A stretch of 64,000 bases of DNA from Halosolutus amylolyticus (GCF_023566055.1 NZ_JALIQP010000006.1:62001-126000), one strand, 5' to 3'. Shown: positions 1 through 64,000, counted from the first letter of the stretch. The notes: generated from the letters alone by a model not told the origin. Made by a program: numbers and translations.

Positions 1-53
1 ATCGCGAAGATCTCCGTGAGGCTGTAATCCCGGCCACCCGACTCACTGCCCAT
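1..53 (-). CDS. partial CDS, 5' end only, unknown function
   Basis: An ATG on the minus strand at 53 opens a frame reading MGSESGGRDYSLTEIFA that runs off the window start. A TATA-like stretch (about 77-86, read on the minus strand) lies about 27 nt upstream of the ATG, the usual spacing for a leaderless haloarchaeal gene. Only 17 residues are visible, so no family can be assigned. Confidence 0.5.
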   Translation of the reverse strand, partial: MGSESGGRDYSLTEIFA

Positions 54-226
54 ACGTGTATTCAGCGCGTCGACAGGAATAACTGTAGGGGAACCCCGGC
101 AAATCGATCACCGTGTGGCGGTCGGCGTGCACCGATCGGCGTGCCCCGACAGCCGTACGTCGATCGAGTCGGCGACCGTCGAACGCGGTGGGAATTCTTA
201 TCCCGCGACCCGCTCTACCACGGGGT

Positions 227-697
227 ATGGGACTCGAGGTCGAAGCCCCCGCGCCGCCGGAACTGGAGTTCGTCGATCCGAACGAGTACGACGACGCGAC
301 GATCAGCGCCGACGGGACCGACGAGATCGATTACCGCCGGGAGGAACTCCAGGAGTTCCTCGAGGAGGGCGCCTGGGAGGAAGCGTTCGACGAGTGGGTG
401 GCGGACACCGATCTCGAGGAGCGGGAGTACGAGATCGCCCGCGACCTCGACCTCTTCGCGGAGTTCGACTTCTTCTGGGACGACTTCGCCGATCGGGTCG
501 GCTACCACGCCCCGGGTATTCCCGAGGACTGGCAGGCCCGCGAGTACCACCCGGAACTGGACACGTGGGGCACGGTCTCCGCGATCAACGCCGAACTCAC
601 CGAGTTCGGCCAGATCGTCTCCGTCGTCCTCAAGGAAGAGTACATCACCTGGGAAGCCGAGTACGAACCGCCGGAGGACCTGCCGGACTTCGACTGA
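227..697 (+). CDS. conserved acidic hypothetical protein (156 aa)
   Basis: The protein is strongly acidic, soluble (no membrane segment or signal peptide) and rich in Glu/Asp and aromatic residues, with a PPELEFVDP-like N-terminus and a compact helical middle. The ATG at 227 was chosen because a TATA-like TTCTTATCC (193-201) sits about 27 nt upstream; longer upstream starts would pass through that promoter. I do not recognise a functional domain. It stands alone between the divergent partial gene and a convergent zinc-ribbon gene. Function unknown. Confidence 0.75.
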   Translation: MGLEVEAPAPPELEFVDPNEYDDATISADGTDEIDYRREELQEFLEEGAWEEAFDEWVADTDLEEREYEIARDLDLFAEFDFFWDDFADRVGYHAPGIPEDWQAREYHPELDTWGTVSAINAELTEFGQIVSVVLKEEYITWEAEYEPPEDLPDFD

Positions 698-721
698 TCG
701 CGGCGCGACGCCGCCGTCGCA

Positions 722-862
722 CTATTCGCGCGGGACGGCGATATTTTGCAGTTGCACCTCGCAACGCGGGCAGGTTCTCGGCGTGGCCGACGTCGATCGG
801 TACGTGCAGGTCGGACATTCGAAGGTCGGTCGACCGGCTGTGAATGGGTCCGTGTATCCCAT
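722..862 (-). CDS. small rubrerythrin-like zinc-ribbon protein (46 aa)
   Basis: A 46-residue protein with two CxxC knuckles (ECPTC and CPRC) followed by a QNIAVPRE-type tail. This is the layout of the tiny haloarchaeal rubrerythrin-like/DUF7129 zinc ribbons, and a second member lies at 3163-3300. The ATG at 862 is supported by a minus-strand TATA-like CGCTTATG around 886-892, 27 nt upstream. The four cysteines probably bind zinc. The biological role of these proteins is unknown; they may be nucleic-acid or protein adaptors. Confidence 0.7.
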   Translation of the reverse strand: MGYTDPFTAGRPTFECPTCTYRSTSATPRTCPRCEVQLQNIAVPRE

Positions 863-972
863 AGTGGAGGGAGAACCGTTCCCGAGCATAAGCGTTGCCC
901 CAACGCGGTAGTCGACCGTCCAAAAATAGAACGTAGAGGTAGTTACAGAATCGTAATTGGACGATAGTCCAA

Positions 973-1536
973 TTACTCTTCCTTCCTGACCGCCACGATC
1001 GCGAACGTCTCCGGTCGGTCCATCGCAGTCTCGATCTCGAAGCCGGCCGTCTCGAGCTGGTCGACGACGTCGTCGGGGCCGAACCGTTCGTCGAGCGGCG
1101 GTCCGCTCTCCTCGGTGCCGGTCGCAGACCAGTCGACAGTGACGAGTCGACCGCCCGGGCGAAGCACCCGCGCGAGTTCCTCGAACGCCTCGTCCGAGGC
1201 GTACTCGTGGTGGGTCATGTTCGAGTACGCGGCGTCGAGGTGGTCGTTCGCGAACGGCAGCGAGGAGACCTCGGTCGTGACGAATTCGACGTTCTCCGGC
1301 GCGCCTTTCTCCCGGTAGCGATCGTGCATCGCCGACTGGACGTCGACGGCGTAGATCGTCTCGACGAACGGCGCGACGTCGTCGGTGTAGAACCCGGTTC
1401 CCGACCCGAGGTCCGCGACGACGTCGTCCTCGGTCGTCGCGAGCATCGCCACGAGTTCCTCGCGCGAGCAGTACCGGTACCGGGACGGGTCCTCGAGCGC
1501 GTCGGCGCGTTCGATCGGGAAGGTATGAAAGCCCAT
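973..1536 (-). CDS. class I SAM-dependent methyltransferase (187 aa)
   Basis: The Rossmann-fold motif I VVADLGSGTGFYT (about residues 39-51) binds S-adenosylmethionine. An acidic motif II (YAVDVQ) and a post-I LRPGGRLVTVDW strand (about residues 124-135) complete the typical order of small UbiE/Methyltransf_11-type enzymes. There is no signal or membrane segment. Substrate cannot be read from sequence; small molecules are more likely than nucleic acid given the size. A minus-strand TATA-like AAGTATCC around 1559 fits the chosen start. It is divergent from the MFS gene, with the 43-bp repeat array between them. Confidence 0.85.
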   Translation of the reverse strand: MGFHTFPIERADALEDPSRYRYCSREELVAMLATTEDDVVADLGSGTGFYTDDVAPFVETIYAVDVQSAMHDRYREKGAPENVEFVTTEVSSLPFANDHLDAAYSNMTHHEYASDEAFEELARVLRPGGRLVTVDWSATGTEESGPPLDERFGPDDVVDQLETAGFEIETAMDRPETFAIVAVRKEE

Positions 1537-1624
1537 TGCCGGCGCTTGGGGACGAGGATACTTCCACCTTTCTCGACGGCTCTACGTCGGATCGCGTACG
1601 GTCGCGGTTCTCGCCGTCACACAC

Positions 1625-1796
1625 GCGGTTCTCGGCCTTCGCCTCCGAACCGCGCAATCGTTGGATCGCGGTTCTCGGCCTTCGCCTCCGAACCGCGCAA
1701 TCGTTGGATCGCGGTTCTCGGCCTTCGCCTCCGAACCGCGCAATCGTTGGATCGCGGTTCTCGGCCTTCGCCTCCGAACCGCGCAATCGCTGGATT
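1625..1796. repeat. tandem array of four 43-bp units with hairpin potential
   Basis: Four head-to-tail copies begin at 1625, 1668, 1711 and 1754; the first three are identical and the last diverges at its end. Each unit contains 7-bp inverted arms GCGGTTC and GAACCGC (for copy 1, 1625-1631 and 1647-1653). The 43-bp period is not a multiple of three, so frames rotate through it and coding is unlikely. It lies in the divergent gap between the methyltransferase and MFS genes. There are no unique spacers, so it is not a CRISPR array. Confidence 0.9.
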
Positions 1797-1833
1797 CTCG
1801 GCTGCGCGTTCCCTGACACCGAGACGAACGTCC

Positions 1834-3079
1834 ATGGCGGTTCCCGAGTCGGTCCGGCGGTACGCCCACCTCGACGTCCTGGTCCTGACCGCGTCGATCT
1901 GGTTTCTCGCGAAGTTCGTCCGGTACGCCTTCCCGCCGCTGTTCGGTCCCTTCCAGGACAGCTACGGCGTCTCGAACGCGACGCTCGGGACTGCCTTTAC
2001 CGGATTCATGCTGGTCTACGCGGCGATGCAGTTCCCGTCCGGAATGCTCGCCGATCGCCTCGGCTCCGTCACGGTCATCACGACAGGGGCGCTTGTGGCG
2101 GCGATCGCCGGCCTCGCGCTCGTCGTCGACTCGCCGTTCGTCGTGCTGGTCGGGGCCATGCTCGTGATGGGTGCCGGAACTGGCGCGCACAAGACCGTGG
2201 CCGTCCGGTTGCTCTCGACGGCCTATCCCGCGCGGACGGGTCGCGCACTCGGCGTCCTCGACACCTTCGGCGCGTTCGGCGGCGTGGTCGCCCCGGCCGC
2301 GGTCGTCGCCGTCGCCGGCCTGTCGTTCGCGTTCGGCGAGAACTGGCGAGCGATCTTCCTCGGAACCGGCGTGGTCGGCCTCGCGCTCGCCGTCTCGTTC
2401 CGGTACAGGGTCGCCGAGCGGGTGCCTGGCGAGGCCGAGGGAGACGCGGCCACGGGGCTCGGCCCGGGGACGATCGGCCAGTACGCGACGCTCTTTCGCG
2501 ATCGGCGATTCTCGCTGTTCGCGCTCGTGACCGTCCTGTTCTCGTTCACCTACAACGGCCTGGTCGCGTTCGCGCCCCTGTATCTCACGCAGGAGGCGGG
2601 CCTCGCCCCCTCGACCGCGAGCCTGCTCTACAGTGCGCTCTTCCTCGCGAGCCTCGTGCAACTGGTGACCGGCGACCTCAGCGATCGGGTCGGGACCCTG
2701 CCGCTGATCGTCGGGACGCTCGTGCTCGCCTCGATCGCGCTGGCCGGTTTCGTCTCGCTCACCGGGACCGCCAATCCCGTCCTGCTCGGCGGCACCCTCG
2801 TCGCCGCCGGAGTGGGTGCCCCACGGGTACCGACCCGTCCGGGGCGCGTACCTGATGGCGGCGATCCCGGACGACGTCGCCGGCGGGGGACTGGGAATCG
2901 TCCGGACGGTCCTGATGGGGGCCGGCGCGATCGCGCCCGCGATCGTGGGCACGCTGTCGGAAACCGCAGGCTTCCGGCCCGCGTTCTGGCTCCTCACCGC
3001 GTCGGTCGTCGCGGCGACGGTCCTCGCAGTGGGCCTATGGGCGCTCGAGGCCGATCGAGACGGCCGGGCCGATCGATAG
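1834..3079 (+). pseudogene. MFS transporter with an internal frameshift
   Basis: From ATG 1834 the frame encodes a typical 12-helix major facilitator: hydrophobic helices, the loop 2-3 signature GMLADRLGS, and a second-half counterpart GDLSDRVGTLP. At about 2812-2822, in a run GTGGGTGCCCC, the frame changes: the original frame becomes low-complexity Arg/Pro-rich, while the +1 frame resumes a good transporter C-terminus (PHGYRPVRGAYLM, then two helices) ending at 3079. Removing one G from the run restores a single reading frame of about 414 residues. It is either a genuine recent pseudogene or a base-call error. Substrate unknown. Confidence 0.8.
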
Positions 3080-3162
3080 TCGAGGCCGCGGAACGGCCGT
3101 CGTCACCGGGCGCGAGCGGTAACCGAGACAAGAGTTATTGTTCCGCAGACGTATGGTACAGT

Positions 3163-3300
3163 ATGACACTCGCAGAGCCACGCGAGGACGAGTACGAGTG
3201 CGTCCAGTGTGGCCGGCGAGAGACCGCCGTCGACGCGTTGCTGTCGACCTGTCGGCGGTGCGGGGGCGAGATGCGAAACGTCGAGTTGATTCAGGAGTAG
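3163..3300 (+). CDS. small rubrerythrin-like zinc-ribbon protein (45 aa)
   Basis: A 45-residue protein with ECVQCG and CRRCGG knuckles and a GEMRNVELIQE tail, a paralogue of the protein at 722-862 (DUF7129-like family). Four cysteines are placed to bind one zinc. ATG 3163 was chosen; the ATG at 3152 is in another frame. It stands between the broken MFS gene and the cupin, all on the plus strand, but spacing suggests its own transcript. Function unknown. Confidence 0.75.
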   Translation: MTLAEPREDEYECVQCGRRETAVDALLSTCRRCGGEMRNVELIQE

Positions 3301-3377
3301 CCGAGGTGTCGTCGTGGCCCGCGCCGACCGGGAGTGGCCACACCAGTTTTTTGCTGGCGGTCGTGGAAGCTCGACCC

Positions 3378-3749
3378 ATGCACAAACTCGTGAATATCGA
3401 CGGCGTCGAGCCACTCGACCTCGAAGACGTCGATCCGTCGTTGCTTCCGATCGGTCCCGAACTCGAGCCCGATCGGATGCGCCCGAGCGTCTGGGAGTAC
3501 GAACGCGGTGCGGAGAACACGTTCCACCGCCAGGCCGAGCAAGAGGAACTCTACGTCGTCCTCGAGGGTACCCTCGAGGTCACGATCGAACGCGACGACG
3601 AGCGCGACGTCGTCGAGTTGACCGTCAACGACGTCCTCGTCGTCCCACCAGGAGCGTGGCGACAGTTGAAGGCGATCGAGGACAGTCGGGTCCTCGTCGT
3701 CGGCGCTCCCAACGTCGCGGACGACGCGATCACTGAAACGGAGGAGTAG
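3378..3749 (+). CDS. cupin-domain protein (123 aa)
   Basis: A single-domain cupin. The conserved double-stranded beta-helix strands are visible as a TFHRQAEQEELYVVLEG segment (motif 1, about residues 47-63) and a VNDVLVVPPGAWRQLKA segment (motif 2, about 80-97). The first metal-binding motif keeps one His and a Glu pair, so metal binding is possible. Small haloarchaeal cupins of this type are unassigned; sugar-isomerase-like or sensory roles are known in the family. It converges on the actin-like gene, with stop codons six bases apart. Confidence 0.8.
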   Translation: MHKLVNIDGVEPLDLEDVDPSLLPIGPELEPDRMRPSVWEYERGAENTFHRQAEQEELYVVLEGTLEVTIERDDERDVVELTVNDVLVVPPGAWRQLKAIEDSRVLVVGAPNVADDAITETEE

Positions 3750-3755
3750 TCCGGC

Positions 3756-6700
3756 CTATCCGTCGAGGGAGACCGCGATCCCGAGCAACGCCAGCCCGAA
3801 CACGACCGCGACGCCGCCGACGATCGTGGTTCCGGCGAGCGCGACGGCGCCACCGGCGACGACGCCGGCACCGCCACCGCCCGCGAGCGCCGACGCCGAG
3901 AGCGAGGCGGTCCCGTCCGTGCCGCGCTCCAGGGCTTCGAGGTCGGCCCGAAGGGCCTCGAGTTCGTCCCGGGTCTGTGCCCTGTCACTCCCGTCTTCGA
4001 CCGCTGAAAGCCGATCGTGGACGCTCGCGAGCCGATCGTCCAGCGCGTCGACGGTGGTCGCCAGGTCGTCGACCGTCGACTCGAGCGACCTGACGGCCGT
4101 CTCGTCGGCTACCGACGCAACCGTCGTCGTGAGACCGTCGACCTCGGACGACAGCCGATCGAGGCGCTCGCCGTGCTCGACCAGTTCGTGGTCATCCGCG
4201 GGCAGGTCAGCGACGGTCTCCGAGAGCCGATCCTGGGCCGCCCGGAGCGACTCGAGGTCGGCCGCCACGTCCTCGACCTCGCTCGCGACGGCATCGACGT
4301 CGGCCGCCACGTCCTCGACCTCGCTCGCGACGGCATCGACGTCGGCCGCCACGTCCTCGACCTCGCTCGCGACGGCATCGACGTCGGCCGCCACGTCCTC
4401 GACCGCCGACTCGTCGACCCGCGTCTCGAGTCGAGACGAGAGGTCGTCCGCTCGCGACTCGATCGACTCGACAGTATCCGCGAGGGCCGCCAGGTCGGCC
4501 TCGAGCGTCGATCGAACCTCGTCGATCGATGCCTCGGTCTCGACTCGCGCGTCGGCGACCCGGTCGTCGAGGTCGGTCCGCACGCCGTCGACTCGCTCGT
4601 CGAGGTCACCTCGAAGGTCGTCGACGTGTGCCTCGAGGTCGTCACGAACGTCGGTGACCCGATCGTCGATCGTCGTTTCGAGCGTGCCGATGCGCTCCCC
4701 CAGATCGTCCTCGGTCTCGGCCAGTCGCTCCTCGATCGCGCTCACGTCGGCCACGATCGACTCGAGGTCCGCCGTCACCGACTCGATCGTCGCTCGCTGG
4801 TCGTCGATCGACTCCTGGAGGGCCGCGACGTCGGCCTCCGTGGCGGCCGCCGCCTCGATCGCGTCCACGGCGTCGGCGACCTCCTCGAGATCGGCCGCGA
4901 GCGTAGAGACGTCCGCCGTCACCGACTCCAGCGACTCGGTCAGTTCCGCGTGTTCGCCCTCGATCGTCTCGAGGTTCGTCGCGATCGCATCGACCCGGTC
5001 CGCGTCGGCCGTCTCGGCCGCGAGGTCGTCGATCCTGCCGCGGACGCCGTCGATCGTCTCCCGAACGTCGTCGAGGTCCGCTTCGAGCGCGTCGGTGGTA
5101 GTCGAGAGGTCGGTCTCGACGACCTCGACGCGCTCGTCGGTCGTCTCGAGATCGGACGCGACGTCGTCGACGCGATCGTCGACCGAATCGCGGAGGTCGG
5201 CGAGTCGATCGTCGGTCCGGGCCGACAGGTCGTCGAGCCGTTCCGAGACGCCCGTGATCCGGGTCGACTCTTCCTCGAGTCGACCGGCCAGGCCCTCGAC
5301 GCGCGTGTCGACCCGGTCCAGTTCGTCGCCGAGGGTGACGAGTTCCTCGTCGAGCCCCGTGACCGTCTCCTCGACGTCGTCGAGGTCGCTCTCCGACGCG
5401 GCGTCGGCCGCGAGTTCGGCCAGGTCGTCGCGCAGGGCACCGGCCCGATCCTCGAGGGACGCGGTCCGATCGGCGACGTCCTCGAGGTCCGTCGCGAGGT
5501 CCGCGAGCCGATCGTCGAGGACGGCCCGTTCGTCGGCCGCGTCCGCGGACGTCTCTGCGAGGGCGTCGACCTCCGATTCGATCGTCTCGATCCCCGATTC
5601 GATCGCCCCGACGTCGCCGTCGAGATCGGCGAACGCTTCCGACAGCGCGTCCAGTTCGTCCTCGAGTTCGGTGACGGTCTCTTCGCTCGCGTGACTGGCG
5701 CTCTCCGCTTCGACGTCCGTGAGGTCGTCGGCGAACGCCTCGAGTCGGTCCTCGAGGGCCGCGAGTTCCTCGACGGAGGGCGACCGTTCCTCGACGTACT
5801 CGATCTCGTCGGCGAGCCGATCGACGTCCTCGCCGACCGCCTCGATCTCCGCGTCGCGGTTCGCGAGCCGATCGAACAGCTGGTCGATCGCGTCGTCGGC
5901 CCTGTCGTGGTCCGCCTCGGCGGCGAGCGAGTCGTCGAACGAGAGCGACGTCTGGCCGCCGTCGTCGGTCCTGCCCGTGGCTCCAGTCGATTCCGCCGTC
6001 GTGCCGTCGGTGGTTCCGCTGGTGGTGTCGACAGCAGTCGCGTCGTTCGCGGGCGTCGACTCGTCCCAGGTGACGTCGTCGAACGCGTCGACCTCGTCGG
6101 CCGCGGCCGCGAGAGCACCCCTGGCGGCGCTTGCGGCGGGGTCGTCCGCGAGCCGGACGCCGCGAATCGAGAACGGCAGGGTTCCCGCGTCGAACCGCCC
6201 GCCCACGAGGTACTCGATCCCCTCGGTCGCGCCGTCGCCGGCGACCGCGATCGGGACCGCCAGTCCCTCCTGGACGTCGCTCGCGTCCGCCTCGGCGGCG
6301 ATCGCCTCGACCAGGTCGCCGACGAGCGCGTCGTGTGCGGCCGCCAGGGCGCTTTCGACCTCGCCGGTCGCCGCCTCCGGATCGAGCACGAACTCCTCGA
6401 GGACGCCCGCGATCTCGGATCGAGCGTGTCCGGTCTCGTTCGCCGCCTCCTGGACGATCCACTCGCTGCCCTTCGCAAGCGAGAACGCGAGCACCGGGAC
6501 GCCGTAGTACGCGAGCGCGACACTCGTCGTCTGGGACTCGATGCAGACCCCGAGCCCGGTGTAGTTGTCCGCCGCGAGTTGATCGTAGACGACGGCGAAC
6601 CCCTTGCTGACAGGCGTCGCCTCGGCCGCGCGGTCCGTCAGGGCGGACGCGACGGCGTCGCGATGGGTCTCCCCCGTCGCGGCGGCGTCGACGACCGTTC

Positions 6701-7049
6701 CGGGCGTCGTATAGCAGAGCGGTCCGCTCGCCGACTCCCCCAGGAGATCGTCGACGACGGCCGCGAGCGCGGGTTCCGCGTAGTCGTCGTCGACGAGCAG
6801 CCCGTTCGAGAACAGCGGCTCCGGCGTCTCCCCCGTCGCGTCGGCGACGGTTCTCGCGTCCGTCCCCACGACGTACGTCGTCCCGTCCCGATCGACGGTA
6901 CGGGCGTCACCCCCAGCGAATCCCGCCGCGTCGAGCGCCGACTCGTCGGCGGGAAGGACGACCGACGGCACCGACTCGATCGTCGGGTCCGCCCCGGTGT
7001 CGGTGGCCGATCGGATCGCCCCTAGTCCGATATCGAGACCGTATCCCAT
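3756..7049 (-). CDS. actin/MreB-like ATPase domain fused to long coiled coil and C-terminal membrane anchor (1097 aa)
   Basis: Residues 1-320 show the actin-fold order: phosphate-1 loop GLDIGLGAIRSA (4-15), an MreB-like ESVPSVV strand (25-31), phosphate-2 region CIESQTTSVALA (169-180) and an adenosine motif VAGDGATEGIEYLVGG (269-284). A Ser/Thr-rich linker (about 330-370) leads to some 650 residues of Glu/Asp/Ala/Leu heptad repeats, strongly predicted coiled coil, and a Gly/Ala-rich hydrophobic C-terminus (about 1055-1095) able to span or anchor in the membrane. Known haloarchaeal actins (salactin, volactin) are, as I recall, much shorter, so this is a filament-plus-rod architecture. The ATG at 7049 was preferred over an upstream GTG at 7112. 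The exact partner or process (shape, polarity, partitioning) is not shown by sequence. Confidence 0.85.
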   Translation of the reverse strand: MGYGLDIGLGAIRSATDTGADPTIESVPSVVLPADESALDAAGFAGGDARTVDRDGTTYVVGTDARTVADATGETPEPLFSNGLLVDDDYAEPALAAVVDDLLGESASGPLCYTTPGTVVDAAATGETHRDAVASALTDRAAEATPVSKGFAVVYDQLAADNYTGLGVCIESQTTSVALAYYGVPVLAFSLAKGSEWIVQEAANETGHARSEIAGVLEEFVLDPEAATGEVESALAAAHDALVGDLVEAIAAEADASDVQEGLAVPIAVAGDGATEGIEYLVGGRFDAGTLPFSIRGVRLADDPAASAARGALAAAADEVDAFDDVTWDESTPANDATAVDTTSGTTDGTTAESTGATGRTDDGGQTSLSFDDSLAAEADHDRADDAIDQLFDRLANRDAEIEAVGEDVDRLADEIEYVEERSPSVEELAALEDRLEAFADDLTDVEAESASHASEETVTELEDELDALSEAFADLDGDVGAIESGIETIESEVDALAETSADAADERAVLDDRLADLATDLEDVADRTASLEDRAGALRDDLAELAADAASESDLDDVEETVTGLDEELVTLGDELDRVDTRVEGLAGRLEEESTRITGVSERLDDLSARTDDRLADLRDSVDDRVDDVASDLETTDERVEVVETDLSTTTDALEADLDDVRETIDGVRGRIDDLAAETADADRVDAIATNLETIEGEHAELTESLESVTADVSTLAADLEEVADAVDAIEAAAATEADVAALQESIDDQRATIESVTADLESIVADVSAIEERLAETEDDLGERIGTLETTIDDRVTDVRDDLEAHVDDLRGDLDERVDGVRTDLDDRVADARVETEASIDEVRSTLEADLAALADTVESIESRADDLSSRLETRVDESAVEDVAADVDAVASEVEDVAADVDAVASEVEDVAADVDAVASEVEDVAADLESLRAAQDRLSETVADLPADDHELVEHGERLDRLSSEVDGLTTTVASVADETAVRSLESTVDDLATTVDALDDRLASVHDRLSAVEDGSDRAQTRDELEALRADLEALERGTDGTASLSASALAGGGGAGVVAGGAVALAGTTIVGGVAVVFGLALLGIAVSLDG
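4261..4404 (-). repeat. 42-bp in-frame repeats inside the coiled coil
   Basis: Three perfect 42-bp copies start at 4261, 4303 and 4345, and a partial fourth runs to about 4404. Each encodes a 14-residue unit (DVAADVDAVASEVE), equal to two heptads, so copy number can change without breaking the coiled coil. Complete DNA identity, including third positions, implies recent slippage or unequal exchange. Confidence 0.95.
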
Positions 7050-7149
7050 GGCGACCGAGACCGAGACCACCCTCTTGGAACTTTGGGCCGGAGTACCAGA
7101 ATTGAAAACCACGGCAGGGCACCGATCGCGTTCACCGACTGCGAACCGC

Positions 7150-7992
7150 TCACTCTGGATCCGCGGACGGCGCGGTGATCGGATCGCCGATCGTCACCCC
7201 GTCGCCCACCGACAGCGTCGATCCCCACGACGACTCGGGGACGCGCGTGTTGATCATCAGGCGGAAGTAGTGATCGAACCAGTCGGTGGCCGCCCAGTCG
7301 GGAAGCGTCTCCTCGCGACGCTCGACGAACGTCTCCCTGAATCCCGCCGTCTCCTCGCCTGTATCGGGGTCGCGCGACGGAACGACGCACCGCTGACACG
7401 GGTTCACGCCGTACAGGGGCGTCGCGCCGACGTCGAACGGGACGACCCGGCCCGGCCGATCGTACAACCGGTCCTCCCAGAACGCCGGGACGCCGTCGAC
7501 GACGAGGTTCGGTCGCAGTCGTCGGCACATCTCCGCGGCGTCGATACCGTCGTACCACGACGCGACCGTTTCGAGGGTGCGCTGGGCGATGACCGTCGGA
7601 CCGGACGCGTCCTCGTCGTCCGGATGGCCGCCCTCGTCGTCGCGCACGAGTTCGACCGGGTAGCCGAAGACGTCCGAGAGCCACGACGCGAAACAGTCCC
7701 GATCGAGTTCGAGGTGGAACGTGCGGGCCTCGTCGTCGTCGGGTCCGGTGACGGCGACGGTCTCGCGGTCGAGGTCGTACTCCGTCTCGAGTTCGTGGAT
7801 ACGGCGCTCGCGCTTGCCGTTGACGTAGGCGTCGAGGGGGTTCTCCGCGAGGGACTCGCGTTTCGTGCTCTCGACGATCGCGTACCGCCGATCCCACTCG
7901 AGACCGCCGTTCTCGACGATCGTCGCCGACTGGGTGGTCGTCGCGTCGAGTGACTTGATCGGGTGGACGCGAATCCGGTCGAGGCGTGCCAT
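7150..7992 (-). CDS. MOSC-domain protein, YcbX/mARC-like (280 aa)
   Basis: The N-terminal MOSC_N beta-barrel (RVHPIKSLDA, about residues 6-15) is followed by a MOSC core with the hallmark cysteine in a GVNPCQRCVVPSRDP segment (about residue 215) that ligates molybdenum cofactor in the mARC/YcbX family. It probably takes part in reduction of N-hydroxylated compounds or Moco sulfur handling, with an unknown electron donor. The start at 7992 (MARLDRIRVHP) rather than 8031 is supported by a minus-strand TATA-like CAATAAACC around 8012-8020, exactly 27 nt upstream. Confidence 0.85.
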   Translation of the reverse strand: MARLDRIRVHPIKSLDATTTQSATIVENGGLEWDRRYAIVESTKRESLAENPLDAYVNGKRERRIHELETEYDLDRETVAVTGPDDDEARTFHLELDRDCFASWLSDVFGYPVELVRDDEGGHPDDEDASGPTVIAQRTLETVASWYDGIDAAEMCRRLRPNLVVDGVPAFWEDRLYDRPGRVVPFDVGATPLYGVNPCQRCVVPSRDPDTGEETAGFRETFVERREETLPDWAATDWFDHYFRLMINTRVPESSWGSTLSVGDGVTIGDPITAPSADPE

Positions 7993-8315
7993 GACCGCTG
8001 GTCCACCACCCTCCGGTTTATTGCTGTCCATTCCGATCGGGCGGGCGGTTGCCCCGTCGACCGATGAGAGCGGTGGTCGACTTCGATCGTCGGGCGAGAG
8101 TAGAAGCGGAGGAGCACGGAACCGGACGAGGTCGAAGGCGGAAGAGATCGTGATTAGAATTTATTCTGATGTGAGTACACGTAGATACCTATCCGATCAC
8201 ATATCATTATTCGAGAGATTACGAATCGCGTATTCAAACCGTAACACCCGTAGTACGGACATACACCACACTGTGGCTGGGTAAGAAGTGACACACACAG
8301 AGCAAAATCCCTCAT

Positions 8316-8323
8316 GTTTATAC
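8316..8323 (+). promoter_or_regulatory. TATA-like box of the PEP carboxykinase gene in an AT-richer 317-bp gap
   Basis: GTTTATAC lies about 28 nt before the pckA ATG at 8349, implying a leaderless transcript. The gap 7993-8348 is AT-richer than the surroundings, particularly 8150-8320, and contains no convincing gene. That base composition suits a regulated promoter for a gluconeogenic enzyme. Confidence 0.65.
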
Positions 8324-8348
8324 ATCAGTGCGGTGGCCAGTCAAGTAT

Positions 8349-9860
8349 ATGTCCGAAACCGGGGCGGAGTCCCGTCCACTGGCCCGACAGCTACCCGATC
8401 CGGCGGCAGCGTCGAACGTGCGGTACAACCCGTCGCTGTCCGAACTTCGTGACCTCGCCGCGGCCGACGAGACGACGACCGAGTTCGGTTCGCCGTCGTA
8501 CGTCAGCGAGTACCGCTCACGGAGCGCCGATCGGACGAAAAACGCCGTCGATCACGAGTTCACCGACCGGGATCACGACCTGGTCGACGACGCGATCGAG
8601 GCCGCCGGCGACCGGGACATGGTCTGCGTCGATCGGCTCATGGGGCGCCACCCCGACGCTACCTTCTGCTGTCGGCTCTACGTTCCCGTCGAGTACGCGC
8701 GCATCGCCCTCGCGTGGGCGAACCTGTTCGAACCCACGGACGGCCGCGAACCTGATCTCTACACGCTCCAGTTGCCCGACGCCGACGAGACCGCGATCCG
8801 CGTCTTCCCGGAGGAGGGAGTTACCGCGGTGGTAGGCAGCGACTACACCGGTGAAGCCAAGAAGTCGTTCCTGCGGCTGTTCATGTACCGCATCAAGCAA
8901 CGCGGCGGCCTCGGGCTCCACGCCGGGAGCAAGCGCGTCCGGGTCCGCGACGGTGACGGCGACCTGCGGATCGTCGGACAGGTCTTCATGGGACTGTCCG
9001 CGACCGGCAAGTCCACCCTGACGTCCCACGGCTGCTGGCTCGAGGAGTCCGAGGACGCCGTCATGTTGCAGGACGACGTCTGTGGCCTCCTCCCCGACGG
9101 CTCCGTCGCCGGCAGCGAGGGCGAGGGCCTGTTCATCAAGACGATCGGCCTCGACGCCGAGGAACAGCCCGAACTCTACGCGGCCGCGACCGACGAGTCG
9201 GCGATCCTCGAGAACGTCGCCGTCGACGCGGACGGCACCGTCGACTTCGACGACGACCGCTACACCGCGAACTCCCGGGCGATCGTCCAGCGCGAGGAAC
9301 TCGCGAGCGCGGACGAGGAGGTCGACCTCGATCGGGTGGACCAGGTCTTTTTCATCACCCGGAACCCGCTGATGCCCCCGGTCGCGAAACTGACCGACGA
9401 GCAGGCCGCCGTCGCGTTCATGCTCGGCGAATCGATCGAAACCAGCGCGGGCGATCCCTCCCGCGCGGGGGAGTCGATCAGGGTCGTCGGCACGAACCCG
9501 TTCATCGTCGGATCCGAAGGGGAGGAAGGAAATATCTTCCAGGACCTGATCGAAACACTCGACGTCGACTGTTACGTCATCAACACCGGGTATCTCGGCG
9601 AGGAGTCGAAAGACGTCGGCGTCGAGGAGTCCGTGACGATCCTCACCGAGGCCGCTCGCGGCACGATCGAGTGGACCGACGACGAGCGGACCGGTCTGAC
9701 GATCCCCGAGACCGTGCCGGGTCTCGATATCGACGAGTACTACGTCCCCGATCACGTCGACGACTACGACGAGGCCGTCGCCGACCTCCGGGCCGAACGC
9801 CGGGCCTACCTCGAGGCGTTCGACGATCTCCGGGAGGAGATCAGAGACGCGGTCTACTGA
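8349..9860 (+). CDS. pckA: phosphoenolpyruvate carboxykinase, ATP type (503 aa)
   Basis: It converts oxaloacetate plus ATP to PEP, CO2 and ADP, the entry step of gluconeogenesis. The P-loop GLSATGKSTL (kinase-1a), the metal-binding LQDDVCGL (kinase-2) and the RYTANSRAIV segment are all present, as is the substrate-site SDYTGEAKKSFLR. Length is close to the usual 520-540 residues. ATG 8349 was chosen over an upstream in-frame start at 8328 because the TATA-like box at 8316-8323 would overlap that start. It is monocistronic. Confidence 0.93.
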   Translation: MSETGAESRPLARQLPDPAAASNVRYNPSLSELRDLAAADETTTEFGSPSYVSEYRSRSADRTKNAVDHEFTDRDHDLVDDAIEAAGDRDMVCVDRLMGRHPDATFCCRLYVPVEYARIALAWANLFEPTDGREPDLYTLQLPDADETAIRVFPEEGVTAVVGSDYTGEAKKSFLRLFMYRIKQRGGLGLHAGSKRVRVRDGDGDLRIVGQVFMGLSATGKSTLTSHGCWLEESEDAVMLQDDVCGLLPDGSVAGSEGEGLFIKTIGLDAEEQPELYAAATDESAILENVAVDADGTVDFDDDRYTANSRAIVQREELASADEEVDLDRVDQVFFITRNPLMPPVAKLTDEQAAVAFMLGESIETSAGDPSRAGESIRVVGTNPFIVGSEGEEGNIFQDLIETLDVDCYVINTGYLGEESKDVGVEESVTILTEAARGTIEWTDDERTGLTIPETVPGLDIDEYYVPDHVDDYDEAVADLRAERRAYLEAFDDLREEIRDAVY

Positions 9861-10211
9861 CGGACTCGCCCCGAACGTAACGTGCAGTGACGTGTCTGAC
9901 CCCATTCAAAAGCGGCGATCGACTTCATCGCTGCTGACGAGTGTGGACGGCCGTGAATCGAACCGGCACCGATCGTGGTGATGCTCCGGTATAGTTAATA
10001 TGACAGTTACTGTGGAACTGTGTCGTCGACGGCATGTCCAACGGGACTCACGGACGATGCGGGCGAAATCGGCGTGAATATCCGCTACAAACAGTGTTTT
10101 CCAGAGAGACGTGTCGGTTGAACCGCCGGTTTCCCGCGAGAATCGGCGGTTTATCACTGAAATGGTACTACTGGTTTACCATGCGGGATCGGTCTCTCTC
10201 CTACTGGAGGC
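9861..10211. other. 351-bp intergenic region, no gene recognised
   Basis: No reading frame here looks real. The distal end carries two TATA-like stretches, GGTTTATC near 10149 and GGTTTACC at 10173-10180. The latter is positioned to start a nearly leaderless transcript of the acidic repeat protein at 10212. Short GGCGGTTT/CCGCCGGTTT repeats occur around 10120-10152. Confidence 0.5.
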
Positions 10212-11201
10212 ATGAGCGCACGCAAAATACTTGCCGTAACAGTCGTATTGATGATGCTCGTCAGTGGGGGCGCATTCGCGATGGCCCCGACTGGCGCAGT
10301 CGTAGACGAACACGAAGACGACGACGCACAGGAACCCACAGAAGACGGCGTTTCCGATAGCCAGTTGCAGGTGACGATCGAAGACGCGACGATCGTTCTC
10401 CTCTCCGAGGACAGCGAGATGGCCGACGACGCGCCCGCCGACGTCGCGGACAACGAATCCGCCGTCGACGACTCTCAGCAGGGCGTCACGGTCCTCGAAT
10501 CCTCGATCGAGGTAACCGTCGAGCAGGCGTCGATCCACGGCATCGGTGACCAGTCCGCCGACGCAGCCGAGGATTCGAACGGGCTCGATTCCACCGACTC
10601 CGAGGATGACGCGAGCGACGACACTGACGACTCGACCGACACCGAGGACGACGCGAACGGCGTCGAAGACGACGCCGTCGCGGACGATAGTGAGGCCGAC
10701 GATGTCATCGGCGGCCAGGAAATCACCGTTCAGGAGGCGACCGTCTTCATCGTCGTCGAAGACGGCGACGATGCTGAAGACGACGCGAACGGAGTCGAAG
10801 ACGGTCAGGCGATGAACTTCGAGAAAGCGACCGCCTTCGTCCTCGTCGAAGACGTCGGCGAAATGCTCGCCGATCAGCCGGTCGGGACGGACGACGGTGC
10901 CGTCGAAGACGACGACACCGACGCGGTTGACGACGAGGATGACGAACTCGAAGACGATGGCACCGACGTCGAGAACGGCGAAGACCGGCTGCAGGTGACG
11001 ATCGAAGAGGCGACGATCTTCATCGTGATCGACGCAACTGACGACCAACCGGCCGAAGAACCGACCGCTGAAGACGACGAACACGAAGTCGACGACGACG
11101 AGAGCGACGTCGACGACAACGAGACCGGGGTCGACGACGACAACGAAACCCAGGACGACGACACCGCTGAAGCGGCGGTGACGACGTCCTGCAGTTGCTA
11201 A
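10212..11201 (+). CDS. secreted, highly acidic repeat protein of unknown function (329 aa)
   Basis: Residues 1-28 form a Sec-type signal peptide (short MSARK n-region, hydrophobic core LAVTVVLMMLVSGGAFA). The mature part alternates Asp/Glu-rich linkers with at least four hydrophobic segments of one theme, VTIE-x-ATI-x-VL-x-ED: LQVTIEDATIVLLSED, a VTVLESSIEVTVEQASI variant, ITVQEATVFIVVEDG, and LQVTIEEATIFIVIDA. Each could be a beta-hairpin of a repeated fold. It ends in TTSCSC, two cysteines in an otherwise cysteine-free protein. No known domain recognised; probably an extracellular or envelope protein. Confidence 0.85.
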   Translation: MSARKILAVTVVLMMLVSGGAFAMAPTGAVVDEHEDDDAQEPTEDGVSDSQLQVTIEDATIVLLSEDSEMADDAPADVADNESAVDDSQQGVTVLESSIEVTVEQASIHGIGDQSADAAEDSNGLDSTDSEDDASDDTDDSTDTEDDANGVEDDAVADDSEADDVIGGQEITVQEATVFIVVEDGDDAEDDANGVEDGQAMNFEKATAFVLVEDVGEMLADQPVGTDDGAVEDDDTDAVDDEDDELEDDGTDVENGEDRLQVTIEEATIFIVIDATDDQPAEEPTAEDDEHEVDDDESDVDDNETGVDDDNETQDDDTAEAAVTTSCSC

Positions 11202-11397
11202 GGGAAGCTCACTCCCGATCGATATTTTTCGGCGAACTGATCGCGCTGGCTCGTAGCGACGGCCACAGCCGGCCGATCGGAGTCCGGTCCCGCCTTCCAG
11301 GTGACCCGATCGACGGTCTCGCGCCGCGTCGGCAGGTGGCCCGCAGCAATTGCCGAACACTGATACTGTTATATGCGTCCAGACCCCACAGCCGACA

Positions 11398-11595
11398 ATG
11401 AGCGCACAGGTACGAACGCCGACCGCACGCACGTGCGAGCGATGCGGTCGAGCCGAACGCTGGGACGACGACGTCGAGGCCTGGCAGATCGCCCGCGAGG
11501 ACGGCGACCGACAGGTCGGCAATCCACACTGCATCCACGAATGGGACATCAACGGCGCGTTCAACCCCGTCACCGGCACCGTCAACGGGAAGTAG
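11398..11595 (+). CDS. HEWD-family small protein (65 aa)
   Basis: The short protein carries one CxxC knuckle (TCERCGRAE) and the family signature CIHEWDINGAFNP near its C-terminus, diagnostic of the haloarchaeal HEWD proteins. The single CxxC plus Cys/His of the signature could bind a metal. ATG 11398 lies 27 nt after the TATA-like TTATAT at 11369-11374, so the message is essentially leaderless. No function is established for the family. Confidence 0.85.
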   Translation: MSAQVRTPTARTCERCGRAERWDDDVEAWQIAREDGDRQVGNPHCIHEWDINGAFNPVTGTVNGK

Positions 11596-11740
11596 TCCAC
11601 ACCAGCTCGCGTCGTCAGCACGTCCGCCACCCGTGGGATCCGAACCCGCGCGTCTAGCGGTCTCCACTTCGGGCAACGGCTCCACGTCGAGTGACTGCCA
11701 GTCGGGGAACCTTTTTGATGCACCGTCCGTAGCCGCCACC

Positions 11741-12043
11741 ATGCCAACGGTCTATATCACGGCACCACCGGAGTCGGCCGAATCGATCGCCGAACGGCTC
11801 GTCGAGGACCGGCTCGCGGCCTGCGTCAATCGGCTCTCGACGTCGTCTACCTACCGGTGGGACGGCGAGGTACAGCGCGAGGACGAAGCGGTGTTGCTCG
11901 CGAAGACCACTGACGAGGCGTACGACGCCCTCGTCGATCGGGTCCGGGAGATTCACCCCTACGACGTGCCGTGTATCGAGCGCTTCGACGAGAGCCACGT
12001 GCTGGAGTCGTTCGCGGGGTGGCGGGCGGAGAACGTGGCGTAG
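11741..12043 (+). CDS. cutA: divalent-cation tolerance protein CutA1 (100 aa)
   Basis: Small trimeric ferredoxin-like protein. The family core is visible as VYITAPPE at the N-terminus, AERLVEDRLAACVNR (about 18-32), STYRWDGEVQREDEAVLLAKT (about 36-55) and REIHPYDVPCI (about 68-78). Length is typical. It was named for copper tolerance, but the molecular role in archaea is unsettled. A TATA-like ACCTTTTTGA around 11709-11718 sits 27 nt upstream of the ATG. Confidence 0.93.
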   Translation: MPTVYITAPPESAESIAERLVEDRLAACVNRLSTSSTYRWDGEVQREDEAVLLAKTTDEAYDALVDRVREIHPYDVPCIERFDESHVLESFAGWRAENVA

Positions 12044-12155
12044 CGGTACTGCGGGACCACTCGAGGCCGATCGATCGAACCGTGCGTGAGTGTCTGACAG
12101 GCGGTGACTGCCCGAAAAAGCAACCCTTAAAACTCGCGCACGGGTTGTGACGCGT

Positions 12156-12635
12156 ATGGCTGGAACCATCGAAGTGCTCGTTCCGGGTGGACAGGCCAAC
12201 CCAGGCCCGCCGCTCGGTCCCGAGCTCGGACCGACGCCCGTCGACGTGCAGGCGGTCGTCCAGGAGATCAACGACCAGACGGAAGCGTTCGACGGCACCG
12301 AAGTGCCCGTCACCGTCGACTACGAGGACGACGGCTCGTTCGAGATCGACGTCGGTGTCCCACCGACGGCCGCGCTGATCAAAGACGAGGCCGGTTTCGA
12401 GACCGGCAGCGGCGAACCCCAGGAGGACTTCGTCGCGGACCTCTCCGTCGACCAGGTCAAGACAATCGCCGAGCAGAAACACCCCGACCTGCTCGCGTAC
12501 GACACGAAAAACGCCGCGAAGGAAGTCGTCGGCACCTGCGCCTCGATGGGGGTCACCATCGAAGGCGACGACGCCCGCGAGTTCAAGGAGAAAGTCGACA
12601 GCGGCGAGTACGACGACGTTCTGGCCGAAGCGTAG
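12156..12635 (+). CDS. rpl11: 50S ribosomal protein L11 (uL11, 159 aa)
   Basis: It binds the GTPase-associated centre of 23S rRNA. The N-terminal signature GGQANPGPPLGPELGP and the C-terminal rRNA-binding part with GTCASMGVTIEG are both intact. The ATG at 12156 follows a TATA-like CCTTAAAA (12125-12132) by about 27 nt and was preferred to an in-frame ATG three codons earlier. It is separate from the L1-L10-L12 operon 1.3 kb downstream, the split arrangement reported for Halobacterium, and two hairpins follow it. Confidence 0.96.
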   Translation: MAGTIEVLVPGGQANPGPPLGPELGPTPVDVQAVVQEINDQTEAFDGTEVPVTVDYEDDGSFEIDVGVPPTAALIKDEAGFETGSGEPQEDFVADLSVDQVKTIAEQKHPDLLAYDTKNAAKEVVGTCASMGVTIEGDDAREFKEKVDSGEYDDVLAEA

Positions 12636-12648
12636 CGAGGCCAGAACT

Positions 12649-12680
12649 CGAAGCACGAACGCGGGAGTGCTTCGTTGTTT
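12649..12680 (+). terminator. hairpin terminator candidate 1 after L11
   Basis: Perfect 8-bp stem CGAAGCAC (12649-12656) and GTGCTTCG (12667-12674) with a 10-nt loop, followed by TTGTTT. It lies 14 nt after the L11 stop codon, consistent with monocistronic L11 transcription. Confidence 0.6.
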
Positions 12681-12708
12681 GGCCGAGGCGTAAGCCGAGG
12701 GCAACGCT

Positions 12709-12743
12709 CGAAGCACGAGCACAGCGAGTGCTGCTTCGTTCTT
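12709..12743 (+). terminator. hairpin terminator candidate 2 after L11
   Basis: A second stem of related sequence, CGAAGCA (12709-12715) with TGCTTCG (12732-12738), followed by TTCTTG. Its arms are near copies of the first hairpin, so the two appear to be a duplicated terminator. Confidence 0.5.
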
Positions 12744-12861
12744 GCGGCCGGACCCAACACGCTCTGGAGTCCGAACTGTGCGTCTGTTCCTCAGCGAGAG
12801 CCGAACCGACGGAGAGAGACGCGTCGGTCGCTCGATCGACGGTCAGAACAGCGGGCGGTAG

Positions 12862-13476
12862 CTAGATTTGATTCGCGGGCGGAACCGTTCGCTCGTCCGG
12901 GGTCGTCGCTCCCCTGGAACCGACGAGAACGCGGACGCTGGCCCCCATCCCGAACGCGGCGGCGATCGAACCGACGACGATCGCGACCGGGACCGTGATC
13001 GCGGCGAGACCGCCGAACAGACTGCCGACGAGGATGCCGGCCCAGAGTTCGTTACGGCCGACGCGAGCGGCGATCGATCGACCGACCGAGACGAGCCCGA
13101 TCGCGGTGACGGCCGGGAGCACCGTCGCCCCGAGGACGACGAGCGGGACGCCGAAGAACGCGCCGACCGACGTCCCGAGCATGAGGTAGCCGACGCCCGT
13201 GAGCAGCCCGACGACGAGGGTACTCGGGAGGCCGATACAGACGGAGATGACGGGGCTCCGACGACACGTCGCCACCGCCCGGCTCCCGTACCCCTGGAGC
13301 ATCCCGAGGATCATAATCGACACGAGCAGCGTCGCGACGACGCCGGCGACGGCCCGCATCAACGCTGGCAACGACTGTATCGCCTCGATCGCGCCGCCCT
13401 CCACCCCGAGGAGGGCGACCGATTCGAGCACCGTTCCCCCACTGGAACTATATAACTCTGTTGGCCACATACTCAT
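12862..13476 (-). CDS. integral membrane protein, unknown function (204 aa)
   Basis: Four or five hydrophobic helices are seen (about 38-62, 78-103, 106-130 and 143-178) separated by short Arg-containing loops, with Gly-rich helix faces (GLLTGVGYLMLG, GILVGSLFGGLAA). The C-terminal tail is short and polar. No transporter or enzyme signature was recognised. A minus-strand TATA-like ACTATAG near 13496-13502 precedes ATG 13476 by about 24 nt. The gene is divergent from the ribosomal operon. Confidence 0.75.
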   Translation of the reverse strand: MSMWPTELYSSSGGTVLESVALLGVEGGAIEAIQSLPALMRAVAGVVATLLVSIMILGMLQGYGSRAVATCRRSPVISVCIGLPSTLVVGLLTGVGYLMLGTSVGAFFGVPLVVLGATVLPAVTAIGLVSVGRSIAARVGRNELWAGILVGSLFGGLAAITVPVAIVVGSIAAAFGMGASVRVLVGSRGATTPDERTVPPANQI

Positions 13477-13660
13477 GTGCTACACCATCACTCTCTATAG
13501 TATTTCCGGTTCCACTGAGTGTTCTCCCTCCCTATTCGTCGATCGTCGGCCGAGAATCGATCGCGTCTGGTGACGGAAAAAGGGGGCGTCGCAGTGCGGG
13601 GGCCGATCGACGGCGGTTCGGCCGGGAATCGATACCGATCGTCGACGTCAGGCCGGGATC

Positions 13661-13751
13661 GTCCGAGCCACGCCAGTCGTCGAAGATCAAGGCTGTCCGA
13701 GCCACGCCAGTCGTCGAAGATCAAAGCTGTCCGAGCCACGCCGATCGTCGA
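13661..13751. repeat. 34-bp tandem repeat (2.7 copies) upstream of the L1 operon
   Basis: Copies begin at 13661, 13695 and 13729, the last one partial; copies 1 and 2 differ at one base. The unit starts GTCCGAGCCACGCC and includes CGTCGAAGATCAA. The 417-bp gap 13477-13893 holds no gene apart from this array and the L1 promoter and leader. Confidence 0.85.
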
Positions 13752-13798
13752 ACCGGCCGAACGGGATCGCTCGGCGGACCGACGGTGTAGTTCGACGG

Positions 13799-13893
13799 GT
13801 TTAAGTTCGGCATGCCACTTCGTTCAACAGAGACAGGCATTGCCTGTTTCACTGACCCGTAGGAGCACACCCTGCGTACTACGGAGGTGAACG
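13799..13893 (+). promoter_or_regulatory. L1 operon promoter and structured 5' leader, probable L1 autoregulatory site
   Basis: A TATA-like TTTAAG at 13799-13804 predicts transcription from about 13827 and a leader near 67 nt. The leader can form CCGTAG/CTACGG (13857-13862 with 13879-13884, 16-nt loop) and ACAGGC/GCCTGT (starting near 13833). It ends in a strong Shine-Dalgarno GGAGGTGA (13883-13890) that overlaps the first stem. Archaeal L1 is known to repress its own operon by binding an mRNA mimic of its 23S site, and a Halobacterium L1 leader with such a structure has been reported. Confidence 0.6.
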
Positions 13894-14526
13894 ATGGCAG
13901 ATTCGGATATTGAAACCGCAGTGGCTCGCGCACTCGAGGAGTCACCCGATCGGAACTTTACCGAGACGGTAGACCTCGCGATCAACTTGCGCGACCTTGA
14001 CCTGAACGAACCGTCGAACCGTGTTGACGAGTCCGTCGTCCTGCCGTCCGGAACCGGCCAGGAGACGCGAATCGTCGTCATCGCCGAAGGAGAGACTGCA
14101 GTCCGCGCCGAAGAGGCCGCGGACGAGGTCCTCTCGGTGGACGACGTGGCCGATCTGGACGACGACGAGGCCAAAGATATGGCCGACGAGACGGACTTCT
14201 TCATCGCCGAAGAGGCGATGATGCAAGATATCGCCCGGCACCTGGGAACCATCCTCGGTCCCCGGGGGAAGATGCCGGACCCGCTCTCGCCCGACGACGA
14301 CGTCGTCGAGACCGTCAACCGGCTCAAGAACACCGTGCAGCTTCGCTCCGGCGACCGGCGAACGTTCCACACGCTCGTCGGCGCCGAGGACATGGATGCC
14401 GAAGACATCGCCGACAACATCGACGTCATCCTGCGTCGCCTGCACGCCGACCTCGAGAAGGGGCCCCAGAACATCGACGCCGTCTACGTAAAGACGACGA
14501 TGGGGCCGTCTCAGGAGGTGGCCTAG
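13894..14526 (+). CDS. rpl1: 50S ribosomal protein L1 (uL1, 210 aa)
   Basis: It forms the L1 stalk that helps tRNA leave the E site, and in archaea it represses its own operon. The family signature around [19 protein letters not shown] (about residues 110-128) and the C-terminal [10 protein letters not shown] are present; length is typical of haloarchaea. It has a near-ideal Shine-Dalgarno sequence 3 nt before the ATG, unusual among the leaderless genes here and fitting translational control. It is followed one base later by L10. Confidence 0.96.
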
Positions 14527-14527
14527 A

Positions 14528-15577
14528 ATGAGCGCACAGGCTGAACGCAAGACCGAAAACCTTCCCCAGTGGAAGAAAGAGGAAGTCGACGAGCTCGCAC
14601 AGCTCATCGACGACTACGAGAGCGTCGGCGTCGTCGGCATCGCCGGCATTCCGAGCAAACAGCTCCAGGACATGCGACGCGGACTGCACGGCACCGCCGT
14701 CGTGCGCGTCAGCCGCAACACCCTGCAGACGCGCGCCCTGGAGGACGCCGGACTCGACGACCTCGTCGAGCACATCGAGGGACAGGTCGGTCTCGTCGCG
14801 ACCGACGAGAACCCGTTCTCGCTCTACAAGGAGCTCGAGGCGTCGAAGACGCCCGCCCCGATCAACGAGGGCGAGGTCGCCCCGAACGACATCGTCATCC
14901 CCGAGGGTGACACCGGCGTCGATCCGGGGCCGTTCGTCGGCGAACTCCAGAGCATCGGTGCCAACGCACGCATCGAAGAAGGTTCGATCCAGGTCATGGA
15001 GGACTCGACGGTCCTTTCGGCCGGCGAGGAAGTCTCTGCGGACCTGGCGAACGTCCTCAACGAACTCGGCATCGAGCCCAAGGAGGTCGGTCTCGACCTT
15101 CGCGCCGTCGTCGCCGACGGCGTGCTCTTCGATCCCGAAGACCTCGACATCGACGTCGAGGCCTACCAGAGCGACGTGTCGACGGCCGCCGCCCGCGCCC
15201 GGAACCTCTCGGTCAACGCGAGCTTCCCGACCGCGACGACGGCCCCGACGCTCATCGCCAAGGCCACGGGCGAGGCCAAGAGCCTCGGCCTGCAGGCCGC
15301 GATCGAGGACGAAGACCTGATGCCCGACCTCGTCACGAAGGCCGACGCACAGCTGCGTGCGCTCGCGGCCCAGATCGACGACGAGGAGGCCCTGCCCGAG
15401 GAACTGCAGGACGTCGAGGCGCCTGCTGAACCGGCAGCGGCCGACGAGGGCGAGGACGAATCGGCAGACGAAGACGACGATGCAGACGCCGAGGCCGACG
15501 CCGACGCCGACACCGAAGACGACGACGATGACGACGACGGCGACGGCGCAGAAGGACTCGGCGCAATGTTCGGCTAA
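14528..15577 (+). CDS. rpl10: 50S ribosomal protein L10 / acidic P0 homologue (uL10, 349 aa)
   Basis: It anchors the ribosomal stalk and carries multiple L12 dimers. An N-terminal rRNA-binding domain ([17 protein letters not shown], about residues 31-47; [11 protein letters not shown]) is followed by the archaeal P0 insertion and a long Asp/Glu-rich tail. The tail ends in [10 protein letters not shown], the archaeal stalk C-terminal peptide that contacts elongation factors and that is shared with L12 next door. It starts 1 nt after the L1 stop, a translationally coupled operon. Confidence 0.96.
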
Positions 15578-15595
15578 TCAACGGAGGACACTACA

Positions 15596-15937
15596 ATGGA
15601 ATACGTTTACGCTGCACTCATCCTGAACGAAACGGACGAAGAGATCAACGAAGACAACCTGACGGACGTGCTCGACGCTGCCGGCGTCGACGTCGAGGAG
15701 TCCCGCGTGAAGGCGCTCGTCGCCGCACTCGAGGACGTCGACATCGACGAGGCAGTCTCCGAGGCCGCTGCCGTCCCCGCGGGCGGTGCCGCCGCAGGCG
15801 CTGGCGCGGCCGAGGAGGCCGCAGGCGACGACGAAGAGGAAGAGGTCGAAGAGACCAGCGACGTCCCGGACACGACGGACGAGGACGACGAGGACGACGA
15901 GGCAGACGGCGAAGGCCTCGGCGAACTCTTCGGCTAA
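15596..15937 (+). CDS. rpl12: 50S ribosomal protein P1/L12 (113 aa)
   Basis: Archaeal stalk protein that recruits translational GTPases. The N-terminal dimerisation half ([20 protein letters not shown]) is followed by an Ala/Gly hinge (about 60-78), an acidic linker and the C-terminal GEGLGELFG that matches the L10 tail. Shine-Dalgarno GGAGG (15583-15587) lies 8 nt upstream. It is the last gene of the L1-L10-L12 operon; a T-rich GATTTCTTT about 30 nt after the stop may serve termination. Confidence 0.96.
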
Positions 15938-16025
15938 GTCGCGACGCGACGACTCCGTACGATCCCGATTTCTTTCGACGCGATTCGTCGGTAGCTACTT
16001 CTGGGGACCGTGCGAACGGCCGATC

Positions 16026-16712
16026 GTGACGACGGCAGTGTACTTCGACCTCGACGGCACGCTCTGTTCGTACGCCGTCCCGTTCGAGGAGCAGTTCGAA
16101 TCGACCGTCGCCCCGTACGGCGAGCCGAGCGAAGCGGCCTACGACGCCTACGTCGATCGGCTGCTGGACGCCCTCGACAGCTGCGAGTCGGAGCCGTACC
16201 GTCGTGCGTTCGAGGCCGTCACGGACCGGATCCCCCTCGACGTGACGCCCGAGACGCTCGCCCGAGAGTACTGCGAGGTCGAGCGCGAGGCGTCCGTCGT
16301 GTCGGCGGACACAAGGCGGGTCCTCGATCGGGTCGCGAAGACCGCGCCGATCGGCATCCTGACGAACGGGGACGATCGGCAACAGCGATCGAAACTGGAG
16401 CACCACGGCCTCGCAGAGGCGGTCGACGAGGTGATCGTCTCGAACGGCGTCGACGTGCGGAAACCCGATCGGCGAATCTTCGACCTCGCGAAAGCCCGCC
16501 TGCCGGCCGACGACTACGTCTACGTCGGGGACAGCTACGAGGAGGATGTCCTCGGTGCCCGGCAGGCTGGCTTCAGGACGGTGTACGTGACGGCGAATGA
16601 CGAACCCGCGGACGTCGAGGCGGCCGACGCCGTCGTGTCGAGCGTCGGCGACCTGCTCGAACCGGAATCACTCCCGGCTTCGATACGACCCACCTTCAGG
16701 ACGACGAGCTAG
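16026..16712 (+). CDS. HAD-superfamily hydrolase (228 aa)
   Basis: Haloacid-dehalogenase fold phosphatase. Motif I YFDLDGTLC (about 6-14) has the nucleophile Asp and acid Asp, motif II is ILTNGD (about 115-120), motif III the KPD lysine near 150, and motif IV VYVGDSYEEDVLGA (about 168-181). A helical cap (about 18-100) between motifs I and II puts it in the subfamily I type, like phosphoglycolate phosphatase or pyrophosphatase; the substrate is unknown. A GTG start at 16026 was used because the catalytic strand begins only four residues later and no ATG lies between. Confidence 0.87.
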   Translation: MTTAVYFDLDGTLCSYAVPFEEQFESTVAPYGEPSEAAYDAYVDRLLDALDSCESEPYRRAFEAVTDRIPLDVTPETLAREYCEVEREASVVSADTRRVLDRVAKTAPIGILTNGDDRQQRSKLEHHGLAEAVDEVIVSNGVDVRKPDRRIFDLAKARLPADDYVYVGDSYEEDVLGARQAGFRTVYVTANDEPADVEAADAVVSSVGDLLEPESLPASIRPTFRTTS

Positions 16713-16759
16713 CGTCGATCGGCGCGGGTTTAAACGAGAGAAGGCGGCCAGAGGGAACG

Positions 16760-17998
16760 ATGGCCGTCCCCGTCGAGTTCGTCGTCGAACCGAGGCTGAC
16801 GGTGCAGTTGCTCGGCTGGATTCTGGCTGGAGCGCTTCTCGGCAGCTGTAGCGGACTCGTCCCGGGACTACACGCCAACAACTTCGCACTCCTGCTCGCG
16901 GGGGTCGCGCCGTCGGTCCCCGGCCCGCCGCTGTTCGTCGGCTGTGCGATGCTCGCCGCGGGCGTCGTCCACACGTTTCTCAACGCCGTCCCCGCGATGG
17001 CGCTGGGGGTGCCGGACGCGGAGATGGCGGTCACCGCACTCCCGGGCCATCGGCTCGTCCTCGCTGGCCGCGGCCACGAGGCGATCCGGCTGTCGGCGCT
17101 CGGGAGTCTGCTCGCCGTGCTCGCGGCGATCCCGCTGGCGATCCCCGTGACGTGGGCCATGACCGCGACCTATCCGACGATCCGATCGTCCTTGCCGCTC
17201 CTGCTGGCGATGGTCGTCGTCGCCCTGGTCGCGTCCGAACGAACCTGGCGAACCCGGGCAGGTGGACTCCTCTCGTTCGCCCTCGCTGCCGGACTCGGCC
17301 TGCTGACCCTCGATCTCTCCCCCGACGCGCCGCTCGACGCCGGCGGAACTCTCGCGCCGCTGTTCGCCGGCCTGTTCGGCGCGCCCGTCCTCATCGACGC
17401 GATCCGCGGCGGCGGCGTCCCGCCACAGGACGGCGAGACGATCGCCATCTCCAGTCGACTGGTCGCGGTGACCGCCGTCGCCGGCGCGTTCGCGGGCGCG
17501 ATCGTCGGCTACGTCCCCGGAATCTCGGCCGCGATCGCCGCGGTCGCAGCACTCGTCGTCGTCCCCGCCGACGCCGGCGATCGCGGATACATCGTCGCGA
17601 CGAGCGGCGTCGATACGGCCAACACCATCTTCGCGCTGTTCGCGCTGGTCGCGATCGGCCAGCCCCGGACGGGCGTGATGGTCGCGTTCGAGAGCGCGAA
17701 CGCACCGCTCGACCTCCCGATCCTGCTCGCGGCCGTCGCGATCGCGGGGCTGTCCGGCTTCGTCCTCGTTTGCGTCGTCGGCGACGTGTACCTGGATCTC
17801 GTCGGAAAGACGTCGTACTGGAAGATTTCGGCGTCAGTGCTGGTGCTGCTCGTCGTCCTGTCGTTCCTGTTTACGGGCCCGATCGGCGTCGTCGTCTTCG
17901 TCGTCGCCGCGACGATCGGGATGGTTCCGGTTCGGCTGCGGGCCCGCCGCGTCCACCTGATGGGGGTGCTGATCGGTCCGCTGATGCTCGGCGGCTAG
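16760..17998 (+). CDS. TctA/DUF112-like membrane permease (412 aa)
   Basis: Roughly 10-12 hydrophobic helices. The protein shows an internal duplication marked by GLVPGLHANN (about 33-42) and GYVPGISAAIA (about 252-262), the paired PG motifs of the TctA subunit of tripartite tricarboxylate transporters. No TctB or periplasmic TctC gene is nearby, as is usual for haloarchaeal homologues, so the substrate is unclear. A TATA-like GTTTAAAC around 16729-16736 lies 27 nt upstream. Its stop codon shares the CTAG palindrome with the stop of the convergent BtpA gene. Confidence 0.8.
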   Translation: MAVPVEFVVEPRLTVQLLGWILAGALLGSCSGLVPGLHANNFALLLAGVAPSVPGPPLFVGCAMLAAGVVHTFLNAVPAMALGVPDAEMAVTALPGHRLVLAGRGHEAIRLSALGSLLAVLAAIPLAIPVTWAMTATYPTIRSSLPLLLAMVVVALVASERTWRTRAGGLLSFALAAGLGLLTLDLSPDAPLDAGGTLAPLFAGLFGAPVLIDAIRGGGVPPQDGETIAISSRLVAVTAVAGAFAGAIVGYVPGISAAIAAVAALVVVPADAGDRGYIVATSGVDTANTIFALFALVAIGQPRTGVMVAFESANAPLDLPILLAAVAIAGLSGFVLVCVVGDVYLDLVGKTSYWKISASVLVLLVVLSFLFTGPIGVVVFVVAATIGMVPVRLRARRVHLMGVLIGPLMLGG

Positions 17999-18834
17999 CT
18001 GTCGCCGCCCCGCGCCGCGACCACCCGACGGACCCGCTCTTCGGAAACCGGGTTCGTCGTCTCTCCGTCCTTCTTCAGTGCCGTGCCGACGATCGCGCCG
18101 TCGGCACCGGCCGCGAAGCAGTCCCCGATCGTCTCTGCAGTGACACCGCTCCCGACGAACACGGGGACCGAGCGATCGACTCCCGACCTCGCGACCGCGC
18201 CGGCGACCCGGTCGACGTCCTCGAGTTCGGTCTCGCGGCCGGTTCCGGGTCCGGAGACGATCAGACCGTCCGCACGCCCGCGCTCGACGGTCTCGATCGC
18301 CGTCCGCTCGATATCTCGGTCCCCGATCGGCGTCGCGTGCTTGACGTGGACGTCAGCGAGGATCGCGACGTCGGCGTCGATCCGATCGCGGAGCCGAAGG
18401 GTCTCGTGTGCCCGGCCCTCGATCACCCCCTGGTCCGTCGCGGCCGACCCGACGTGGACGTTGACCCGGACGAAGGCGGCGTCCGCGGCGGCGGCGATCG
18501 AGAGGGCCGCAGTCGTGTCGTTCCGGAGCACGTTGATGCCGACGGGGACGTCGACCGCGTCGGTCAGGGCCACCGCGAGCGCGGTCAGGTCGGCGACGAC
18601 GTGTTTCGGAACGTCGTCGGGGTAGAACGGCGCGTCCCCGAAGTTCTCGAGGATAATGCCGTCGACGCCCCCGGCTTCGAGCCGACGCGCATCCTCGAGC
18701 ATCCGGGTCCGGATCGCGTCTCGATCGCCGTCCGCCGCCGGCGCGCCCGGAAGGGCCGGAAGATGTACCATACCGACGAGTGGACGATCGGCGTCGAAGC
18801 GGTCGCGGAGGGACGGTCGCGATGCAGTGGTCAT
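17995..18834 (-). CDS. BtpA/SgcQ-family TIM-barrel protein (279 aa)
   Basis: The family hallmark GMVHLPALPGAP (about residues 21-32) is followed by GVDGIILENFGDAPF (about 55-69), a VNVHVG strand and C-terminal GSGVTAETI plus GADGAIVGTALKKDG, which form a phosphate-binding end typical of (beta/alpha)8 barrels. BtpA stabilises photosystem I in cyanobacteria, but archaeal members are of unknown, possibly enzymatic, function. The start at 18834 (MTTASRPSLRD) gives the family length. It is convergent with the TctA-like permease, overlapping by the last four bases. Confidence 0.85.
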   Translation of the reverse strand: MTTASRPSLRDRFDADRPLVGMVHLPALPGAPAADGDRDAIRTRMLEDARRLEAGGVDGIILENFGDAPFYPDDVPKHVVADLTALAVALTDAVDVPVGINVLRNDTTAALSIAAAADAAFVRVNVHVGSAATDQGVIEGRAHETLRLRDRIDADVAILADVHVKHATPIGDRDIERTAIETVERGRADGLIVSGPGTGRETELEDVDRVAGAVARSGVDRSVPVFVGSGVTAETIGDCFAAGADGAIVGTALKKDGETTNPVSEERVRRVVAARGGDS

Positions 18835-18954
18835 GCTCGTGCTCGTGTCCGGAGAACCAAATGGTTGCTCCGTCTCCCCGCGAGTCGCGGACACGACCCG
18901 GCAAGTCCGTCCCCGTTCACGGGCGTTTACTCCCCGCGCTGTCAAGGCCCGGCG

Positions 18955-20040
18955 ATGACCGACCTCTTCGCGCCACTGCCACTTCGTGACCTCGAAATTC
19001 CGAACCGCATCGCCGTCTCGCCGATGTGCCAGTACTCCTGCGAGCCGGACGGGCTCCCGACGGAGTGGCACCGCGTCCACCTCGGCAGTCGCGCCGTCGG
19101 CGGGGCCGGGATCGTCATGACCGAAGCGACCGCTGTCAATCCTCAGGGCCGGATCACGCCCCACGACCTCGGGATCTGGAGCGACGATCACGCGGCGGCG
19201 CTCGCCCCGACCGCCGAGTTCATCCGCGATCAGGGAGGGGTGCCGGCGATCCAGCTCGCCCACGCGGGCCACAAGGCGAGCAAGACCCGTCCCTGGGAGG
19301 GCAACGTTCCCATCCCTGCTGACGCGGAGAAGGGATGGGAGGTGCTCTCGCCCTCGCCCGACGCCTACCCGCCGTTCGACGGCGATCGGCCGTCGATGCG
19401 AGAGGCGACCGGGGATGACATCCAGGGCGTGATCGACGACTACCGTGCGGCCGCCGAACGGGCGCTGTCGGCCGGGTTCGAGGTCGCAGAAGTCCACGCA
19501 GCCCACGGCTATCTCCTCCACGAGTTCCTCTCGCCCGTCACGAACCGACGCGGGGACGACTACGGCGGGCGTTTCGAGAACCGATCGCGACTCGTCCGCG
19601 AGGTCACCGCGGCGGTCCGGGAGGTCTGGCCCGACGACAAACCCGTGTTCGTCCGCATCTCCGGCACCGACTGGCTCGACGATCGGGAGTCGTGGACGAT
19701 CGAGGAATCGGTCCGCCTCGCCGACGACCTCGCGGCCCTGGGTGCGGACCTGATCGACGTCAGTTCGGGCGGGATTCACCCCGATCAGGAACCGCCCGTC
19801 GGGCCGAACTTTCAGGTGCCACTGGCCGAGGAGATCCGCGAGCGGACGGACGTCGCCGTCGGCGCGGTCGGCGGGATCACCGAACCCGAACAGGCCGACG
19901 CCCTCGTGCGCAACGATCGCGCGGACCTCGTCCTCGTTGGCCGGGAGTTCCTGCGCGACCCCTACTTCGGCCTTCGATCGAGCGATACCCTCGACGGCGA
20001 TCGGGAGTGGCCGATCCAGTATCGCCGCGCCGTTCGATAA
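18955..20040 (+). CDS. old-yellow-enzyme NADH:flavin oxidoreductase, YqjM-like (361 aa)
   Basis: FMN-dependent ene-reductase. SPMCQYSCEPDG (about residues 21-32) carries the Cys typical of the YqjM class, IQLAHAGHKAS (about 99-109) has the active-site His pair, VHAAHGYLLHEFLSP (about 178-192) is the family signature, and RISGTDW and GAVGGI form the barrel end that binds FMN phosphate. It likely reduces activated C=C bonds of enones with NAD(P)H; the physiological substrate is unknown. A TATA-like CGTTTACTC around 18924-18932 lies 27 nt upstream. Confidence 0.9.
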   Translation: MTDLFAPLPLRDLEIPNRIAVSPMCQYSCEPDGLPTEWHRVHLGSRAVGGAGIVMTEATAVNPQGRITPHDLGIWSDDHAAALAPTAEFIRDQGGVPAIQLAHAGHKASKTRPWEGNVPIPADAEKGWEVLSPSPDAYPPFDGDRPSMREATGDDIQGVIDDYRAAAERALSAGFEVAEVHAAHGYLLHEFLSPVTNRRGDDYGGRFENRSRLVREVTAAVREVWPDDKPVFVRISGTDWLDDRESWTIEESVRLADDLAALGADLIDVSSGGIHPDQEPPVGPNFQVPLAEEIRERTDVAVGAVGGITEPEQADALVRNDRADLVLVGREFLRDPYFGLRSSDTLDGDREWPIQYRRAVR

Positions 20041-20102
20041 TCGAATCCGCCGAATTCTCGCGTCGTCGATCGACCTCGACGACCAGATCGGACCGTGGAC
20101 TC

Positions 20103-20183
20103 ATACGGTTTACTGTAAGTCAGTTCCGGCGCAACCGCCGCCCGGATCGCGGTTGCGCCGGTAAATCGTACAGCAATCCGTAT
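20103..20183. repeat. dispersed palindromic element, copy A (81 bp)
   Basis: Imperfect 15-bp terminal inverted repeats ATACGGTTTACTGTA (20103-20117) and TACAGCAATCCGTAT (20169-20183) enclose an inner palindrome with arms CCGGCGCAACCGC and GCGGTTGCGCCGG. It fills the convergent gap between the flavin oxidoreductase and the thioredoxin-fold gene, and its right end supplies the first base of the latter's TGA stop. Related copies are at 26977, 29210, 30019 and 35945. Confidence 0.9.
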
Positions 20184-20746
20184 CAGTCGTCCGTCCACTT
20201 GATCGAACAGCCCTGGGACGGCTGCCACTCCAGATCGACCGCCTCGCCAGCCAGCACGGACTCGATCGCCTCGCGAGCGTGGAACCGGGTCGGTTCGTCA
20301 TCGGGATTCAGGGCGTCGTCGAGGCGGCCGTGGTAGACGAGTCGGAACTCGTCGTCTTCGCGCCGGAAGAGGAAGGGGTCGGGCGTACAGACCGCGCCGT
20401 AGGCCTCGGCGACCGCCTGGCTCTCGTCGCGCAGGTAGGCGTCGTACTGGATCCGTCCCTCCTCGACGTACTCCTGCATCGTCTCGAAGGAGTCCTCGGG
20501 ATACTCCGCGGCGTCGTTGGGATTGATCCCGACGATCGAGACGTCGTCGTACTCGGCCGCGAGGTCGTTGAGGAGGTCGAACTTGGCCTGGGCGTACGGA
20601 CAGTGGTTACAGGTGAAGACGATCAGCACCGCCTCGTCGTCGGCGAAGTCCGCGAGCGAGTACGTCTCGCCGTCGACTCCCGGCAGTTCGAACTCCGGTG
20701 CGAGGTCGCCCTCGTCCAGCTTCGAATCGGACTCTTTCAGGACCAT
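20183..20746 (-). CDS. thioredoxin-fold (AhpC/TSA-like) protein (187 aa)
   Basis: The redoxin layout is clear: LAPEFELPGVDGETYSLADF (about 15-34) followed by an active site FTCNHCPYAQAKFD (about 43-56) with a CxxC (Cys-Asn-His-Cys). The family includes thiol peroxidase-like and ResA-like proteins; the CxxC points to disulfide exchange rather than 1-Cys peroxidase chemistry. No signal peptide, so cytoplasmic. Start 20746 is supported by a minus-strand TATA-like TCCTTACGG around 20771-20779. The TGA stop begins in repeat copy A. Confidence 0.85.
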   Translation of the reverse strand: MVLKESDSKLDEGDLAPEFELPGVDGETYSLADFADDEAVLIVFTCNHCPYAQAKFDLLNDLAAEYDDVSIVGINPNDAAEYPEDSFETMQEYVEEGRIQYDAYLRDESQAVAEAYGAVCTPDPFLFRREDDEFRLVYHGRLDDALNPDDEPTRFHAREAIESVLAGEAVDLEWQPSQGCSIKWTDD

Positions 20747-20916
20747 AGGTGACCGTTGCGTGCGTTCGACCGTAAGGACTCCGTTCGATCGGACGGGCCC
20801 TGGACGGGACATCGATCGGCACACCGGTCGTGACGGGTGGCCTGCCGGAGCCGACCGACTCTCGAGCGCGATACCGACGGCCCACCTATTTGTACCCGCA
20901 GTGATATCGCGTGTGT

Positions 20917-21531
20917 ATGAAGACGCTCGAGGTCACTGACGAACAGTACGCGTTCATCCAGCACCTTCGTGAAGAGATCGCCGAGGACGTCGTCGGAAAG
21001 TACGGGTTCGTCCGCGAGCAGGACGCGATCCAGTTCCTGATCGACAACCTGGCGGACGACGTCGAGATCGAGGGCGACTTCGACTCCTCCGCCGCGGACG
21101 ACGTCGCCGCGTCGGTCGGCGCCGCGATACACGGCGATCCGGAGCCGAACGACCTCGAATCGGTCTCGTACGTCGAGTCCGAGGAGTCGGAACCGGGGGA
21201 GTCCTCGATCGATCCCGTCGACGAATCGGCCGATCCGGAGCCCACAGGCGACGGACCGGACGTTGCCGACGAACCGGACGGCGACGACGCGGCCGAGGCC
21301 GATTCAGGGACCGACGGGGATGCGGACGAGACGGCGGACGACGGCGACGGCTCGGCCGACGACGACGACATGCTCGACGAGATGATGAGCCTGCTCGAGA
21401 CCCACGACGACAAGTGGGGGGAGTCGGATTCGGCGGACTACCGGTACGAGGTCGAACTCCCGGACGGTTCGAGCGAACAGGTCCAGACGAAAGACGACGT
21501 CCGGGCGCTCCTGTTCAAGAACTACCGGTAG
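20917..21531 (+). CDS. conserved haloarchaeal acidic protein, unknown function (204 aa)
   Basis: A folded N-terminal part (MKTLEVTDEQYAFIQHLREE, residues 1-20, to about 50) resembles short helical DNA-binding or ribbon-helix-helix-like segments. It is followed by about 110 residues of Asp/Glu/Ser/Gly low complexity and a conserved C-terminal part (about 155-204) with YRYEVELPDGSSEQVQTKDD and an ALLFKNYR end. No catalytic motif is visible. ATG 20917 was preferred to the in-frame start two codons upstream because of the TATA-like CTATTTGT around 20885-20892. Possibly a regulator or adaptor. Confidence 0.8.
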   Translation: MKTLEVTDEQYAFIQHLREEIAEDVVGKYGFVREQDAIQFLIDNLADDVEIEGDFDSSAADDVAASVGAAIHGDPEPNDLESVSYVESEESEPGESSIDPVDESADPEPTGDGPDVADEPDGDDAAEADSGTDGDADETADDGDGSADDDDMLDEMMSLLETHDDKWGESDSADYRYEVELPDGSSEQVQTKDDVRALLFKNYR

Positions 21532-21633
21532 CCCCGCCGTCGACCGCCGTGGACGGGGTCCGATCGACCGGTCCCGCGATCGATCGGCCTGAAAAGAACA
21601 ACGCTTTTACTCGCGCTTCTGCTTGCCGTTGGT

Positions 21634-22119
21634 ATGAGCGAACGCGAGGTGCTCGAGTTGCTTCGTGAGAACGCGCGGTACTCGGCGGCGGACATCGCGC
21701 GAATGACCGACCTCGATGACGGCGAGGTCGAGGCAGCCATCGAGGAACTCGAGGCGGCAGGCGTCGTTCGTGGCTACCAGGCCGTCGTCGACTGGGACAA
21801 ACTGGAAGACGAACGCGTCCGTGCCGAGGTCGAGTTGAACGTTACGCTCGATCGCGAGACGGGCTACGACGACATCGCAGAGCGCCTCGCACGGTTCCCG
21901 CAGGTCAAGGCACTCCGGCTGGTCAGCGGCGACTACGACTTCGACATGGAGGTCGAGGGCGACTCCATCCGGGAGGTCTCGCAGTTCATCAGCGAGAAGG
22001 TCGCGCCCGTCCCCGAGATCACCCAGACGGTCACCCACTACGTGATGACCTCCTACAAGGAGAACGGGATCGAACTCGGCGACGGGGAGGACGACGATCG
22101 GCTCTCTGTCTCGCCATGA
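21634..22119 (+). CDS. Lrp/AsnC-family transcriptional regulator (161 aa)
   Basis: An N-terminal helix-turn-helix (LLRENARYSAADIARMTDLD, about 8-27) is followed by a RAM ligand-binding domain (about 65-140) with VKALRLVSGDYDFDMEVEGD. It probably senses an amino acid and regulates the overlapping aminotransferase gene, whose ATG overlaps this gene's TGA (ATGA). A TATA-like CTTTTACT around 21604-21611 lies 27 nt upstream. The Lrp plus aminotransferase pairing is common in haloarchaea. Confidence 0.92.
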   Translation: MSEREVLELLRENARYSAADIARMTDLDDGEVEAAIEELEAAGVVRGYQAVVDWDKLEDERVRAEVELNVTLDRETGYDDIAERLARFPQVKALRLVSGDYDFDMEVEGDSIREVSQFISEKVAPVPEITQTVTHYVMTSYKENGIELGDGEDDDRLSVSP

Positions 22120-23273
22120 CGATCGAGCTGTCGGACCGCGTCCGGGCGGTCCCGCCATCGGGTATCCGGCGCTTTTTCGAGATCGCCGAGGAGCGCGACG
22201 ATGTTATCTCGCTCGGCGTCGGCGAACCCGACTTCTCGACCCCGTGGGCCGCACGGGACGCCGCGATCACCTCGCTGGAGCAGGGCAAGACCTCCTACAC
22301 AGCGAACCGCGGGAAACGCGAACTCCGGGAGTCGATCGCCGACTACGTCGCAGATCGGTTCGACCTCGGCTACAATCCGGGCGAGGAGATCATCGTGACC
22401 GCGGGCGCGAGCGAGGCGGTCGACCTTGCGTTCCGGGCGTTCGTCGACCCCGGCGACACGGTCGCGATCGCCCAGCCGTCGTACATCTCCTACGAACCCG
22501 GCGTGATCTTCGCCGGCGGCGAGGTGCTTCCGGTCCCCACGAGAAAGGAAGACGAGTTCCGACTCACCGTCGAGGGACTCGAAGCGGCGGGCGCGGCCGA
22601 CGCCGACGTGCTCGTCGTCTGTTACCCCAACAACCCGACGGGCGCGATCATGCGCGAGGCGGACCTCGAACCGATCGCCGAGTTCGCCCGCGAGCACGAC
22701 CTCACCGTCTTCTCGGACGAGATCTACGCCGAGTTGACCTACGAGGGCGAGCACACCTCGATCGCGACCCTCGAGGGGATGCGCGAGCGGACGATCGTCT
22801 TCAACGGGTTCTCGAAAGCCCACGCGATGACCGGCCTCCGACTCGGCTACGCGCTGGGACCGGCGGACGCGATCGGGGCGATGAACAAGATCCACCAGTA
22901 CACGATGCTGTCGGCCCCGACGACGGCCCAGCACGCGGCCATCGAGGCGCTGGATTCCTGCGAGAACGACGTCCGCGAGATGGTCGACCAGTACGATCGG
23001 CGTCGCCAGTTCGTCCTCTCGCGGTTTCGCGAGATCGGCCTCGACGTCTTCGAGGCGAAGGGGGCGTTCTACTGTTTCCCCGAGGTGCCCGACGGCTTCA
23101 CCGCGGAGGAGTTCGCGGAGGGCGTCCTCCGCGAGCAGGGCGTCGCCGTCGTCCCCGGTGACGTCTTTGGCGACGGCGGCGAGGGCCACCTCCGGATCTC
23201 CTACGCAACGGGTCTCGAGGACCTCCGCGAGGCGCTGGCCCGGATCGAGGCGTTCGTCGCGGACCACGGCTAA
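22116..23273 (+). CDS. PLP-dependent class I/II aminotransferase (385 aa)
   Basis: Fold-type I aminotransferase of the aspartate/aromatic (class I-gamma like) type. Visible motifs are GVGEPDFSTP (about 29-38), VTAGASEAVD (about 92-101), YPNNPTG (about 170-176), FSDEIYAELTY (about 200-210) and the PLP lysine in NGFSKAHAMTGLRLGY (about 230-245). C-terminal RISYA holds the substrate-carboxylate Arg. Exact amino-donor specificity is unclear. Translationally coupled to the Lrp gene by a four-base overlap. Confidence 0.93.
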   Translation: MTIELSDRVRAVPPSGIRRFFEIAEERDDVISLGVGEPDFSTPWAARDAAITSLEQGKTSYTANRGKRELRESIADYVADRFDLGYNPGEEIIVTAGASEAVDLAFRAFVDPGDTVAIAQPSYISYEPGVIFAGGEVLPVPTRKEDEFRLTVEGLEAAGAADADVLVVCYPNNPTGAIMREADLEPIAEFAREHDLTVFSDEIYAELTYEGEHTSIATLEGMRERTIVFNGFSKAHAMTGLRLGYALGPADAIGAMNKIHQYTMLSAPTTAQHAAIEALDSCENDVREMVDQYDRRRQFVLSRFREIGLDVFEAKGAFYCFPEVPDGFTAEEFAEGVLREQGVAVVPGDVFGDGGEGHLRISYATGLEDLREALARIEAFVADHG

Positions 23274-23317
23274 CGCAGTTTACGAACGTTCTTCTCGATC
23301 GCCTCGCATTCGCTGGT

Positions 23318-24529
23318 ATGGTCGACTACCGTCCCATCCCGGACGAGCGGGACGTCTTCCACGAGTACCGAAGGTACGCGTTCACGCCCCACGAGGGCGT
23401 TCCGGCGTACGATCCAGCGGAGCACGACACGCCGCGGGCGACGCTCGGCGCTCGCCGCGGCCTTTACGAACATGCGGACGACGAGCGGCCGCGCTGCGTC
23501 TGTCGTCACTACTGGCTCGAGGCCCACGTTCGCGGGGAGACGCACGCGACCGCCGGGCTCGCGTCGGTCGCTACACCTCCCGAGTATCGCCGCGCCGGCT
23601 ACGTTCGCCAGCTTCTCGCCGAGTCGCTCGCCGAGTATCGCACCCACGGCGTCCGGTTCTCGGTCCTGTGGCCGTTCCGGTACCGCTTCTACCGGCAGTA
23701 CGGCTGGGACACCGCCAACCGGATCGTCACCCACGAGTGTGACCCGGGCGCCCTCTCGTTCGCGGCGGATCGCGATCGGGGCTCCGTCGGGCCGGTCGAC
23801 GCCGACGAGTACGACGCGATCGAACCGGTCTACGACGAGTGGACCGATCGCCACGCGCTCGCGCTCGATCGCGACGAAACCTGGTGGCGCCACCGCGTCT
23901 TCGGCGGCCACGACGTCGATCCGTTCGTCTACGCGTACGAACGGGACGGGGAACCGCACGGGTATCTCGTCTACACGATCGACGACGACGGCGGCGAGCA
24001 AACGATGACCGTCACGGAACTGGCGGCCGTCGATCACGGGGCCTACCGGGCGATGCTGGCGTTCTGTTACGATCACGACTCGCAGGTGGATCGCGTCCGG
24101 TTCCGGATGCCGGCGGACGACCTCCTGCGCGCGACCGCGGCCGATCCCGACGAGATCGAGACGATCGTCGAGAACGGGCCGATGGTCCGGATCGTCGACG
24201 TCGCGGACACCCTGGCGGCGCTGTCGTACCTGTCCCTCGATCGATCGCTGACGCTCGCGGTCGCCGACCCGCTCGCCGACTGGAACGACCGGACGTTCTC
24301 CCTCGACGTCTCGGACGGCCGCGCCGAGTGTGCGCGAATCGATTCGCCGGCCGCGGACGACCCGGACGTGACGCTCGACGTGGCAACGCTCTCGCAACTC
24401 GCCGTCGGCGCCCGATCGGCCGCGACGCTCGATCGGCTGGGGCGACTCCAGGACGCGACCCCGGAGACGGTCGCGACGCTCGCGGACCTGTTCCCGGAGC
24501 GGGACGTCTACCTCGGGGAGTTCTTCTGA
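23318..24529 (+). CDS. Eis-like GNAT N-acetyltransferase (403 aa)
   Basis: An N-terminal GNAT domain has the acetyl-CoA loop TPPEYRRAGYVRQLL (about 88-102) and WPFRYRFYRQYGW (about 118-130). A second GNAT-like domain follows (about 150-285), then a sterol-carrier-protein-like C-terminus, the Eis tripartite layout. The protein ends in YLGEFF with Phe as last residue; in Eis the C-terminal carboxylate acts as the catalytic base, so this end is probably functional. The acetylated substrate is unknown. Convergent with the FAD oxidoreductase (stops 3 bp apart). Confidence 0.87.
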   Translation: MVDYRPIPDERDVFHEYRRYAFTPHEGVPAYDPAEHDTPRATLGARRGLYEHADDERPRCVCRHYWLEAHVRGETHATAGLASVATPPEYRRAGYVRQLLAESLAEYRTHGVRFSVLWPFRYRFYRQYGWDTANRIVTHECDPGALSFAADRDRGSVGPVDADEYDAIEPVYDEWTDRHALALDRDETWWRHRVFGGHDVDPFVYAYERDGEPHGYLVYTIDDDGGEQTMTVTELAAVDHGAYRAMLAFCYDHDSQVDRVRFRMPADDLLRATAADPDEIETIVENGPMVRIVDVADTLAALSYLSLDRSLTLAVADPLADWNDRTFSLDVSDGRAECARIDSPAADDPDVTLDVATLSQLAVGARSAATLDRLGRLQDATPETVATLADLFPERDVYLGEFF

Positions 24530-24531
24530 CC

Positions 24532-25707
24532 CTAGACGACGTTGCGTTCCGTGCGCTTTTCACCCGACGCGAACCGATCGCTCGAAAGCGCCTCGCCGTC
24601 GACGAGCGATACCTCGCCGTCGACGGCCAGTTCGGCGACGAGTCGACCGGTCGCGGGCGCGTGCTGGAAGCCGTGGCCTGAAAAGCCGGCGGCAGTGATG
24701 AACCCGGGAAGGGTCTCCTCGACGATCGCGTTGTCGTCCGGCGTCACGGCGTACAGCCCCGCCCAGCCGCGCTTGAGCCGCGACTCCGGACCGAAGTAGG
24801 TCGTCCACTCGCTGGTCCGCTCGACGACGTCTGCGGCCCAGTCGAAATCCATCGACGTTTCGTATCCTCCCGGGTCGCGCGCCGGATCGGCGTCGGCGAG
24901 GTGACCGCCGACGAGCGCGTCGCCGTCCCGATCGGGTCGGAAGTAGGTGCCGCTTCCGAGGTCGATCGTCAGCGGATCCGTCTCCGGAATCGCCGTTTCG
25001 GGTTCGACGACGGCGATCTGTCGGCGCTTCGGCGTGATCGGAAGCGAGACGTCGGCCAGTTCGGCGACCCGTCCGGCCCACGGCCCCGCCGCGTTGACGA
25101 CGAATTCGGCCTCGAGTTGGCTCTCGGGCGTCTCGACACCCGTTACCCGACCGTCGCGATCGGTGCCGGGGCCGGAACCGTCCGCTCGGAGGACGTCGAT
25201 CACCGGCGTCTTCGTCCGCACGTCGACCCCGGCGTCGCTCGCCGCCCGGGCGTAGGCCTGGAGCGCGAGGTGCGGATCGGCGACCCCGTCCGTCGGCGAG
25301 TACGTCGCCGCGACGAACCGCTCGGGATCGATCCCGGAACAGTACTCTCGGGCCGCATCCGGGTCGAGCACCTCGCTCGGGACGCCGCGATCGTTCTGCA
25401 TGGCAACCGTCTCCTCGAACGCCGCGGCGGTCTCCTCGTCCCGGGCGAGGAAGAGATACCCCGTCTTCCGGTAGTCGATGTCGGTGCCGAACCGCTCCTC
25501 GAACGCGTCCCAGACGCGCATGCTCTCGCGGGAGAGGTCGACGTTGACCGGCGTCGAGAACTGCGCGCGGATGCCGCCGGCCGCCCGTTCGGTGCTCCCG
25601 CCGCCGATCGATCCCTTCTCGCAGACGGTTACGTCGACGCCGCGCTCTGCCAGTGCGTACGCGCTCGAGAGGCCGACGATGCCGCCGCCGACCACGATCA
25701 CGTTCAT
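24532..25707 (-). CDS. FAD-dependent oxidoreductase, DadA/sarcosine-oxidase-like (391 aa)
   Basis: The N-terminal dinucleotide-binding motif IVVGGGIVGLSSAYALAERG (about 4-23) and a GSIGGGSTERAAGGI segment mark the DAO superfamily. NAAGPWAG (about 215-222) and C-terminal GFSGHGFQHAPATG (about 340-353) complete FAD binding. Such enzymes oxidise amino or imino acids such as sarcosine, glycine or D-amino acids. Minus-strand TATA-like CGCTTATCT around 25730-25738 supports the ATG. The neighbouring gene is a paralogue on the same strand with its own promoter signal. Confidence 0.9.
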   Translation of the reverse strand: MNVIVVGGGIVGLSSAYALAERGVDVTVCEKGSIGGGSTERAAGGIRAQFSTPVNVDLSRESMRVWDAFEERFGTDIDYRKTGYLFLARDEETAAAFEETVAMQNDRGVPSEVLDPDAAREYCSGIDPERFVAATYSPTDGVADPHLALQAYARAASDAGVDVRTKTPVIDVLRADGSGPGTDRDGRVTGVETPESQLEAEFVVNAAGPWAGRVAELADVSLPITPKRRQIAVVEPETAIPETDPLTIDLGSGTYFRPDRDGDALVGGHLADADPARDPGGYETSMDFDWAADVVERTSEWTTYFGPESRLKRGWAGLYAVTPDDNAIVEETLPGFITAAGFSGHGFQHAPATGRLVAELAVDGEVSLVDGEALSSDRFASGEKRTERNVV

Positions 25708-25753
25708 ACGCCACCAATTGACACGGCCGGAGATAAGCGTTCGTTCGATCGAA

Positions 25754-26860
25754 TCAGGAGAACCGATCGGGGGAGAGTCGATCGCGAATGTCTGGATCGG
25801 GTTCGCCGTCGATCGCTTCGCCGACGACGTCGGCGACGGCCGGCGCGAGCGTGATCCCGTGGCCGGTCATCCCGCAGGCGACGACGAACCCGTCGACCGA
25901 CGTCTCGCCGACGATCGGCCGGCCGTCCGGGGTGACGGTCCGGAGGCCGATCCACGAATCGACGACTGTCGCGTCCGCGAGCGCAGGAACGTCGGTCGCC
26001 AGTTCGGTGGCGGACGCGACGAATTCGTCCGGGACCGAGAGCGTGTCCGGATCGTACTGCTGTCCGTCGACGTACGTCGTCAGGAATTCGCCGATCCACG
26101 CCCGGGTCCCGTCGGTACCGACCCCGGGCCGGACGTACCGGTTCGACTCGAAGATGGTTACCGGGCCGTCGATCGGTTCGGCAGCCTCGAGTTCGACCAT
26201 CGGCCCTTTCGTGTGACAGAGCGGAAGCGAGACGCCGACCGCCTCGTTCAGGCGCGGGGCCCACGGCCCCGTCGCGTTGACGACGCGATCCGCTTCGACC
26301 CTCCCCTCGTCCGTGACGACGCCCGAGACGGCCCCCTCGGTCGTTTCGACGTTCGTGACCGCGACGCCCGTTCGGACGTCGACGCCGTTGCGACGTGCAC
26401 GATCGGCGAAGGCCGTCGCGATCGCTCCCGGTTCGTCGAACACGGTGTCGGCGGGCGTGTAGAGTGCACCGGCGAACCTCGCGGGTTCGATGCCGTACTC
26501 GGCCAGTTCCGTCGCCTCGACGAACGACGCGTCGACGCCGTACTCCCGGAGCGCCGTCGCCGACCCGGCGAGACGATCGGCGAACGTGGGCGTCTCAGCC
26601 ACGTAGAGTACGCCCAGTCCCTCCGGGTCCAGCGACGACGAGTCGAGCAGGTCCCGGTACCCCGATCGCGCCCGCGATCGCAGTCGCAGATCGAACGGTT
26701 CCGGTTCGACCGCGGCCCGCATCACGATCCCCGCGGAGGCGGCCGTCGTTTCGCGGCCGATGTCCGCTCGTTCGAACAGGGTCACGTCGTGGTCCGTCTC
26801 CCCGAGTCGCGACGCGATTGCCGTGCCGACGATGCCACCGCCGACGATGACGACGTTCAT
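25754..26860 (-). CDS. second FAD-dependent oxidoreductase of the DadA type (368 aa)
   Basis: A paralogue of the downstream gene: VVIVGGGIVGTAIASRLGET (about 3-22) binds FAD, NATGPWAPRL is in the middle, and CGMTGHGITLAPAVADVVGE forms the C-terminal FAD loop. The two proteins align along their length but differ substantially, so the duplication is old and specificities may differ. The ATG at 26860 (MNVVIV) was preferred to an upstream in-frame start at 26875. The 401-bp gap upstream (26861-27261) holds palindromic repeat copy D and no convincing gene. Confidence 0.88.
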   Translation of the reverse strand: MNVVIVGGGIVGTAIASRLGETDHDVTLFERADIGRETTAASAGIVMRAAVEPEPFDLRLRSRARSGYRDLLDSSSLDPEGLGVLYVAETPTFADRLAGSATALREYGVDASFVEATELAEYGIEPARFAGALYTPADTVFDEPGAIATAFADRARRNGVDVRTGVAVTNVETTEGAVSGVVTDEGRVEADRVVNATGPWAPRLNEAVGVSLPLCHTKGPMVELEAAEPIDGPVTIFESNRYVRPGVGTDGTRAWIGEFLTTYVDGQQYDPDTLSVPDEFVASATELATDVPALADATVVDSWIGLRTVTPDGRPIVGETSVDGFVVACGMTGHGITLAPAVADVVGEAIDGEPDPDIRDRLSPDRFS

Positions 26861-26976
26861 GCGGGTAGGTACCACGGCAGGGACGAAAGAACCTCCCCCG
26901 GGACGCTGATCCGGTCTGCTGTCCCGATTCGCCGGCGCGATCGCAGGACTGCTCGCGGTCGCGCGGGCAATGACTG

Positions 26977-27057
26977 ATACGGATTGCTGTAACTATTTAC
27001 CGCCGATCACCAGAACGGGGTCGGTGATCGGCGGTAATTGACTACAGCAGTCCGTAT
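26977..27057. repeat. dispersed palindromic element, copy D (81 bp, variant core)
   Basis: Nearly perfect terminal repeats ATACGGATTGCTGTA (26977-26991) and TACAGCAGTCCGTAT (27043-27057) enclose a core palindrome TTACCGCCGATCACC / GGTGATCGGCGGTAA. The core is unlike that of the other copies, yet still perfectly self-complementary. A partial extra end, ACAGCAGTCCGT, follows at about 27059-27070. It is the only copy in a divergent gap. Confidence 0.9.
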
Positions 27058-27261
27058 GACAGCAGTCCGTCTGGCTCCCGTCGGCGACGGCGCCCGACTC
27101 GGCCGCCGGCAGGACGACGCCGTCGCGCCGAACAGCCACGACACTGAAATACCGCCTTCGAGTAGTAGCACATAACTGTCTCCAGTGATGACCGGAACGG
27201 GAGTGGGCTCTAGCTGTCAGGACGCCCGTCACGGGTCGAGCGGGTTCGGGGGTGAACAGCC

Positions 27262-29154
27262 GTGACGTCACGATCGGTACCGATCGTCGACCGGGTCACC
27301 GACGCGTTCTTCGCGCTCGATACGGACTTCCGGTTCACCTATCTCAACGATCGGGCCGAGGCGTTGCTCGAACGGTCGCGAGAGGAGTTGCTCGGTCGCG
27401 TCATGTGGGACGAGTTCCCCGAAACCGTCGAGACACAGTTCCCGGACGGCTTTTACCGCGCGATGGACGAACAGGTACCCGTCTCGTTCGACATCTACCA
27501 CGCGAACGTCGAGACCTGGTTCGAGACCCGGGCCTACCCCTCCGAGACCGGGCTCTCGGTTTACATGCGCGACGTCACCCACCGGAAGCGACAGGAGACG
27601 ACGCTGGCCCAGCACGCGGCCGTCGTCGAGGCCGGCCACGACGGCGTCGTGACGCTCGACCGGAACCGCGAGATCGTCACCGTCAACCGGGCGCTCGAGA
27701 CGTTGCTCGGGGTCGATCGATCGGCGTTGATCGGCGAACACGTCGAAATCGTCCCCGAACTCGCGGGAATCGATCCGGTCGACACCCTCGAGATCGGCCG
27801 AGCGATCACCGACGTCGACGTCGGAAACGCCGACCGGCGCAACCTCGAGGTCGCCTTTACCGACGCCGGCGGCACCGATCGGATGGGCGAGTTCCGGATC
27901 GTCCCGATCGAGGACAACCGGGCGACCGTCGCCGTCATCCTCCGCGACGTCACCGACCAGCACGAACACGAGCGCGTCGTCACGTCGCTCCACGAGATCA
28001 CCCGGTGGCTCCTCGAGTCCGACGATCCGGAGGAGATCTGTGCGATCGCCGTCCACGCGGGCAGCGACCTGCTCGAGTTCCCGATCAGCGGCGTCTGGTT
28101 GCTCGACGACGAACACGGCTATCTCGATCCCGTCGCTGGCACCGCGGGTGCTCACGAAGAGTTCGGCGGCCTGCCCCGCTTTTATGTTGGGGAGGGACTC
28201 GTCTGGGACGTCTTCGAGTCCGGCGAGATCGAGCGCTTCGACGATCTCCGGGCGGTCGAGGGCCTCTACAACCCCGACTCGCCCATCCGATCCGAGATCA
28301 TCGCCCCGATCGGGACCCACGGCGTCCTCATGACCGGGTCGCGCTCGCCCAACCAGTTCGACGAGACCGACGTCGACCTGCTCTCGACGCTCGTCGAGAA
28401 CACCCGGGCCGCGCTCGATCGGGCCGACCGGGAGCGGATGCTCCGCGATCGAACGACGGAACTCGAGCGTCGGACCGAACGACTCGAGTCCGTCGCGGAG
28501 ATCCTCTCGAACGACCTGAAAGACCAGCTCGAGCGGGTATCGGAAGCGCTCGAGGACGAACCCGACGAGTGGGAGTTCCCCCTCGCGGACGATGCCGTCG
28601 AGACCACGCTCGACAGGGCCGAAACCCTCGTCGACGACGTCCGGGAGTTCGCCCGGAACGCGTCCGCCGTCGGGCCCCGGAGCCGGATCGACCTCGAATC
28701 GGCGATCGAGACGGCGATCGACCGGTCCCGCCTCGACGACGACGCGGTCATCGTCGACCAGTCGGCGATGCTCCGGGCCGACGCCGATCGGTTCGTCCAC
28801 CTGCTCGAGACGGCGTTCGACAACATCGCGGCGCGTGCCGAGTCGGACGTGACGGTCCAGGTCGGGGTCGTCGGCGTCGAAAACACCGGCCGGACCGGCC
28901 GGTCGCAGGACTCACGCGGGTTCTTCCTGCTCGACGACGCCACCGAGATCCCGCCGACCGCCCACGAGCAGGTCCTCGACCCCTCCGCAGACGACGAGAC
29001 CGCGATCGACGGCCTCGGACTGGCGCTCGTGCGAGCGATCGCGGAGGCTCACGACTGGACGATCTCGGTCGACAACGGCGAACACGGCGGAACGCGCATC
29101 GAGATCAGGGACGTGACGACGCTCGAACTGGGCGAATCCCCGGCCCTGCAGTGA
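27262..29154 (+). CDS. PAS-PAS-GAF sensor with degenerate histidine-kinase core (630 aa)
   Basis: PAS domain 1 (about 5-105, ending SVYMRDVTHRKR), PAS domain 2 (about 115-235, ending VILRDVTDQ), a GAF-like domain (about 240-390) and then a kinase core. The H-box position reads ILSNDLKDQL, with Asn417 where HisKA domains have the phospho-accepting His (SHDLRNPL). The G1 box is DDATEIPP, lacking both glycines, while the N box (FDNIA) and G2 (GLGLALVRAI) remain. It therefore probably cannot autophosphorylate in the standard way and may act as a signal-binding partner. The start is GTG 27262. It converges on the HalX response regulator across repeat copy B. Confidence 0.85.
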   Translation: MTSRSVPIVDRVTDAFFALDTDFRFTYLNDRAEALLERSREELLGRVMWDEFPETVETQFPDGFYRAMDEQVPVSFDIYHANVETWFETRAYPSETGLSVYMRDVTHRKRQETTLAQHAAVVEAGHDGVVTLDRNREIVTVNRALETLLGVDRSALIGEHVEIVPELAGIDPVDTLEIGRAITDVDVGNADRRNLEVAFTDAGGTDRMGEFRIVPIEDNRATVAVILRDVTDQHEHERVVTSLHEITRWLLESDDPEEICAIAVHAGSDLLEFPISGVWLLDDEHGYLDPVAGTAGAHEEFGGLPRFYVGEGLVWDVFESGEIERFDDLRAVEGLYNPDSPIRSEIIAPIGTHGVLMTGSRSPNQFDETDVDLLSTLVENTRAALDRADRERMLRDRTTELERRTERLESVAEILSNDLKDQLERVSEALEDEPDEWEFPLADDAVETTLDRAETLVDDVREFARNASAVGPRSRIDLESAIETAIDRSRLDDDAVIVDQSAMLRADADRFVHLLETAFDNIAARAESDVTVQVGVVGVENTGRTGRSQDSRGFFLLDDATEIPPTAHEQVLDPSADDETAIDGLGLALVRAIAEAHDWTISVDNGEHGGTRIEIRDVTTLELGESPALQ

Positions 29155-29209
29155 CCGGCGACGAAGCGCACCGCCGATCGGGCGATCGACGCCGGCGTGT
29201 GACGCTGTC

Positions 29210-29291
29210 ATACGGTTTACTGTACGTCATTTCCGGCGCAACCGCGATCCGGGCGGCGGTTGCGCCGGTACATCGTTACAGCAATCCGCAT
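29210..29291. repeat. dispersed palindromic element, copy B (82 bp)
   Basis: Ends ATACGGTTTACTGTA (29210-29224) and TACAGCAATCCGCAT (29277-29291); core CCGGCGCAACCGC / GCGGTTGCGCCGG. Relative to copies A and C the loop between the core arms reads as the reverse complement, so the core is inverted while the ends are not. It occupies the convergent gap between the sensor kinase and the HalX regulator, and its last base begins the latter's TGA stop. Confidence 0.9.
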
Positions 29292-29878
29292 CAGTCCTCG
29301 AACACTGTCTCCCGCGTGATGTCCTGACAGAGCCGTCGGTAGCTGTCGCTCTCGAGGAGTTCCTCCATCGTCTCCGCGACGTTCGCCTTGAGCACGGCCA
29401 GGCGATCCTCGAGTTCGGCGTACTCCTGGCTCGTCTTGCGTTCGGCCTCGGTCTTCTGGGCGTCGAGCAGCGCTTTCTTCGAGGCGAGCGCGAACAGGGT
29501 CTGAAGTTGCTCGTCGTACGACGAGCGGAGCAGTAGCCGGTCGATGATCGAGTGCAGTTCGTCCTTCGAGACGGGTTTGACGAGGTAGTCGTCGAATCCC
29601 ATCCCGATGATGTCGAAGTCGGGTTCGACCGCGGTCACCATCGCGACGCGACAGTCGAGGTCACGCTCCCGGATGGTATCGAGCACGGTGTCCCCGGAGA
29701 GCCCCGGCATCCGTCGATCGAGGAGGACGATGTCGACGGTCTCCTCGATGGATTCGAGCGCCTCGGTCCCGTCGTAGGCCGTCGACACGTCGTACCCCTC
29801 GTCGAGCCACGCGGCGTAGAGATTCGCGAGGTCGGGCTCGTCTTCGACGATCAGGACGGACGGGTGCTCTGGGTCCAT
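29291..29878 (-). CDS. HalX-type response regulator (195 aa)
   Basis: An N-terminal receiver domain: acidic pocket IVEDEPDLANLY (about 9-20), phospho-acceptor Asp in LLDRRMPGLSGD (about 52-63), and Lys in DDYLVKPVSK (about 97-106). It is followed by a HalX domain (about 115-185), a helical coiled segment specific to haloarchaeal regulators, without a recognisable DNA-binding fold. It probably works by protein contacts. A minus-strand TATA-like GATATACTC around 29928-29938 predicts a short leader that contains GGAGGA before the ATG. Confidence 0.9.
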   Translation of the reverse strand: MDPEHPSVLIVEDEPDLANLYAAWLDEGYDVSTAYDGTEALESIEETVDIVLLDRRMPGLSGDTVLDTIRERDLDCRVAMVTAVEPDFDIIGMGFDDYLVKPVSKDELHSIIDRLLLRSSYDEQLQTLFALASKKALLDAQKTEAERKTSQEYAELEDRLAVLKANVAETMEELLESDSYRRLCQDITRETVFED

Positions 29879-30018
29879 CGACGTGTTCCTCCGGAGACTC
29901 CGGTTCGTTGGAGGGGTTGTACCGAGAGTATATCAAAATTCCGGGCGATCGACGGCGATCGATTTCCGGACGCCGGCGGAACCGATCGAGACCGATCGAA
30001 TCGCCCCGATCCAGTTTC

Positions 30019-30100
30019 ATACGGTTTACTGTAAGTCATTTCCGGCGCAACCGCCGCCCGGATCGCGGTTGCGCCGGTAAATCGGTACAGCAATCCGTAT
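30019..30100. repeat. dispersed palindromic element, copy C (82 bp)
   Basis: Ends ATACGGTTTACTGTA (30019-30033) and TACAGCAATCCGTAT (30086-30100), with the same core as copy A; the two copies differ at only a few positions. It lies between the HalX gene start and the purL stop, both on the minus strand, so here it follows purL by about 29 bp. Confidence 0.9.
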
Positions 30101-30128
30101 CAGGCAGAGTCTCTCGTCACGATTCGGG

Positions 30129-32351
30129 TCACTGGAGTTCGCGTTCGATCGTCGCGCGCCGGTCGGCGATGGCGGCCGCGTCGGTCGCGATCGTCCGATC
30201 CCCGACCGCGATCGAAAGCCGGCCGTCGGCCGTCGCCGAGCCGAGTTCGTGGACCGGCGCGACGCCGTCGAAGGCCTCGCGGACCGCGTCGGGCGACCTG
30301 GTCTGGACGAGCGCGCGACCCGGCTGTTCGTGGAAGAGTGCGCCCGCGGGGTCGTCGCCTGCACCCGGGATCGAGACCTCGAGTCCGGCGTCCCCGGTGA
30401 CCATCTCGGCGAGCGCGACGGCGAGACCGCCGTGACTGACGTCGTGGACGGCCAGCGTGGCATCGTCGTTCGCTACGCTTGCGAGCGTTTCGACGACGGC
30501 TGCGGGTTCCTCGGGGAGGGCGGGGAACCGATCGCTGCCGTCGAACCGCGCGAGGTATTCGGAGCCCCCGAGTTGGGGCTCGCTCGCGAGGCCGAGGTCG
30601 CCGACCAGGAGGAGGGTGCCCTCGGGCGCGACCGAGAGCGGCGGCGCGTCGTAGCCGTCTTTCGTCCCGACCATCGCGAGCGTCGGCGTCGGGGGGATCG
30701 GGCCGGCCACCGAGTCGTTGTACAGCGAGACGTTCCCGCCGACGACTGGTGTGGACAGCGTCTCGCACATCTCGGCCAGCCCGTCGACGATCCCCTCGAA
30801 GCCGCCGTAGACGTCGGGTTTCTCGGGGTTGCCGCCGTTCAGGCAGTCGACCGCGGCCAGCGGGATCGCCCCCTTCGCCGCGATGTTCGTCGCGTTCTCG
30901 AGCGCGATCGCTCTCGCGCCGGCGTACGGGGCGATGCTGGTCCAGTTCGGTGCCGCACCGGAAGAGATGGCGAGCCCTTGCTCGGCTTCGCGAACCGCGA
31001 TGATCGCCGCGTCGTCTCCCGGCCCGACGCTCGTCCGCACGCCGACCTCGTGATCGTACTGGCGGTAGACCCACCGCTTCGAGGCGGTGTTCGGACTGGA
31101 GACGATCGTCTCGAACGCCTCCACGAGGTCGACCTCGGGGAGGTCCGTCGGGGGCTGGTCCGGTTCCTCGCTCTCTAACTCGTTCATCGGCGCGCCCTCG
31201 CCCAGGAAGTAGGCGTCGACGTCGACGACCGTCTCGCGCTCTCGCGGCTCCGCACCGTCGCCGCTCGAGTCGTCCGAGGCGCGTTGCGCCTCGCTCCCCT
31301 CGAACGTGCAGACGTAGTTGCCGTCCGTGACCTCGCCGATGACCGAACAGCCCAGATCGAACTTCTCGGCGACCTCCTCGACGCGATCGACGTTTTCGGG
31401 TTCGACCTCGTAACACATCCGCTCCTGGGACTCGGCGAGCAGGATCTCGAGCGCCGACATGTTGGGTTCGCGCTGGTGGACCCGATCGAGTTCGATGTGG
31501 GCACCGAGGCCGCCCTTGGCGACCAGTTCGCTCGAGGCACCGCCGAGGCCGGCCGCGCCGAGGTCGCGGGCGGACTCGATCAGGCCCTCGTCGACGAGGA
31601 CCTCGTTGGCCTCGATGAGCAGTTTTTCGGCGTAGGGGTCGCCGACCTGGACCGCGGGTCGGTCTTCGGTCTCGGCGTCCTCCGCGAGGTCCTCGCTGGC
31701 GAAACTCGCGCCGCCGAGGCCGTCGCGACCGGTGGCGTTGCCGACGAGCACGAGTTTGTTCCCGGGTTCCTGGGCCTCGGCGGTGACGAGTCGCTCCTCG
31801 TTCGTGAGGCCGACGCAGGCGACGTTCACCAGCGGGTTCCCCTCGTAGTCGGGGTGGAAGTCGACGCTCCCGGCGACCGTGGGAACGCCGATGCAGTTGC
31901 CGTAGTGGCTGATCCCCTCGACGACGCCCTCGAAGAGGTACTTCGAGTGTTCGCGATCGAACTCGCCGAAGTACAGCGAGTCCGCGAGCGCGATCGGGTA
32001 CGCGCCCATCGAGAGGGTGTCCCGGACGATGCCCCCGACGCCGGTCGCCGCGCCGTCGAACGGGTCCACGTAGGAGGGATGATTGTGGCTCTCGATGCCC
32101 ATCGTGATGTACGTCGTCCCGTCCCCGTCGTCGTCCGCGTTCTCACCCGGCAGTGCGACGACCGCCGCGTCGTCGCCCGGCCCCACGACGACCTGCTCCC
32201 CCTCGCTCTCGAACGCCGACAGCAGGGGTCGCGAGGAGCGGTACGCGCAGTGTTCGCTCCAGAGGTTCTCGAACAGCGCCGCCTCCGCCGCCGTCGGCTC
32301 TCGCCCCAGCTCCTCGACGACGAGTTTGCGGTCCGGATCGGCAAGACTCAT
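30129..32351 (-). CDS. purL: phosphoribosylformylglycinamidine synthase subunit PurL (740 aa)
   Basis: Large FGAM synthase subunit of the archaeal/Bacillus type; it works with PurQ and PurS in purine synthesis. N-terminal [15 protein letters not shown] (about 28-42) contains the catalytic His, GPGDDAAVV the nucleotide-binding loop, and [21 protein letters not shown] the substrate loop (about 84-104). The second half repeats the fold with [11 protein letters not shown] and [15 protein letters not shown]. An acidic insertion around residues 345-400 is haloarchaeal. A minus-strand TATA-like CATTTACCG around 32376-32384 supports the start. PurQ and PurS are not in the window. Confidence 0.95.
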
Positions 32352-32506
32352 TCACCTAGGTGGTGAAAGTCGGACGGTAAATGGGTTTCTATACGCACGA
32401 TCGTGCATTAGTCCAGCCGGAGTCCCGCGGATGGTCCGGTACGACGCGAGCGCGATCGGCGACCCGTACCGGGGCGATACGCACTCGGGGGACGATCGCT
32501 ACGGCG

Positions 32507-33862
32507 TCATCGCCGTCGCGACGAGGACCCGCGTTCGTCGTGGGGATTGTCGATCCCCTCCGGGATCGGCAGGTCGAAGTAGGTCGTCTCGTCCACGTCG
32601 TGGATCGATCCGTCAGCGATTCGCTCGAACGTGGCCATGATCCCCTCGACGGAGACCTTCACCATGGTGCCGAGGGCCTTCTGGCCGCGATCATCGCTCT
32701 GGTGGGAGACCTCGTAGAGCGCACCCGCGGCGTCGGTCTGCGGACAGAGCGCGTCGAGATACGAGCCCCAGAGCGGCCCGTACGCGTACCGCGTGATCGT
32801 GTCGAGTCGACCGCGACCGAACTGGTCCATCCGTTCCGGAACGAGCCCCGCCAGCTGGAGGGAACGGGTCTGCGCGTCGACGGACATGAACGGGTTGCCC
32901 TCGGCGACGTAGGGAGCGTAGTCGACGCCCTCGAGATTCGCGTACGTCGGCCCGTAGGGAGCCATCACGCTCATGATCGATTGCCACTGCGGGCCCGAAT
33001 TCCCGTCGGGGGCCTCGGGAACGGCGGTCGGTCCCTGGTGGTGGTGCGTGAGCGCCCAGTCAGGATCGGCAGCGAGGAACGATTCGGTGACCGCCCGCGT
33101 CTCCGGATTGAGGTTCAGTCCGGCGCTCCAGAGTTCGTCGTAGGGATCGCCGTCTTTCAGATCGAGCGGGACCTGGTCCACCGGGACGTCGAGATAGCCC
33201 AGATTCGCCTCCTCGTCGACGACGGTCCACCACTCCTCGGGTTCGTCGAAGGGCTCGAATCCCGGAACGATACTGAACCCGCGATTCAGGTCGTACCCCG
33301 GGACGTCCAGATTGTACGCGTAGGAATTCGCGTTGGCGTATCGGGAATCGTCGTCGGCCCACGTCGACGTGTTGTATCGCCGCTGGCGGAACTCGCCGTT
33401 GTCCCCGAGTCCGTCGTCGCCGACGAAGTTCGCCCCGTCCGGGTTCACCCGCGGCACGATCGTGATCGTCAACTCGTCCAGGATTCGATCGATCTCCGCC
33501 GCGGATCCGGTCGCCAGCCGCTGCAGAATCTCGACCATCGCCTCCGCGCCGGTCGGTTCGTCGCCGTGGATCTGGTTGATGATGTGGACGCGCTCGTCGC
33601 CGTCGCCGACGGTCACCTCCCAGATCGGATCGCCGCGCCCGGCGGATTCGCCGATCCGTTCGAGGTCGACGCGATCGCTTCGCTCGTCGATTCGGCGGAG
33701 TCGTTCGCCGAGTTGGTCGTTGTCGAGGTAGCCGCTATAGTTGACGGCCCGCTCGTTCGGTGCCCACGGTCCGCCGGGCCGGTAGCGATCGTCGCGCGCG
33801 CTTACCGTCCCTGCCAGTGCCGATGCCGCGAGTCCCAGTTCGATGAATCGTCGTCGGTGCAT
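32507..33862 (-). CDS. Tat-exported M14-family zinc carboxypeptidase (451 aa)
   Basis: The N-terminus MHRRRFIELGLAASALAG is a twin-arginine-like signal. The M14 zinc site is visible as IHGDEPTGAEA (HxxE, about residues 84-94) and a downstream third His in WALTHHHQGP (about 265-274); VNPDGANF and a YDLNRGF segment are the substrate-binding Arg/Asn region. It should remove C-terminal residues from peptides outside the cell. ATG 33862 was preferred over the in-frame start at 33886 because it gives a clean signal peptide. An AT-rich promoter (ATTTTATAATC, about 33894-33904) lies upstream. Confidence 0.88.
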   Translation of the reverse strand: MHRRRFIELGLAASALAGTVSARDDRYRPGGPWAPNERAVNYSGYLDNDQLGERLRRIDERSDRVDLERIGESAGRGDPIWEVTVGDGDERVHIINQIHGDEPTGAEAMVEILQRLATGSAAEIDRILDELTITIVPRVNPDGANFVGDDGLGDNGEFRQRRYNTSTWADDDSRYANANSYAYNLDVPGYDLNRGFSIVPGFEPFDEPEEWWTVVDEEANLGYLDVPVDQVPLDLKDGDPYDELWSAGLNLNPETRAVTESFLAADPDWALTHHHQGPTAVPEAPDGNSGPQWQSIMSVMAPYGPTYANLEGVDYAPYVAEGNPFMSVDAQTRSLQLAGLVPERMDQFGRGRLDTITRYAYGPLWGSYLDALCPQTDAAGALYEVSHQSDDRGQKALGTMVKVSVEGIMATFERIADGSIHDVDETTYFDLPIPEGIDNPHDERGSSSRRR

Positions 33863-34097
33863 ACGAGGATACGGCCCGACTATCAAGAAACGTGATTATA
33901 AAATTATCGTGAGATATTGATTTTCCAACTATAGATCGACGCGTGTCCGAATGCCGATTTCTGCCTGACAAACCCCGGCGAGCGATCGACTGCTCCCGTC
34001 GTCAACCAGAAATCTCACTGCGCCGTACCGATCGACGAGCGCGTTCGACCGTCCGCTTATCGGGGCGCTTTTGATCAATCGCGCAAAACGATCACTC

Positions 34098-34784
34098 GTG
34101 CTGTCGGTCGAACTCCACACGCACTCGTCGCTGTCCTACGACGGCCGCGACCCGGTCGAGCTCATCTTAGAGCAGGCCAAGGCCGTCGGTCTCGACGCGA
34201 TCGCGGTGACGGACCACGACGAGATCGACGCGAGCCTCGAAGCCGTCGAGCGCGCCCCCGAGTACGGGCTGGTCGCCATCCCCGGAATCGAGATCTCCAG
34301 CAAGGCCGGCCACGTCCTCGGACTGGGCGTCGAGGAGGCCGTACCACCCGGTCTCTCTTACGAGTCGACGATCGAGGCGATCCACGACCAGGGCGGTCTC
34401 GCGGTGATCCCGCACCCGTTCCAGGAGTCGCGCCACGGCGTCATGGCCCGGATCTCGCGCGACCAGCTCGCGCTGGGCGACGCGATCGAGATCTACAACT
34501 CGCGGCTGCTGACCGGGCGGGCGAACCGGCAGGCGGAACGGTTCGCACGGAGCCGCGACCTCCCGATGACCGCCGGGAGCGACGCCCACATCAGCGAGAT
34601 GGTCGGGCAGGCCGTCACCCGGGTCGACGCCGACGAGCAATCCGCCGACGCGATTCTCGACGCGATCCGCGAGGGGAAGACGTCCGTCGAGGGAAAACGA
34701 ACGCCGTGGCACATCAGCCTCCGGCAGTTCGGCGGCGGCGTCACGCGGCGACTCAGGAACACCGTCGTGGGGCTGTTCGGATGA
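34098..34784 (+). CDS. PHP-domain metal-dependent phosphoesterase (228 aa)
   Basis: Metal-binding motif I is VELHTHSSLSYDGRD (about 4-18) and motif II is AIAVTDHDEID (about 32-42); later histidines occur in VIPHPFQESRHG and TAGSDAHISEM. The family includes histidinol phosphatase and 3',5'-nucleotide phosphatases. A GTG start at 34098 was chosen since the first beta strand begins at once and a TATA-like GCTTTTGATC (34066-34075) is 27 nt upstream; the upstream ATN frame extension is Arg-rich and unlikely. Its TGA overlaps the next ATG, so the two genes are translationally coupled. Confidence 0.85.
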   Translation: MLSVELHTHSSLSYDGRDPVELILEQAKAVGLDAIAVTDHDEIDASLEAVERAPEYGLVAIPGIEISSKAGHVLGLGVEEAVPPGLSYESTIEAIHDQGGLAVIPHPFQESRHGVMARISRDQLALGDAIEIYNSRLLTGRANRQAERFARSRDLPMTAGSDAHISEMVGQAVTRVDADEQSADAILDAIREGKTSVEGKRTPWHISLRQFGGGVTRRLRNTVVGLFG

Positions 34785-35884
34785 CGCTTCGCGGCGCCGA
34801 TCGGGCCCTCGTTCGCGACGCGCTCGCGTCCGGCGACCCGCTCCCCGGGACGACCGGCTTCGCAGGACTCGTGGACGATCGGCTCGTTCGCGACGTCCTC
34901 GGGCGGGTGCCGCTATTCGTCGAGAGAGGGGCCGACGACCCGACGGCTGACGACGCCTGGGCGTTCGAACCGGCCGCGCTCGACGATCCCGAACTCGTTC
35001 CCGCCGGCGCAGTCGTGGGGCCCGACGACCCCGCGCCCACGACCCGCTGGTCCCTCCCCGACCCCGACCCCGACCCCGATCGATCGGCGGCGCTCGATCG
35101 GCTTCGCGAGGCGATCGAGACGGCCGCGGACGCCGCGACGTCCGGCACGGGGGACGTCGCCGTCGCGTTCTCCGGCGGCGTCGACTCGGCGCTCGTCGCG
35201 GAACTCCTCGACGCGCCGCTGTACGTCGTCGGCTTCCCGGACAGCCACGACGTCGAGGCGGCGCGCACGGCCGCGGACGCGATGGGGCGCGACCTCACCG
35301 TCGTCGACCTCGAACCGTCCGACCTCGAGCGGGCCGTGCCCGCGGTCGCGCGAGCGATCGGGCGCACGAACGCGATGGACGTCCAGATCGCCCTGCCGCT
35401 CTACCTGGTCGGCGAGCGGATCGCCGCCGACGGCTTCGATTCGCTCACGCTCGGCCAGGGGGCCGACGAACTGTTCGGCGGCTACGAGAAGGTCGTCCAC
35501 CTCGATCACCGCGTCGAGGCCGACACGGTCCGCGGCGCGGTCCGGGAGGGGATCCGGAGCCTCCCCGACCAGCTTCCGCGGGACGTGCTCACCGTCGAAG
35601 CGGCGGGGCTCGAGCCGGTGACGCCGTTACTCCACGATGCCGTGATCGACGCCGCGCTCCGTCTGCCCGACGCCCTGTTGGCCGACGAGGAGAGGCGCAA
35701 GCGCGGCCTCCGGCTGGTCGCGACCGACTATCTCCCCGAGAAAATCGCATACCGCGACAAAAAGGCCGTCCAGTACGGGAGTCTCGTCGCCCGCGAACTC
35801 GATCGGCTGGCGAGACAGGCCGGCTACAAACGCCGTATGGACGACCACGTCACGAAGTACGTCGAATCGCTGCTCGACGAGTAG
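34781..35884 (+). CDS. asparagine-synthase-like ATP pyrophosphatase (367 aa)
   Basis: A PP-loop AFSGGVDSALVAELL (about 128-142) and a second signature TLGQGADELFGGYEK (about 226-240) identify the AsnB synthetase domain. The N-terminal about 100 residues keep the fold trace of a class-II glutaminase (TGFAGLVDD, VRDVLGRVPLFVERG) but lack the catalytic N-terminal Cys, so ammonia must come from elsewhere or the substrate is not Asn. ATGA overlap with the PHP gene suggests a shared pathway, unknown. Confidence 0.85.
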   Translation: MTLRGADRALVRDALASGDPLPGTTGFAGLVDDRLVRDVLGRVPLFVERGADDPTADDAWAFEPAALDDPELVPAGAVVGPDDPAPTTRWSLPDPDPDPDRSAALDRLREAIETAADAATSGTGDVAVAFSGGVDSALVAELLDAPLYVVGFPDSHDVEAARTAADAMGRDLTVVDLEPSDLERAVPAVARAIGRTNAMDVQIALPLYLVGERIAADGFDSLTLGQGADELFGGYEKVVHLDHRVEADTVRGAVREGIRSLPDQLPRDVLTVEAAGLEPVTPLLHDAVIDAALRLPDALLADEERRKRGLRLVATDYLPEKIAYRDKKAVQYGSLVARELDRLARQAGYKRRMDDHVTKYVESLLDE

Positions 35885-35944
35885 CGACACCGAGCGTCGT
35901 CGGCGACTCGATCGGTACCGGCAGAAAAACGCGACACTCGAACG

Positions 35945-36019
35945 AACCGCTGCCCGTCAGTTCTGGCACACCCGCAAGACGGTCGCGGTTGTGCCGGTAA
36001 CCGGTACAGCAGACCGTAT
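35945..36019. repeat. dispersed palindromic element, copy E (degenerate)
   Basis: The right end TACAGCAGACCGTAT (36005-36019) is well kept and its last base begins the Mrp stop codon. The core arms are TGGCACACCCGC and GCGGTTGTGCCGG; the left end is eroded. It lies in the convergent gap between the Asn-synthase-like gene and mrp. Confidence 0.75.
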
Positions 36020-37110
36020 CAGTCCTCGGTCTCGGTCGGCAGCGCGTTGTCCGGTTCACCGCCCTTGTGCTCGGCGACCGTCCGGCGGTTGGTTTCGCCG
36101 ACCCGATCGGCCGTCTCGGCGACGAACTCCTCGAGGGTATCCTGGACCGGACTTCGATCGTCCTTGACGAGCGCGCCTTCGCTCCCCTCGGCCCCGAAGT
36201 CGGGGTGGATCGGGATCTGACCGAGCAGCGGGATGTCGTACTTGTCGACGATCGTCTGGGCTCCCTCGGTGCCGAACAGGCCGTGTTCGTCGTCGCAGGT
36301 CGGACAGATGAACGAACTCATGTTCTCGACGACGCCGAGGACGGGCGTGTCGTGCTTGTTGAACATCTGGATGCCCTTCCGGGTGTCGTCCAGCGCCATC
36401 TCCTGTGGCGTCGTGACGACGACTGCGCCGGTGACCGGCATCGACTGCAGGAGGTTCAGCGTCGCGTCGCCGGTCCCCGGCGGGAGATCGACGATGAGGT
36501 AATCGAGCCGACCCCACTCGACCCCCTCGAGGAACTTCAGCATGAACTTGTTGACCATCGGTCCGCGCAGGATGGCGGGGTCGTCCTCCTCTTCCATCAT
36601 GAAGCCCATACTGATGACCCGAACGCCGTCCGATCGCGGCGGGACGATGTCTTCGCTCGGGGTGACGCCCGGTTCGCTCTCGACCGGCAGGATCCGCGGG
36701 ACGTTCGGCCCGTGAATGTCGGCGTCGAGCAGGCCGACCATGGCACCGCGTTTCTCGAGACCGGCCGCGAGGTTGGCCGCGATCGTCGTCTTGCCGACGC
36801 CACCTTTCCCGGAGGAGACGGCGATGACGTTTCGCACCCGAGGAAGAACCTCGTCGTCGAACCCGTGCTCCGCGCCGGCCTGTGCCCGGAGGTCGGCCTC
36901 GAGACCGACCTCGTCGCAGAGTTCCCGGATCCGGTTCCCCAGTTCCATCTCCGAGGGCGCGTACGGCGCGTTCAGCGCGAGCGAGATCCGTGCGGTCTCG
37001 TCGTCGATCGTCACGTCGTTGACCAGCCCCAGCGAGACGATGTCCTCGCCGATGTCGGGGTCTTCGATCTCCTCGAGTCTGATCTCAAGTTCGTGTTCTG
37101 TAATACTCAT
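36019..37110 (-). CDS. Mrp/NBP35-family Fe-S carrier ATPase (363 aa)
   Basis: An N-terminal MIP18/DUF59 domain (about 1-85, EDPDIGEDIVSLGLVNDV) is fused to a deviant-Walker P-loop ATPase: VSSGKGGVGKTTIAANLAAG (about 98-117), LLDADIHGPNVPRIL, and DLPPGTGD. The CPTC pair (about residue 277) can hold a bridging 4Fe-4S cluster at a dimer interface. It is a scaffold or carrier for Fe-S cluster delivery, next to the FeS-rich NrfD module. Minus-strand TATA-like CCCTTACTC around 37136-37145 supports the start. Confidence 0.92.
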   Translation of the reverse strand: MSITEHELEIRLEEIEDPDIGEDIVSLGLVNDVTIDDETARISLALNAPYAPSEMELGNRIRELCDEVGLEADLRAQAGAEHGFDDEVLPRVRNVIAVSSGKGGVGKTTIAANLAAGLEKRGAMVGLLDADIHGPNVPRILPVESEPGVTPSEDIVPPRSDGVRVISMGFMMEEEDDPAILRGPMVNKFMLKFLEGVEWGRLDYLIVDLPPGTGDATLNLLQSMPVTGAVVVTTPQEMALDDTRKGIQMFNKHDTPVLGVVENMSSFICPTCDDEHGLFGTEGAQTIVDKYDIPLLGQIPIHPDFGAEGSEGALVKDDRSPVQDTLEEFVAETADRVGETNRRTVAEHKGGEPDNALPTETED

Positions 37111-37243
37111 GGTGCGTCGATATCCGTTAGCGGGAGTAAGGGATCGAACCGGGATACGTGTGATGGTTCGAACCCCGAACCCGCGTCTCCGGGGACGCGA
37201 GACGCCTCCCGGGACGGGCGACGATCGCGATCGGCCGGCGCCG

Positions 37244-37582
37244 TTACGGGCCGACGGGGCCGAGCGGCTCCGGCACCCCGCCGTAGAAGACGATCCCGAT
37301 GAGCATCGTCAGGATGAACATCCCGATCCACATCTGGGCCGTGATCCCGACCAGGTACGTTACGCCGAGCAGGCCGGTCTTCGTGTTCCGCGGCGTACCG
37401 AGAAACCACGCGGCCACCATGATGTACACCGGGACCAGGATGACCCCGAATATCAGGTACGTCCCCGTGTTCGGGAACCCGGTGAGCCCTGCCGTCCCAT
37501 CGTAGCCGTGGTAGAGGACGGTGGAGACGAGTGTGTTGAGCACACCCATACCCCCACCGGAACCTTTGTCGTCATTTGGCAT
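37244..37582 (-). CDS. small membrane protein of the NrfD cluster, copy 1 (112 aa)
   Basis: It contains YLIFGVILVPVYIMVAAWFLG and two further adjoining helices (GVTYLVGITAQMWIGMFIL then TMLIGIVFYGG). The body from YHGYDGT onward is about 80-90% identical to the protein at 37699-38013. The two differ mainly at the N-terminus (MPNDDKGSGGGMGV here). It follows copy 2 by 116 bp on the same strand and probably belongs to the same operon. Presumably a structural subunit of the NrfD/FeS complex; no cofactor motif is visible. Confidence 0.8.
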   Translation of the reverse strand: MPNDDKGSGGGMGVLNTLVSTVLYHGYDGTAGLTGFPNTGTYLIFGVILVPVYIMVAAWFLGTPRNTKTGLLGVTYLVGITAQMWIGMFILTMLIGIVFYGGVPEPLGPVGP

Positions 37583-37698
37583 GCGATTTCAGGGTCCTTG
37601 TCGTCCCCGGCGTGACCGGTTCGAACGCGACGGGTCCCGGTCGCGACGCTGGGCGACGAGTGTGCGCGCGAAAAAAGCGGTCGACAGCGCGAGGGCGT

Positions 37699-38013
37699 CT
37701 ACGGGCCCACGGCGCCGATCGGTTCGGGCATCCCGCCGTAGAAGACGATCCCGATGAGCATCGTCAGGATGAACATCCCGATCCACATCTGGGCCGTGAT
37801 CCCGACCAGGTACGTCACGCCGAGCAGTCCGGTCTTCGTGTCGCGTGGCTCACCGAGGAACCACGCGGCGATCATGACGTACACCGGAACCAGAATGACC
37901 GCGAAGATCAGCCAGGTACCGATGTTCGGGAAGCCGGTGAGGCCCTCGGTTCCGTCGTAGCCGTGGTACAGTACCCACGAGAGTGCGGTCGCGAGTGTTG
38001 CGGTTGCAGTCAT
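37699..38013 (-). CDS. small membrane protein of the NrfD cluster, copy 2 (104 aa)
   Basis: Three hydrophobic helices with the invariant core GLLGVTYLVGITAQMWIGMF and a C-terminal YGGMPEPIGAVGP. Paralogue of 37244-37582. Its ATG overlaps the NrfD stop codon (four bases), so it is translationally coupled to the quinone-binding subunit and very likely part of that complex. I do not recognise a named family. Confidence 0.82.
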   Translation of the reverse strand: MTATATLATALSWVLYHGYDGTEGLTGFPNIGTWLIFAVILVPVYVMIAAWFLGEPRDTKTGLLGVTYLVGITAQMWIGMFILTMLIGIVFYGGMPEPIGAVGP

Positions 38014-39383
38014 GCTTTCACCTCAGCCTCGCTGGCACTGTCGTGTGCCGATTCCTGTTCGTGGCCGTGTCCGTGGTCGCCACGCAGGTGTTCGACAGCG
38101 TGGAGTTCGACGACCGGCACGACCTTGGAGACGCTCAGGAAGATGAGCGTCACCAGGCCGACCGTTCCCACGAGGGACAGCCACTCGATCGCGCTGGGGA
38201 AGTACTCGCCGGGCGTTGCCTCGTAGATCATGAACGTCGGGTGGTAGAAGCCCTCGACGACGAACAGGAGCTTCTCGATCAGCGTCGCGGTGAGCACCAG
38301 GACGCCGGCGACCATTGCGCGCTGTCGCGTGAACAGGGACGGACGGACCGCCTGCGAGAAGATGTAGACGAGCGTCCCGAAGACCATGCCCATCGAGAGC
38401 AGGTACAGCGGATGCCCGAGGGTCGCTTCCTGGGCGTGCAGGACGTTGAGCGGTGCCTTGAAGAGGCCGACCACGTTCTGCTGGAGCTGTAGCCAGAGGA
38501 AGAGCAGACAGAAGAACCCGAGCCACAGGAGCAGGCCGCGGAAGACGTCGTCGGTCATGATGTGATCCCAGTCGTAGGCGCGCCGGAAGGCGGCCGCGAC
38601 GAGGATCACGCCGCTGATCGCCGATGTGAGGGCGATGGTGAGGAACTGCGGGCCCTGCACTGCGCTGAACCAGCCGGGCATCCCGGGCAGCACGGCGAAC
38701 AGCCACGGAATCACACCGCCGTGGAGCAGGAGCGGGGCCATGATGATGATCGCGAGCGCGAGCCACCAGACCATCCGCTCGATGATCTGGTCCTCTTCTT
38801 CGCTGTAGCCGAGGGTCATGAACTTGTAGATCGGCTCGAAGCGATCCGGCAACTGGTCACGCAGGCGCGTGATGTCGTACCGGAGCGTCAGCGCGAGGTA
38901 GGTCGCGGTCAGCACGAAGTAGGCCGTGATGACGGTCACGTCCCACACCAGCGGCGAGTTGTTGACGGTGATGTGGTAGTGACCCAGCACGCTGGTGACC
39001 ATCCGATCGGGGCGGCCCATGTGGACGAGAATGTAGAATCCCGCCGCGGAGAGGCCGGCGATCGTCAGCAGTTCGGCGAGGCGGGCGACCGGCATGTACC
39101 GGTCCATCCCGAGCAGCCTGACAGCTGCGGAGAGGATGATGCCGCCGTGGGCGATGCCGACCCACCAGATGAACGCGCCGATGTACAGTCCCCAGGTCAC
39201 GCCACCGCCGGTCCCCCAGTCGGAGAGGCCGGTGACGACGAGACCCTTCTGCAGCTGGTACGCCCAGGCGACGAGGAAGGCGCCGAGGGCGAGCGCACAG
39301 ACACCGAACAGCGCGATGTACTTCTTCGTGAAGGTGTTGATCGGACGGAGGATGTCCGCTTCGCTCGGCGTCTTGGTGCTCAT
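38010..39383 (-). CDS. NrfD/PsrC-type quinone-binding membrane subunit (457 aa)
   Basis: About ten transmembrane helices starting near residue 20, with family segments WWVGIAHGGIILSAAVRL (about 72-89), FYILVHMGRPDRM (about 117-129) and LLLHGGVIPWLFA (about 218-230), and a His/Glu-rich cytoplasmic tail (HGHGHEQES). NrfD-like proteins exchange quinol electrons with a partner FeS protein, here encoded immediately upstream with a four-base overlap. No molybdopterin catalytic subunit is nearby, so the module may feed a separate acceptor such as blue-copper proteins. Confidence 0.9.
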   Translation of the reverse strand: MSTKTPSEADILRPINTFTKKYIALFGVCALALGAFLVAWAYQLQKGLVVTGLSDWGTGGGVTWGLYIGAFIWWVGIAHGGIILSAAVRLLGMDRYMPVARLAELLTIAGLSAAGFYILVHMGRPDRMVTSVLGHYHITVNNSPLVWDVTVITAYFVLTATYLALTLRYDITRLRDQLPDRFEPIYKFMTLGYSEEEDQIIERMVWWLALAIIIMAPLLLHGGVIPWLFAVLPGMPGWFSAVQGPQFLTIALTSAISGVILVAAAFRRAYDWDHIMTDDVFRGLLLWLGFFCLLFLWLQLQQNVVGLFKAPLNVLHAQEATLGHPLYLLSMGMVFGTLVYIFSQAVRPSLFTRQRAMVAGVLVLTATLIEKLLFVVEGFYHPTFMIYEATPGEYFPSAIEWLSLVGTVGLVTLIFLSVSKVVPVVELHAVEHLRGDHGHGHEQESAHDSASEAEVKA

Positions 39384-41149
39384 AGCGACACCCCCGCGTC
39401 ACCGACGGTCCCCTCGTCGAGGACTTCCTTGCGGTTGTCCGTCAGGCCGACGTCTTCGTAGGCGACCGGACCCTCGACCTGTTCGGCCTCCGGACCGGGT
39501 TCGTTTCCGATGTAGGTGACGTTCGGGTGGGTCCCGACGTCCTCGAGCAGTTTGAACGTCGATGCGTCGTCGCCGACGTAGCTCTCGAGCACGTCCCGGG
39601 CGGTCCCCTCGTCGGTGATCCCGGCTTCGGAGACCCACGGTTCCTCTTCGCCGTCAAGGATCTCCAGCGACTCCTGGACCTCGGCGGGCGTGATCTCGCG
39701 GGACTCGTAGCGATCGACGACGCCCTGGACGCTCTCTTCGGCGTTCGTGACGACGGCGTCCATCGCGTCGTTGGCGCGATCGAGGTCGTCCTGATCGGCC
39801 TCGCCCTCGTCGAGGAGGGCGTCGACGATGGTCGCGAGTTCGTCCTCGGAGCGTTCGTCACCGAACTCGTCCTCGAGGATGCCGGTGAGGGCCTCCCGGA
39901 GGTCCTCCTCCTCGAGCGAGAGTTCGTCGTCGCTGACCTCGCCCTGGACGTACAGCGCGGCTTCGATCTCGTCGAAGTCCCAGTCGCTCTCGCTGTAGTC
40001 CATCTCGAGGAGATCGATCTCGCCCTCGAGGAACGCGTAGGACTCGCTGACGTCGTCCTTGCTGGGACTCTGTCCTTCGACCTTGTTTCGGGCGCGGCCC
40101 TGGACGACGTTCGCGAGGTACTGCTGCGGCGTACTCTCGGGGTCGTTCATGTCCCCGAAGTTGATCGCCTGGGGCGGACAGGCGTCTTCGCAGGCGGTCG
40201 TGCCGACCTTCTCCTCGCCCTTGTGGCCGTCCTGGCGACTCGGACACATCGTACACTTGCTCATGACGCCTCGCGGGGCGCGGCTGTCGACCCAGCGACC
40301 CCGATCGTCGGTCATGTGGTCGCCTTCTTCGCCGGGTTCGGCGTCGTGCATATCCGCGATCTCCCCGGTCGAGACGTCCGGTTCGTCCCACTGGAAGTAG
40401 TTGACGCCGTACGGACAGGCGACCTGACAGTAGCGACAGCCGATACAGATGTCGTAGTCGGTCAGGACGAGCCCGTCCTTGTCGCGGGTGTGACGGGCCG
40501 TCGTCGGACAGACCTTCTCACACGGCGCGTCGGTACAGTGCTGACACGGACGGATGAGGCGGTTGCGCCCGCCGGGCGTCGAGTCCTCGTAGTCGAGAAT
40601 GTACATCCAGTTGACGCCCTGGTCGAGCTGGTTCTCCTCCTTACAGGCGGTGACACAGGAGAGACAACCGTCACAGCGCTCGAGGTCGAGCACCATTCCC
40701 CACTGGGTACCCTCGTCGTCGCCAGCGCCGTGGCCTTCCTCTTCGGCCGCGCCGATGCTGGCTTGCTTACCGTTTTCTGCGGTGCCCCAGGCGCCGAGTC
40801 CGACGGCTGCCGCACCGGCACCCATCTTCTTCATCGCGTCGCGACGGCTCTCCTCGCCGTCGCCCTCGAACTTCTCGAGCATCCGGGTAACGGTGCCCTT
40901 CCCTTCTTCCTGGGCCCGTTCGTAGGCCTCCTCGGTCGGGCGATCGTCGACGCCGAACTCCTCCATCACGTCCTCGTGATACTTCTCGTGGAATTCGGCT
41001 TCCGAGAGTTCGCCCTTGGTGACGGCCATCGCGTCCTGGGCCATCTGCATCCCGAGGTCGCTGTCGTACTCGGTGTCGTCGAGCAGTCCCTCGAGTTCGT
41101 TCTCCCACTCTTCGCCGAGCGGGTGGAACGAGTCGTCGTCCGTACTCAT
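39380..41149 (-). CDS. PsrB/DmsB-like multi-4Fe-4S ferredoxin subunit (589 aa)
   Basis: Four cysteine clusters expected for four 4Fe-4S centres: CDGCLSCVTACKEENQ, CQHCTDAPCEKVCP, CIGCRYCQVACPYG and CTMCPSRQ...CEDACPP, all within about residues 155-330. A SRRDAMKKMGAGAAAVGLG segment near residue 102 looks like a twin-arginine signal placed after about 100 residues of acidic N-terminal extension, an arrangement seen in haloarchaeal FeS proteins. The C-terminal 200 residues are acidic and helical, an addition to the family. First gene of the operon with NrfD and the small membrane proteins. Confidence 0.9.
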   Translation of the reverse strand: MSTDDDSFHPLGEEWENELEGLLDDTEYDSDLGMQMAQDAMAVTKGELSEAEFHEKYHEDVMEEFGVDDRPTEEAYERAQEEGKGTVTRMLEKFEGDGEESRRDAMKKMGAGAAAVGLGAWGTAENGKQASIGAAEEEGHGAGDDEGTQWGMVLDLERCDGCLSCVTACKEENQLDQGVNWMYILDYEDSTPGGRNRLIRPCQHCTDAPCEKVCPTTARHTRDKDGLVLTDYDICIGCRYCQVACPYGVNYFQWDEPDVSTGEIADMHDAEPGEEGDHMTDDRGRWVDSRAPRGVMSKCTMCPSRQDGHKGEEKVGTTACEDACPPQAINFGDMNDPESTPQQYLANVVQGRARNKVEGQSPSKDDVSESYAFLEGEIDLLEMDYSESDWDFDEIEAALYVQGEVSDDELSLEEEDLREALTGILEDEFGDERSEDELATIVDALLDEGEADQDDLDRANDAMDAVVTNAEESVQGVVDRYESREITPAEVQESLEILDGEEEPWVSEAGITDEGTARDVLESYVGDDASTFKLLEDVGTHPNVTYIGNEPGPEAEQVEGPVAYEDVGLTDNRKEVLDEGTVGDAGVSL

Positions 41150-41299
41150 CTACCCTGAACACCCCTGACAATGGTTACGGTGGTCCGATGTAATTGCATG
41201 CCGGCACGTAGTTGAATACATGTCTCTGTACTCTACCCCCGTCTCATAACTAGACCCGGTTGAAGTGTTGAGCCGATTTCCAACGCGTGAGAATCGATG

Positions 41300-41325
41300 C
41301 GAACAGGTTCGGCCATTTATAATAC
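41300..41325 (+). promoter_or_regulatory. CGAAC-N2-GTTCG operator plus TATA box, gene target uncertain
   Basis: CGAACAGGTTCG (41300-41311) is followed after three bases by ATTTATAATAC, the best TATA-like sequence in this 332-bp gap (41150-41481). The order matches the other operator-promoters of the island on the plus strand, giving a start near 41346, 136 nt before the cupin gene. The TATA is nearly symmetric, so it could instead serve the minus-strand FeS/NrfD operon, with the palindrome then downstream of it. Confidence 0.6.
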
Positions 41326-41429
41326 CGTCGAATAACCGGTGCTTGCGAACTCCGGTATGTGGTATCAGGTGACAGTCACTCACTGGGGAACTCGAGGCTT
41401 CGACGACGGCCGATCGAACGGCGTTCGAC

Positions 41430-41441
41430 CGAATTTGTTCG
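41430..41441 (+). promoter_or_regulatory. operator palindrome upstream of cupin gene
   Basis: CGAATTTGTTCG, one base off a perfect CGAAC-N2-GTTCG, ends 41 nt before the ATG at 41482, the same spacing as in the two DUF2249 genes. GGCCAAATG follows where the TATA region is expected. Confidence 0.65.
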
Positions 41442-41481
41442 GCCAAATGCCCTTTCGGACGGCGGACCGACGGTCGCCTAG

Positions 41482-41808
41482 ATGACCGACCACAGATCCG
41501 ACGACGAGTCGCCTGCAGTCCAGTCGCTCGACGCCCTGGAGAGCACGCCGCACGCGCAGGTCTTCGACGGAGAACCGAAGACGATCAGGCTCGCGCTCGA
41601 GGCGGGCGAAGCGATCGCACCGCACCAGCATCCCGATCGGCAGATCGTACTGCACGTCCTCGAGGGACGGCTCTCGGTGTCGCTCGACGGCGACGAGTAC
41701 GAGGTCGCGGCGGGCGAACTCGCGCGGTTCGACGGGGCACAGGATATCGCGCCGAAAGCGCTCGCCGACTCGACGGCCCTGCTCGTGCTCGCGACGCGGG
41801 CCGACTGA
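41482..41808 (+). CDS. small cupin protein (108 aa)
   Basis: Compact cupin: LALEAGEAIAPHQHPDRQIVLHVLEG carries motif 1 with HxH (about 37-62), and YEVAAGELARFDGAQDIAPKALAD motif 2 (about 73-96). The two motif-1 histidines are followed by a Gln rather than Glu, and there is no motif-2 His, so metal binding is uncertain. Placement under the shared operator, next to the regulator, suggests an NO, oxygen or redox-linked role. Its TGA is back to back with the regulator's stop in a TGATCA palindrome. Confidence 0.82.
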   Translation: MTDHRSDDESPAVQSLDALESTPHAQVFDGEPKTIRLALEAGEAIAPHQHPDRQIVLHVLEGRLSVSLDGDEYEVAAGELARFDGAQDIAPKALADSTALLVLATRAD

Positions 41809-42486
41809 TCAGTCGCTGGCGAGTTGTTCCTCGAGACCGGCCTCCTCGTCGGGGACGCTCGGAACGTCCTCGACGAACCGCTTGATGATCGCCTCCTCGG
41901 CGCGGTGGAGCGTCTCGCTACAGGTCGACTTCGCGATGTCGAGGTGGTCGGCCAGTTCCGTGAGCGAACAGCACCGGGGCGTGTCGTAGTAGCCCTCGTC
42001 GACGGCGGCGACGACGATTTCGAGCTGTCGTTCAGACAGTAACTGGCTCTCGTGGAGCCGTTCCCGGACGTGCTCGATCCGGTACTGGAGCCCGAAGTGC
42101 TCGAACTGTTCGGCGAGTTCGGCGAGCCGTTCGCGCGAGCCGGTAACCTCGATCGTCGCCTCGCCGTCCTGGATCTCGACCGGCAACTCGATCGGCATCC
42201 CCGACTCCCGCGAGGAGAACTGCAACAGCGGGACGGTCGTTTCGAAGTGGACGGTCGCCTCGTTGTCGCTCCACTGGGCGAGGGTCAGTTCGGTGATCTG
42301 GGGATGCTCGTTCATGTCGTCGAGCACCTCGGCCACGTCGGGGCCGGCAATCCGGACGAGTGCGAAGCCCGATTCCGAACTGGGAACGGCCGCGAGAACC
42401 CGGAACGTCGACTCCGGGTGGGCCGTCGAAACTTGCTGAATCCAGATCTGTTCGGGCATCGTGAGGGTGAGCGTTGCCTGTGCCAT
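41809..42486 (-). CDS. Bat/HTH_10-type transcriptional regulator (225 aa)
   Basis: An N-terminal sensor-like domain of about 155 residues of alternating beta strands is followed by the haloarchaeal HTH_10 domain (about 160-210) with LSERQLEIVVAAVDEGYYDTPR and SLTELADHLDIAKSTCSETLHRAEE. This family includes Bat and DmsR. A perfect 14-bp palindrome of the island operator type lies 39 nt upstream of its own ATG, suggesting autoregulation. The N-terminal cysteine motif described for NarO is absent, so it is not an obvious NarO. It is the best local candidate to bind the operators. Confidence 0.87.
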   Translation of the reverse strand: MAQATLTLTMPEQIWIQQVSTAHPESTFRVLAAVPSSESGFALVRIAGPDVAEVLDDMNEHPQITELTLAQWSDNEATVHFETTVPLLQFSSRESGMPIELPVEIQDGEATIEVTGSRERLAELAEQFEHFGLQYRIEHVRERLHESQLLSERQLEIVVAAVDEGYYDTPRCCSLTELADHLDIAKSTCSETLHRAEEAIIKRFVEDVPSVPDEEAGLEEQLASD

Positions 42487-42523
42487 ACGATCGTGTTCTA
42501 GTCGGACCTACGTACCCGTGGCC

Positions 42524-42537
42524 CCGAATATATTCGG
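42524..42537 (-). promoter_or_regulatory. perfect 14-bp operator palindrome upstream of the Bat-type regulator
   Basis: CCGAATATATTCGG is a variant of the island motif (CGAAT-AT-ATTCG) and is centred about 45 nt before the ATG at 42486; the inner motif ends 39 nt away. A weak TATA-like GGGTACGTA follows on the minus strand at the expected place. The site may also influence the divergent DUF2249 gene. Confidence 0.6.
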
Positions 42538-42641
42538 TGGATTCCTATTACGTGGGAATCACCCATCCCGGTGAGCCGGTCGTGGTAGTCGGTGGGCGCA
42601 CTGTCGACTCACGGATTGCCAGCCGCCCGGATCGCGGGGCT

Positions 42642-42653
42642 CGAACACGTTCG
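42642..42653 (+). promoter_or_regulatory. operator palindrome upstream of DUF2249 gene 1
   Basis: CGAACACGTTCG is a perfect CGAAC-N2-GTTCG palindrome ending 40 nt before the ATG at 42693. Confidence 0.7.
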
Positions 42654-42692
42654 CCTGAACAGCCAACCGTCACCGTCCCGAACGACCGATCG

Positions 42693-42926
42693 ATGACGGC
42701 GAATCCAGCGCCCACCGAACGAACACTCGACGTGCGCGAAATCGACGGCGAACCGTTCGACGACATCGTGGCCGCCCTCGACGACCTCGGGGCGGACGAT
42801 CGACTCCGGCTGATCGCCCCGTTCGAACCGGTCCCGCTCTACGGCGTGCTCGAGAAACGCGGCTTCGAGCACGAGAGCGAGCAACGCGAGGGCGACGTCT
42901 GGCACGTGCTGATCGAACAGGCGTAG
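42693..42926 (+). CDS. DUF2249-family protein 1 (77 aa)
   Basis: Small SirA/TusA-like fold. TERTLDVREIDGEPFDDIVAA leads into a helix, then DRLRLIAPFEPVPLYGVLEKRGF (about 41-63) carries the family PxPLY signature, and VWHVLIEQA is the last strand. DUF2249 proteins often cluster with haloarchaeal and bacterial nitrite or NO metabolism genes; their biochemical role is unknown. Start at 42693 is fixed by the operator spacing. Two further paralogues are at 42997 and 57894. Confidence 0.85.
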   Translation: MTANPAPTERTLDVREIDGEPFDDIVAALDDLGADDRLRLIAPFEPVPLYGVLEKRGFEHESEQREGDVWHVLIEQA

Positions 42927-42944
42927 CCTGCGTGACGACCTTCG

Positions 42945-42956
42945 CGAACGTGTTCG
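42945..42956 (+). promoter_or_regulatory. operator palindrome upstream of DUF2249 gene 2
   Basis: CGAACGTGTTCG, a perfect CGAAC-N2-GTTCG palindrome, is followed by GGC and a TATA-like AAATATCG (about 42960-42967). It ends 41 nt before the ATG at 42997, the clearest example of the motif-TATA-start layout. Confidence 0.75.
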
Positions 42957-42996
42957 GGCAAATATCGAAAGGACTGCGACGGTGACCACAGACTGC

Positions 42997-43230
42997 ATGA
43001 CACGACTCGACGTCAGGGACGTGCCGCCGGTGAATCGCCATCCGAAGATCCACGAAACGTTCGAGGACCTGGAGCCCGGTGAGACGCTGACGATCGTCAA
43101 CGACCACGAACCCAAGCCGCTGTTCTACGAGTTCCAGGCCGAAGTCGAGGCCTTCGACGCCGACGGCTACGAGGTCGAACAGGTTGCCCCGGACGAGTTC
43201 GTCGCCCGGTTCCCGAAAGTAGAGGCGTAG
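42997..43230 (+). CDS. DUF2249-family protein 2 (77 aa)
   Basis: LDVRDVPPVNRHPKIHETFE at the N-terminus, then ETLTIVNDHEPKPLFYEFQ (about 29-47), the DUF2249 core with the PKPLFYEF signature, and DEFVARFPK as the final strand. The NDHEPKPL form resembles the hemerythrin-linked DUF2249 class implicated in NO or oxygen responses, but there is no hemerythrin here. ATG 42997 was chosen over an in-frame start at 42982 because the promoter spacing then equals that of its neighbours. Confidence 0.87.
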   Translation: MTRLDVRDVPPVNRHPKIHETFEDLEPGETLTIVNDHEPKPLFYEFQAEVEAFDADGYEVEQVAPDEFVARFPKVEA

Positions 43231-43372
43231 TATCGGCGGCCGAATCGCCGTCGGACCGAACCGATCGGCTTCCCGACGCGATCGAGGGGGCCGCGAAGGC
43301 GGCATCGAACCACTGACTGATAGCGGCGACGACCGACACGATGACGACTGGCACGATGACGATCGATACGAG

Positions 43373-44815
43373 ATGAACGAGGGACTCGACCGACGACGGT
43401 TCGCGAACCTGCTCGCGGGGACGACGATCGCTGCGTACGTTCTCGTCGCGCTCGGGACCGCCGTCTCGACGACGGACGGTGCAGCGACGTGTACGACCTG
43501 GCCGAACTGTTCGACCGACCCGACGCTGGGGTCGCTCTCCGGCGACCACCTTCTCTTCTGGGGCCACCGCGTGGCGGCCCTCGTGACCGGCCTCCTCGTC
43601 GCCGCGTCCGGCCTCGCGACTCGGCGGATAGACACCGATCGCCGGGTCACCAGCCTCGTCGGCACCGCGGTCGTCCTCTTTCCCGTCCAGGTCGTCCTCG
43701 GCGCCGCGATCGTCGTCGGGGGCCCCGCCGTCACGAACCGAATCCACCTCGCGCTCGCGATGGTCATCTTCGCCTGCCTCCTCGTCGCGCTCGTCGTGAC
43801 GCTGGAGGACAGTGCGCGCGAAGAGGTGGCCGGTTCCGTCGCTCCCGATCGATCGCCAACCGGCTCTGAAACGAGCACCGACGGCGGTTCCGGGGACGGG
43901 CCGATCCGTCGCGATCGGCCGGACGACTGGCTCGCCCGACTGCGCCAGACGGTCGGCGCCTACCTGACGTTCACCAAACCGCGGCTGATGTGGCTGCTCT
44001 GTCTCGTCGCGGTCGCGGGAATGGGGCTGGCGACGCTGACCGGCGCGAGTCTGGATGCGACGACCGCGATCGCGACGCTCGCCGGGGGCGTCCTCGCGAT
44101 CGGCGCGAGCGGAACTTTCAATCACGTCTACGAGCGCGACCGCGATCGGCGGATGAACCGCACGGCCGATCGGCCGCTGGTCCACGACCTCGTCCCGGCC
44201 CGGAACGCGCTGGCCTTCGGCGTCGCGCTCGTCGCGGCATCGATGGCCGTCCTCGTGGTCTGGGTCAACGTGCTGGCGGCGGCGCTGACGTTCGCCGCGA
44301 TCGGCTACTACGCGGTCCTCTACACCGTGGTCCTGAAGCCGAACACGGCCTGGAACACGGTGCTCGGTGGCGGCGCGGGAGCACTCCCCGCGCTCATCGG
44401 CTGGGCGGCGGTCACCGGGAGCGTCGGCCTGCCCGCGATCGCCCTCGCCGGCGTGATCTTCCTGTGGACGCCCGCCCACTTCTACAGCCTCGCGATCGCG
44501 TACCGGGACGATTATGCACGCGGCGGCTTCCCGATGTACCCGGTCGTCGAGGGCGTCCTCGCCGCGCGTCGACACGTGATGTTCTACCTCGGCGCGACGT
44601 TGCTGGCCACGAGCGTCCTCGGCTGGCTGGCCGGGCTCGGCTGGGTCTACGCGACCACGTCGGTCGCGCTGGGTGCCGTCTTCCTCCGCTCGGTGATCCG
44701 CCAGTACCGCGTGCCCACCGACGAGGTCGCGTTGCGCTCGTTCTTCGCGTCGAACTACTACCTCGGCGCGATTCTCCTCGCGATCGTCGTCGAGACGCTC
44801 GTAATCGCCGGGTAG
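43373..44815 (+). CDS. ctaB: CtaA-like half domain fused to protoheme IX farnesyltransferase CtaB (480 aa)
   Basis: Residues about 1-145 form four helices with HRVAALVTGLLVAASG and NRIHLALAMVIF, two histidines in the positions used by CtaA (heme A synthase), but only half the usual eight-helix protein. After a polar linker (about 150-185), residues 185-480 are a UbiA-type prenyltransferase: FTKPRLMWLL, NHVYERDRDRRMNRTADRPL (about 245-264, metal-diphosphate site) and a WTPAHFYSLAIAYRDDYARG loop. It makes heme O, and perhaps channels it toward heme A. The location suggests it serves the heme-copper enzyme downstream. Confidence 0.9.
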   Translation: MNEGLDRRRFANLLAGTTIAAYVLVALGTAVSTTDGAATCTTWPNCSTDPTLGSLSGDHLLFWGHRVAALVTGLLVAASGLATRRIDTDRRVTSLVGTAVVLFPVQVVLGAAIVVGGPAVTNRIHLALAMVIFACLLVALVVTLEDSAREEVAGSVAPDRSPTGSETSTDGGSGDGPIRRDRPDDWLARLRQTVGAYLTFTKPRLMWLLCLVAVAGMGLATLTGASLDATTAIATLAGGVLAIGASGTFNHVYERDRDRRMNRTADRPLVHDLVPARNALAFGVALVAASMAVLVVWVNVLAAALTFAAIGYYAVLYTVVLKPNTAWNTVLGGGAGALPALIGWAAVTGSVGLPAIALAGVIFLWTPAHFYSLAIAYRDDYARGGFPMYPVVEGVLAARRHVMFYLGATLLATSVLGWLAGLGWVYATTSVALGAVFLRSVIRQYRVPTDEVALRSFFASNYYLGAILLAIVVETLVIAG

Positions 44816-44975
44816 GCGGCCGCGAGAGTCGGTCCAGCTCCGATCGGCTTCGGTATCCACAGGGAAGGGTACTTAACTGACCACGATATGGCGGGAATCG
44901 GCGATTCGATTGCTATCGTATGGGAATCGCCGGTACGGTTGAACATACGTCTACCCCTATACCCAAGTGAAGACA

Positions 44976-46064
44976 ATGATCCCAACCGATACCAACCGAC
45001 GACGGTTCCTGCAGGCGATGGGCGCGGCCGGTGCAGTCGCAGTTGCCGGCTGTACGGGAACCAGCGACCCGGCCGACACGGGCACAGATTCCGAAGACGA
45101 TACGGACGAGGGGTTACCGCCGGCGGAGGACGTCGACGTCGATCGGATCGCCCGTGACCCCACGGACATCCCGGACCCGGTCGACTGGGACGAGCCCCGC
45201 ACGCACGACATCACGCTCGAGACCGAGCGCGTGACCGCCGAAATCGAGCCCGGCGTCACCTTCGAGTACATGACCTTCGGCGGACAGGTCCCCGGTCCGA
45301 TGGTCCGGGTCCGCCAGGGCGACACGGTGAACCTCACGTTCGACGTCCCGGACGACATGAACATCGACATGCACAACGTCGACTTCCACGCGGTCTACGG
45401 TCCCGGCGGCGGTGCGGACGCCACGACGCTCGCCCCGGGTGACGACCCCACGCAGATCAGCTTCACGGCCGAGTACGCCGGGGCGTTCATTTACCACTGT
45501 GCGGTCCCGAACATGGACCAGCACATCAGCTCCGGGATGTTCGGCTCGATCCTCGTCGAACCCGAGGACGGCCTCCCCGAGGTCGACCACGAGTTCTACC
45601 TCGGCCAGCACGAGATCTACACGGATGGCGAAGTCGGCGAGGAAGGCCACCACGGCTTCGACTTCGACGCCATGAAGAAAGAAGAGCCCACCTACGTGGT
45701 GTTCAACGGCCAGGCCTACGGCTTCACCGAGGACGGCGTCGGACCGATGGAGGCCAACACGGGCGAGACCGCCCGGGTCTACTTCGCCAACGGCGGGCCG
45801 AACCTGCTGAGCTCCTGGCACCCGATCGGGAACGTCTGGAGCAACTACTACCGCGACGGGGACCTGCTCTCCGAACCCGACAACAACATCGAGACGGCCC
45901 CGATCGCCCCCGGGACGACCGCGGCCGGCGAGATGGAGTTCCCCGTCCCCGGCCCGGTCAAGATCGTCGACCACGCACTCAGCCGCGTCGTCCACAAGGG
46001 TGCACTCGGCGTGATCGACGTCCAGGGTGAAGAGAACCCCGACGTCTACGACGAGGATCCGTAA
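44976..46064 (+). CDS. nirK: copper-containing nitrite reductase NirK, copy 1 (362 aa)
   Basis: It reduces nitrite to NO. An N-terminal twin-arginine lipoprotein signal (NRRRFLQAMGAAGAVAVAGC) exports and anchors it. Copper ligands are intact: type 1 His133, Cys175, His183 and Met188; type 2 His138, His174 and the C-terminal His333 (VDHALSRVVHKG); catalytic Asp136 and His282 are also present. ATG 44976 lies 27 nt after a TATA-like CATACGT. No clear operator palindrome is seen upstream, unlike copy 2. The middle 590 bp are identical to copy 2. Confidence 0.93.
   Translation: MIPTDTNRRRFLQAMGAAGAVAVAGCTGTSDPADTGTDSEDDTDEGLPPAEDVDVDRIARDPTDIPDPVDWDEPRTHDITLETERVTAEIEPGVTFEYMTFGGQVPGPMVRVRQGDTVNLTFDVPDDMNIDMHNVDFHAVYGPGGGADATTLAPGDDPTQISFTAEYAGAFIYHCAVPNMDQHISSGMFGSILVEPEDGLPEVDHEFYLGQHEIYTDGEVGEEGHHGFDFDAMKKEEPTYVVFNGQAYGFTEDGVGPMEANTGETARVYFANGGPNLLSSWHPIGNVWSNYYRDGDLLSEPDNNIETAPIAPGTTAAGEMEFPVPGPVKIVDHALSRVVHKGALGVIDVQGEENPDVYDEDP
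45204..45793. repeat. 590-bp tract identical to 59458-60047 (nirK copies)
   Basis: The central part of nirK copy 1 matches copy 2 base for base over 590 bp, including all synonymous sites, while both flanks diverge abruptly. It is a direct repeat at a fixed distance of 14,254 bp and a potential site for recombination. Confidence 0.93.
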
Positions 46065-46121
46065 GGCTCCCCGTCGGGATTTCGCACGGGTGAACCACGA
46101 TCCCGCGACCCCTCTCCCACC

Positions 46122-46709
46122 ATGACACTCACGTCCCGCCGCCACGTGCTCCGCTCGTCCGCGCTCGCGATCGGCGTCGCCCTCGGCGGCTGTCTCGCGG
46201 ACCCGACCGATCGCGCGAGCGACGGCGACGAGCAGCCGCCCGAGAACGCCGGCGAGCTGGGGACGCCCGCCGAGCGGATCACCGTCACGGCGAACTCCCA
46301 GCCTTACCCCGAGTTCGAACCGCAGATCGTCCACGTCGTTCCCGGCGGGACCGTCGAGTGGCTCGTCGAGACGGGGCGCCACGACGTCACCGCCTACCAC
46401 GAGGACGGCCACGGGCCCCACCGGACACCCGACGGCGTCGAGACCTGGGGGAGCGATCGGATGAGCGGTGTCGGCTCGGAGTACGAGCACACGTTCGATC
46501 GCGAGGGCGTCTACGACTACGTGGACACCCAGCAGGTCTGTACCTCCCACGAGGTCGCAGGCAACATCGGCCGCGTCGTGGTCGGCTGGCCCGACCCCGA
46601 CGACGAACCCGCGATGACCGACCCCCAGGAGGAACTGCCCTCACAGGCCGCCCGGGCGATCGAGATGTTCAACGAGGAGACCCGACCCGTCCTCGAGGAC
46701 GGTCCGTGA
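46122..46709 (+). CDS. halocyanin-like blue copper lipoprotein lacking the axial Met (195 aa)
   Basis: Tat lipoprotein signal SRRHVLRSSALAIGVALGGC (residues 5-24, lipobox GGC). The cupredoxin domain (about 50-155) has PQIVHVVPGGTVEWLVE, ligand His87 in GRHDVTAYH, then VCTSHEVAGN with Cys140 and His143. The residue where plastocyanin and halocyanin place the axial Met (Cys+8) is Asn148. Loss of Met generally alters the redox potential. Its place just downstream of nirK suggests it donates electrons to NirK or NOR. The C-terminal extension (about 155-195) is acidic and helical. Confidence 0.85.
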   Translation: MTLTSRRHVLRSSALAIGVALGGCLADPTDRASDGDEQPPENAGELGTPAERITVTANSQPYPEFEPQIVHVVPGGTVEWLVETGRHDVTAYHEDGHGPHRTPDGVETWGSDRMSGVGSEYEHTFDREGVYDYVDTQQVCTSHEVAGNIGRVVVGWPDPDDEPAMTDPQEELPSQAARAIEMFNEETRPVLEDGP

Positions 46710-46800
46710 TCGCCCCGTCCCACTTTTCGCTCGTCGAGTCGATCCGTCATCGGCCCCGACCCGGGCCGACCGTTCGCCGCCGTGAACGTCGGAATCGACC

Positions 46801-46812
46801 CGAACTTATTCG
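46801..46812 (+). promoter_or_regulatory. operator palindrome upstream of the Sco-TlpA-CcdA genes
   Basis: CGAACTTATTCG (one mismatch to the perfect palindrome) followed after three bases by a TATA-like GATTTCTAAG (about 46815-46824), predicting a short leader before ATG 46882. An alternative TATA-like CTTTACCC at 46849-46856 would give a leaderless message. Confidence 0.55.
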
Positions 46813-46881
46813 TCGATTTCTAAGGGATCGGGAATCCGGACGGCGCTTTACCCTCCCGAACGCGAAGATCCACTCGAGATC

Positions 46882-47664
46882 ATGACCCCAATATCCACAC
46901 CCATCGACAGGCGAACCGTACTCCGCGCAGCGGGAGCGGCGGCGCTCGGCGCGTCCCTCGCGGGCTGTTCGCAGCTGAGCAGTTCCAGCGGGGCCGCCGA
47001 GGGCCTCGTTCTCGACCCGCCGGAGAACCACGATCGGATCAAGGAGGCGGACCTCCCGCATCCGATCTACGGCGAGGGGATTCCGGAAGCGACGGTGCCG
47101 GCCCCGCTCCACGACCGATCGGTCACGACCACGGAGTTCGAGGGCGATCGGCACCTGATGCTGACGTTCGTCTACACCAGCTGTACGACCGTCTGTCCCG
47201 GCCTCACCGCGGCCCTGCGCCGCGTCCAGGACGACGCCCACGAGGAAGGGTACGAGGACGAGATCGCGTTCCTCCCGATGACCTTCGATCCCGAGTACGA
47301 CACTGCCGAGGTGCTCGAAGAGTACGGCGAGGAGTACGGGGTCGACTTCGACGCCGGCAACTGGTACTTCCTGCGGCCGGACACCCACGAAGACGCCAAG
47401 GCGATCGTCGAGGACACGTTCGGGGTGGCGTTCGAGCACGGCGAGGAGTCGGACGAGACGGACGACGAGGAGATGGACCACGGCGAAGAGTCGGACGACG
47501 AGGAGATGGACCACGACGAGATGGACCACGATCGACACATCACCCACACGTCGCTAATCTTGCTCGTGAACAAGGACGGCCTCGTCGAACGCGCCTGGAC
47601 GGGTGGCTCTCCGGGTGGTAACGAGATCGTCGACGCCGCCCGGGCCGTCGTCGAGGGGTGGTAA
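46882..47664 (+). CDS. SCO1/SenC copper chaperone lipoprotein (260 aa)
   Basis: Lipoprotein-type signal (RRTVLRAAGAAALGASLAGC) with Cys29. The thioredoxin-like domain carries the copper site VYTSCTTVCPG with Cys101 and Cys105, and a distal His near RHITHTSLILLVNKDG. Before that His there is an unusual Met/Asp/His-rich insertion, repeats of EEMDHGEESDD type, likely to bind copper. It delivers copper to the CuA site of heme-copper enzyme subunit II, encoded 2.3 kb downstream. The next gene starts 3 bp after its stop. Confidence 0.9.
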   Translation: MTPISTPIDRRTVLRAAGAAALGASLAGCSQLSSSSGAAEGLVLDPPENHDRIKEADLPHPIYGEGIPEATVPAPLHDRSVTTTEFEGDRHLMLTFVYTSCTTVCPGLTAALRRVQDDAHEEGYEDEIAFLPMTFDPEYDTAEVLEEYGEEYGVDFDAGNWYFLRPDTHEDAKAIVEDTFGVAFEHGEESDETDDEEMDHGEESDDEEMDHDEMDHDRHITHTSLILLVNKDGLVERAWTGGSPGGNEIVDAARAVVEGW

Positions 47665-47667
47665 TCC

Positions 47668-48198
47668 ATGCGCCGTCGCGAGGTCATCGCGGGAGCCGCG
47701 GGCCTCGCCGCCCTCGGCGGCGGCGCGATCGCCGTCGGCGAGTGGAACCCCCTCGAGAGCGGCGCGGCGGTCGACCCGATCGAACTCGAGACGATCGACG
47801 CGCCAGGGAGTACGGCCGGCACCGCGACGATACCCGAACCCGGCCGGGTGACGTTCGTCGAACTGTTCGCCACCTGGTGTAACGTCTGTCAGGACATGAT
47901 GGAGCCCCTCGGGCGAGTCCACGACGACGTCGACGGCGACGTCCAGTTCGTCTCGGTGACCGGCGAACCGATCGGGAACACCATCACACGCGAGGACGTC
48001 GCGGACTGGTGGCGCGAGCACGACGGCGACTGGCCGGTCGCGCTCGACCCCGACCTCGAACTGACGGAAGCGCTCGACGGCTCCGGGGTGCCGTACGCGT
48101 TCGTCCTCGACGCGGACAACGTCGTGACCTGGTCCGGACGCGGAAGAAAATCGGCCGACGAGATTCGATCGGCCATCGACGCGGCCGGGGGTGAGTAA
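47668..48198 (+). CDS. TlpA-like exported thiol-disulfide protein (176 aa)
   Basis: MRRREVIAGAAGLAALGGGAIA is an N-terminal signal/anchor. VTFVELFATWCNVCQDMMEPL (about 62-82) is the thioredoxin-fold active site with CNVC, and GVPYAFVLDADN holds the cis-Pro loop. In this setting it probably keeps the CuA cysteines or the Sco cysteines reduced outside the membrane, receiving electrons from the CcdA-like protein, whose gene overlaps its 3' end by 8 bp. Confidence 0.88.
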   Translation: MRRREVIAGAAGLAALGGGAIAVGEWNPLESGAAVDPIELETIDAPGSTAGTATIPEPGRVTFVELFATWCNVCQDMMEPLGRVHDDVDGDVQFVSVTGEPIGNTITREDVADWWREHDGDWPVALDPDLELTEALDGSGVPYAFVLDADNVVTWSGRGRKSADEIRSAIDAAGGE

Positions 48199-48862
48199 CG
48201 TGGCGGGCGGCGAACTCCTCGGGACGATGCTGTTCGCCCTCGGCATCGGCGTGGCGACGTTCTTCTCGCCGTGTGCGTACGCGCTGTTGCCCGGCTACGT
48301 CGGCTACTACGTCGCGGCCACCGGCGAGGAGACGACCCCGCCGCTGTCGGGCACGCTCGCTCGCGGCCTCGCGGCGGCCGTCGGCGCGATGGGCGTCCTC
48401 GGCCTCCTGTCGATCGCCGCGATCGCCGCCGGCGAGACGGTCGGACGGGCGTTGCCCCTGCTCGAGTACGGGGTCGGCGTCGCCCTGATCGTGCTCGGCG
48501 CGTGGGTGCTGTACGGCGGGAGCGGTGCCGTCCACGTCCTCCTGCCCGAGCGCCGATCGACGGTCCTGGGATTCGGCCTCTTCGGCGCGATGTACGCCCT
48601 CGCGGCGACGGCCTGCGTCCTCCCGGTGTTCCTGGGACTGGCGTTTCGATCGCTCACCATGCCGCCGCTCGAGACGGCGCTCGTGCTCGGGACGTACGCC
48701 GCCGGGTTCGGGACGCTCATGGTCGCGGTCACGGTCGCGACGGCGTTCGGCTACGCGCTCGGGGCCGGTCGCATCGCCGGCTACGTCGATCGGGTGGTCC
48801 GCGTCGCTGGGGTCGTGCTGATAATCGCCGGACTCGGCCAGCTGTACGTCGCCGCGGTCTGA
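48191..48862 (+). CDS. CcdA/DsbD-like transmembrane electron carrier (223 aa)
   Basis: Six hydrophobic helices. The two redox-active cysteines are in FFSPCAYALLPGY (about 24-36) and LAATACVLPVFLG (about 136-148), the positions used by CcdA. It moves reducing equivalents from cytoplasmic thioredoxin to the external TlpA-like partner encoded just upstream. A GTG start at 48191 was taken, overlapping the previous gene. The stretch 48863-49079 after it holds no recognised gene. Confidence 0.9.
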   Translation: MSNVAGGELLGTMLFALGIGVATFFSPCAYALLPGYVGYYVAATGEETTPPLSGTLARGLAAAVGAMGVLGLLSIAAIAAGETVGRALPLLEYGVGVALIVLGAWVLYGGSGAVHVLLPERRSTVLGFGLFGAMYALAATACVLPVFLGLAFRSLTMPPLETALVLGTYAAGFGTLMVAVTVATAFGYALGAGRIAGYVDRVVRVAGVVLIIAGLGQLYVAAV

Positions 48863-49079
48863 CGCCGGCGTTCTGTCGCTGTTTTCGCCCGGTCCCGTTG
48901 CCGGCCTTCCGGAACCGGAATCGCGCACTCGTGACGCCGAGCCGAATCGCCGTGTTCGGGCCGTCGTCGAAGCCAGTTCCGGGGGAATATGTGCGGGACA
49001 ATGGATATGCAGGTACCGCAACGAATCCCGGCCGAACGACGCCATGCCTCCGTCACAATCGAGTGAATCGGTACCGGTG

Positions 49080-49193
49080 ATGCAACGACTCTACGATCGG
49101 ATCTGGCTACTCGCAGCCGCAGCGCTCGCGTTCTTCGCGCTGTCGTACGTCGCGTGGGGCTGGATCGACGTCTTTTCCGTTCCAATGGGGTGA
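49080..49193 (+). CDS. single-helix membrane micro-subunit of the heme-copper enzyme (37 aa)
   Basis: ATG 49080 opens a 37-codon frame, MQRLYDRIWLLAAAALAFFA at its start and VFSVPMG at its end, with one transmembrane helix (about 9-30). It ends 4 bp before the subunit II ATG. Haloarchaeal and Thermus ba3-type oxidases have an equally small extra subunit encoded just upstream (CbaD or IIa), so this is very likely its counterpart. Confidence 0.8.
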   Translation: MQRLYDRIWLLAAAALAFFALSYVAWGWIDVFSVPMG

Positions 49194-49197
49194 TTCG

Positions 49198-49737
49198 ATG
49201 ACGTCACCGATCAAACCCCCGGACGGCAACTGGTGGGACCAACCGGTCAACAGGCGAGAGTCCATCTGGCTCGGACTGGGCGTCGGCTGGTCGCTCATCC
49301 TCTTTGGCTGGATGAGCGCCTGGACGCGCGTCGGGGACCAGAACCCGATCGGCGAGACCTATCGCGTCGACAGCGAGGAGTACCGCGAGAAGATGGACGC
49401 CTACAAGGAGGCGGCCACCGAGACCGAGGACGGCCTCGTCCCGCCGGGAACTGACGTCTACATCAACGCGATGCGTTTCCAGTGGGACGGCGCGCCGGTC
49501 GTACTCGAGGCCGGAACCGAGTACGATATCCACCTCAGTTCCATGGACGTCCAGCACGGCTTCTCGCTCCGGCCGGAAGAGGCGCTCAGCAAACAGATCA
49601 ACCTGCAGGTGCTTCCGGGCTACGAGTGGGTCGTCCCGATGACGTTCGACGAACCGGGGACCTACCACATCATCTGCAACGAGTTCTGCGGCCAGGGCCA
49701 CAGAACCATGCACGGAACGATCGTCGTGGAGGAGTGA
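49198..49737 (+). CDS. heme-copper enzyme subunit II with CuA site (179 aa)
   Basis: One N-terminal transmembrane helix (about 22-42) and an external cupredoxin domain. The binuclear CuA ligands are complete: His120 (DVQHGF), then Cys160, Glu162, Cys164, His168 and Met171 in CNEFCGQGHRTM. A MRFQWDG segment matches the conserved aromatic electron-entry patch. It accepts electrons from a soluble copper protein, probably a halocyanin, and passes them to the heme b of subunit I. Subunit I begins 5 bp after its stop. Confidence 0.93.
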   Translation: MTSPIKPPDGNWWDQPVNRRESIWLGLGVGWSLILFGWMSAWTRVGDQNPIGETYRVDSEEYREKMDAYKEAATETEDGLVPPGTDVYINAMRFQWDGAPVVLEAGTEYDIHLSSMDVQHGFSLRPEEALSKQINLQVLPGYEWVVPMTFDEPGTYHIICNEFCGQGHRTMHGTIVVEE

Positions 49738-49742
49738 TATCG

Positions 49743-51485
49743 ATGGCACACAAGCTAGACGTTCTCGGGCTGTTCGACAACGAGTATCGCGACGACGGCT
49801 TCCGAACCTGCTCCGTGACGGGACTCGAGGTCCACCGCTCCGTCGACAACCACGTCAAACTGTTCGGGCTCACGGCGGTCGTCGCCCTACTGTACGGCGG
49901 AATCTTCGCGTTCACCGTGGCGATGACCCGCTGGGAAGTGATCGGCCTCCTCGGGGCCGACGCCTTCTACACGCACCTCAGCCTCCACGCGTGGAACCTG
50001 CTCATCTTCTGGATGGTGTTCATGGAGGTCGCAATCCTCTACGTCGGCGGGCCGATGGTGCTCGGCAGACGGCTGCCGCTCACGCGAATCGCGAAGGCGG
50101 GCTGGGCCGTCATGGTCGGCGGGGCCGTGCTCGTCAACTACGCCATCTGGACTACCGAGGCACCGAACGAGGCACCGCTGCTGACGGCCTACGTCCCGAT
50201 GCCGATCTCGCCGCTGTTCTACGCCGGCGCGTGCGTGTTCATCCTGGGTACCGTCGTCGCGGCATTGCCGTTTTTCGTCTCGATGTGGCGCGAAAAGCGC
50301 GAGAATCCGGGGAAGACGCTTCCGCTCGTCAGCTTCGCCGCGTTCGTCACGTCGATCATCGCCGTCGAGGCGCTGGTCGGCGGCCTGCTGGCGTTCGGTC
50401 CCGCCCTGCTGTGGCGGCTGGAACTGATCCAGTGGTGGGACGCCGCCTGGTACCGCCAGATGTACTGGATCATCGGCCACGGCACCCAGCAGATCAACCT
50501 CGTCGCGATGATCGCGGTCTGGTACTTCCTGACCCACGTCGTCGCCGGCGCGGAGGTCGTCAGCGAGAAGGTCTCGCGGACGGCGTTCATCCTCTACCTG
50601 TTCTTCATCAACCTCGGCGCGGCACACCACCTGCTGTCGGATCCCGCGGTCTCGACCGGGTGGCGCATCTGGAACACCTCCTACGCGTTCTACGGCGCGA
50701 CGTTCGCGAGCCTCATCCACGCGTTCGCCATCCCGGCCGGGATCGAGGCCGGCCGCCGCAAGCGCGGGAAGGGCGGCGGACTGTTCGGCTGGCTCACGTC
50801 CGCACCGTGGTCGAACCCGGTGTTCTCCTCGACCATCTTCTCGATCATCCTCTTTGGCTTCCTCGGCGGGATCACCGGCGTGATGATGGGGCAGCTCCAG
50901 CTCAACATGACCTGGCACAACACGTTCGCGACGGTGGGCCACTTCCACGGGACCGTCGTCCTCGGGACCACCGTCGCGTTCATGGGGCTGGCCTTCTTCG
51001 TGATCCGGACCATGTTCATGCGCCAGTACGTCTCCGAACGGCTCGCGTCGATCCAGCCGTTCTTCTACTCGGCCGCGATGGGCGTCGCCGTCCTCATGAT
51101 GATGTACGTCGGCATCCTCTACGGCATCCCGCGCCGAACGTCCGAAGTCGTCGAGAACATCCCCGGCACCGAGTTCAGCCTCTCGGCCGCGTCGCCGCTG
51201 TTCGCGATCTTCGGGATCTTCGCGTTGCTGGCTATCGTGGGCGGCGTCCTGTTCGTCCTCGTCGCCGTCGGCTCGCTGGTCTTCGGCGATCGGGTCGAGA
51301 ACGGGGACAACGCAGATCTGATCGCCGACGGGGGACTCGGGATGGCACAGGACCCCGACGACCCCGTCCACGCCTACGAGATGCGCGGCACGTTCGTCCT
51401 CTGTCTGATCTTCCTCGCCGCGTTCGTGATCACCTACCTGCTGAACTGGTATCTGCTCACACAGCTCTGGTCGATCGGCGCCTGA
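49743..51485 (+). CDS. B-family heme-copper subunit I with Tyr-to-Gln active site, probable nitric oxide reductase (580 aa)
   Basis: It aligns end to end with Thermus ba3 oxidase (B family): low-spin heme ligand in THLSLHAW (His82), helix VI IIGHGTQQINLV (His246), the CuB/FeB pair GAAHHLLSD (His295, His296) and WHNTFATVGHFHGT (His400, His402). In oxygen reductases of this family helix VI reads GHPxVY, with Tyr cross-linked to the first His; here the Tyr position is Gln250. Loss of this Tyr is the recognised mark of NO reductase-type members. With two nirK genes nearby, NO reduction to N2O is the best inference; oxygen reduction cannot be fully excluded. Confidence 0.9.
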   Translation: MAHKLDVLGLFDNEYRDDGFRTCSVTGLEVHRSVDNHVKLFGLTAVVALLYGGIFAFTVAMTRWEVIGLLGADAFYTHLSLHAWNLLIFWMVFMEVAILYVGGPMVLGRRLPLTRIAKAGWAVMVGGAVLVNYAIWTTEAPNEAPLLTAYVPMPISPLFYAGACVFILGTVVAALPFFVSMWREKRENPGKTLPLVSFAAFVTSIIAVEALVGGLLAFGPALLWRLELIQWWDAAWYRQMYWIIGHGTQQINLVAMIAVWYFLTHVVAGAEVVSEKVSRTAFILYLFFINLGAAHHLLSDPAVSTGWRIWNTSYAFYGATFASLIHAFAIPAGIEAGRRKRGKGGGLFGWLTSAPWSNPVFSSTIFSIILFGFLGGITGVMMGQLQLNMTWHNTFATVGHFHGTVVLGTTVAFMGLAFFVIRTMFMRQYVSERLASIQPFFYSAAMGVAVLMMMYVGILYGIPRRTSEVVENIPGTEFSLSAASPLFAIFGIFALLAIVGGVLFVLVAVGSLVFGDRVENGDNADLIADGGLGMAQDPDDPVHAYEMRGTFVLCLIFLAAFVITYLLNWYLLTQLWSIGA

Positions 51486-51543
51486 TCGACCCGTCGAACC
51501 GTTTCCGATCGATCTCACGACCCGTTTCGCCCGATTCACACTC

Positions 51544-52263
51544 ATGACACACTCCGACGCCGACGCGACCGCATCGCCCTTCGAGTTCCTCAGCCGCGTC
51601 CTCGGCCAGGCCTGGCGGGACCTCCTGAGCGTCTACTACGCCAACACGCCGATCTGGCGCCTGCTCAAGAGCGTCGGACTGCTCTTTTTCGGCTTCTTCT
51701 GCTGGTCGGCGTCGAACCTGGTGCTCTCCTACGGGATCGACTGGACGATCCTCCGGTACATCCGATCGTACGGATTCGTACTCCTCCTCTGGGGGCCGCT
51801 GACCCACGCCGTGGTCGTCCCGCTCGTGATCCGCCTCCGTCGAAGCGCCGAGTCGCCGATCCTGCGGACGATCGCCCGCCAGGGCTCGAAGATCAACCTC
51901 TCGATCTTCCTGGCGATCGTCCTGATCCTCGGGACGTTCCCCGTCGGGCCGATGACGCTCGACTTCCAGACGACGCTACAGGGCGGATCCGGCTCGGACG
52001 TGAACCCCGACCTGCTGTGTACCCGATCGGACGGGGAGATCCACTGTCACCTCTCCGAGTCGGAGGGAATCGACCACGTCGTCGTGACGAGCGGCGATCG
52101 CGAGGTCGAGCGCGTCGACGACCCGCCGTTCGAGTTCACGATACGCGAGGACGAACTCGAGGAGGTGGTCGGCCAGCAGGAGTTCGTCGTCGAGTTGCAG
52201 GACGAGGACGGCGACACGATCCGGCGATACCGGCGGTACGCGTCGTCGATTCCGAACAAATAA
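51544..52263 (+). CDS. membrane protein associated with the heme-copper cluster (239 aa)
   Basis: Three hydrophobic helices (about 42-65, 72-95 and 118-137) are followed by an external beta-rich domain of about 90 residues with two cysteines (LLCTRSDGEIHCHL) that may form a disulfide, and strands such as VVTSGDREVERVDDPPFEF resembling an Ig-like fold. No family recognised. It follows subunit I by 58 bp on the same strand and ends at a strong terminator, so it is probably the last gene of that operon and an assembly factor or accessory subunit. Confidence 0.75.
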   Translation: MTHSDADATASPFEFLSRVLGQAWRDLLSVYYANTPIWRLLKSVGLLFFGFFCWSASNLVLSYGIDWTILRYIRSYGFVLLLWGPLTHAVVVPLVIRLRRSAESPILRTIARQGSKINLSIFLAIVLILGTFPVGPMTLDFQTTLQGGSGSDVNPDLLCTRSDGEIHCHLSESEGIDHVVVTSGDREVERVDDPPFEFTIREDELEEVVGQQEFVVELQDEDGDTIRRYRRYASSIPNK

Positions 52264-52270
52264 TCACGAC

Positions 52271-52300
52271 GAGAGATCCGTGAACAGAAACGGATCTCTC
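52271..52300. terminator. bidirectional hairpin terminator
   Basis: A perfect 11-bp inverted repeat, GAGAGATCCGT (52271-52281) and ACGGATCTCTC (52290-52300), with an 8-nt loop GAACAGAA. It lies between two convergent genes, 8 bp after the membrane protein stop. Confidence 0.75.
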
Positions 52301-52329
52301 GCGGACGAGCCGAGACAGTTGCGCAGATC

Positions 52330-53298
52330 TCACCGGAATTCGAACCGAGCACCACCCTCTGGACTTTCGGCAAGCGACACGTCAAGATCGTGATCTTCGG
52401 CGATTCGCCGCACGATCGTCAATCCGACCCCACTCCCACCGTAGCTCGTCGTGAACCCATGTTCGAACACTTGCTCTCGTTTTTCCGGCGGGATCCCCTC
52501 TCCGGTATCCTCGGCGTAGAACCCCTCGTCTACGGGGCCAACTCGGACAGTTACGTGGCTCCCGCCGTGGCCAACTGCGTTCCGGAACAGGTTCTCGAAA
52601 AGTGCCTGCAACTGGCTCCTGTCGGCGTCGATCGTGGAGTTTTGCGTTTCGAGGGTCGCAGACTGGGTATCGATCGATTTCCACGCGTCTCGTGCGATAG
52701 CAGACAGCGAGACACGTTCGTGCTCCTTTTCCGAAGTACTGGACCGGGCGAGCGCTGTAAGATCCACAACGAGATCCTCGACTCGTCCCAATGCGTCCGC
52801 AACTCCATCCAGGTTGGCCTCGTCACCGGTCTCGCGATACTGATCGAGTTCTGCCAGCGCGACCGCCAGGGGGTTCCGAAGATCGTGGGACACCATACTT
52901 GCAAACTGGTCTAAGCGCTCGTTCTGGCGTTCGAGTTCCGCTGCTGTTTGGCGAGCGTCAGTCACTTCTTGCGTGACCAGTACGCCGTACGACTCGTCAT
53001 CGATACGCACTGATCTCGTCTCGAGATGGTGGATTCGACCCTGGTATTCTGTATCGAATGATCGAGAGGAACCATCGATCGTGTCCCGAAGTTTCGGCTC
53101 GAGTTCGGTTACCGTTTCCTCGGGGAAAAGTTCGCCGAGCTGTTTGCCGACCATCTCCGTAGCCCTTCTCCTCGAGAACGGGAGGGTCTCGGGGCCAATG
53201 ATACGATAGCGGAGGTCAGCGTCGAACAGTACTAAGACACCGTTTGGGAACGTATCGACGAGGGCCCGGTAACCATCCGGTAGAGGAGTATGTTCCAT
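52330..53298 (-). CDS. PAS-domain sensor histidine kinase (322 aa)
   Basis: PAS domain (about 10-115, ending GVLVTQEVTDARQ), HisKA with the phospho-accepting His in SMVSHDLRNPLAVALAEL (about 132-149), and HATPase_c with N box FENLFRNAVGHGG, G1 EDTGEGIPPEKREQVFEHG and G2 GGSGVGLTIVRRIAEDH. All catalytic boxes are intact. No membrane segment, so it is a soluble sensor. No response regulator is adjacent. Codon third positions are somewhat more A/T-rich than in the surrounding genes. Confidence 0.9.
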   Translation of the reverse strand: MEHTPLPDGYRALVDTFPNGVLVLFDADLRYRIIGPETLPFSRRRATEMVGKQLGELFPEETVTELEPKLRDTIDGSSRSFDTEYQGRIHHLETRSVRIDDESYGVLVTQEVTDARQTAAELERQNERLDQFASMVSHDLRNPLAVALAELDQYRETGDEANLDGVADALGRVEDLVVDLTALARSSTSEKEHERVSLSAIARDAWKSIDTQSATLETQNSTIDADRSQLQALFENLFRNAVGHGGSHVTVRVGPVDEGFYAEDTGEGIPPEKREQVFEHGFTTSYGGSGVGLTIVRRIAEDHDLDVSLAESPEGGARFEFR

Positions 53299-53464
53299 AT
53301 GTAAATTCAGTTATCTACAAGACGACCTTTCACCTGTTAAATATATTGGCCGATTGCAGAAAGCCGCGTCGAAATATCTGAAGAACCGATCGAGATGAAA
53401 GTAACTACCAGGCAGCCGCTTCCTCTATTCGAGAGTTTATATGGTCTCTTTTCTGGTAGTTCTT

Positions 53465-54511
53465 ATGGATGATACCCAGGATGTTGTGTTACCGTCGGCG
53501 TTCGATGACCTGGATATTGGTATCACCTTACGGGAGCCGGAGACAGGACAACTCATCGATATGAACGAACAGGTAGAGCGGATATACGGCTACTCTCGGG
53601 AGGAACTACTCGAGATGAAGATCGAGGAGTATACCGCCCCTTCGACGAAATTTTCGCAGGACTCGGCAATCCGTCGAATCCACGCTGCAGCCGATGGGAA
53701 TTCACAGGTGTTCGAATGGCGGGTCGAACGGTCCAATGGTGAACTGGTCTGGGTTCGCGTCTGCCTCAATCAGACGACGATCGGAGGGAACACGTATGTC
53801 GTCGCCGAAATTCGCGATATTAGTGAGTACAAGGCACGAGAGCGACGATTACGCCTCCTTAATCGCGTCGTCCGACACAACCTCCGAAACGAGACGAACG
53901 TACTTATGGGGTACGCCGACCGTCTCAAAAGCGCCGTCGAAGAAAAGACGCTCGAACAGGAGGTCGAGACGATTCTGGAGATTGCCACGGAGATCGGGAC
54001 GTTGAGCGACTCGATTCAGCAAATAGAGGAGATCGCGAAGCCCGACGCAACACAGCGCTCTCCGTCGAATATCGCAGATCTGGTCCGAGAAGTCGTTACG
54101 GAGACGCGTGCTGAATATACAGACATCGAGCTAACTGTCGATATTCGGGCCGATGTCTGGGTTAGCGCCGACAGGGGCCTTCGCCACGCGATCAAACACG
54201 CCATCGAGAACGCGATCGTCCACAACGACCGTGACACCTCGTCTGTCGAGGTACTCATCACCACAGTGCCGGACACTGATCAGGGGGAGATACGCATCAT
54301 TGATACTGGACCAGCTATCCCGGACGTCGAAGTCGACGTTCTCAGAGAGGACATCACGGCGAGTACCACCTACCACGGATCTGGCGTCGGTCTATGGGTG
54401 ATGCAGTGGTGTGTCGACTCTCTCGGGGGTGAACTCGTCTTTGACGAGAATTCCCCTCGCGGAAACGTTGTACGGTTCGTACTTCCCCAGATCGATGTCT
54501 CTGAGACGTAG
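53465..54511 (+). CDS. PAS-domain sensor histidine kinase in lower-G+C DNA (348 aa)
   Basis: PAS domain (about 10-125, YGYSREELLEMKIEEYTAPS, then VVAEIRDISEYKARERR), HisKA with NRVVRHNLRNETNVLMGYAD (about 132-151, His at RHN) and HATPase_c with HAIENAIVHND and GSGVGLWVMQW. ATG 53465 is preceded by a TATA-like GAGTTTATATGG (about 53433-53443). G+C is visibly lower than in the flanks (about 52% in a 60-base sample at 53521), which suggests foreign origin. It is divergent from the kinase at 52330-53298; the signal is unknown. Confidence 0.88.
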   Translation: MDDTQDVVLPSAFDDLDIGITLREPETGQLIDMNEQVERIYGYSREELLEMKIEEYTAPSTKFSQDSAIRRIHAAADGNSQVFEWRVERSNGELVWVRVCLNQTTIGGNTYVVAEIRDISEYKARERRLRLLNRVVRHNLRNETNVLMGYADRLKSAVEEKTLEQEVETILEIATEIGTLSDSIQQIEEIAKPDATQRSPSNIADLVREVVTETRAEYTDIELTVDIRADVWVSADRGLRHAIKHAIENAIVHNDRDTSSVEVLITTVPDTDQGEIRIIDTGPAIPDVEVDVLREDITASTTYHGSGVGLWVMQWCVDSLGGELVFDENSPRGNVVRFVLPQIDVSET

Positions 54512-54603
54512 AGGGTGTTTCCACTCTCCCTCTCGCCGGAGATCGTTCGGTCCTCCAATCAAGTGTTCTGTGATGCCCTATCGAGTGGATCTACCGACTG
54601 CTC

Positions 54604-57075
54604 TCACCGATCGTCCTCTAGCACCGATCGCGACGAGTTGAGGACGACGAGGGCGCTACTGGTCGCCATCGCGACGGCCGCGAAGAGCGGGTTGATCAGC
54701 CCCGCGGCGGCCAGCGGGATCGCGACGGCGTTGTACAGCAGCGCCCAGCCGACGTTCTCGCGGATGCGCCGCCGGGTGCCCTCGGCGAGGTCGAACACGG
54801 ACCGGACGGCGCGGAGATCGCTCGCGGTCACGACCGCGTCTGCGGCGTCGGTCGCGCGGGCCGTCCCGCTCCCGAGCGCGATACCGACGTCGGCCGCGGC
54901 CAGCGCCGGCGCGTCGTTCGTCCCGTCGCCGACCATCGCCGTCACACCTTCCCGGGAGAGTCGCCGGACGGTCTCGACCTTCCCGTCGGGCGGGACGCCC
55001 GCGAAGACGCGATCGACCGCCGGATGCTCGCGGACGGTCGTCGTCGCGGCCGCGTCGTCCCCGGTCAGCACGACCACCTCGCGATCCGCGAACGATTCCA
55101 GAACCGATCGCCACTCCGATCGCGTCCGATCGCCGACGACGGCGACGGCCCGTGCCGCCCCGCCGTAGCCGATGACGACGGGGAGTCGGCCCCGATCTCG
55201 AGCGTCCGCGACGGCCGATTCGAGGGCGTCCGGGACCGGCCCGGCAAGCCGCTCGACGAGGGTGGGCGTGCCGACGACGACGCGATCGGCGTCTCGAGGA
55301 TCGTCGGTGTCGCCGGCCCTCGCGCCCGCGACCGTCGCGCTCACGCCCTCGCCGGGGTGGCGCTCGAAGTCGGTCACGTCGAGGACGTCCTCGCCCGTGG
55401 AACGCACGTCGCCGGACGCGTGATCGAGGTGGCCGCCGTCGGCCGTAATTCGATCACTTTCCGGACCCTCGACCGCGTGGGCCACGATCGCGGCGGCGGC
55501 GGGGTGTTCGGACCGACGCTCGACGGCGGCCGCGAGATCGATCGCGTCGGCCTCCCCGTGGACCTCGCGCACGGTCATCTCACCCGCTGTCAGCGTGCCG
55601 GTCTTGTCGAAGACGATCGTCTCGACGGACGAGACCGACTCGAAGAGGGCCGCGTTCGCGACGACGATCCCGCGTTCGAGCGCGTCGCGAAGGCCGGAAG
55701 CGACGGCCAGCGGGGTCGCTAGCCCCATCGCGCAGGGACAGGAGACGACGAGCACGGTCAGCCCGGTCAGTACCGCGTCCGGAATCGGTGTTCCCGTCGC
55801 GAGTCGCCACCCCGTGACGACGACCGCGAGCGTCAGGACGAAGGGGACGAAGATCGTCGCGAGCCGATCGGCCAGCCGCTGGACGCCAGGCGTCGCGCTC
55901 TGGATCTCCCACATGAGCGTCGCGATGCGATCGAGCGTGCTCTCGGCGTCCGCGCCCACTGCGACGACGAGCGCGCTGTCGGTCACGATCGCGCCGCCGA
56001 CGACCCGGTCTCCGGGCCGCTTCGTGACCGGCAGGGACTCGCCGGTGAGCACCGACTCGTCGACGGCCGCCGTCCCCTCGATCACCGTGCCGTCGACGGG
56101 AATCCGCTCGCCGGGCCTGACGAGGACCTCGTCGCCCGCCGCGAGCCGATCGATCGGGACCGTTTCGGTTCCCTCGCCTTCGGGGAGTCTGCGAGTCGCC
56201 TCGCGGACCTGCGCGGCCGTCACGTCCGCGAGCAGGTCGGTTGCCCGGCGCTTGATCCGGCGCTCGTAATAGGTACCCAGGCTGACGACCATGATCACGG
56301 CGACGGTGACGTCGTAGTAGAGGTGGGTACTGCCCGTCGCGAGCGCGACCGTGCTGTAGGCGTAGGCCGAGACCGCCGCGATAGCGATCAGCAGATCCAT
56401 GTTCGGCTGGCCGACCCGCAGGCTGACGTACGCGCCGCGCAGGACGGGGTAGCCGGTGTAGAACAGCACGCCGCCGGCGAACAGGCCGATCATCGCGAAC
56501 GGGATGGTCGTTCCGAGCGGGGAGGTCGCGTCGACCGAGAGGATGCCCGTCTCGATCCCCACGTAGCTGGGATAGAGGTAGAACAGGTACCACGGCATGA
56601 CGAGCATCGAGAGGAAGCCGCCGACCAGCAGCCGCTCGACGAGGTCCTCGTCGGCGCGCGTGCGCTCGTCGTCGTCGCGGAATCGCGCGTCGTACCCGTA
56701 GCCGGAGAGCACGTCGGGGAGGTCGGCCTCGTCCAGCCGATCGGGATCGTAGACGACGCGGGCGGTGTCGGTCGCGTAACTCGCCTCGACCGCGAGGATT
56801 CCGTCCTCGCCCTCGCCCAGCAGGGAGACGAACCCCTCGCAGGTCGAACAGTGCATCCCGTCGATCGCGAGGAACGTCTCCGTCGCCCCGTCGGGAACCT
56901 CTCGATCGACTGACTCTGAGGCCCGCTCGACGACGCACTCGCGATCGACGTCCTCGACGGTCTCCAGGGTCGCGCTCACCTCGAGACAGCCCCGACAGCA
57001 GAAGCGCCCCTCGACGTCTGTGGCTGTCACCGGGGGCTCCGGCGTCGGGAGCCCGCAGAGCGAGCAGGAACTCAT
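54604..57075 (-). CDS. FixI/CcoI-like copper-transporting P1B-type ATPase (823 aa)
   Basis: The N-terminus has a treble-clef-like CSLCGLP...FCCRGC segment (residues 4-30) and a heavy-metal-associated domain with CSTC (76-79). Eight predicted helices include the metal site [13 protein letters not shown]. Catalytic motifs are FDKTGTLT (phosphorylated Asp), [14 protein letters not shown] (HP motif) and [10 protein letters not shown]. The N-terminal Cys cluster plus HMA arrangement is that of CopA2/FixI pumps that supply copper to heme-copper enzymes rather than simple detoxification pumps, fitting the neighbours. It follows the DUF3054 gene on the same strand by 91 bp. Confidence 0.92.
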
Positions 57076-57166
57076 GCCACGGTGGATAGTCGTCGACGCG
57101 ACCGGTAGCCGTGGCGCCGAACACGTTCCCCTCGCCGGCCGACCGGCCGCCCGGCTCGATCGGGCG

Positions 57167-57610
57167 TCACCGTCGTCCCCGCCATCCGCGGATGGTGCCG
57201 GTCACTGCGAGTCGCCACGGGAGGACGAACCCGAGGCCGAGGACCGCGTTGACGAGCAAGAACGACGGCGGCGCGCCGCCGGGAAACAGCGAGGTGGCGC
57301 GGATCGCGCCGCCCAGCAGCGACGCGCCGATCCAGGCGAGACCGACGACGGCGACCGTCCGCCGGGCCGATTCGAGAACCCGGCCGCGATACGCGCCGAC
57401 GAGCGCGGCGACGGTCGCCCACCCGATCACGAACGGCGTCGCGGTGCGGACGGTGTGGGCCGGGAACTCCCAGGGCGCCATCCCGTGGCTGTGCAGGCCG
57501 ACGGCGACGAACGCCGTCACGACGAGCGCGTCGGCGACGGCGAGGACGGCGACCAGCGGAACGGAAGCGACTCGATCGACCGACTCGGGGCGTGGGTGGG
57601 ATTCGATCAT
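57167..57610 (-). CDS. DUF3054-family membrane protein (147 aa)
   Basis: Four hydrophobic helices with the family features [19 protein letters not shown] (about 20-38), [22 protein letters not shown] in the middle and [22 protein letters not shown] near the end. DUF3054 proteins are small four-helix membrane proteins of unknown function. ATG 57610 was preferred to upstream Arg-rich extensions. It is probably cotranscribed with the downstream copper ATPase. Confidence 0.85.
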
Positions 57611-57756
57611 GGCTCTCGTAACACGGTCACCGCGTGTCGGCTCCGATCGAGGGACGGGAGACCGAACGGCTGGCGAGAGGCGCGGCGGTCCCCGCCGTGA
57701 CAGCCCACGGTGACGTTCGATCGAGTCGACGCACGCCACGTATGCGGATTTGCTCC

Positions 57757-57768
57757 CGAACGGGTTCG
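57757..57768. promoter_or_regulatory. operator palindrome in the DUF3054/DUF2249 divergent gap
   Basis: CGAACGGGTTCG is a perfect CGAAC-N2-GTTCG palindrome. It is 147 bp from the DUF3054 start and 126 bp from the DUF2249 start, and no TATA box stands beside it, so its target is unclear. It could serve the copper-ATPase operon through a long leader. Confidence 0.5.
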
Positions 57769-57843
57769 GCGCGTTCGCCCGGACACCTCGACCATGGCTC
57801 GCGCCCCGCTCTCAGCATCCCTCCCGCCAATCGGGACCCGACC

Positions 57844-57855
57844 CGAACACGTCCG
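57844..57855 (+). promoter_or_regulatory. operator palindrome upstream of DUF2249 gene 3
   Basis: CGAACACGTCCG, one mismatch from the perfect palindrome, ends 39 nt before the ATG at 57894, matching the spacing of the other DUF2249 promoters 15 kb away. Confidence 0.65.
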
Positions 57856-57893
57856 GGACGAGACACAGGCCGGCCGAACCCGTACTGAGACGT

Positions 57894-58163
57894 ATGCAGT
57901 CACCCTCGTCCGTTATCGACCGCACCGACGCACCGTCCGATCGCCCGCGCGAGGTGATCGACGTCCGCATGCTCGGGCCGCCGGAACCGCTGACGGAGAC
58001 GCTCGAGACGCTCGCCGACCTCGACACCGAGACGGTCCTGGTCCAGCGCAACGATCGCGCGCCGCAGTTCCTCTACCCGAAACTCGAAGACCGGGGCTAC
58101 GCCTACGAGACCGTCGACCTGGACGACGAAGTCGTGACCGTCATCTGGCGGTCGAACGGCTAG
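57894..58163 (+). CDS. DUF2249-family protein 3 (89 aa)
   Basis: Core VIDVRMLGPPEPLTETLETLA then ETVLVQRNDRAPQFLYPKLEDRGY (about 48-71) and VVTVIWRSNG at the end. It has the DUF2249 fold with PQFLYPKL in place of the PxPLY motif. About 15 N-terminal residues precede the domain. Spacing from its operator fixes the ATG at 57894. The end overlaps the convergent hydrolase gene by 4 bp. Confidence 0.85.
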   Translation: MQSPSSVIDRTDAPSDRPREVIDVRMLGPPEPLTETLETLADLDTETVLVQRNDRAPQFLYPKLEDRGYAYETVDLDDEVVTVIWRSNG

Positions 58164-59065
58164 TTTCCCAGGTGATCGAGCAGAAGATCGGTCACCCGCT
58201 CCGGCCGTTCGTGCTGGACCCAGTGGCTCGTCTCGGACAGGAGTTCGAGGCGACCGTCGTCACAGTATCGGTGGCCCTCGACGGCCAGTTCCGGAACCAG
58301 TGCGGTGTCGTCTTCGCCCCAGACGACGAGCGTCGGCGCTGCGACACGCTCCCGTGACGGACTCGGTGGGTACCGGGCCGCCGCCCGGTACCAGTTGAGC
58401 ATCCCGGTGATCGCACCGTCCTGCCCCCAGGCGCGACGGTAGTGGGCCAGTTCCTCCTCGGTGAACGTCCCTGTCGCGGACGTCTCGCGGAGCGCTCGCT
58501 CGAGAACGCCGAAGTCGGTCGCCCGACAGGCGAGTTCCGGAATCCAGGGGAGCTGAAACGCCATCACGTACCAGCTTCGCCGCAACTGCTCCGGGTTCGA
58601 TCGGAGTTGCTCCCGGTAGGCCGTCGGATGCGGCGCGTTGACGATCGCGAGCCGATCGACGACGTCCGGATGGGACAGGCCGAGTTCCCAGGCGACGGAC
58701 CCGCCCCAGTCGTGGCCGACGACGTGGGCCGACGCCGCCCCCTCGGTTTCGACGAGTTCGACGACGTCTCGCGCGAGTACACGTTGCTGGTACGCCCGGA
58801 CGGCGGCCGGTTTCTCGCTCAGGTTGTACCCGCGCTGGTCGGGCACGAGGACGCGGTAGCCGGCCGCGACCAGCGGTTCGATCTGGGCGCGCCAGCCGTA
58901 CCAGAACTCGGGGAACCCGTGGAGCAAGACGACGAGCGGATCGGTCTCGTCACCGGCCGCGACGACGTGGAGCCGAACGCCGTTGACGGTGCGGCGTGTC
59001 GACTCGACGTCGATCGTCGACAGTAACGACGCGTCGGTCCTACCTGGAGGAGCCGTCGAACCCAT
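58160..59065 (-). CDS. alpha/beta hydrolase, epoxide-hydrolase-like (301 aa)
   Basis: Oxyanion-hole strand LVVLLHGFPEFWYGWRAQI (about 44-62), VPDQRGYNLSEKP, nucleophile elbow VVGHDWGGSVAWELG (about 114-128) with Asp nucleophile, acid in VVWGEDDTAL, and catalytic His in TSHWVQHERPE (about 282-292). Asp at the elbow plus the cap domain makes epoxide hydrolase or haloalkane dehalogenase chemistry likely. A minus-strand TATA-like GGTTTTGAAAC around 59087-59097 supports the start. No link to its denitrification neighbours is evident. Confidence 0.9.
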   Translation of the reverse strand: MGSTAPPGRTDASLLSTIDVESTRRTVNGVRLHVVAAGDETDPLVVLLHGFPEFWYGWRAQIEPLVAAGYRVLVPDQRGYNLSEKPAAVRAYQQRVLARDVVELVETEGAASAHVVGHDWGGSVAWELGLSHPDVVDRLAIVNAPHPTAYREQLRSNPEQLRRSWYVMAFQLPWIPELACRATDFGVLERALRETSATGTFTEEELAHYRRAWGQDGAITGMLNWYRAAARYPPSPSRERVAAPTLVVWGEDDTALVPELAVEGHRYCDDGRLELLSETSHWVQHERPERVTDLLLDHLGN

Positions 59066-59143
59066 ACCGAATAATGTACGCGACGGGGTTTCAAAACCGG
59101 TTGTCCGCCGGATCGCGTTCGTCTCTCACCGTGGCCATGTCGC

Positions 59144-59155
59144 CGAACATGTTCT
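59144..59155 (+). promoter_or_regulatory. operator palindrome upstream of nirK copy 2
   Basis: CGAACATGTTCT (one mismatch to the perfect palindrome) is followed by GGG and an AT-rich GTTTTCTTTC, giving the motif-TATA order seen elsewhere. The predicted transcript has a leader of about 45 nt containing GAGGAGA before ATG 59233. Confidence 0.65.
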
Positions 59156-59232
59156 GGGGTTTTCTTTCTCCGGGGGAATCGCCGAGGGTGCTGAACGTAT
59201 GCAGGGTGTACGTAGAACCGAGGAGAAGCACA

Positions 59233-60318
59233 ATGACCCAAACCACAGCAAATCGACGGCGGTTCATGCAGGTGATCGGAGCAACCGGCGCAGTCGCGGT
59301 CGCCGGCTGTCTCGGCAACGACGCCGACGCGTCGGAGAACAGTACCGAGAGCGAGGACGAGGAGGGACTGCCTGCGGCGAAGGCTGTGGACGCCGATCGG
59401 ATCGCTCGCGACCCGACCGACATTCCCGGTCCCGTCGACTGGAACGAGCCCCGCGAACACGACATCACGCTCGAGACCGAGCGCGTGACCGCCGAAATCG
59501 AGCCCGGCGTCACCTTCGAGTACATGACCTTCGGCGGACAGGTCCCCGGTCCGATGGTCCGGGTCCGCCAGGGCGACACGGTGAACCTCACGTTCGACGT
59601 CCCGGACGACATGAACATCGACATGCACAACGTCGACTTCCACGCGGTCTACGGTCCCGGCGGCGGTGCGGACGCCACGACGCTCGCCCCGGGTGACGAC
59701 CCCACGCAGATCAGCTTCACGGCCGAGTACGCCGGGGCGTTCATTTACCACTGTGCGGTCCCGAACATGGACCAGCACATCAGCTCCGGGATGTTCGGCT
59801 CGATCCTCGTCGAACCCGAGGACGGCCTCCCCGAGGTCGACCACGAGTTCTACCTCGGCCAGCACGAGATCTACACGGATGGCGAAGTCGGCGAGGAAGG
59901 CCACCACGGCTTCGACTTCGACGCCATGAAGAAAGAAGAGCCCACCTACGTGGTGTTCAACGGCCAGGCCTACGGCTTCACCGAGGACGGCGTCGGACCG
60001 ATGGAGGCCAACACGGGCGAGACCGCCCGGGTCTACTTCGCCAACGGTGGCCCGAACCTGCTGAGTTCGCTCCACCCGATCGGGAACGTCTGGAGCAACT
60101 ACTACCGCGACGGGGACCTGCTCTCCGAACCCGACAAGAACATCGAGACGGCCCCGATCGCCCCCGGGACGACCGCGGCCGGCGAGATGGAGTTCCCCGT
60201 CCCCGGCCCGGTCAAGATCGTCGACCACGCGCTCAGCCGCGTCGTCCACAAGGGCGCACTCGCCGTCGTCGACGTCGCCGGCGAGGAGAATCCCGACGTC
60301 TACGACGGGGATCCGTAA
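59233..60318 (+). CDS. nirK: copper-containing nitrite reductase NirK, copy 2 (361 aa)
   Basis: Twin-arginine lipoprotein signal (NRRRFMQVIGATGAVAVAGC) and all type 1 and type 2 copper ligands as in copy 1 (HNVDFH, YHC, HISSGM, VDHAL). The signal region, N-terminal linker and last third differ from copy 1 by many substitutions, and SSW-HP is SSL-HP here, whereas the middle is identical at DNA level. The ATG was chosen for the Shine-Dalgarno-like GAGGAG 8 nt upstream and the signal peptide. Regulation through the operator at 59144 is likely. Confidence 0.93.
   Translation: MTQTTANRRRFMQVIGATGAVAVAGCLGNDADASENSTESEDEEGLPAAKAVDADRIARDPTDIPGPVDWNEPREHDITLETERVTAEIEPGVTFEYMTFGGQVPGPMVRVRQGDTVNLTFDVPDDMNIDMHNVDFHAVYGPGGGADATTLAPGDDPTQISFTAEYAGAFIYHCAVPNMDQHISSGMFGSILVEPEDGLPEVDHEFYLGQHEIYTDGEVGEEGHHGFDFDAMKKEEPTYVVFNGQAYGFTEDGVGPMEANTGETARVYFANGGPNLLSSLHPIGNVWSNYYRDGDLLSEPDKNIETAPIAPGTTAAGEMEFPVPGPVKIVDHALSRVVHKGALAVVDVAGEENPDVYDGDP
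59458..60047. repeat. 590-bp tract identical to 45204-45793 (nirK copies)
   Basis: Second member of the identical pair within the nirK paralogues; see the first member for extent. Borders are abrupt on both sides. Confidence 0.93.
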
Positions 60319-60351
60319 CGCGTCCGGCTTCTCCCGAGGCGGCTCTCGACA

Positions 60352-60477
60352 CTACGTCCAGACGCGGAGGCACTCGGTCGAACAGAAGTGCAGATCGATC
60401 GGGTCCGCACCGTCGGCGTCGACGTGGGTCGTGAGCGTGTACGCGACCTCGTCCGCGCGACAGTTATCACAGTTCAT
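60352..60477 (-). CDS. small CxxC...CxxxC zinc protein, DUF7576-like (41 aa)
   Basis: The minus strand from ATG 60477 encodes 41 residues beginning MNCDNCRADEVAYTL and ending LHFCSTECLRVWT. The paired knuckles CDNC and FCSTEC give the MYM/TRASH-like treble-clef pattern of short haloarchaeal metal-binding proteins. TATA-like CATATTCAAA about 27 nt upstream (near 60504) supports the start. It converges on nirK copy 2 (34 bp between stops). TRASH-type fingers often bind copper or zinc, which would fit the neighbourhood, but that is inference. Confidence 0.75.
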   Translation of the reverse strand: MNCDNCRADEVAYTLTTHVDADGADPIDLHFCSTECLRVWT

Positions 60478-60596
60478 ACTCGCCATCCCCACCTCGAAGG
60501 GTTTGAATATGCACCCATTAGCCGGTTGCTTCGGCGGTTAGTGTCGGGTTAGAACGGGACAAGAGTTTGTTGAAATCGATAGCGGACGGGCGTCTC

Positions 60597-61592
60597 TCAG
60601 GCGGGTGCGCCTTCCTCGGCCTCGAGCAGTTCGTGATACCGGTTGCGGATGGTAACCTCCGAAATGCTCGCGACCTCGCTGACGTCGTTCTGGGTGACCT
60701 TCTCGTTCGTCAGGAGGGCCCCGGCGTAGACCGCCGCGGCGGCGAGGCCGACCGGCGACTTCCCCGAGTGGACCCCGTTCTCCTTGGCCGTCTGGAGGAG
60801 CCCGCGAGCGCGCCGCTCGGTCTCGTCGGAGAGGTCGAGGTCGCTCGCGAAGCGGGGGACGTAGCTCTCGGGATCGGCCGGCTTCACTTCGAGGCCGAGT
60901 TCGCGGATCACGTACCGGTAGGTCCGGGCGACCTCGTCTTTCCCGACGCGACTGACGGCCGAGATCTCGTCGAGGCTCCGCGGCGTGCCGGCCTGGCGAG
61001 CGGCGGCGTACAGCGAGGCCGTCGCGACGCCCTCGATCGATCGGCCCGGGAGGAGGTCCTCCTCGAGCGCGCGGCGGTAGATGACGCTGGCGGTCTCGCG
61101 GACGTTCTCGGGGAGACCCAGAGCCGAGGCCATCCGATCGATTTCACCGAGCGCCTGCTTGAGGTTGCGTTCTTTCGAGTCGCGGGTGCGGAACCGCTCG
61201 TTCCAGGTGCGAAGCCGCTGCATCTTCTGGCGCTGGCGGGAACTCAGGGACTTCCCGTAGGCGTCTTTGTCCTGCCAGCCGATGTTCGTCGAGAGCCCCT
61301 GGTCGTGCATCATGTTCGTCGTGGGAGCACCGACGCGACTCTTCTCGTCTTTCTCCGCGGCGTCGAACGCGCGCCACTCCGGTCCGCGATCGATCTCGCC
61401 CTCGTCGACGACGAGGCCGCAGTCGTCGCAGACGGTCTCGGCGCGTTCGGCGTTCGAGAGCAGTCGGCCGCCACACTCGGGGCACTGCTCGCGCTCGTCG
61501 GCCTGTTCGTGTTCGTCCGCCCGCTCACCGGGCGATTCGGATTCGCTCTGGCGCCGCTCGGTGCTCCGCGTTCGGATGGGAGAATCAGTCAT
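60597..61592 (-). CDS. tfb: transcription initiation factor TFB (331 aa)
   Basis: An N-terminal zinc ribbon, CPECGGRL and CDDCGLVVDEG (about 37-62), then the B-finger/linker GPEWRAFDAAEKDEKSRVGAP and a conserved TNIGWQDKDAYGKSLS. Two cyclin-like repeats follow (about 130-215 and 225-320), with IEGVATASLYAAAR and GLAAAAVYAGALL as the matching helices. It recruits RNA polymerase to TBP-bound promoters. The acidic/Ser-rich N-terminal 35 residues are haloarchaeal. Haloarchaea have several TFB paralogues; which one this is cannot be told. Confidence 0.95.
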   Translation of the reverse strand: MTDSPIRTRSTERRQSESESPGERADEHEQADEREQCPECGGRLLSNAERAETVCDDCGLVVDEGEIDRGPEWRAFDAAEKDEKSRVGAPTTNMMHDQGLSTNIGWQDKDAYGKSLSSRQRQKMQRLRTWNERFRTRDSKERNLKQALGEIDRMASALGLPENVRETASVIYRRALEEDLLPGRSIEGVATASLYAAARQAGTPRSLDEISAVSRVGKDEVARTYRYVIRELGLEVKPADPESYVPRFASDLDLSDETERRARGLLQTAKENGVHSGKSPVGLAAAAVYAGALLTNEKVTQNDVSEVASISEVTIRNRYHELLEAEEGAPA

Positions 61593-61788
61593 TGTGTTGA
61601 AACTGGGTCGAGACGCTCGCTGGAAAACGCTCTAGCGTGGACGCGAATGATCACTCGTCAACACTTAACTACTTCGATCGTACCACCGGTGAACGTCGGG
61701 ATTCGGTCGGCGACGGGAGGCGGTTCGACGTCGGGACCTTCCCGACGGTATCGAAACCCTTACTCTCCGGAGGCCGGTGGGATCAGGT

Positions 61789-62067
61789 ATGAGCGAGGAC
61801 GCCGTCAGTACCGAGGAGGTCCGCCACGTCGCGGAACTCGCCCGCGTCGACCTCACGAACGAGGAGGTCGACCAGTTCACGGGGCAGTTCGCGGACATCC
61901 TCGAGTACTTCGAGACGCTCGACGAGGTGCCGGAGGTCGATCGCGAGACCACGCTGACGAACGTGATGCGCCCGGACGAGGAGCGGGACTCGCTGGACAC
62001 CGAGGAAGCGCTCCGGAACGCGTCCGAAACGGAGGACGGCTACTTCAAGGGGCCGAACGTTTCCTGA
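61789..62067 (+). CDS. gatC: Asp/Glu-tRNA amidotransferase subunit GatC (92 aa)
   Basis: Small GatC subunit wrapping the GatA-GatB interface: VSTEEVRHVAELARVDLT at the N-terminus, ILEYFETLDEVPEVD in the middle, and C-terminal NVMRPDEERDSL, the conserved R-D-D-like segment. ATG 61789 follows a TATA-like CCCTTACTC by 27 nt. GatA begins 2 bp after its stop; gatB is not in the window. Confidence 0.94.
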   Translation: MSEDAVSTEEVRHVAELARVDLTNEEVDQFTGQFADILEYFETLDEVPEVDRETTLTNVMRPDEERDSLDTEEALRNASETEDGYFKGPNVS

Positions 62068-62069
62068 TC

Positions 62070-63344
62070 ATGTCGTCGAACATCTTCATCACCGAGGAGC
62101 GGATCGAGGGCGACGATGACGGCCCGCTGGCCGGGAAGACGATCGCCGTCAAGGACAACATCTCCACCGAGGGCGTCCGGACCACCTGTGGCTCGCGGAT
62201 GCTCGCGGACTACGTTCCGCCCTACGACGCCACCGTCGTCGAACGGGTGAAAGCCGCCGGCGGGACGATCGTCGGCAAGGCGAACATGGACGAGTTCGGG
62301 ATGGGAACGACGAACGAGACGTCGTACTTCGGCTCGGTCGAGAACCCGGCCGCTCCCGGCCGCGTTCCGGGCGGGTCCTCCGGCGGATCGGCGGCCGCCG
62401 TCGCCGCCGGCGAGGCCGACCTCGCGCTCGGCTCCGACACCGGCGGCTCGGTCCGCTGTCCCGCCGCGTTCTGCGGCGTCGTCGGCATCAAACCGACCTA
62501 CGGGCTGGTCTCGCGCTACGGGCTGGTCGCCTACGGGAACAGTCTCGAGCAGATCGGCCCCTTCGCGACCACCGTCGAGGGCGCGGCCGCCTTGCTCGAC
62601 GTGATCGCGGGGAGCGACGATCGGGACGCGACGACGCACGAGGGGCCACTCGAGGCGGACGAAACCTACGCCGACGCCGCCACCGGCGACGTCGACGGCC
62701 TGCAGATCGGCGTGCCGACCGAACTGCTCGACGGGGCCCACGAGGGCGTCGTCGAGACGTTCTGGGACGCGATCGCCGACCTCGAGGACCGCGGGGCCGA
62801 GTACCACGAGGTCAGCCTCCCCTCGATCGAACACGCCGTCGAGGCCTACTACGTGATCGCGATGTCGGAAGCGTCCTCGAACCTCGCCCGGTTCGACGGC
62901 GTCCGGTACGGCCACGACGCCGACGCCGACGGAAACTGGAACGAGGCGTTCGCCCGGACCCGCGAGGAAGGGTTCGGCGACGAGGTCAAACGGCGCATCC
63001 TCCTTGGAACCTACGCGCTCTCGGCCGGCTACCACGACAAGTACTACAAGAAGGCTCAGGACGCCCGCGCGTGGGTCAAGCAGGACTTCGACGAGGCGCT
63101 CTCGGAGGCCGACGTCCTCGCGTCGCCGACGATGCCAGTGCCGCCGTTCGAACTCGGCGAGAGCCTCGACGACCCGTTGCAGATGTACCTCGCGGACGCG
63201 AACACGGTACCGGTCAACCTCGCCGACCTGCCCGCGATCTCCGTTCCCGCAGGAGAAACCGACGGCCTCCCCGTCGGCCTGCAACTCGTCGGTCCCGCGT
63301 TCGGCGAAGAACGGTTGATCCGAGCGGCCAGCGCGATCGCCTGA
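62070..63344 (+). CDS. gatA: Asp/Glu-tRNA amidotransferase subunit GatA (424 aa)
   Basis: Amidase-signature enzyme that releases ammonia from glutamine to convert misacylated Asp-tRNA or Glu-tRNA. The Ser-cisSer-Lys triad is complete: Lys in IAVKDNISTEGV (about 28-39), cis-Ser in PGGSSGGSAAAVAAG (about 101-115) and nucleophile Ser in LGSDTGGSVRCPAAF (about 121-135). Length is slightly short of bacterial GatA, usual for haloarchaea. In an operon with gatC. Confidence 0.95.
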   Translation: MSSNIFITEERIEGDDDGPLAGKTIAVKDNISTEGVRTTCGSRMLADYVPPYDATVVERVKAAGGTIVGKANMDEFGMGTTNETSYFGSVENPAAPGRVPGGSSGGSAAAVAAGEADLALGSDTGGSVRCPAAFCGVVGIKPTYGLVSRYGLVAYGNSLEQIGPFATTVEGAAALLDVIAGSDDRDATTHEGPLEADETYADAATGDVDGLQIGVPTELLDGAHEGVVETFWDAIADLEDRGAEYHEVSLPSIEHAVEAYYVIAMSEASSNLARFDGVRYGHDADADGNWNEAFARTREEGFGDEVKRRILLGTYALSAGYHDKYYKKAQDARAWVKQDFDEALSEADVLASPTMPVPPFELGESLDDPLQMYLADANTVPVNLADLPAISVPAGETDGLPVGLQLVGPAFGEERLIRAASAIA

Positions 63345-63517
63345 TCCGGGCGGCCAGCGCGCTTACCAGGCCCGCCGCGGTCACCCCCGTTCCAGTCCGG
63401 CGGTGGGCATCGTTCCCGGTCGGCGATCGGTCGTCACGCCTGACGATCCCGATCGGAGATACCTTTTTATATTAACATTGCTTACAGTTCTCACAGCGGA
63501 TATCCAATCGAATTTCC

Positions 63518-63931
63518 ATGAAGATCGCACAGGACCACGAGGTCGAGTTCGACGAGTTCTCGCGAGCCTGCGATCTCGTCGAGGGGTACTTCGGCGAGAC
63601 GATCGACGACGTCGCGTTGCACGCGCCGGTGTCGCGGCGACAGCTCGTCGCCGTCCTCGCGCGGGCACAGCTCTCCGGCCGCCAGCTCGCCATCGACGGA
63701 CTGACCGAGGAGGGCGACGTCGTCTACCAGTCCAACGACGAGACTCTGCTCTGGCTCGATGGCAGCTTCTGGACCGACATGCGCGGCCTGCACCACCTCG
63801 ATGCCGACGAGGGACGTGCCGCCCGCGAAGTCCACCGGCGACTGATCGAGGTCATCGACGGCGACGTCCCCTACTACAACCGGGAACGGGACCCGTTCGT
63901 GCTGATCGAACGGTTCGATCCCTACGAGTGA
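63518..63931 (+). CDS. conserved hypothetical protein (137 aa)
   Basis: A soluble acidic protein with an N-terminal MKIAQDHEVEFDEFSRACDLVE, a compact mixed fold and a C-terminal VPYYNRERDPFVLIERFDPY; haloarchaeal proteins of this kind lack an assigned function. An AT-rich TATA-like CTTTTTATATTAAC (about 63462-63475) lies upstream, giving a leader of roughly 15-20 nt. No catalytic motif is visible. Confidence 0.75.
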   Translation: MKIAQDHEVEFDEFSRACDLVEGYFGETIDDVALHAPVSRRQLVAVLARAQLSGRQLAIDGLTEEGDVVYQSNDETLLWLDGSFWTDMRGLHHLDADEGRAAREVHRRLIEVIDGDVPYYNRERDPFVLIERFDPYE

Positions 63932-63972
63932 CGGCCGAATCCACCTCTTCGATTACCTCGCGGTCGATCCGA

Positions 63973-64000
63973 TGACGTCACTCGAGACGGTCCGTACCAC
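63973..64000 (+). CDS. possible start of a further gene, truncated by the window end
   Basis: ATG 63973 begins an open frame (MTSLETVRT) that continues to the window edge. Too little is present to judge; the GTG at 63931 closes in frame before it. Confidence 0.25.

Follow-up and report, generated by a model that had tools for sequence, protein, structure and literature searches.

A known denitrification operator and its probable Bat-type reader in the nitrite and nitric oxide gene island of Halosolutus amylolyticus

The 64-kb stretch of Halosolutus amylolyticus DNA analysed here, referred to as the window, carries an island of genes for nitrite and nitric oxide metabolism in which a 12-bp palindrome, CGAAYNNRTTCG, recurs between genes. 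The questions raised by this locus are whether the palindrome marks genes that are switched on together and which protein reads it. This element is already known from Haloferax. The CGAA-X4-TTCG element of Hattori et al. 2016 is described, in a later account (PMC5746218), as essential for nirK transcription in Haloferax, with nirK, other denitrification genes and ahbD among its targets. In H. mediterranei the semi-palindrome CGAAYATDKTYG is found before nirK, nor, nos, DUF2249 and the bacterioopsin-activator gene E6P09_00735, and a 12.5-kb nirK/nor island contains eight copies of the motif (PMC10062603, PMC11218638). Mutations of this semi-palindrome lower the activity of the nos and nor promoters, and in norp the palindrome stands at a distance of 66 nt (PMC10062603). 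In a 2024 transcriptome paper the motif is tied to genes for DUF2249 proteins and bacterioopsin activators, and the regulator that binds it is referred to as undisclosed (PMC11218638).

The earlier note on this DNA had suspected that its palindrome is the Haloferax element. The sequence does match both CGAA-X4-TTCG, as given in PMC5746218, and CGAAYATDKTYG (PMC10062603), the hint that NarO is the regulator being the weaker part of that suggestion. Since the element is already published, the palindrome is not new. What is added here to the known operator is a wider list of targets and comparative evidence for a Bat-type regulator as its reader; the identity of the reader is the question left by the literature (PMC11218638), for which registers, targets and co-occurrence single out one regulator.

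Exact matches to CGAAYNNRTTCG number nine in the 64 kb against 0.96 expected from dinucleotide shuffles, with a maximum of three among 100 shuffles. Two of them, at 8719 and 24335, lie within coding sequence and were absent from the nine sites listed in the earlier note, seven of which are exact (41300, 41430, 42525, 42642, 42945, 46801 and 57757) while those at 57844 and 59144 carry one mismatch each. The four perfect CGAAC-N2-GTTCG sites counted there for the island (41300, 42642, 42945 and 57757) are correct. A position weight matrix derived from other genomes, with the window excluded from training, places 10 intergenic island sites among the 13 best of the window. Over the 4.59 Mb of the whole genome the exact sites number 127, or about 0.5 per 17.9 kb, on which basis the Poisson probability of seven in the island is near 1e-6. 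These 127 sites, many of which among those examined fall inside genes, could be taken to mean that the palindrome is an accident of composition and codon usage in a GC-rich genome. Such an accident is very improbable, as the seven exact sites of the island all lie between genes, at fixed registers that are repeated in different haloarchaeal families.

Gaps are given here as the number of bases between the end of the palindrome and the ATG. The gene of the Bat-type regulator (41809..42486, minus strand) has the exact operator CGAATATATTCG (42525..42536, minus strand) 38 nt before its own ATG, a placement suited to autoregulation. The exact operators CGAACACGTTCG (42642..42653, plus strand) and CGAACGTGTTCG (42945..42956, plus strand) lie 39 nt before DUF2249 gene a (42693..42926, plus strand) and 40 nt before DUF2249 gene b (42997..43230, plus strand; ATG 42997). 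The cupin gene (Cupin_2, 108 aa; 41482..41808, plus strand) follows the exact operator CGAATTTGTTCG (41430..41441, plus strand) by 40 nt. DUF2249 gene c (57894..58163, plus strand) is preceded at 38 nt by the one-mismatch operator CGAACACGTCCG (57844..57855, plus strand) and at 125 nt by the exact palindrome CGAACGGGTTCG (57757..57768), which is either a second site or a chance occurrence. The placement of these five sites close to a start codon had been recognised earlier, with gaps of 39-41 nt; the real gaps are 38-40 nt, one base having been counted in excess.

Other operators stand at their own distances. The exact site CGAACTTATTCG (46801..46812, plus strand) is located 69 nt before the SCO1/SenC gene (46882..47664, plus strand), itself followed by a redoxin-domain gene, and a same-genus genome has a one-mismatch site at the identical gap. 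The second copy of nirK, encoding multicopper oxidase domains (59233..60318, plus strand; ATG 59233), has the one-mismatch operator CGAACATGTTCT (59144..59155, plus strand) at 77 nt. A site missed before and newly added is the one-mismatch GGAACGTGTTCG (57118..57129, minus strand), 42 nt before the ATG (57075) of a heavy-metal (copper-type) P-ATPase gene (54604..57075, minus strand). The exact site CGAACAGGTTCG (41300..41311, minus strand) has no clear plus-strand partner and lies 150 nt before the start of a single operon encoding a FeS protein (Ferredoxin_N) and a NrfD membrane protein (38010..41149, minus strand). Its counterpart in a same-genus genome is also 150 nt before the FeS/NrfD operon, of which it is most likely the conserved operator. 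The target list of the earlier note, namely the cupin, the regulator, three DUF2249 genes, Sco and the second nirK, is thus retained with the reassignment of 41300 and the addition of 57118, and the FeS/NrfD operon, the Cu-ATPase and the cupin join the likely regulon. No good operator has been found in this window directly before the first nirK copy, the halocyanin gene at 46122 or cox2.

Some genes of the island deserve a description of their own. The proteins of the two nirK copies (44976-46064 and 59233-60318) have long identical stretches in common, which suggests a recent duplication or gene conversion; an operator lies directly upstream of copy 2 and not of copy 1. A COX2/COX1-type pair at 49198-51485, whose relatives in Halorubrum loci come after a ctaAB gene that has its operator at 37 nt, may represent a NO reductase or an oxidase from among the haem-copper enzymes. 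The FeS/NrfD operon adjoins the regulator in many Natrialbaceae, where it is conserved, and possibly serves as electron supply for nitrite and NO reduction.

The registers have been compared in 80 named haloarchaeal loci obtained from a scan for regulator orthologues. Exact sites located up to 200 nt upstream of called genes form a sharp peak, 104/296 being at 35-44 nt, although the calling of genes by a codon-usage script makes the start positions approximate and blurs some of the registers. A palindrome within 300 nt upstream is present for 36/48 FeS genes, 22/30 DUF2249b, 7/10 Cu-ATPases, 53/79 regulators, 30/54 DUF2249 a and c and 13/28 nirK genes, counts that are not independent, since possession of the regulator was the criterion for choosing the loci and many of these are closely related. 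In a separate count, 7/11 orthologues of the Cu-ATPase have the palindrome, with gaps of 38-43 nt. Target families overall reach 42-89% over these 300 nt, against 3/47 for Mrp and 6/31 for an alpha/beta hydrolase; for 24 other neighbouring families the number is zero, some of them being internal operon genes that need no promoter. Within families the gaps are constant: nearly all sites of FeS orthologues are at about 141-155 nt, 19 sites of DUF2249b orthologues at 40 nt, and those of nirK orthologues at 76-78 nt. The FeS gene had at first had the look of a negative control (2/49 at 150 nt), before its operator was located at about 150 nt.

A TATA-like stretch had been described as beginning three bases behind several sites. 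An AT-rich patch does lie close behind, but in a composite of 97 promoters the palindrome is followed after four bases by an AA pair, in a BRE-like position, then by A/T near -27 and again near -10 to -11. We read these positions as the BRE, the TATA box and the -10 element that leaderless transcripts have in haloarchaea. The comparative registers, the family counts and the profile across genomes agree with the proposal of a palindrome-marked regulon with activator-like placement and with the regulator among its own targets. As judged from these sequence comparisons, the palindrome very likely marks nitrite and nitric oxide genes that are switched on together.

The regulator itself is a protein of 225 aa with an HTH_10 domain (PF04967) at residues 150-202, scoring 62.7 bits against the Pfam cut-off of 23.1, and a weak BAT-associated domain below the Pfam cut-off; no PAS or GAF domain is detected in it by Pfam. 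The N-terminal CXnCXCX7C cysteine motif of NarO is absent from it, and 69/72 orthologues lack any cysteine up to residue 150. At E<=1e-20, 268/292 genomes of the class encode an orthologue or close homologue. An AlphaFold model of fair quality (mean pLDDT 81, pTM 0.55) has alpha/beta structure in its N-terminal part and a helix-turn-helix at the C-terminus and adds little beyond this; a fold search against the PDB has given no informative match. Two cysteines of the DNA-binding domain, in TPRxC and KSTC, are common in orthologues, and KSTC is lacking from those other HTH_10 proteins of the source genome that were read. A redox switch formed by these cysteines was considered and is weakened by Ser/Ala variants and by KSTT in the Haloferax homologue.

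Sites before the regulator gene recur in orthologues at 37-38 nt, and relatives have further ones at 84-85 nt and at 1 nt; where a DUF2249 gene is the divergent neighbour, the 84-nt site of the regulator doubles as the 38-nt site of the DUF2249 gene. Several homologues of the Halorubrum group have no palindrome in their own promoter. The exact 1-nt sites, which recur in orthologues and would lie over the point where a leaderless transcript begins, leave some room for the tentative proposal that the regulator is partly a repressor, shutting off its own gene in relatives through the start-codon-adjacent site and behaving elsewhere as an activator. The regulator gene of the window is preceded only by 38-nt and 155-nt sites, however, and the published effect of mutating the palindrome is a loss of nos and nor promoter activity (PMC10062603), neither of which is in favour of repression.

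To relate the regulator to its operators, 72 genomes have been profiled, 48 of them regulator-positive, 20 regulator-negative (no hit at E <= 1e-20, the ten best candidates being scored per genome) and four left out for weak hits. Raw genome-wide counts of the palindrome were set aside, as matches in coding sequence inflate them, in favour of counts at promoter position, 36-42 nt before an ATG, with 48-54 nt as control distance. The first pattern, CGAAYNNRTTCG, was noisy, and the pattern CGAAYRYRTTCG with its purine-pyrimidine centre was tightened after inspection of the sites, a post hoc step. The mean per genome of CGAAYRYRTTCG is 6.85 against 2.42 at the control distance in the 48 positive genomes, and 1.55 against 1.85 in the 20 negative ones; within genera, positives are higher in 10/11 of those holding both kinds. 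DUF2249 is missing from 17/20 regulator-negative genomes and present in 5/6 of the positives looked at, and as the regulator, the operators and DUF2249 tend to be present or missing as a set, the presence of the pathway is the main confounder of this profile.

The same genomes bear on the role of NarO. Hattori in 2016 reportedly found NarO to be needed for denitrifying growth in H. volcanii. PMC5746218, citing Hattori 2016, has denitrification in H. volcanii requiring NarO and the palindrome found essential for nirK in the same study, and 30 HTH_10 loci read in the source genome include two NarO-type proteins with CxCx7C. One could thus suppose that NarO, or a protein of NarO/DmsR type, binds the palindrome and that the Bat-type regulator is merely one of the targets. 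The palindrome excess follows the Bat-type regulator, however, and not the presence of NarO-type proteins: proteins of NarO/DmsR type occur in 15/20 regulator-negative genomes, where the excess is lacking; in seven regulator-positive genomes none was detected, and there the excess has a mean of 2.6 and reaches 12 in one genome (G322). Neither NarO-type gene of the source genome has a palindrome within 150 nt upstream. A regulator-negative genome (G110) is in favour of NarO, as it has retained an exact palindrome at 40 nt from the start of a ThiS-like gene (L262 8465-8860) with a NarO-type gene nearby, and another protein may read that site. The detection of NarO-type proteins takes in DmsR-like paralogues, so that this profile is not decisive against NarO, whose role as the reader we consider unlikely. 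Another genome (G153), having no regulator hit and keeping some targets without exact promoter sites, was considered as a natural experiment and is not a clean case, because two orthologous genes in the regulator-positive G281 are also without sites.

The genome scan that the earlier note had named as a possible refutation has been run in part on the source genome. An exact palindrome is found 34-45 nt before an ATG in 24 places, of which about eight are real gene starts and ten are inside coding genes. The real starts comprise four in the island, two in one cluster that also has radical-SAM genes (a ThiS-like gene and a 102-aa gene), one regulator paralogue and one ABC-transporter gene whose connection is not obvious. 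A radical-SAM gene of the ThiS-like cluster has, at 65 nt, a site with one mismatch and may correspond to ahbD, a published Haloferax target. The regulator paralogue (218 aa; L201 8944-9600) has its own exact palindrome at 42 nt and is situated near a large molybdopterin oxidoreductase gene.

These comparisons suggest that the Bat-type regulator at 41809-42486, rather than NarO, probably reads the palindrome. With somewhat less assurance we favour the fuller reading that it is an activator other than NarO that also regulates itself, that it and its operators occur or are missing jointly, and that as many as three operators in the promoter of its gene could form a feedback switch. A dimer of the regulator would most likely bind the palindrome just upstream of BRE/TATA and assist recruitment of the basal machinery as oxygen declines or nitrite or NO appears, turning on genes of nitrite reduction, copper supply, DUF2249 proteins and electron transfer and controlling its own gene. 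NarO, if involved, may act upstream of the Bat-type regulator or beside it.

The palindrome of the window has the sequence of the haloarchaeal denitrification operator CGAA-N4-TTCG and, like it, occupies nirK, nor and accessory promoters at fixed distances. For Haloferax it has been shown that anaerobic promoter activity requires this element (PMC5746218, PMC10062603). Plasmids of Haloferax larsenii and Halobellus limi have the same arrangement, qNor having its site at 66 nt, equal to the published norp distance. In H. larsenii this qNor site is accompanied by a regulator homologue of 41% identity, which lies in a nor/multicopper-oxidase cluster with a 42-nt site. The H. volcanii element (PMC5746218) is identical in sequence and has like targets; the present locus belongs to another haloarchaeal family, has further conserved targets (FeS/NrfD operon, Cu-ATPase, cupin and Sco), and its registers are mostly 38-40 nt. 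The core of CGAAYATDKTYG of H. mediterranei is shared with the palindrome of the window, and whereas the regulator there is stated to be undisclosed, the comparative profile here points to the Bat-type regulator. NarO and DmsR resemble this regulator in their HTH_10 domain and similar length and are linked to anaerobic respiration, but the regulator of the window is without their N-terminal CXnCXCX7C and its recognition helix differs. With the bacterioopsin activator Bat it shares the HTH_10 DNA-binding domain, and it differs from Bat in having neither PAS nor GAF and only a sub-threshold BAT-associated domain.
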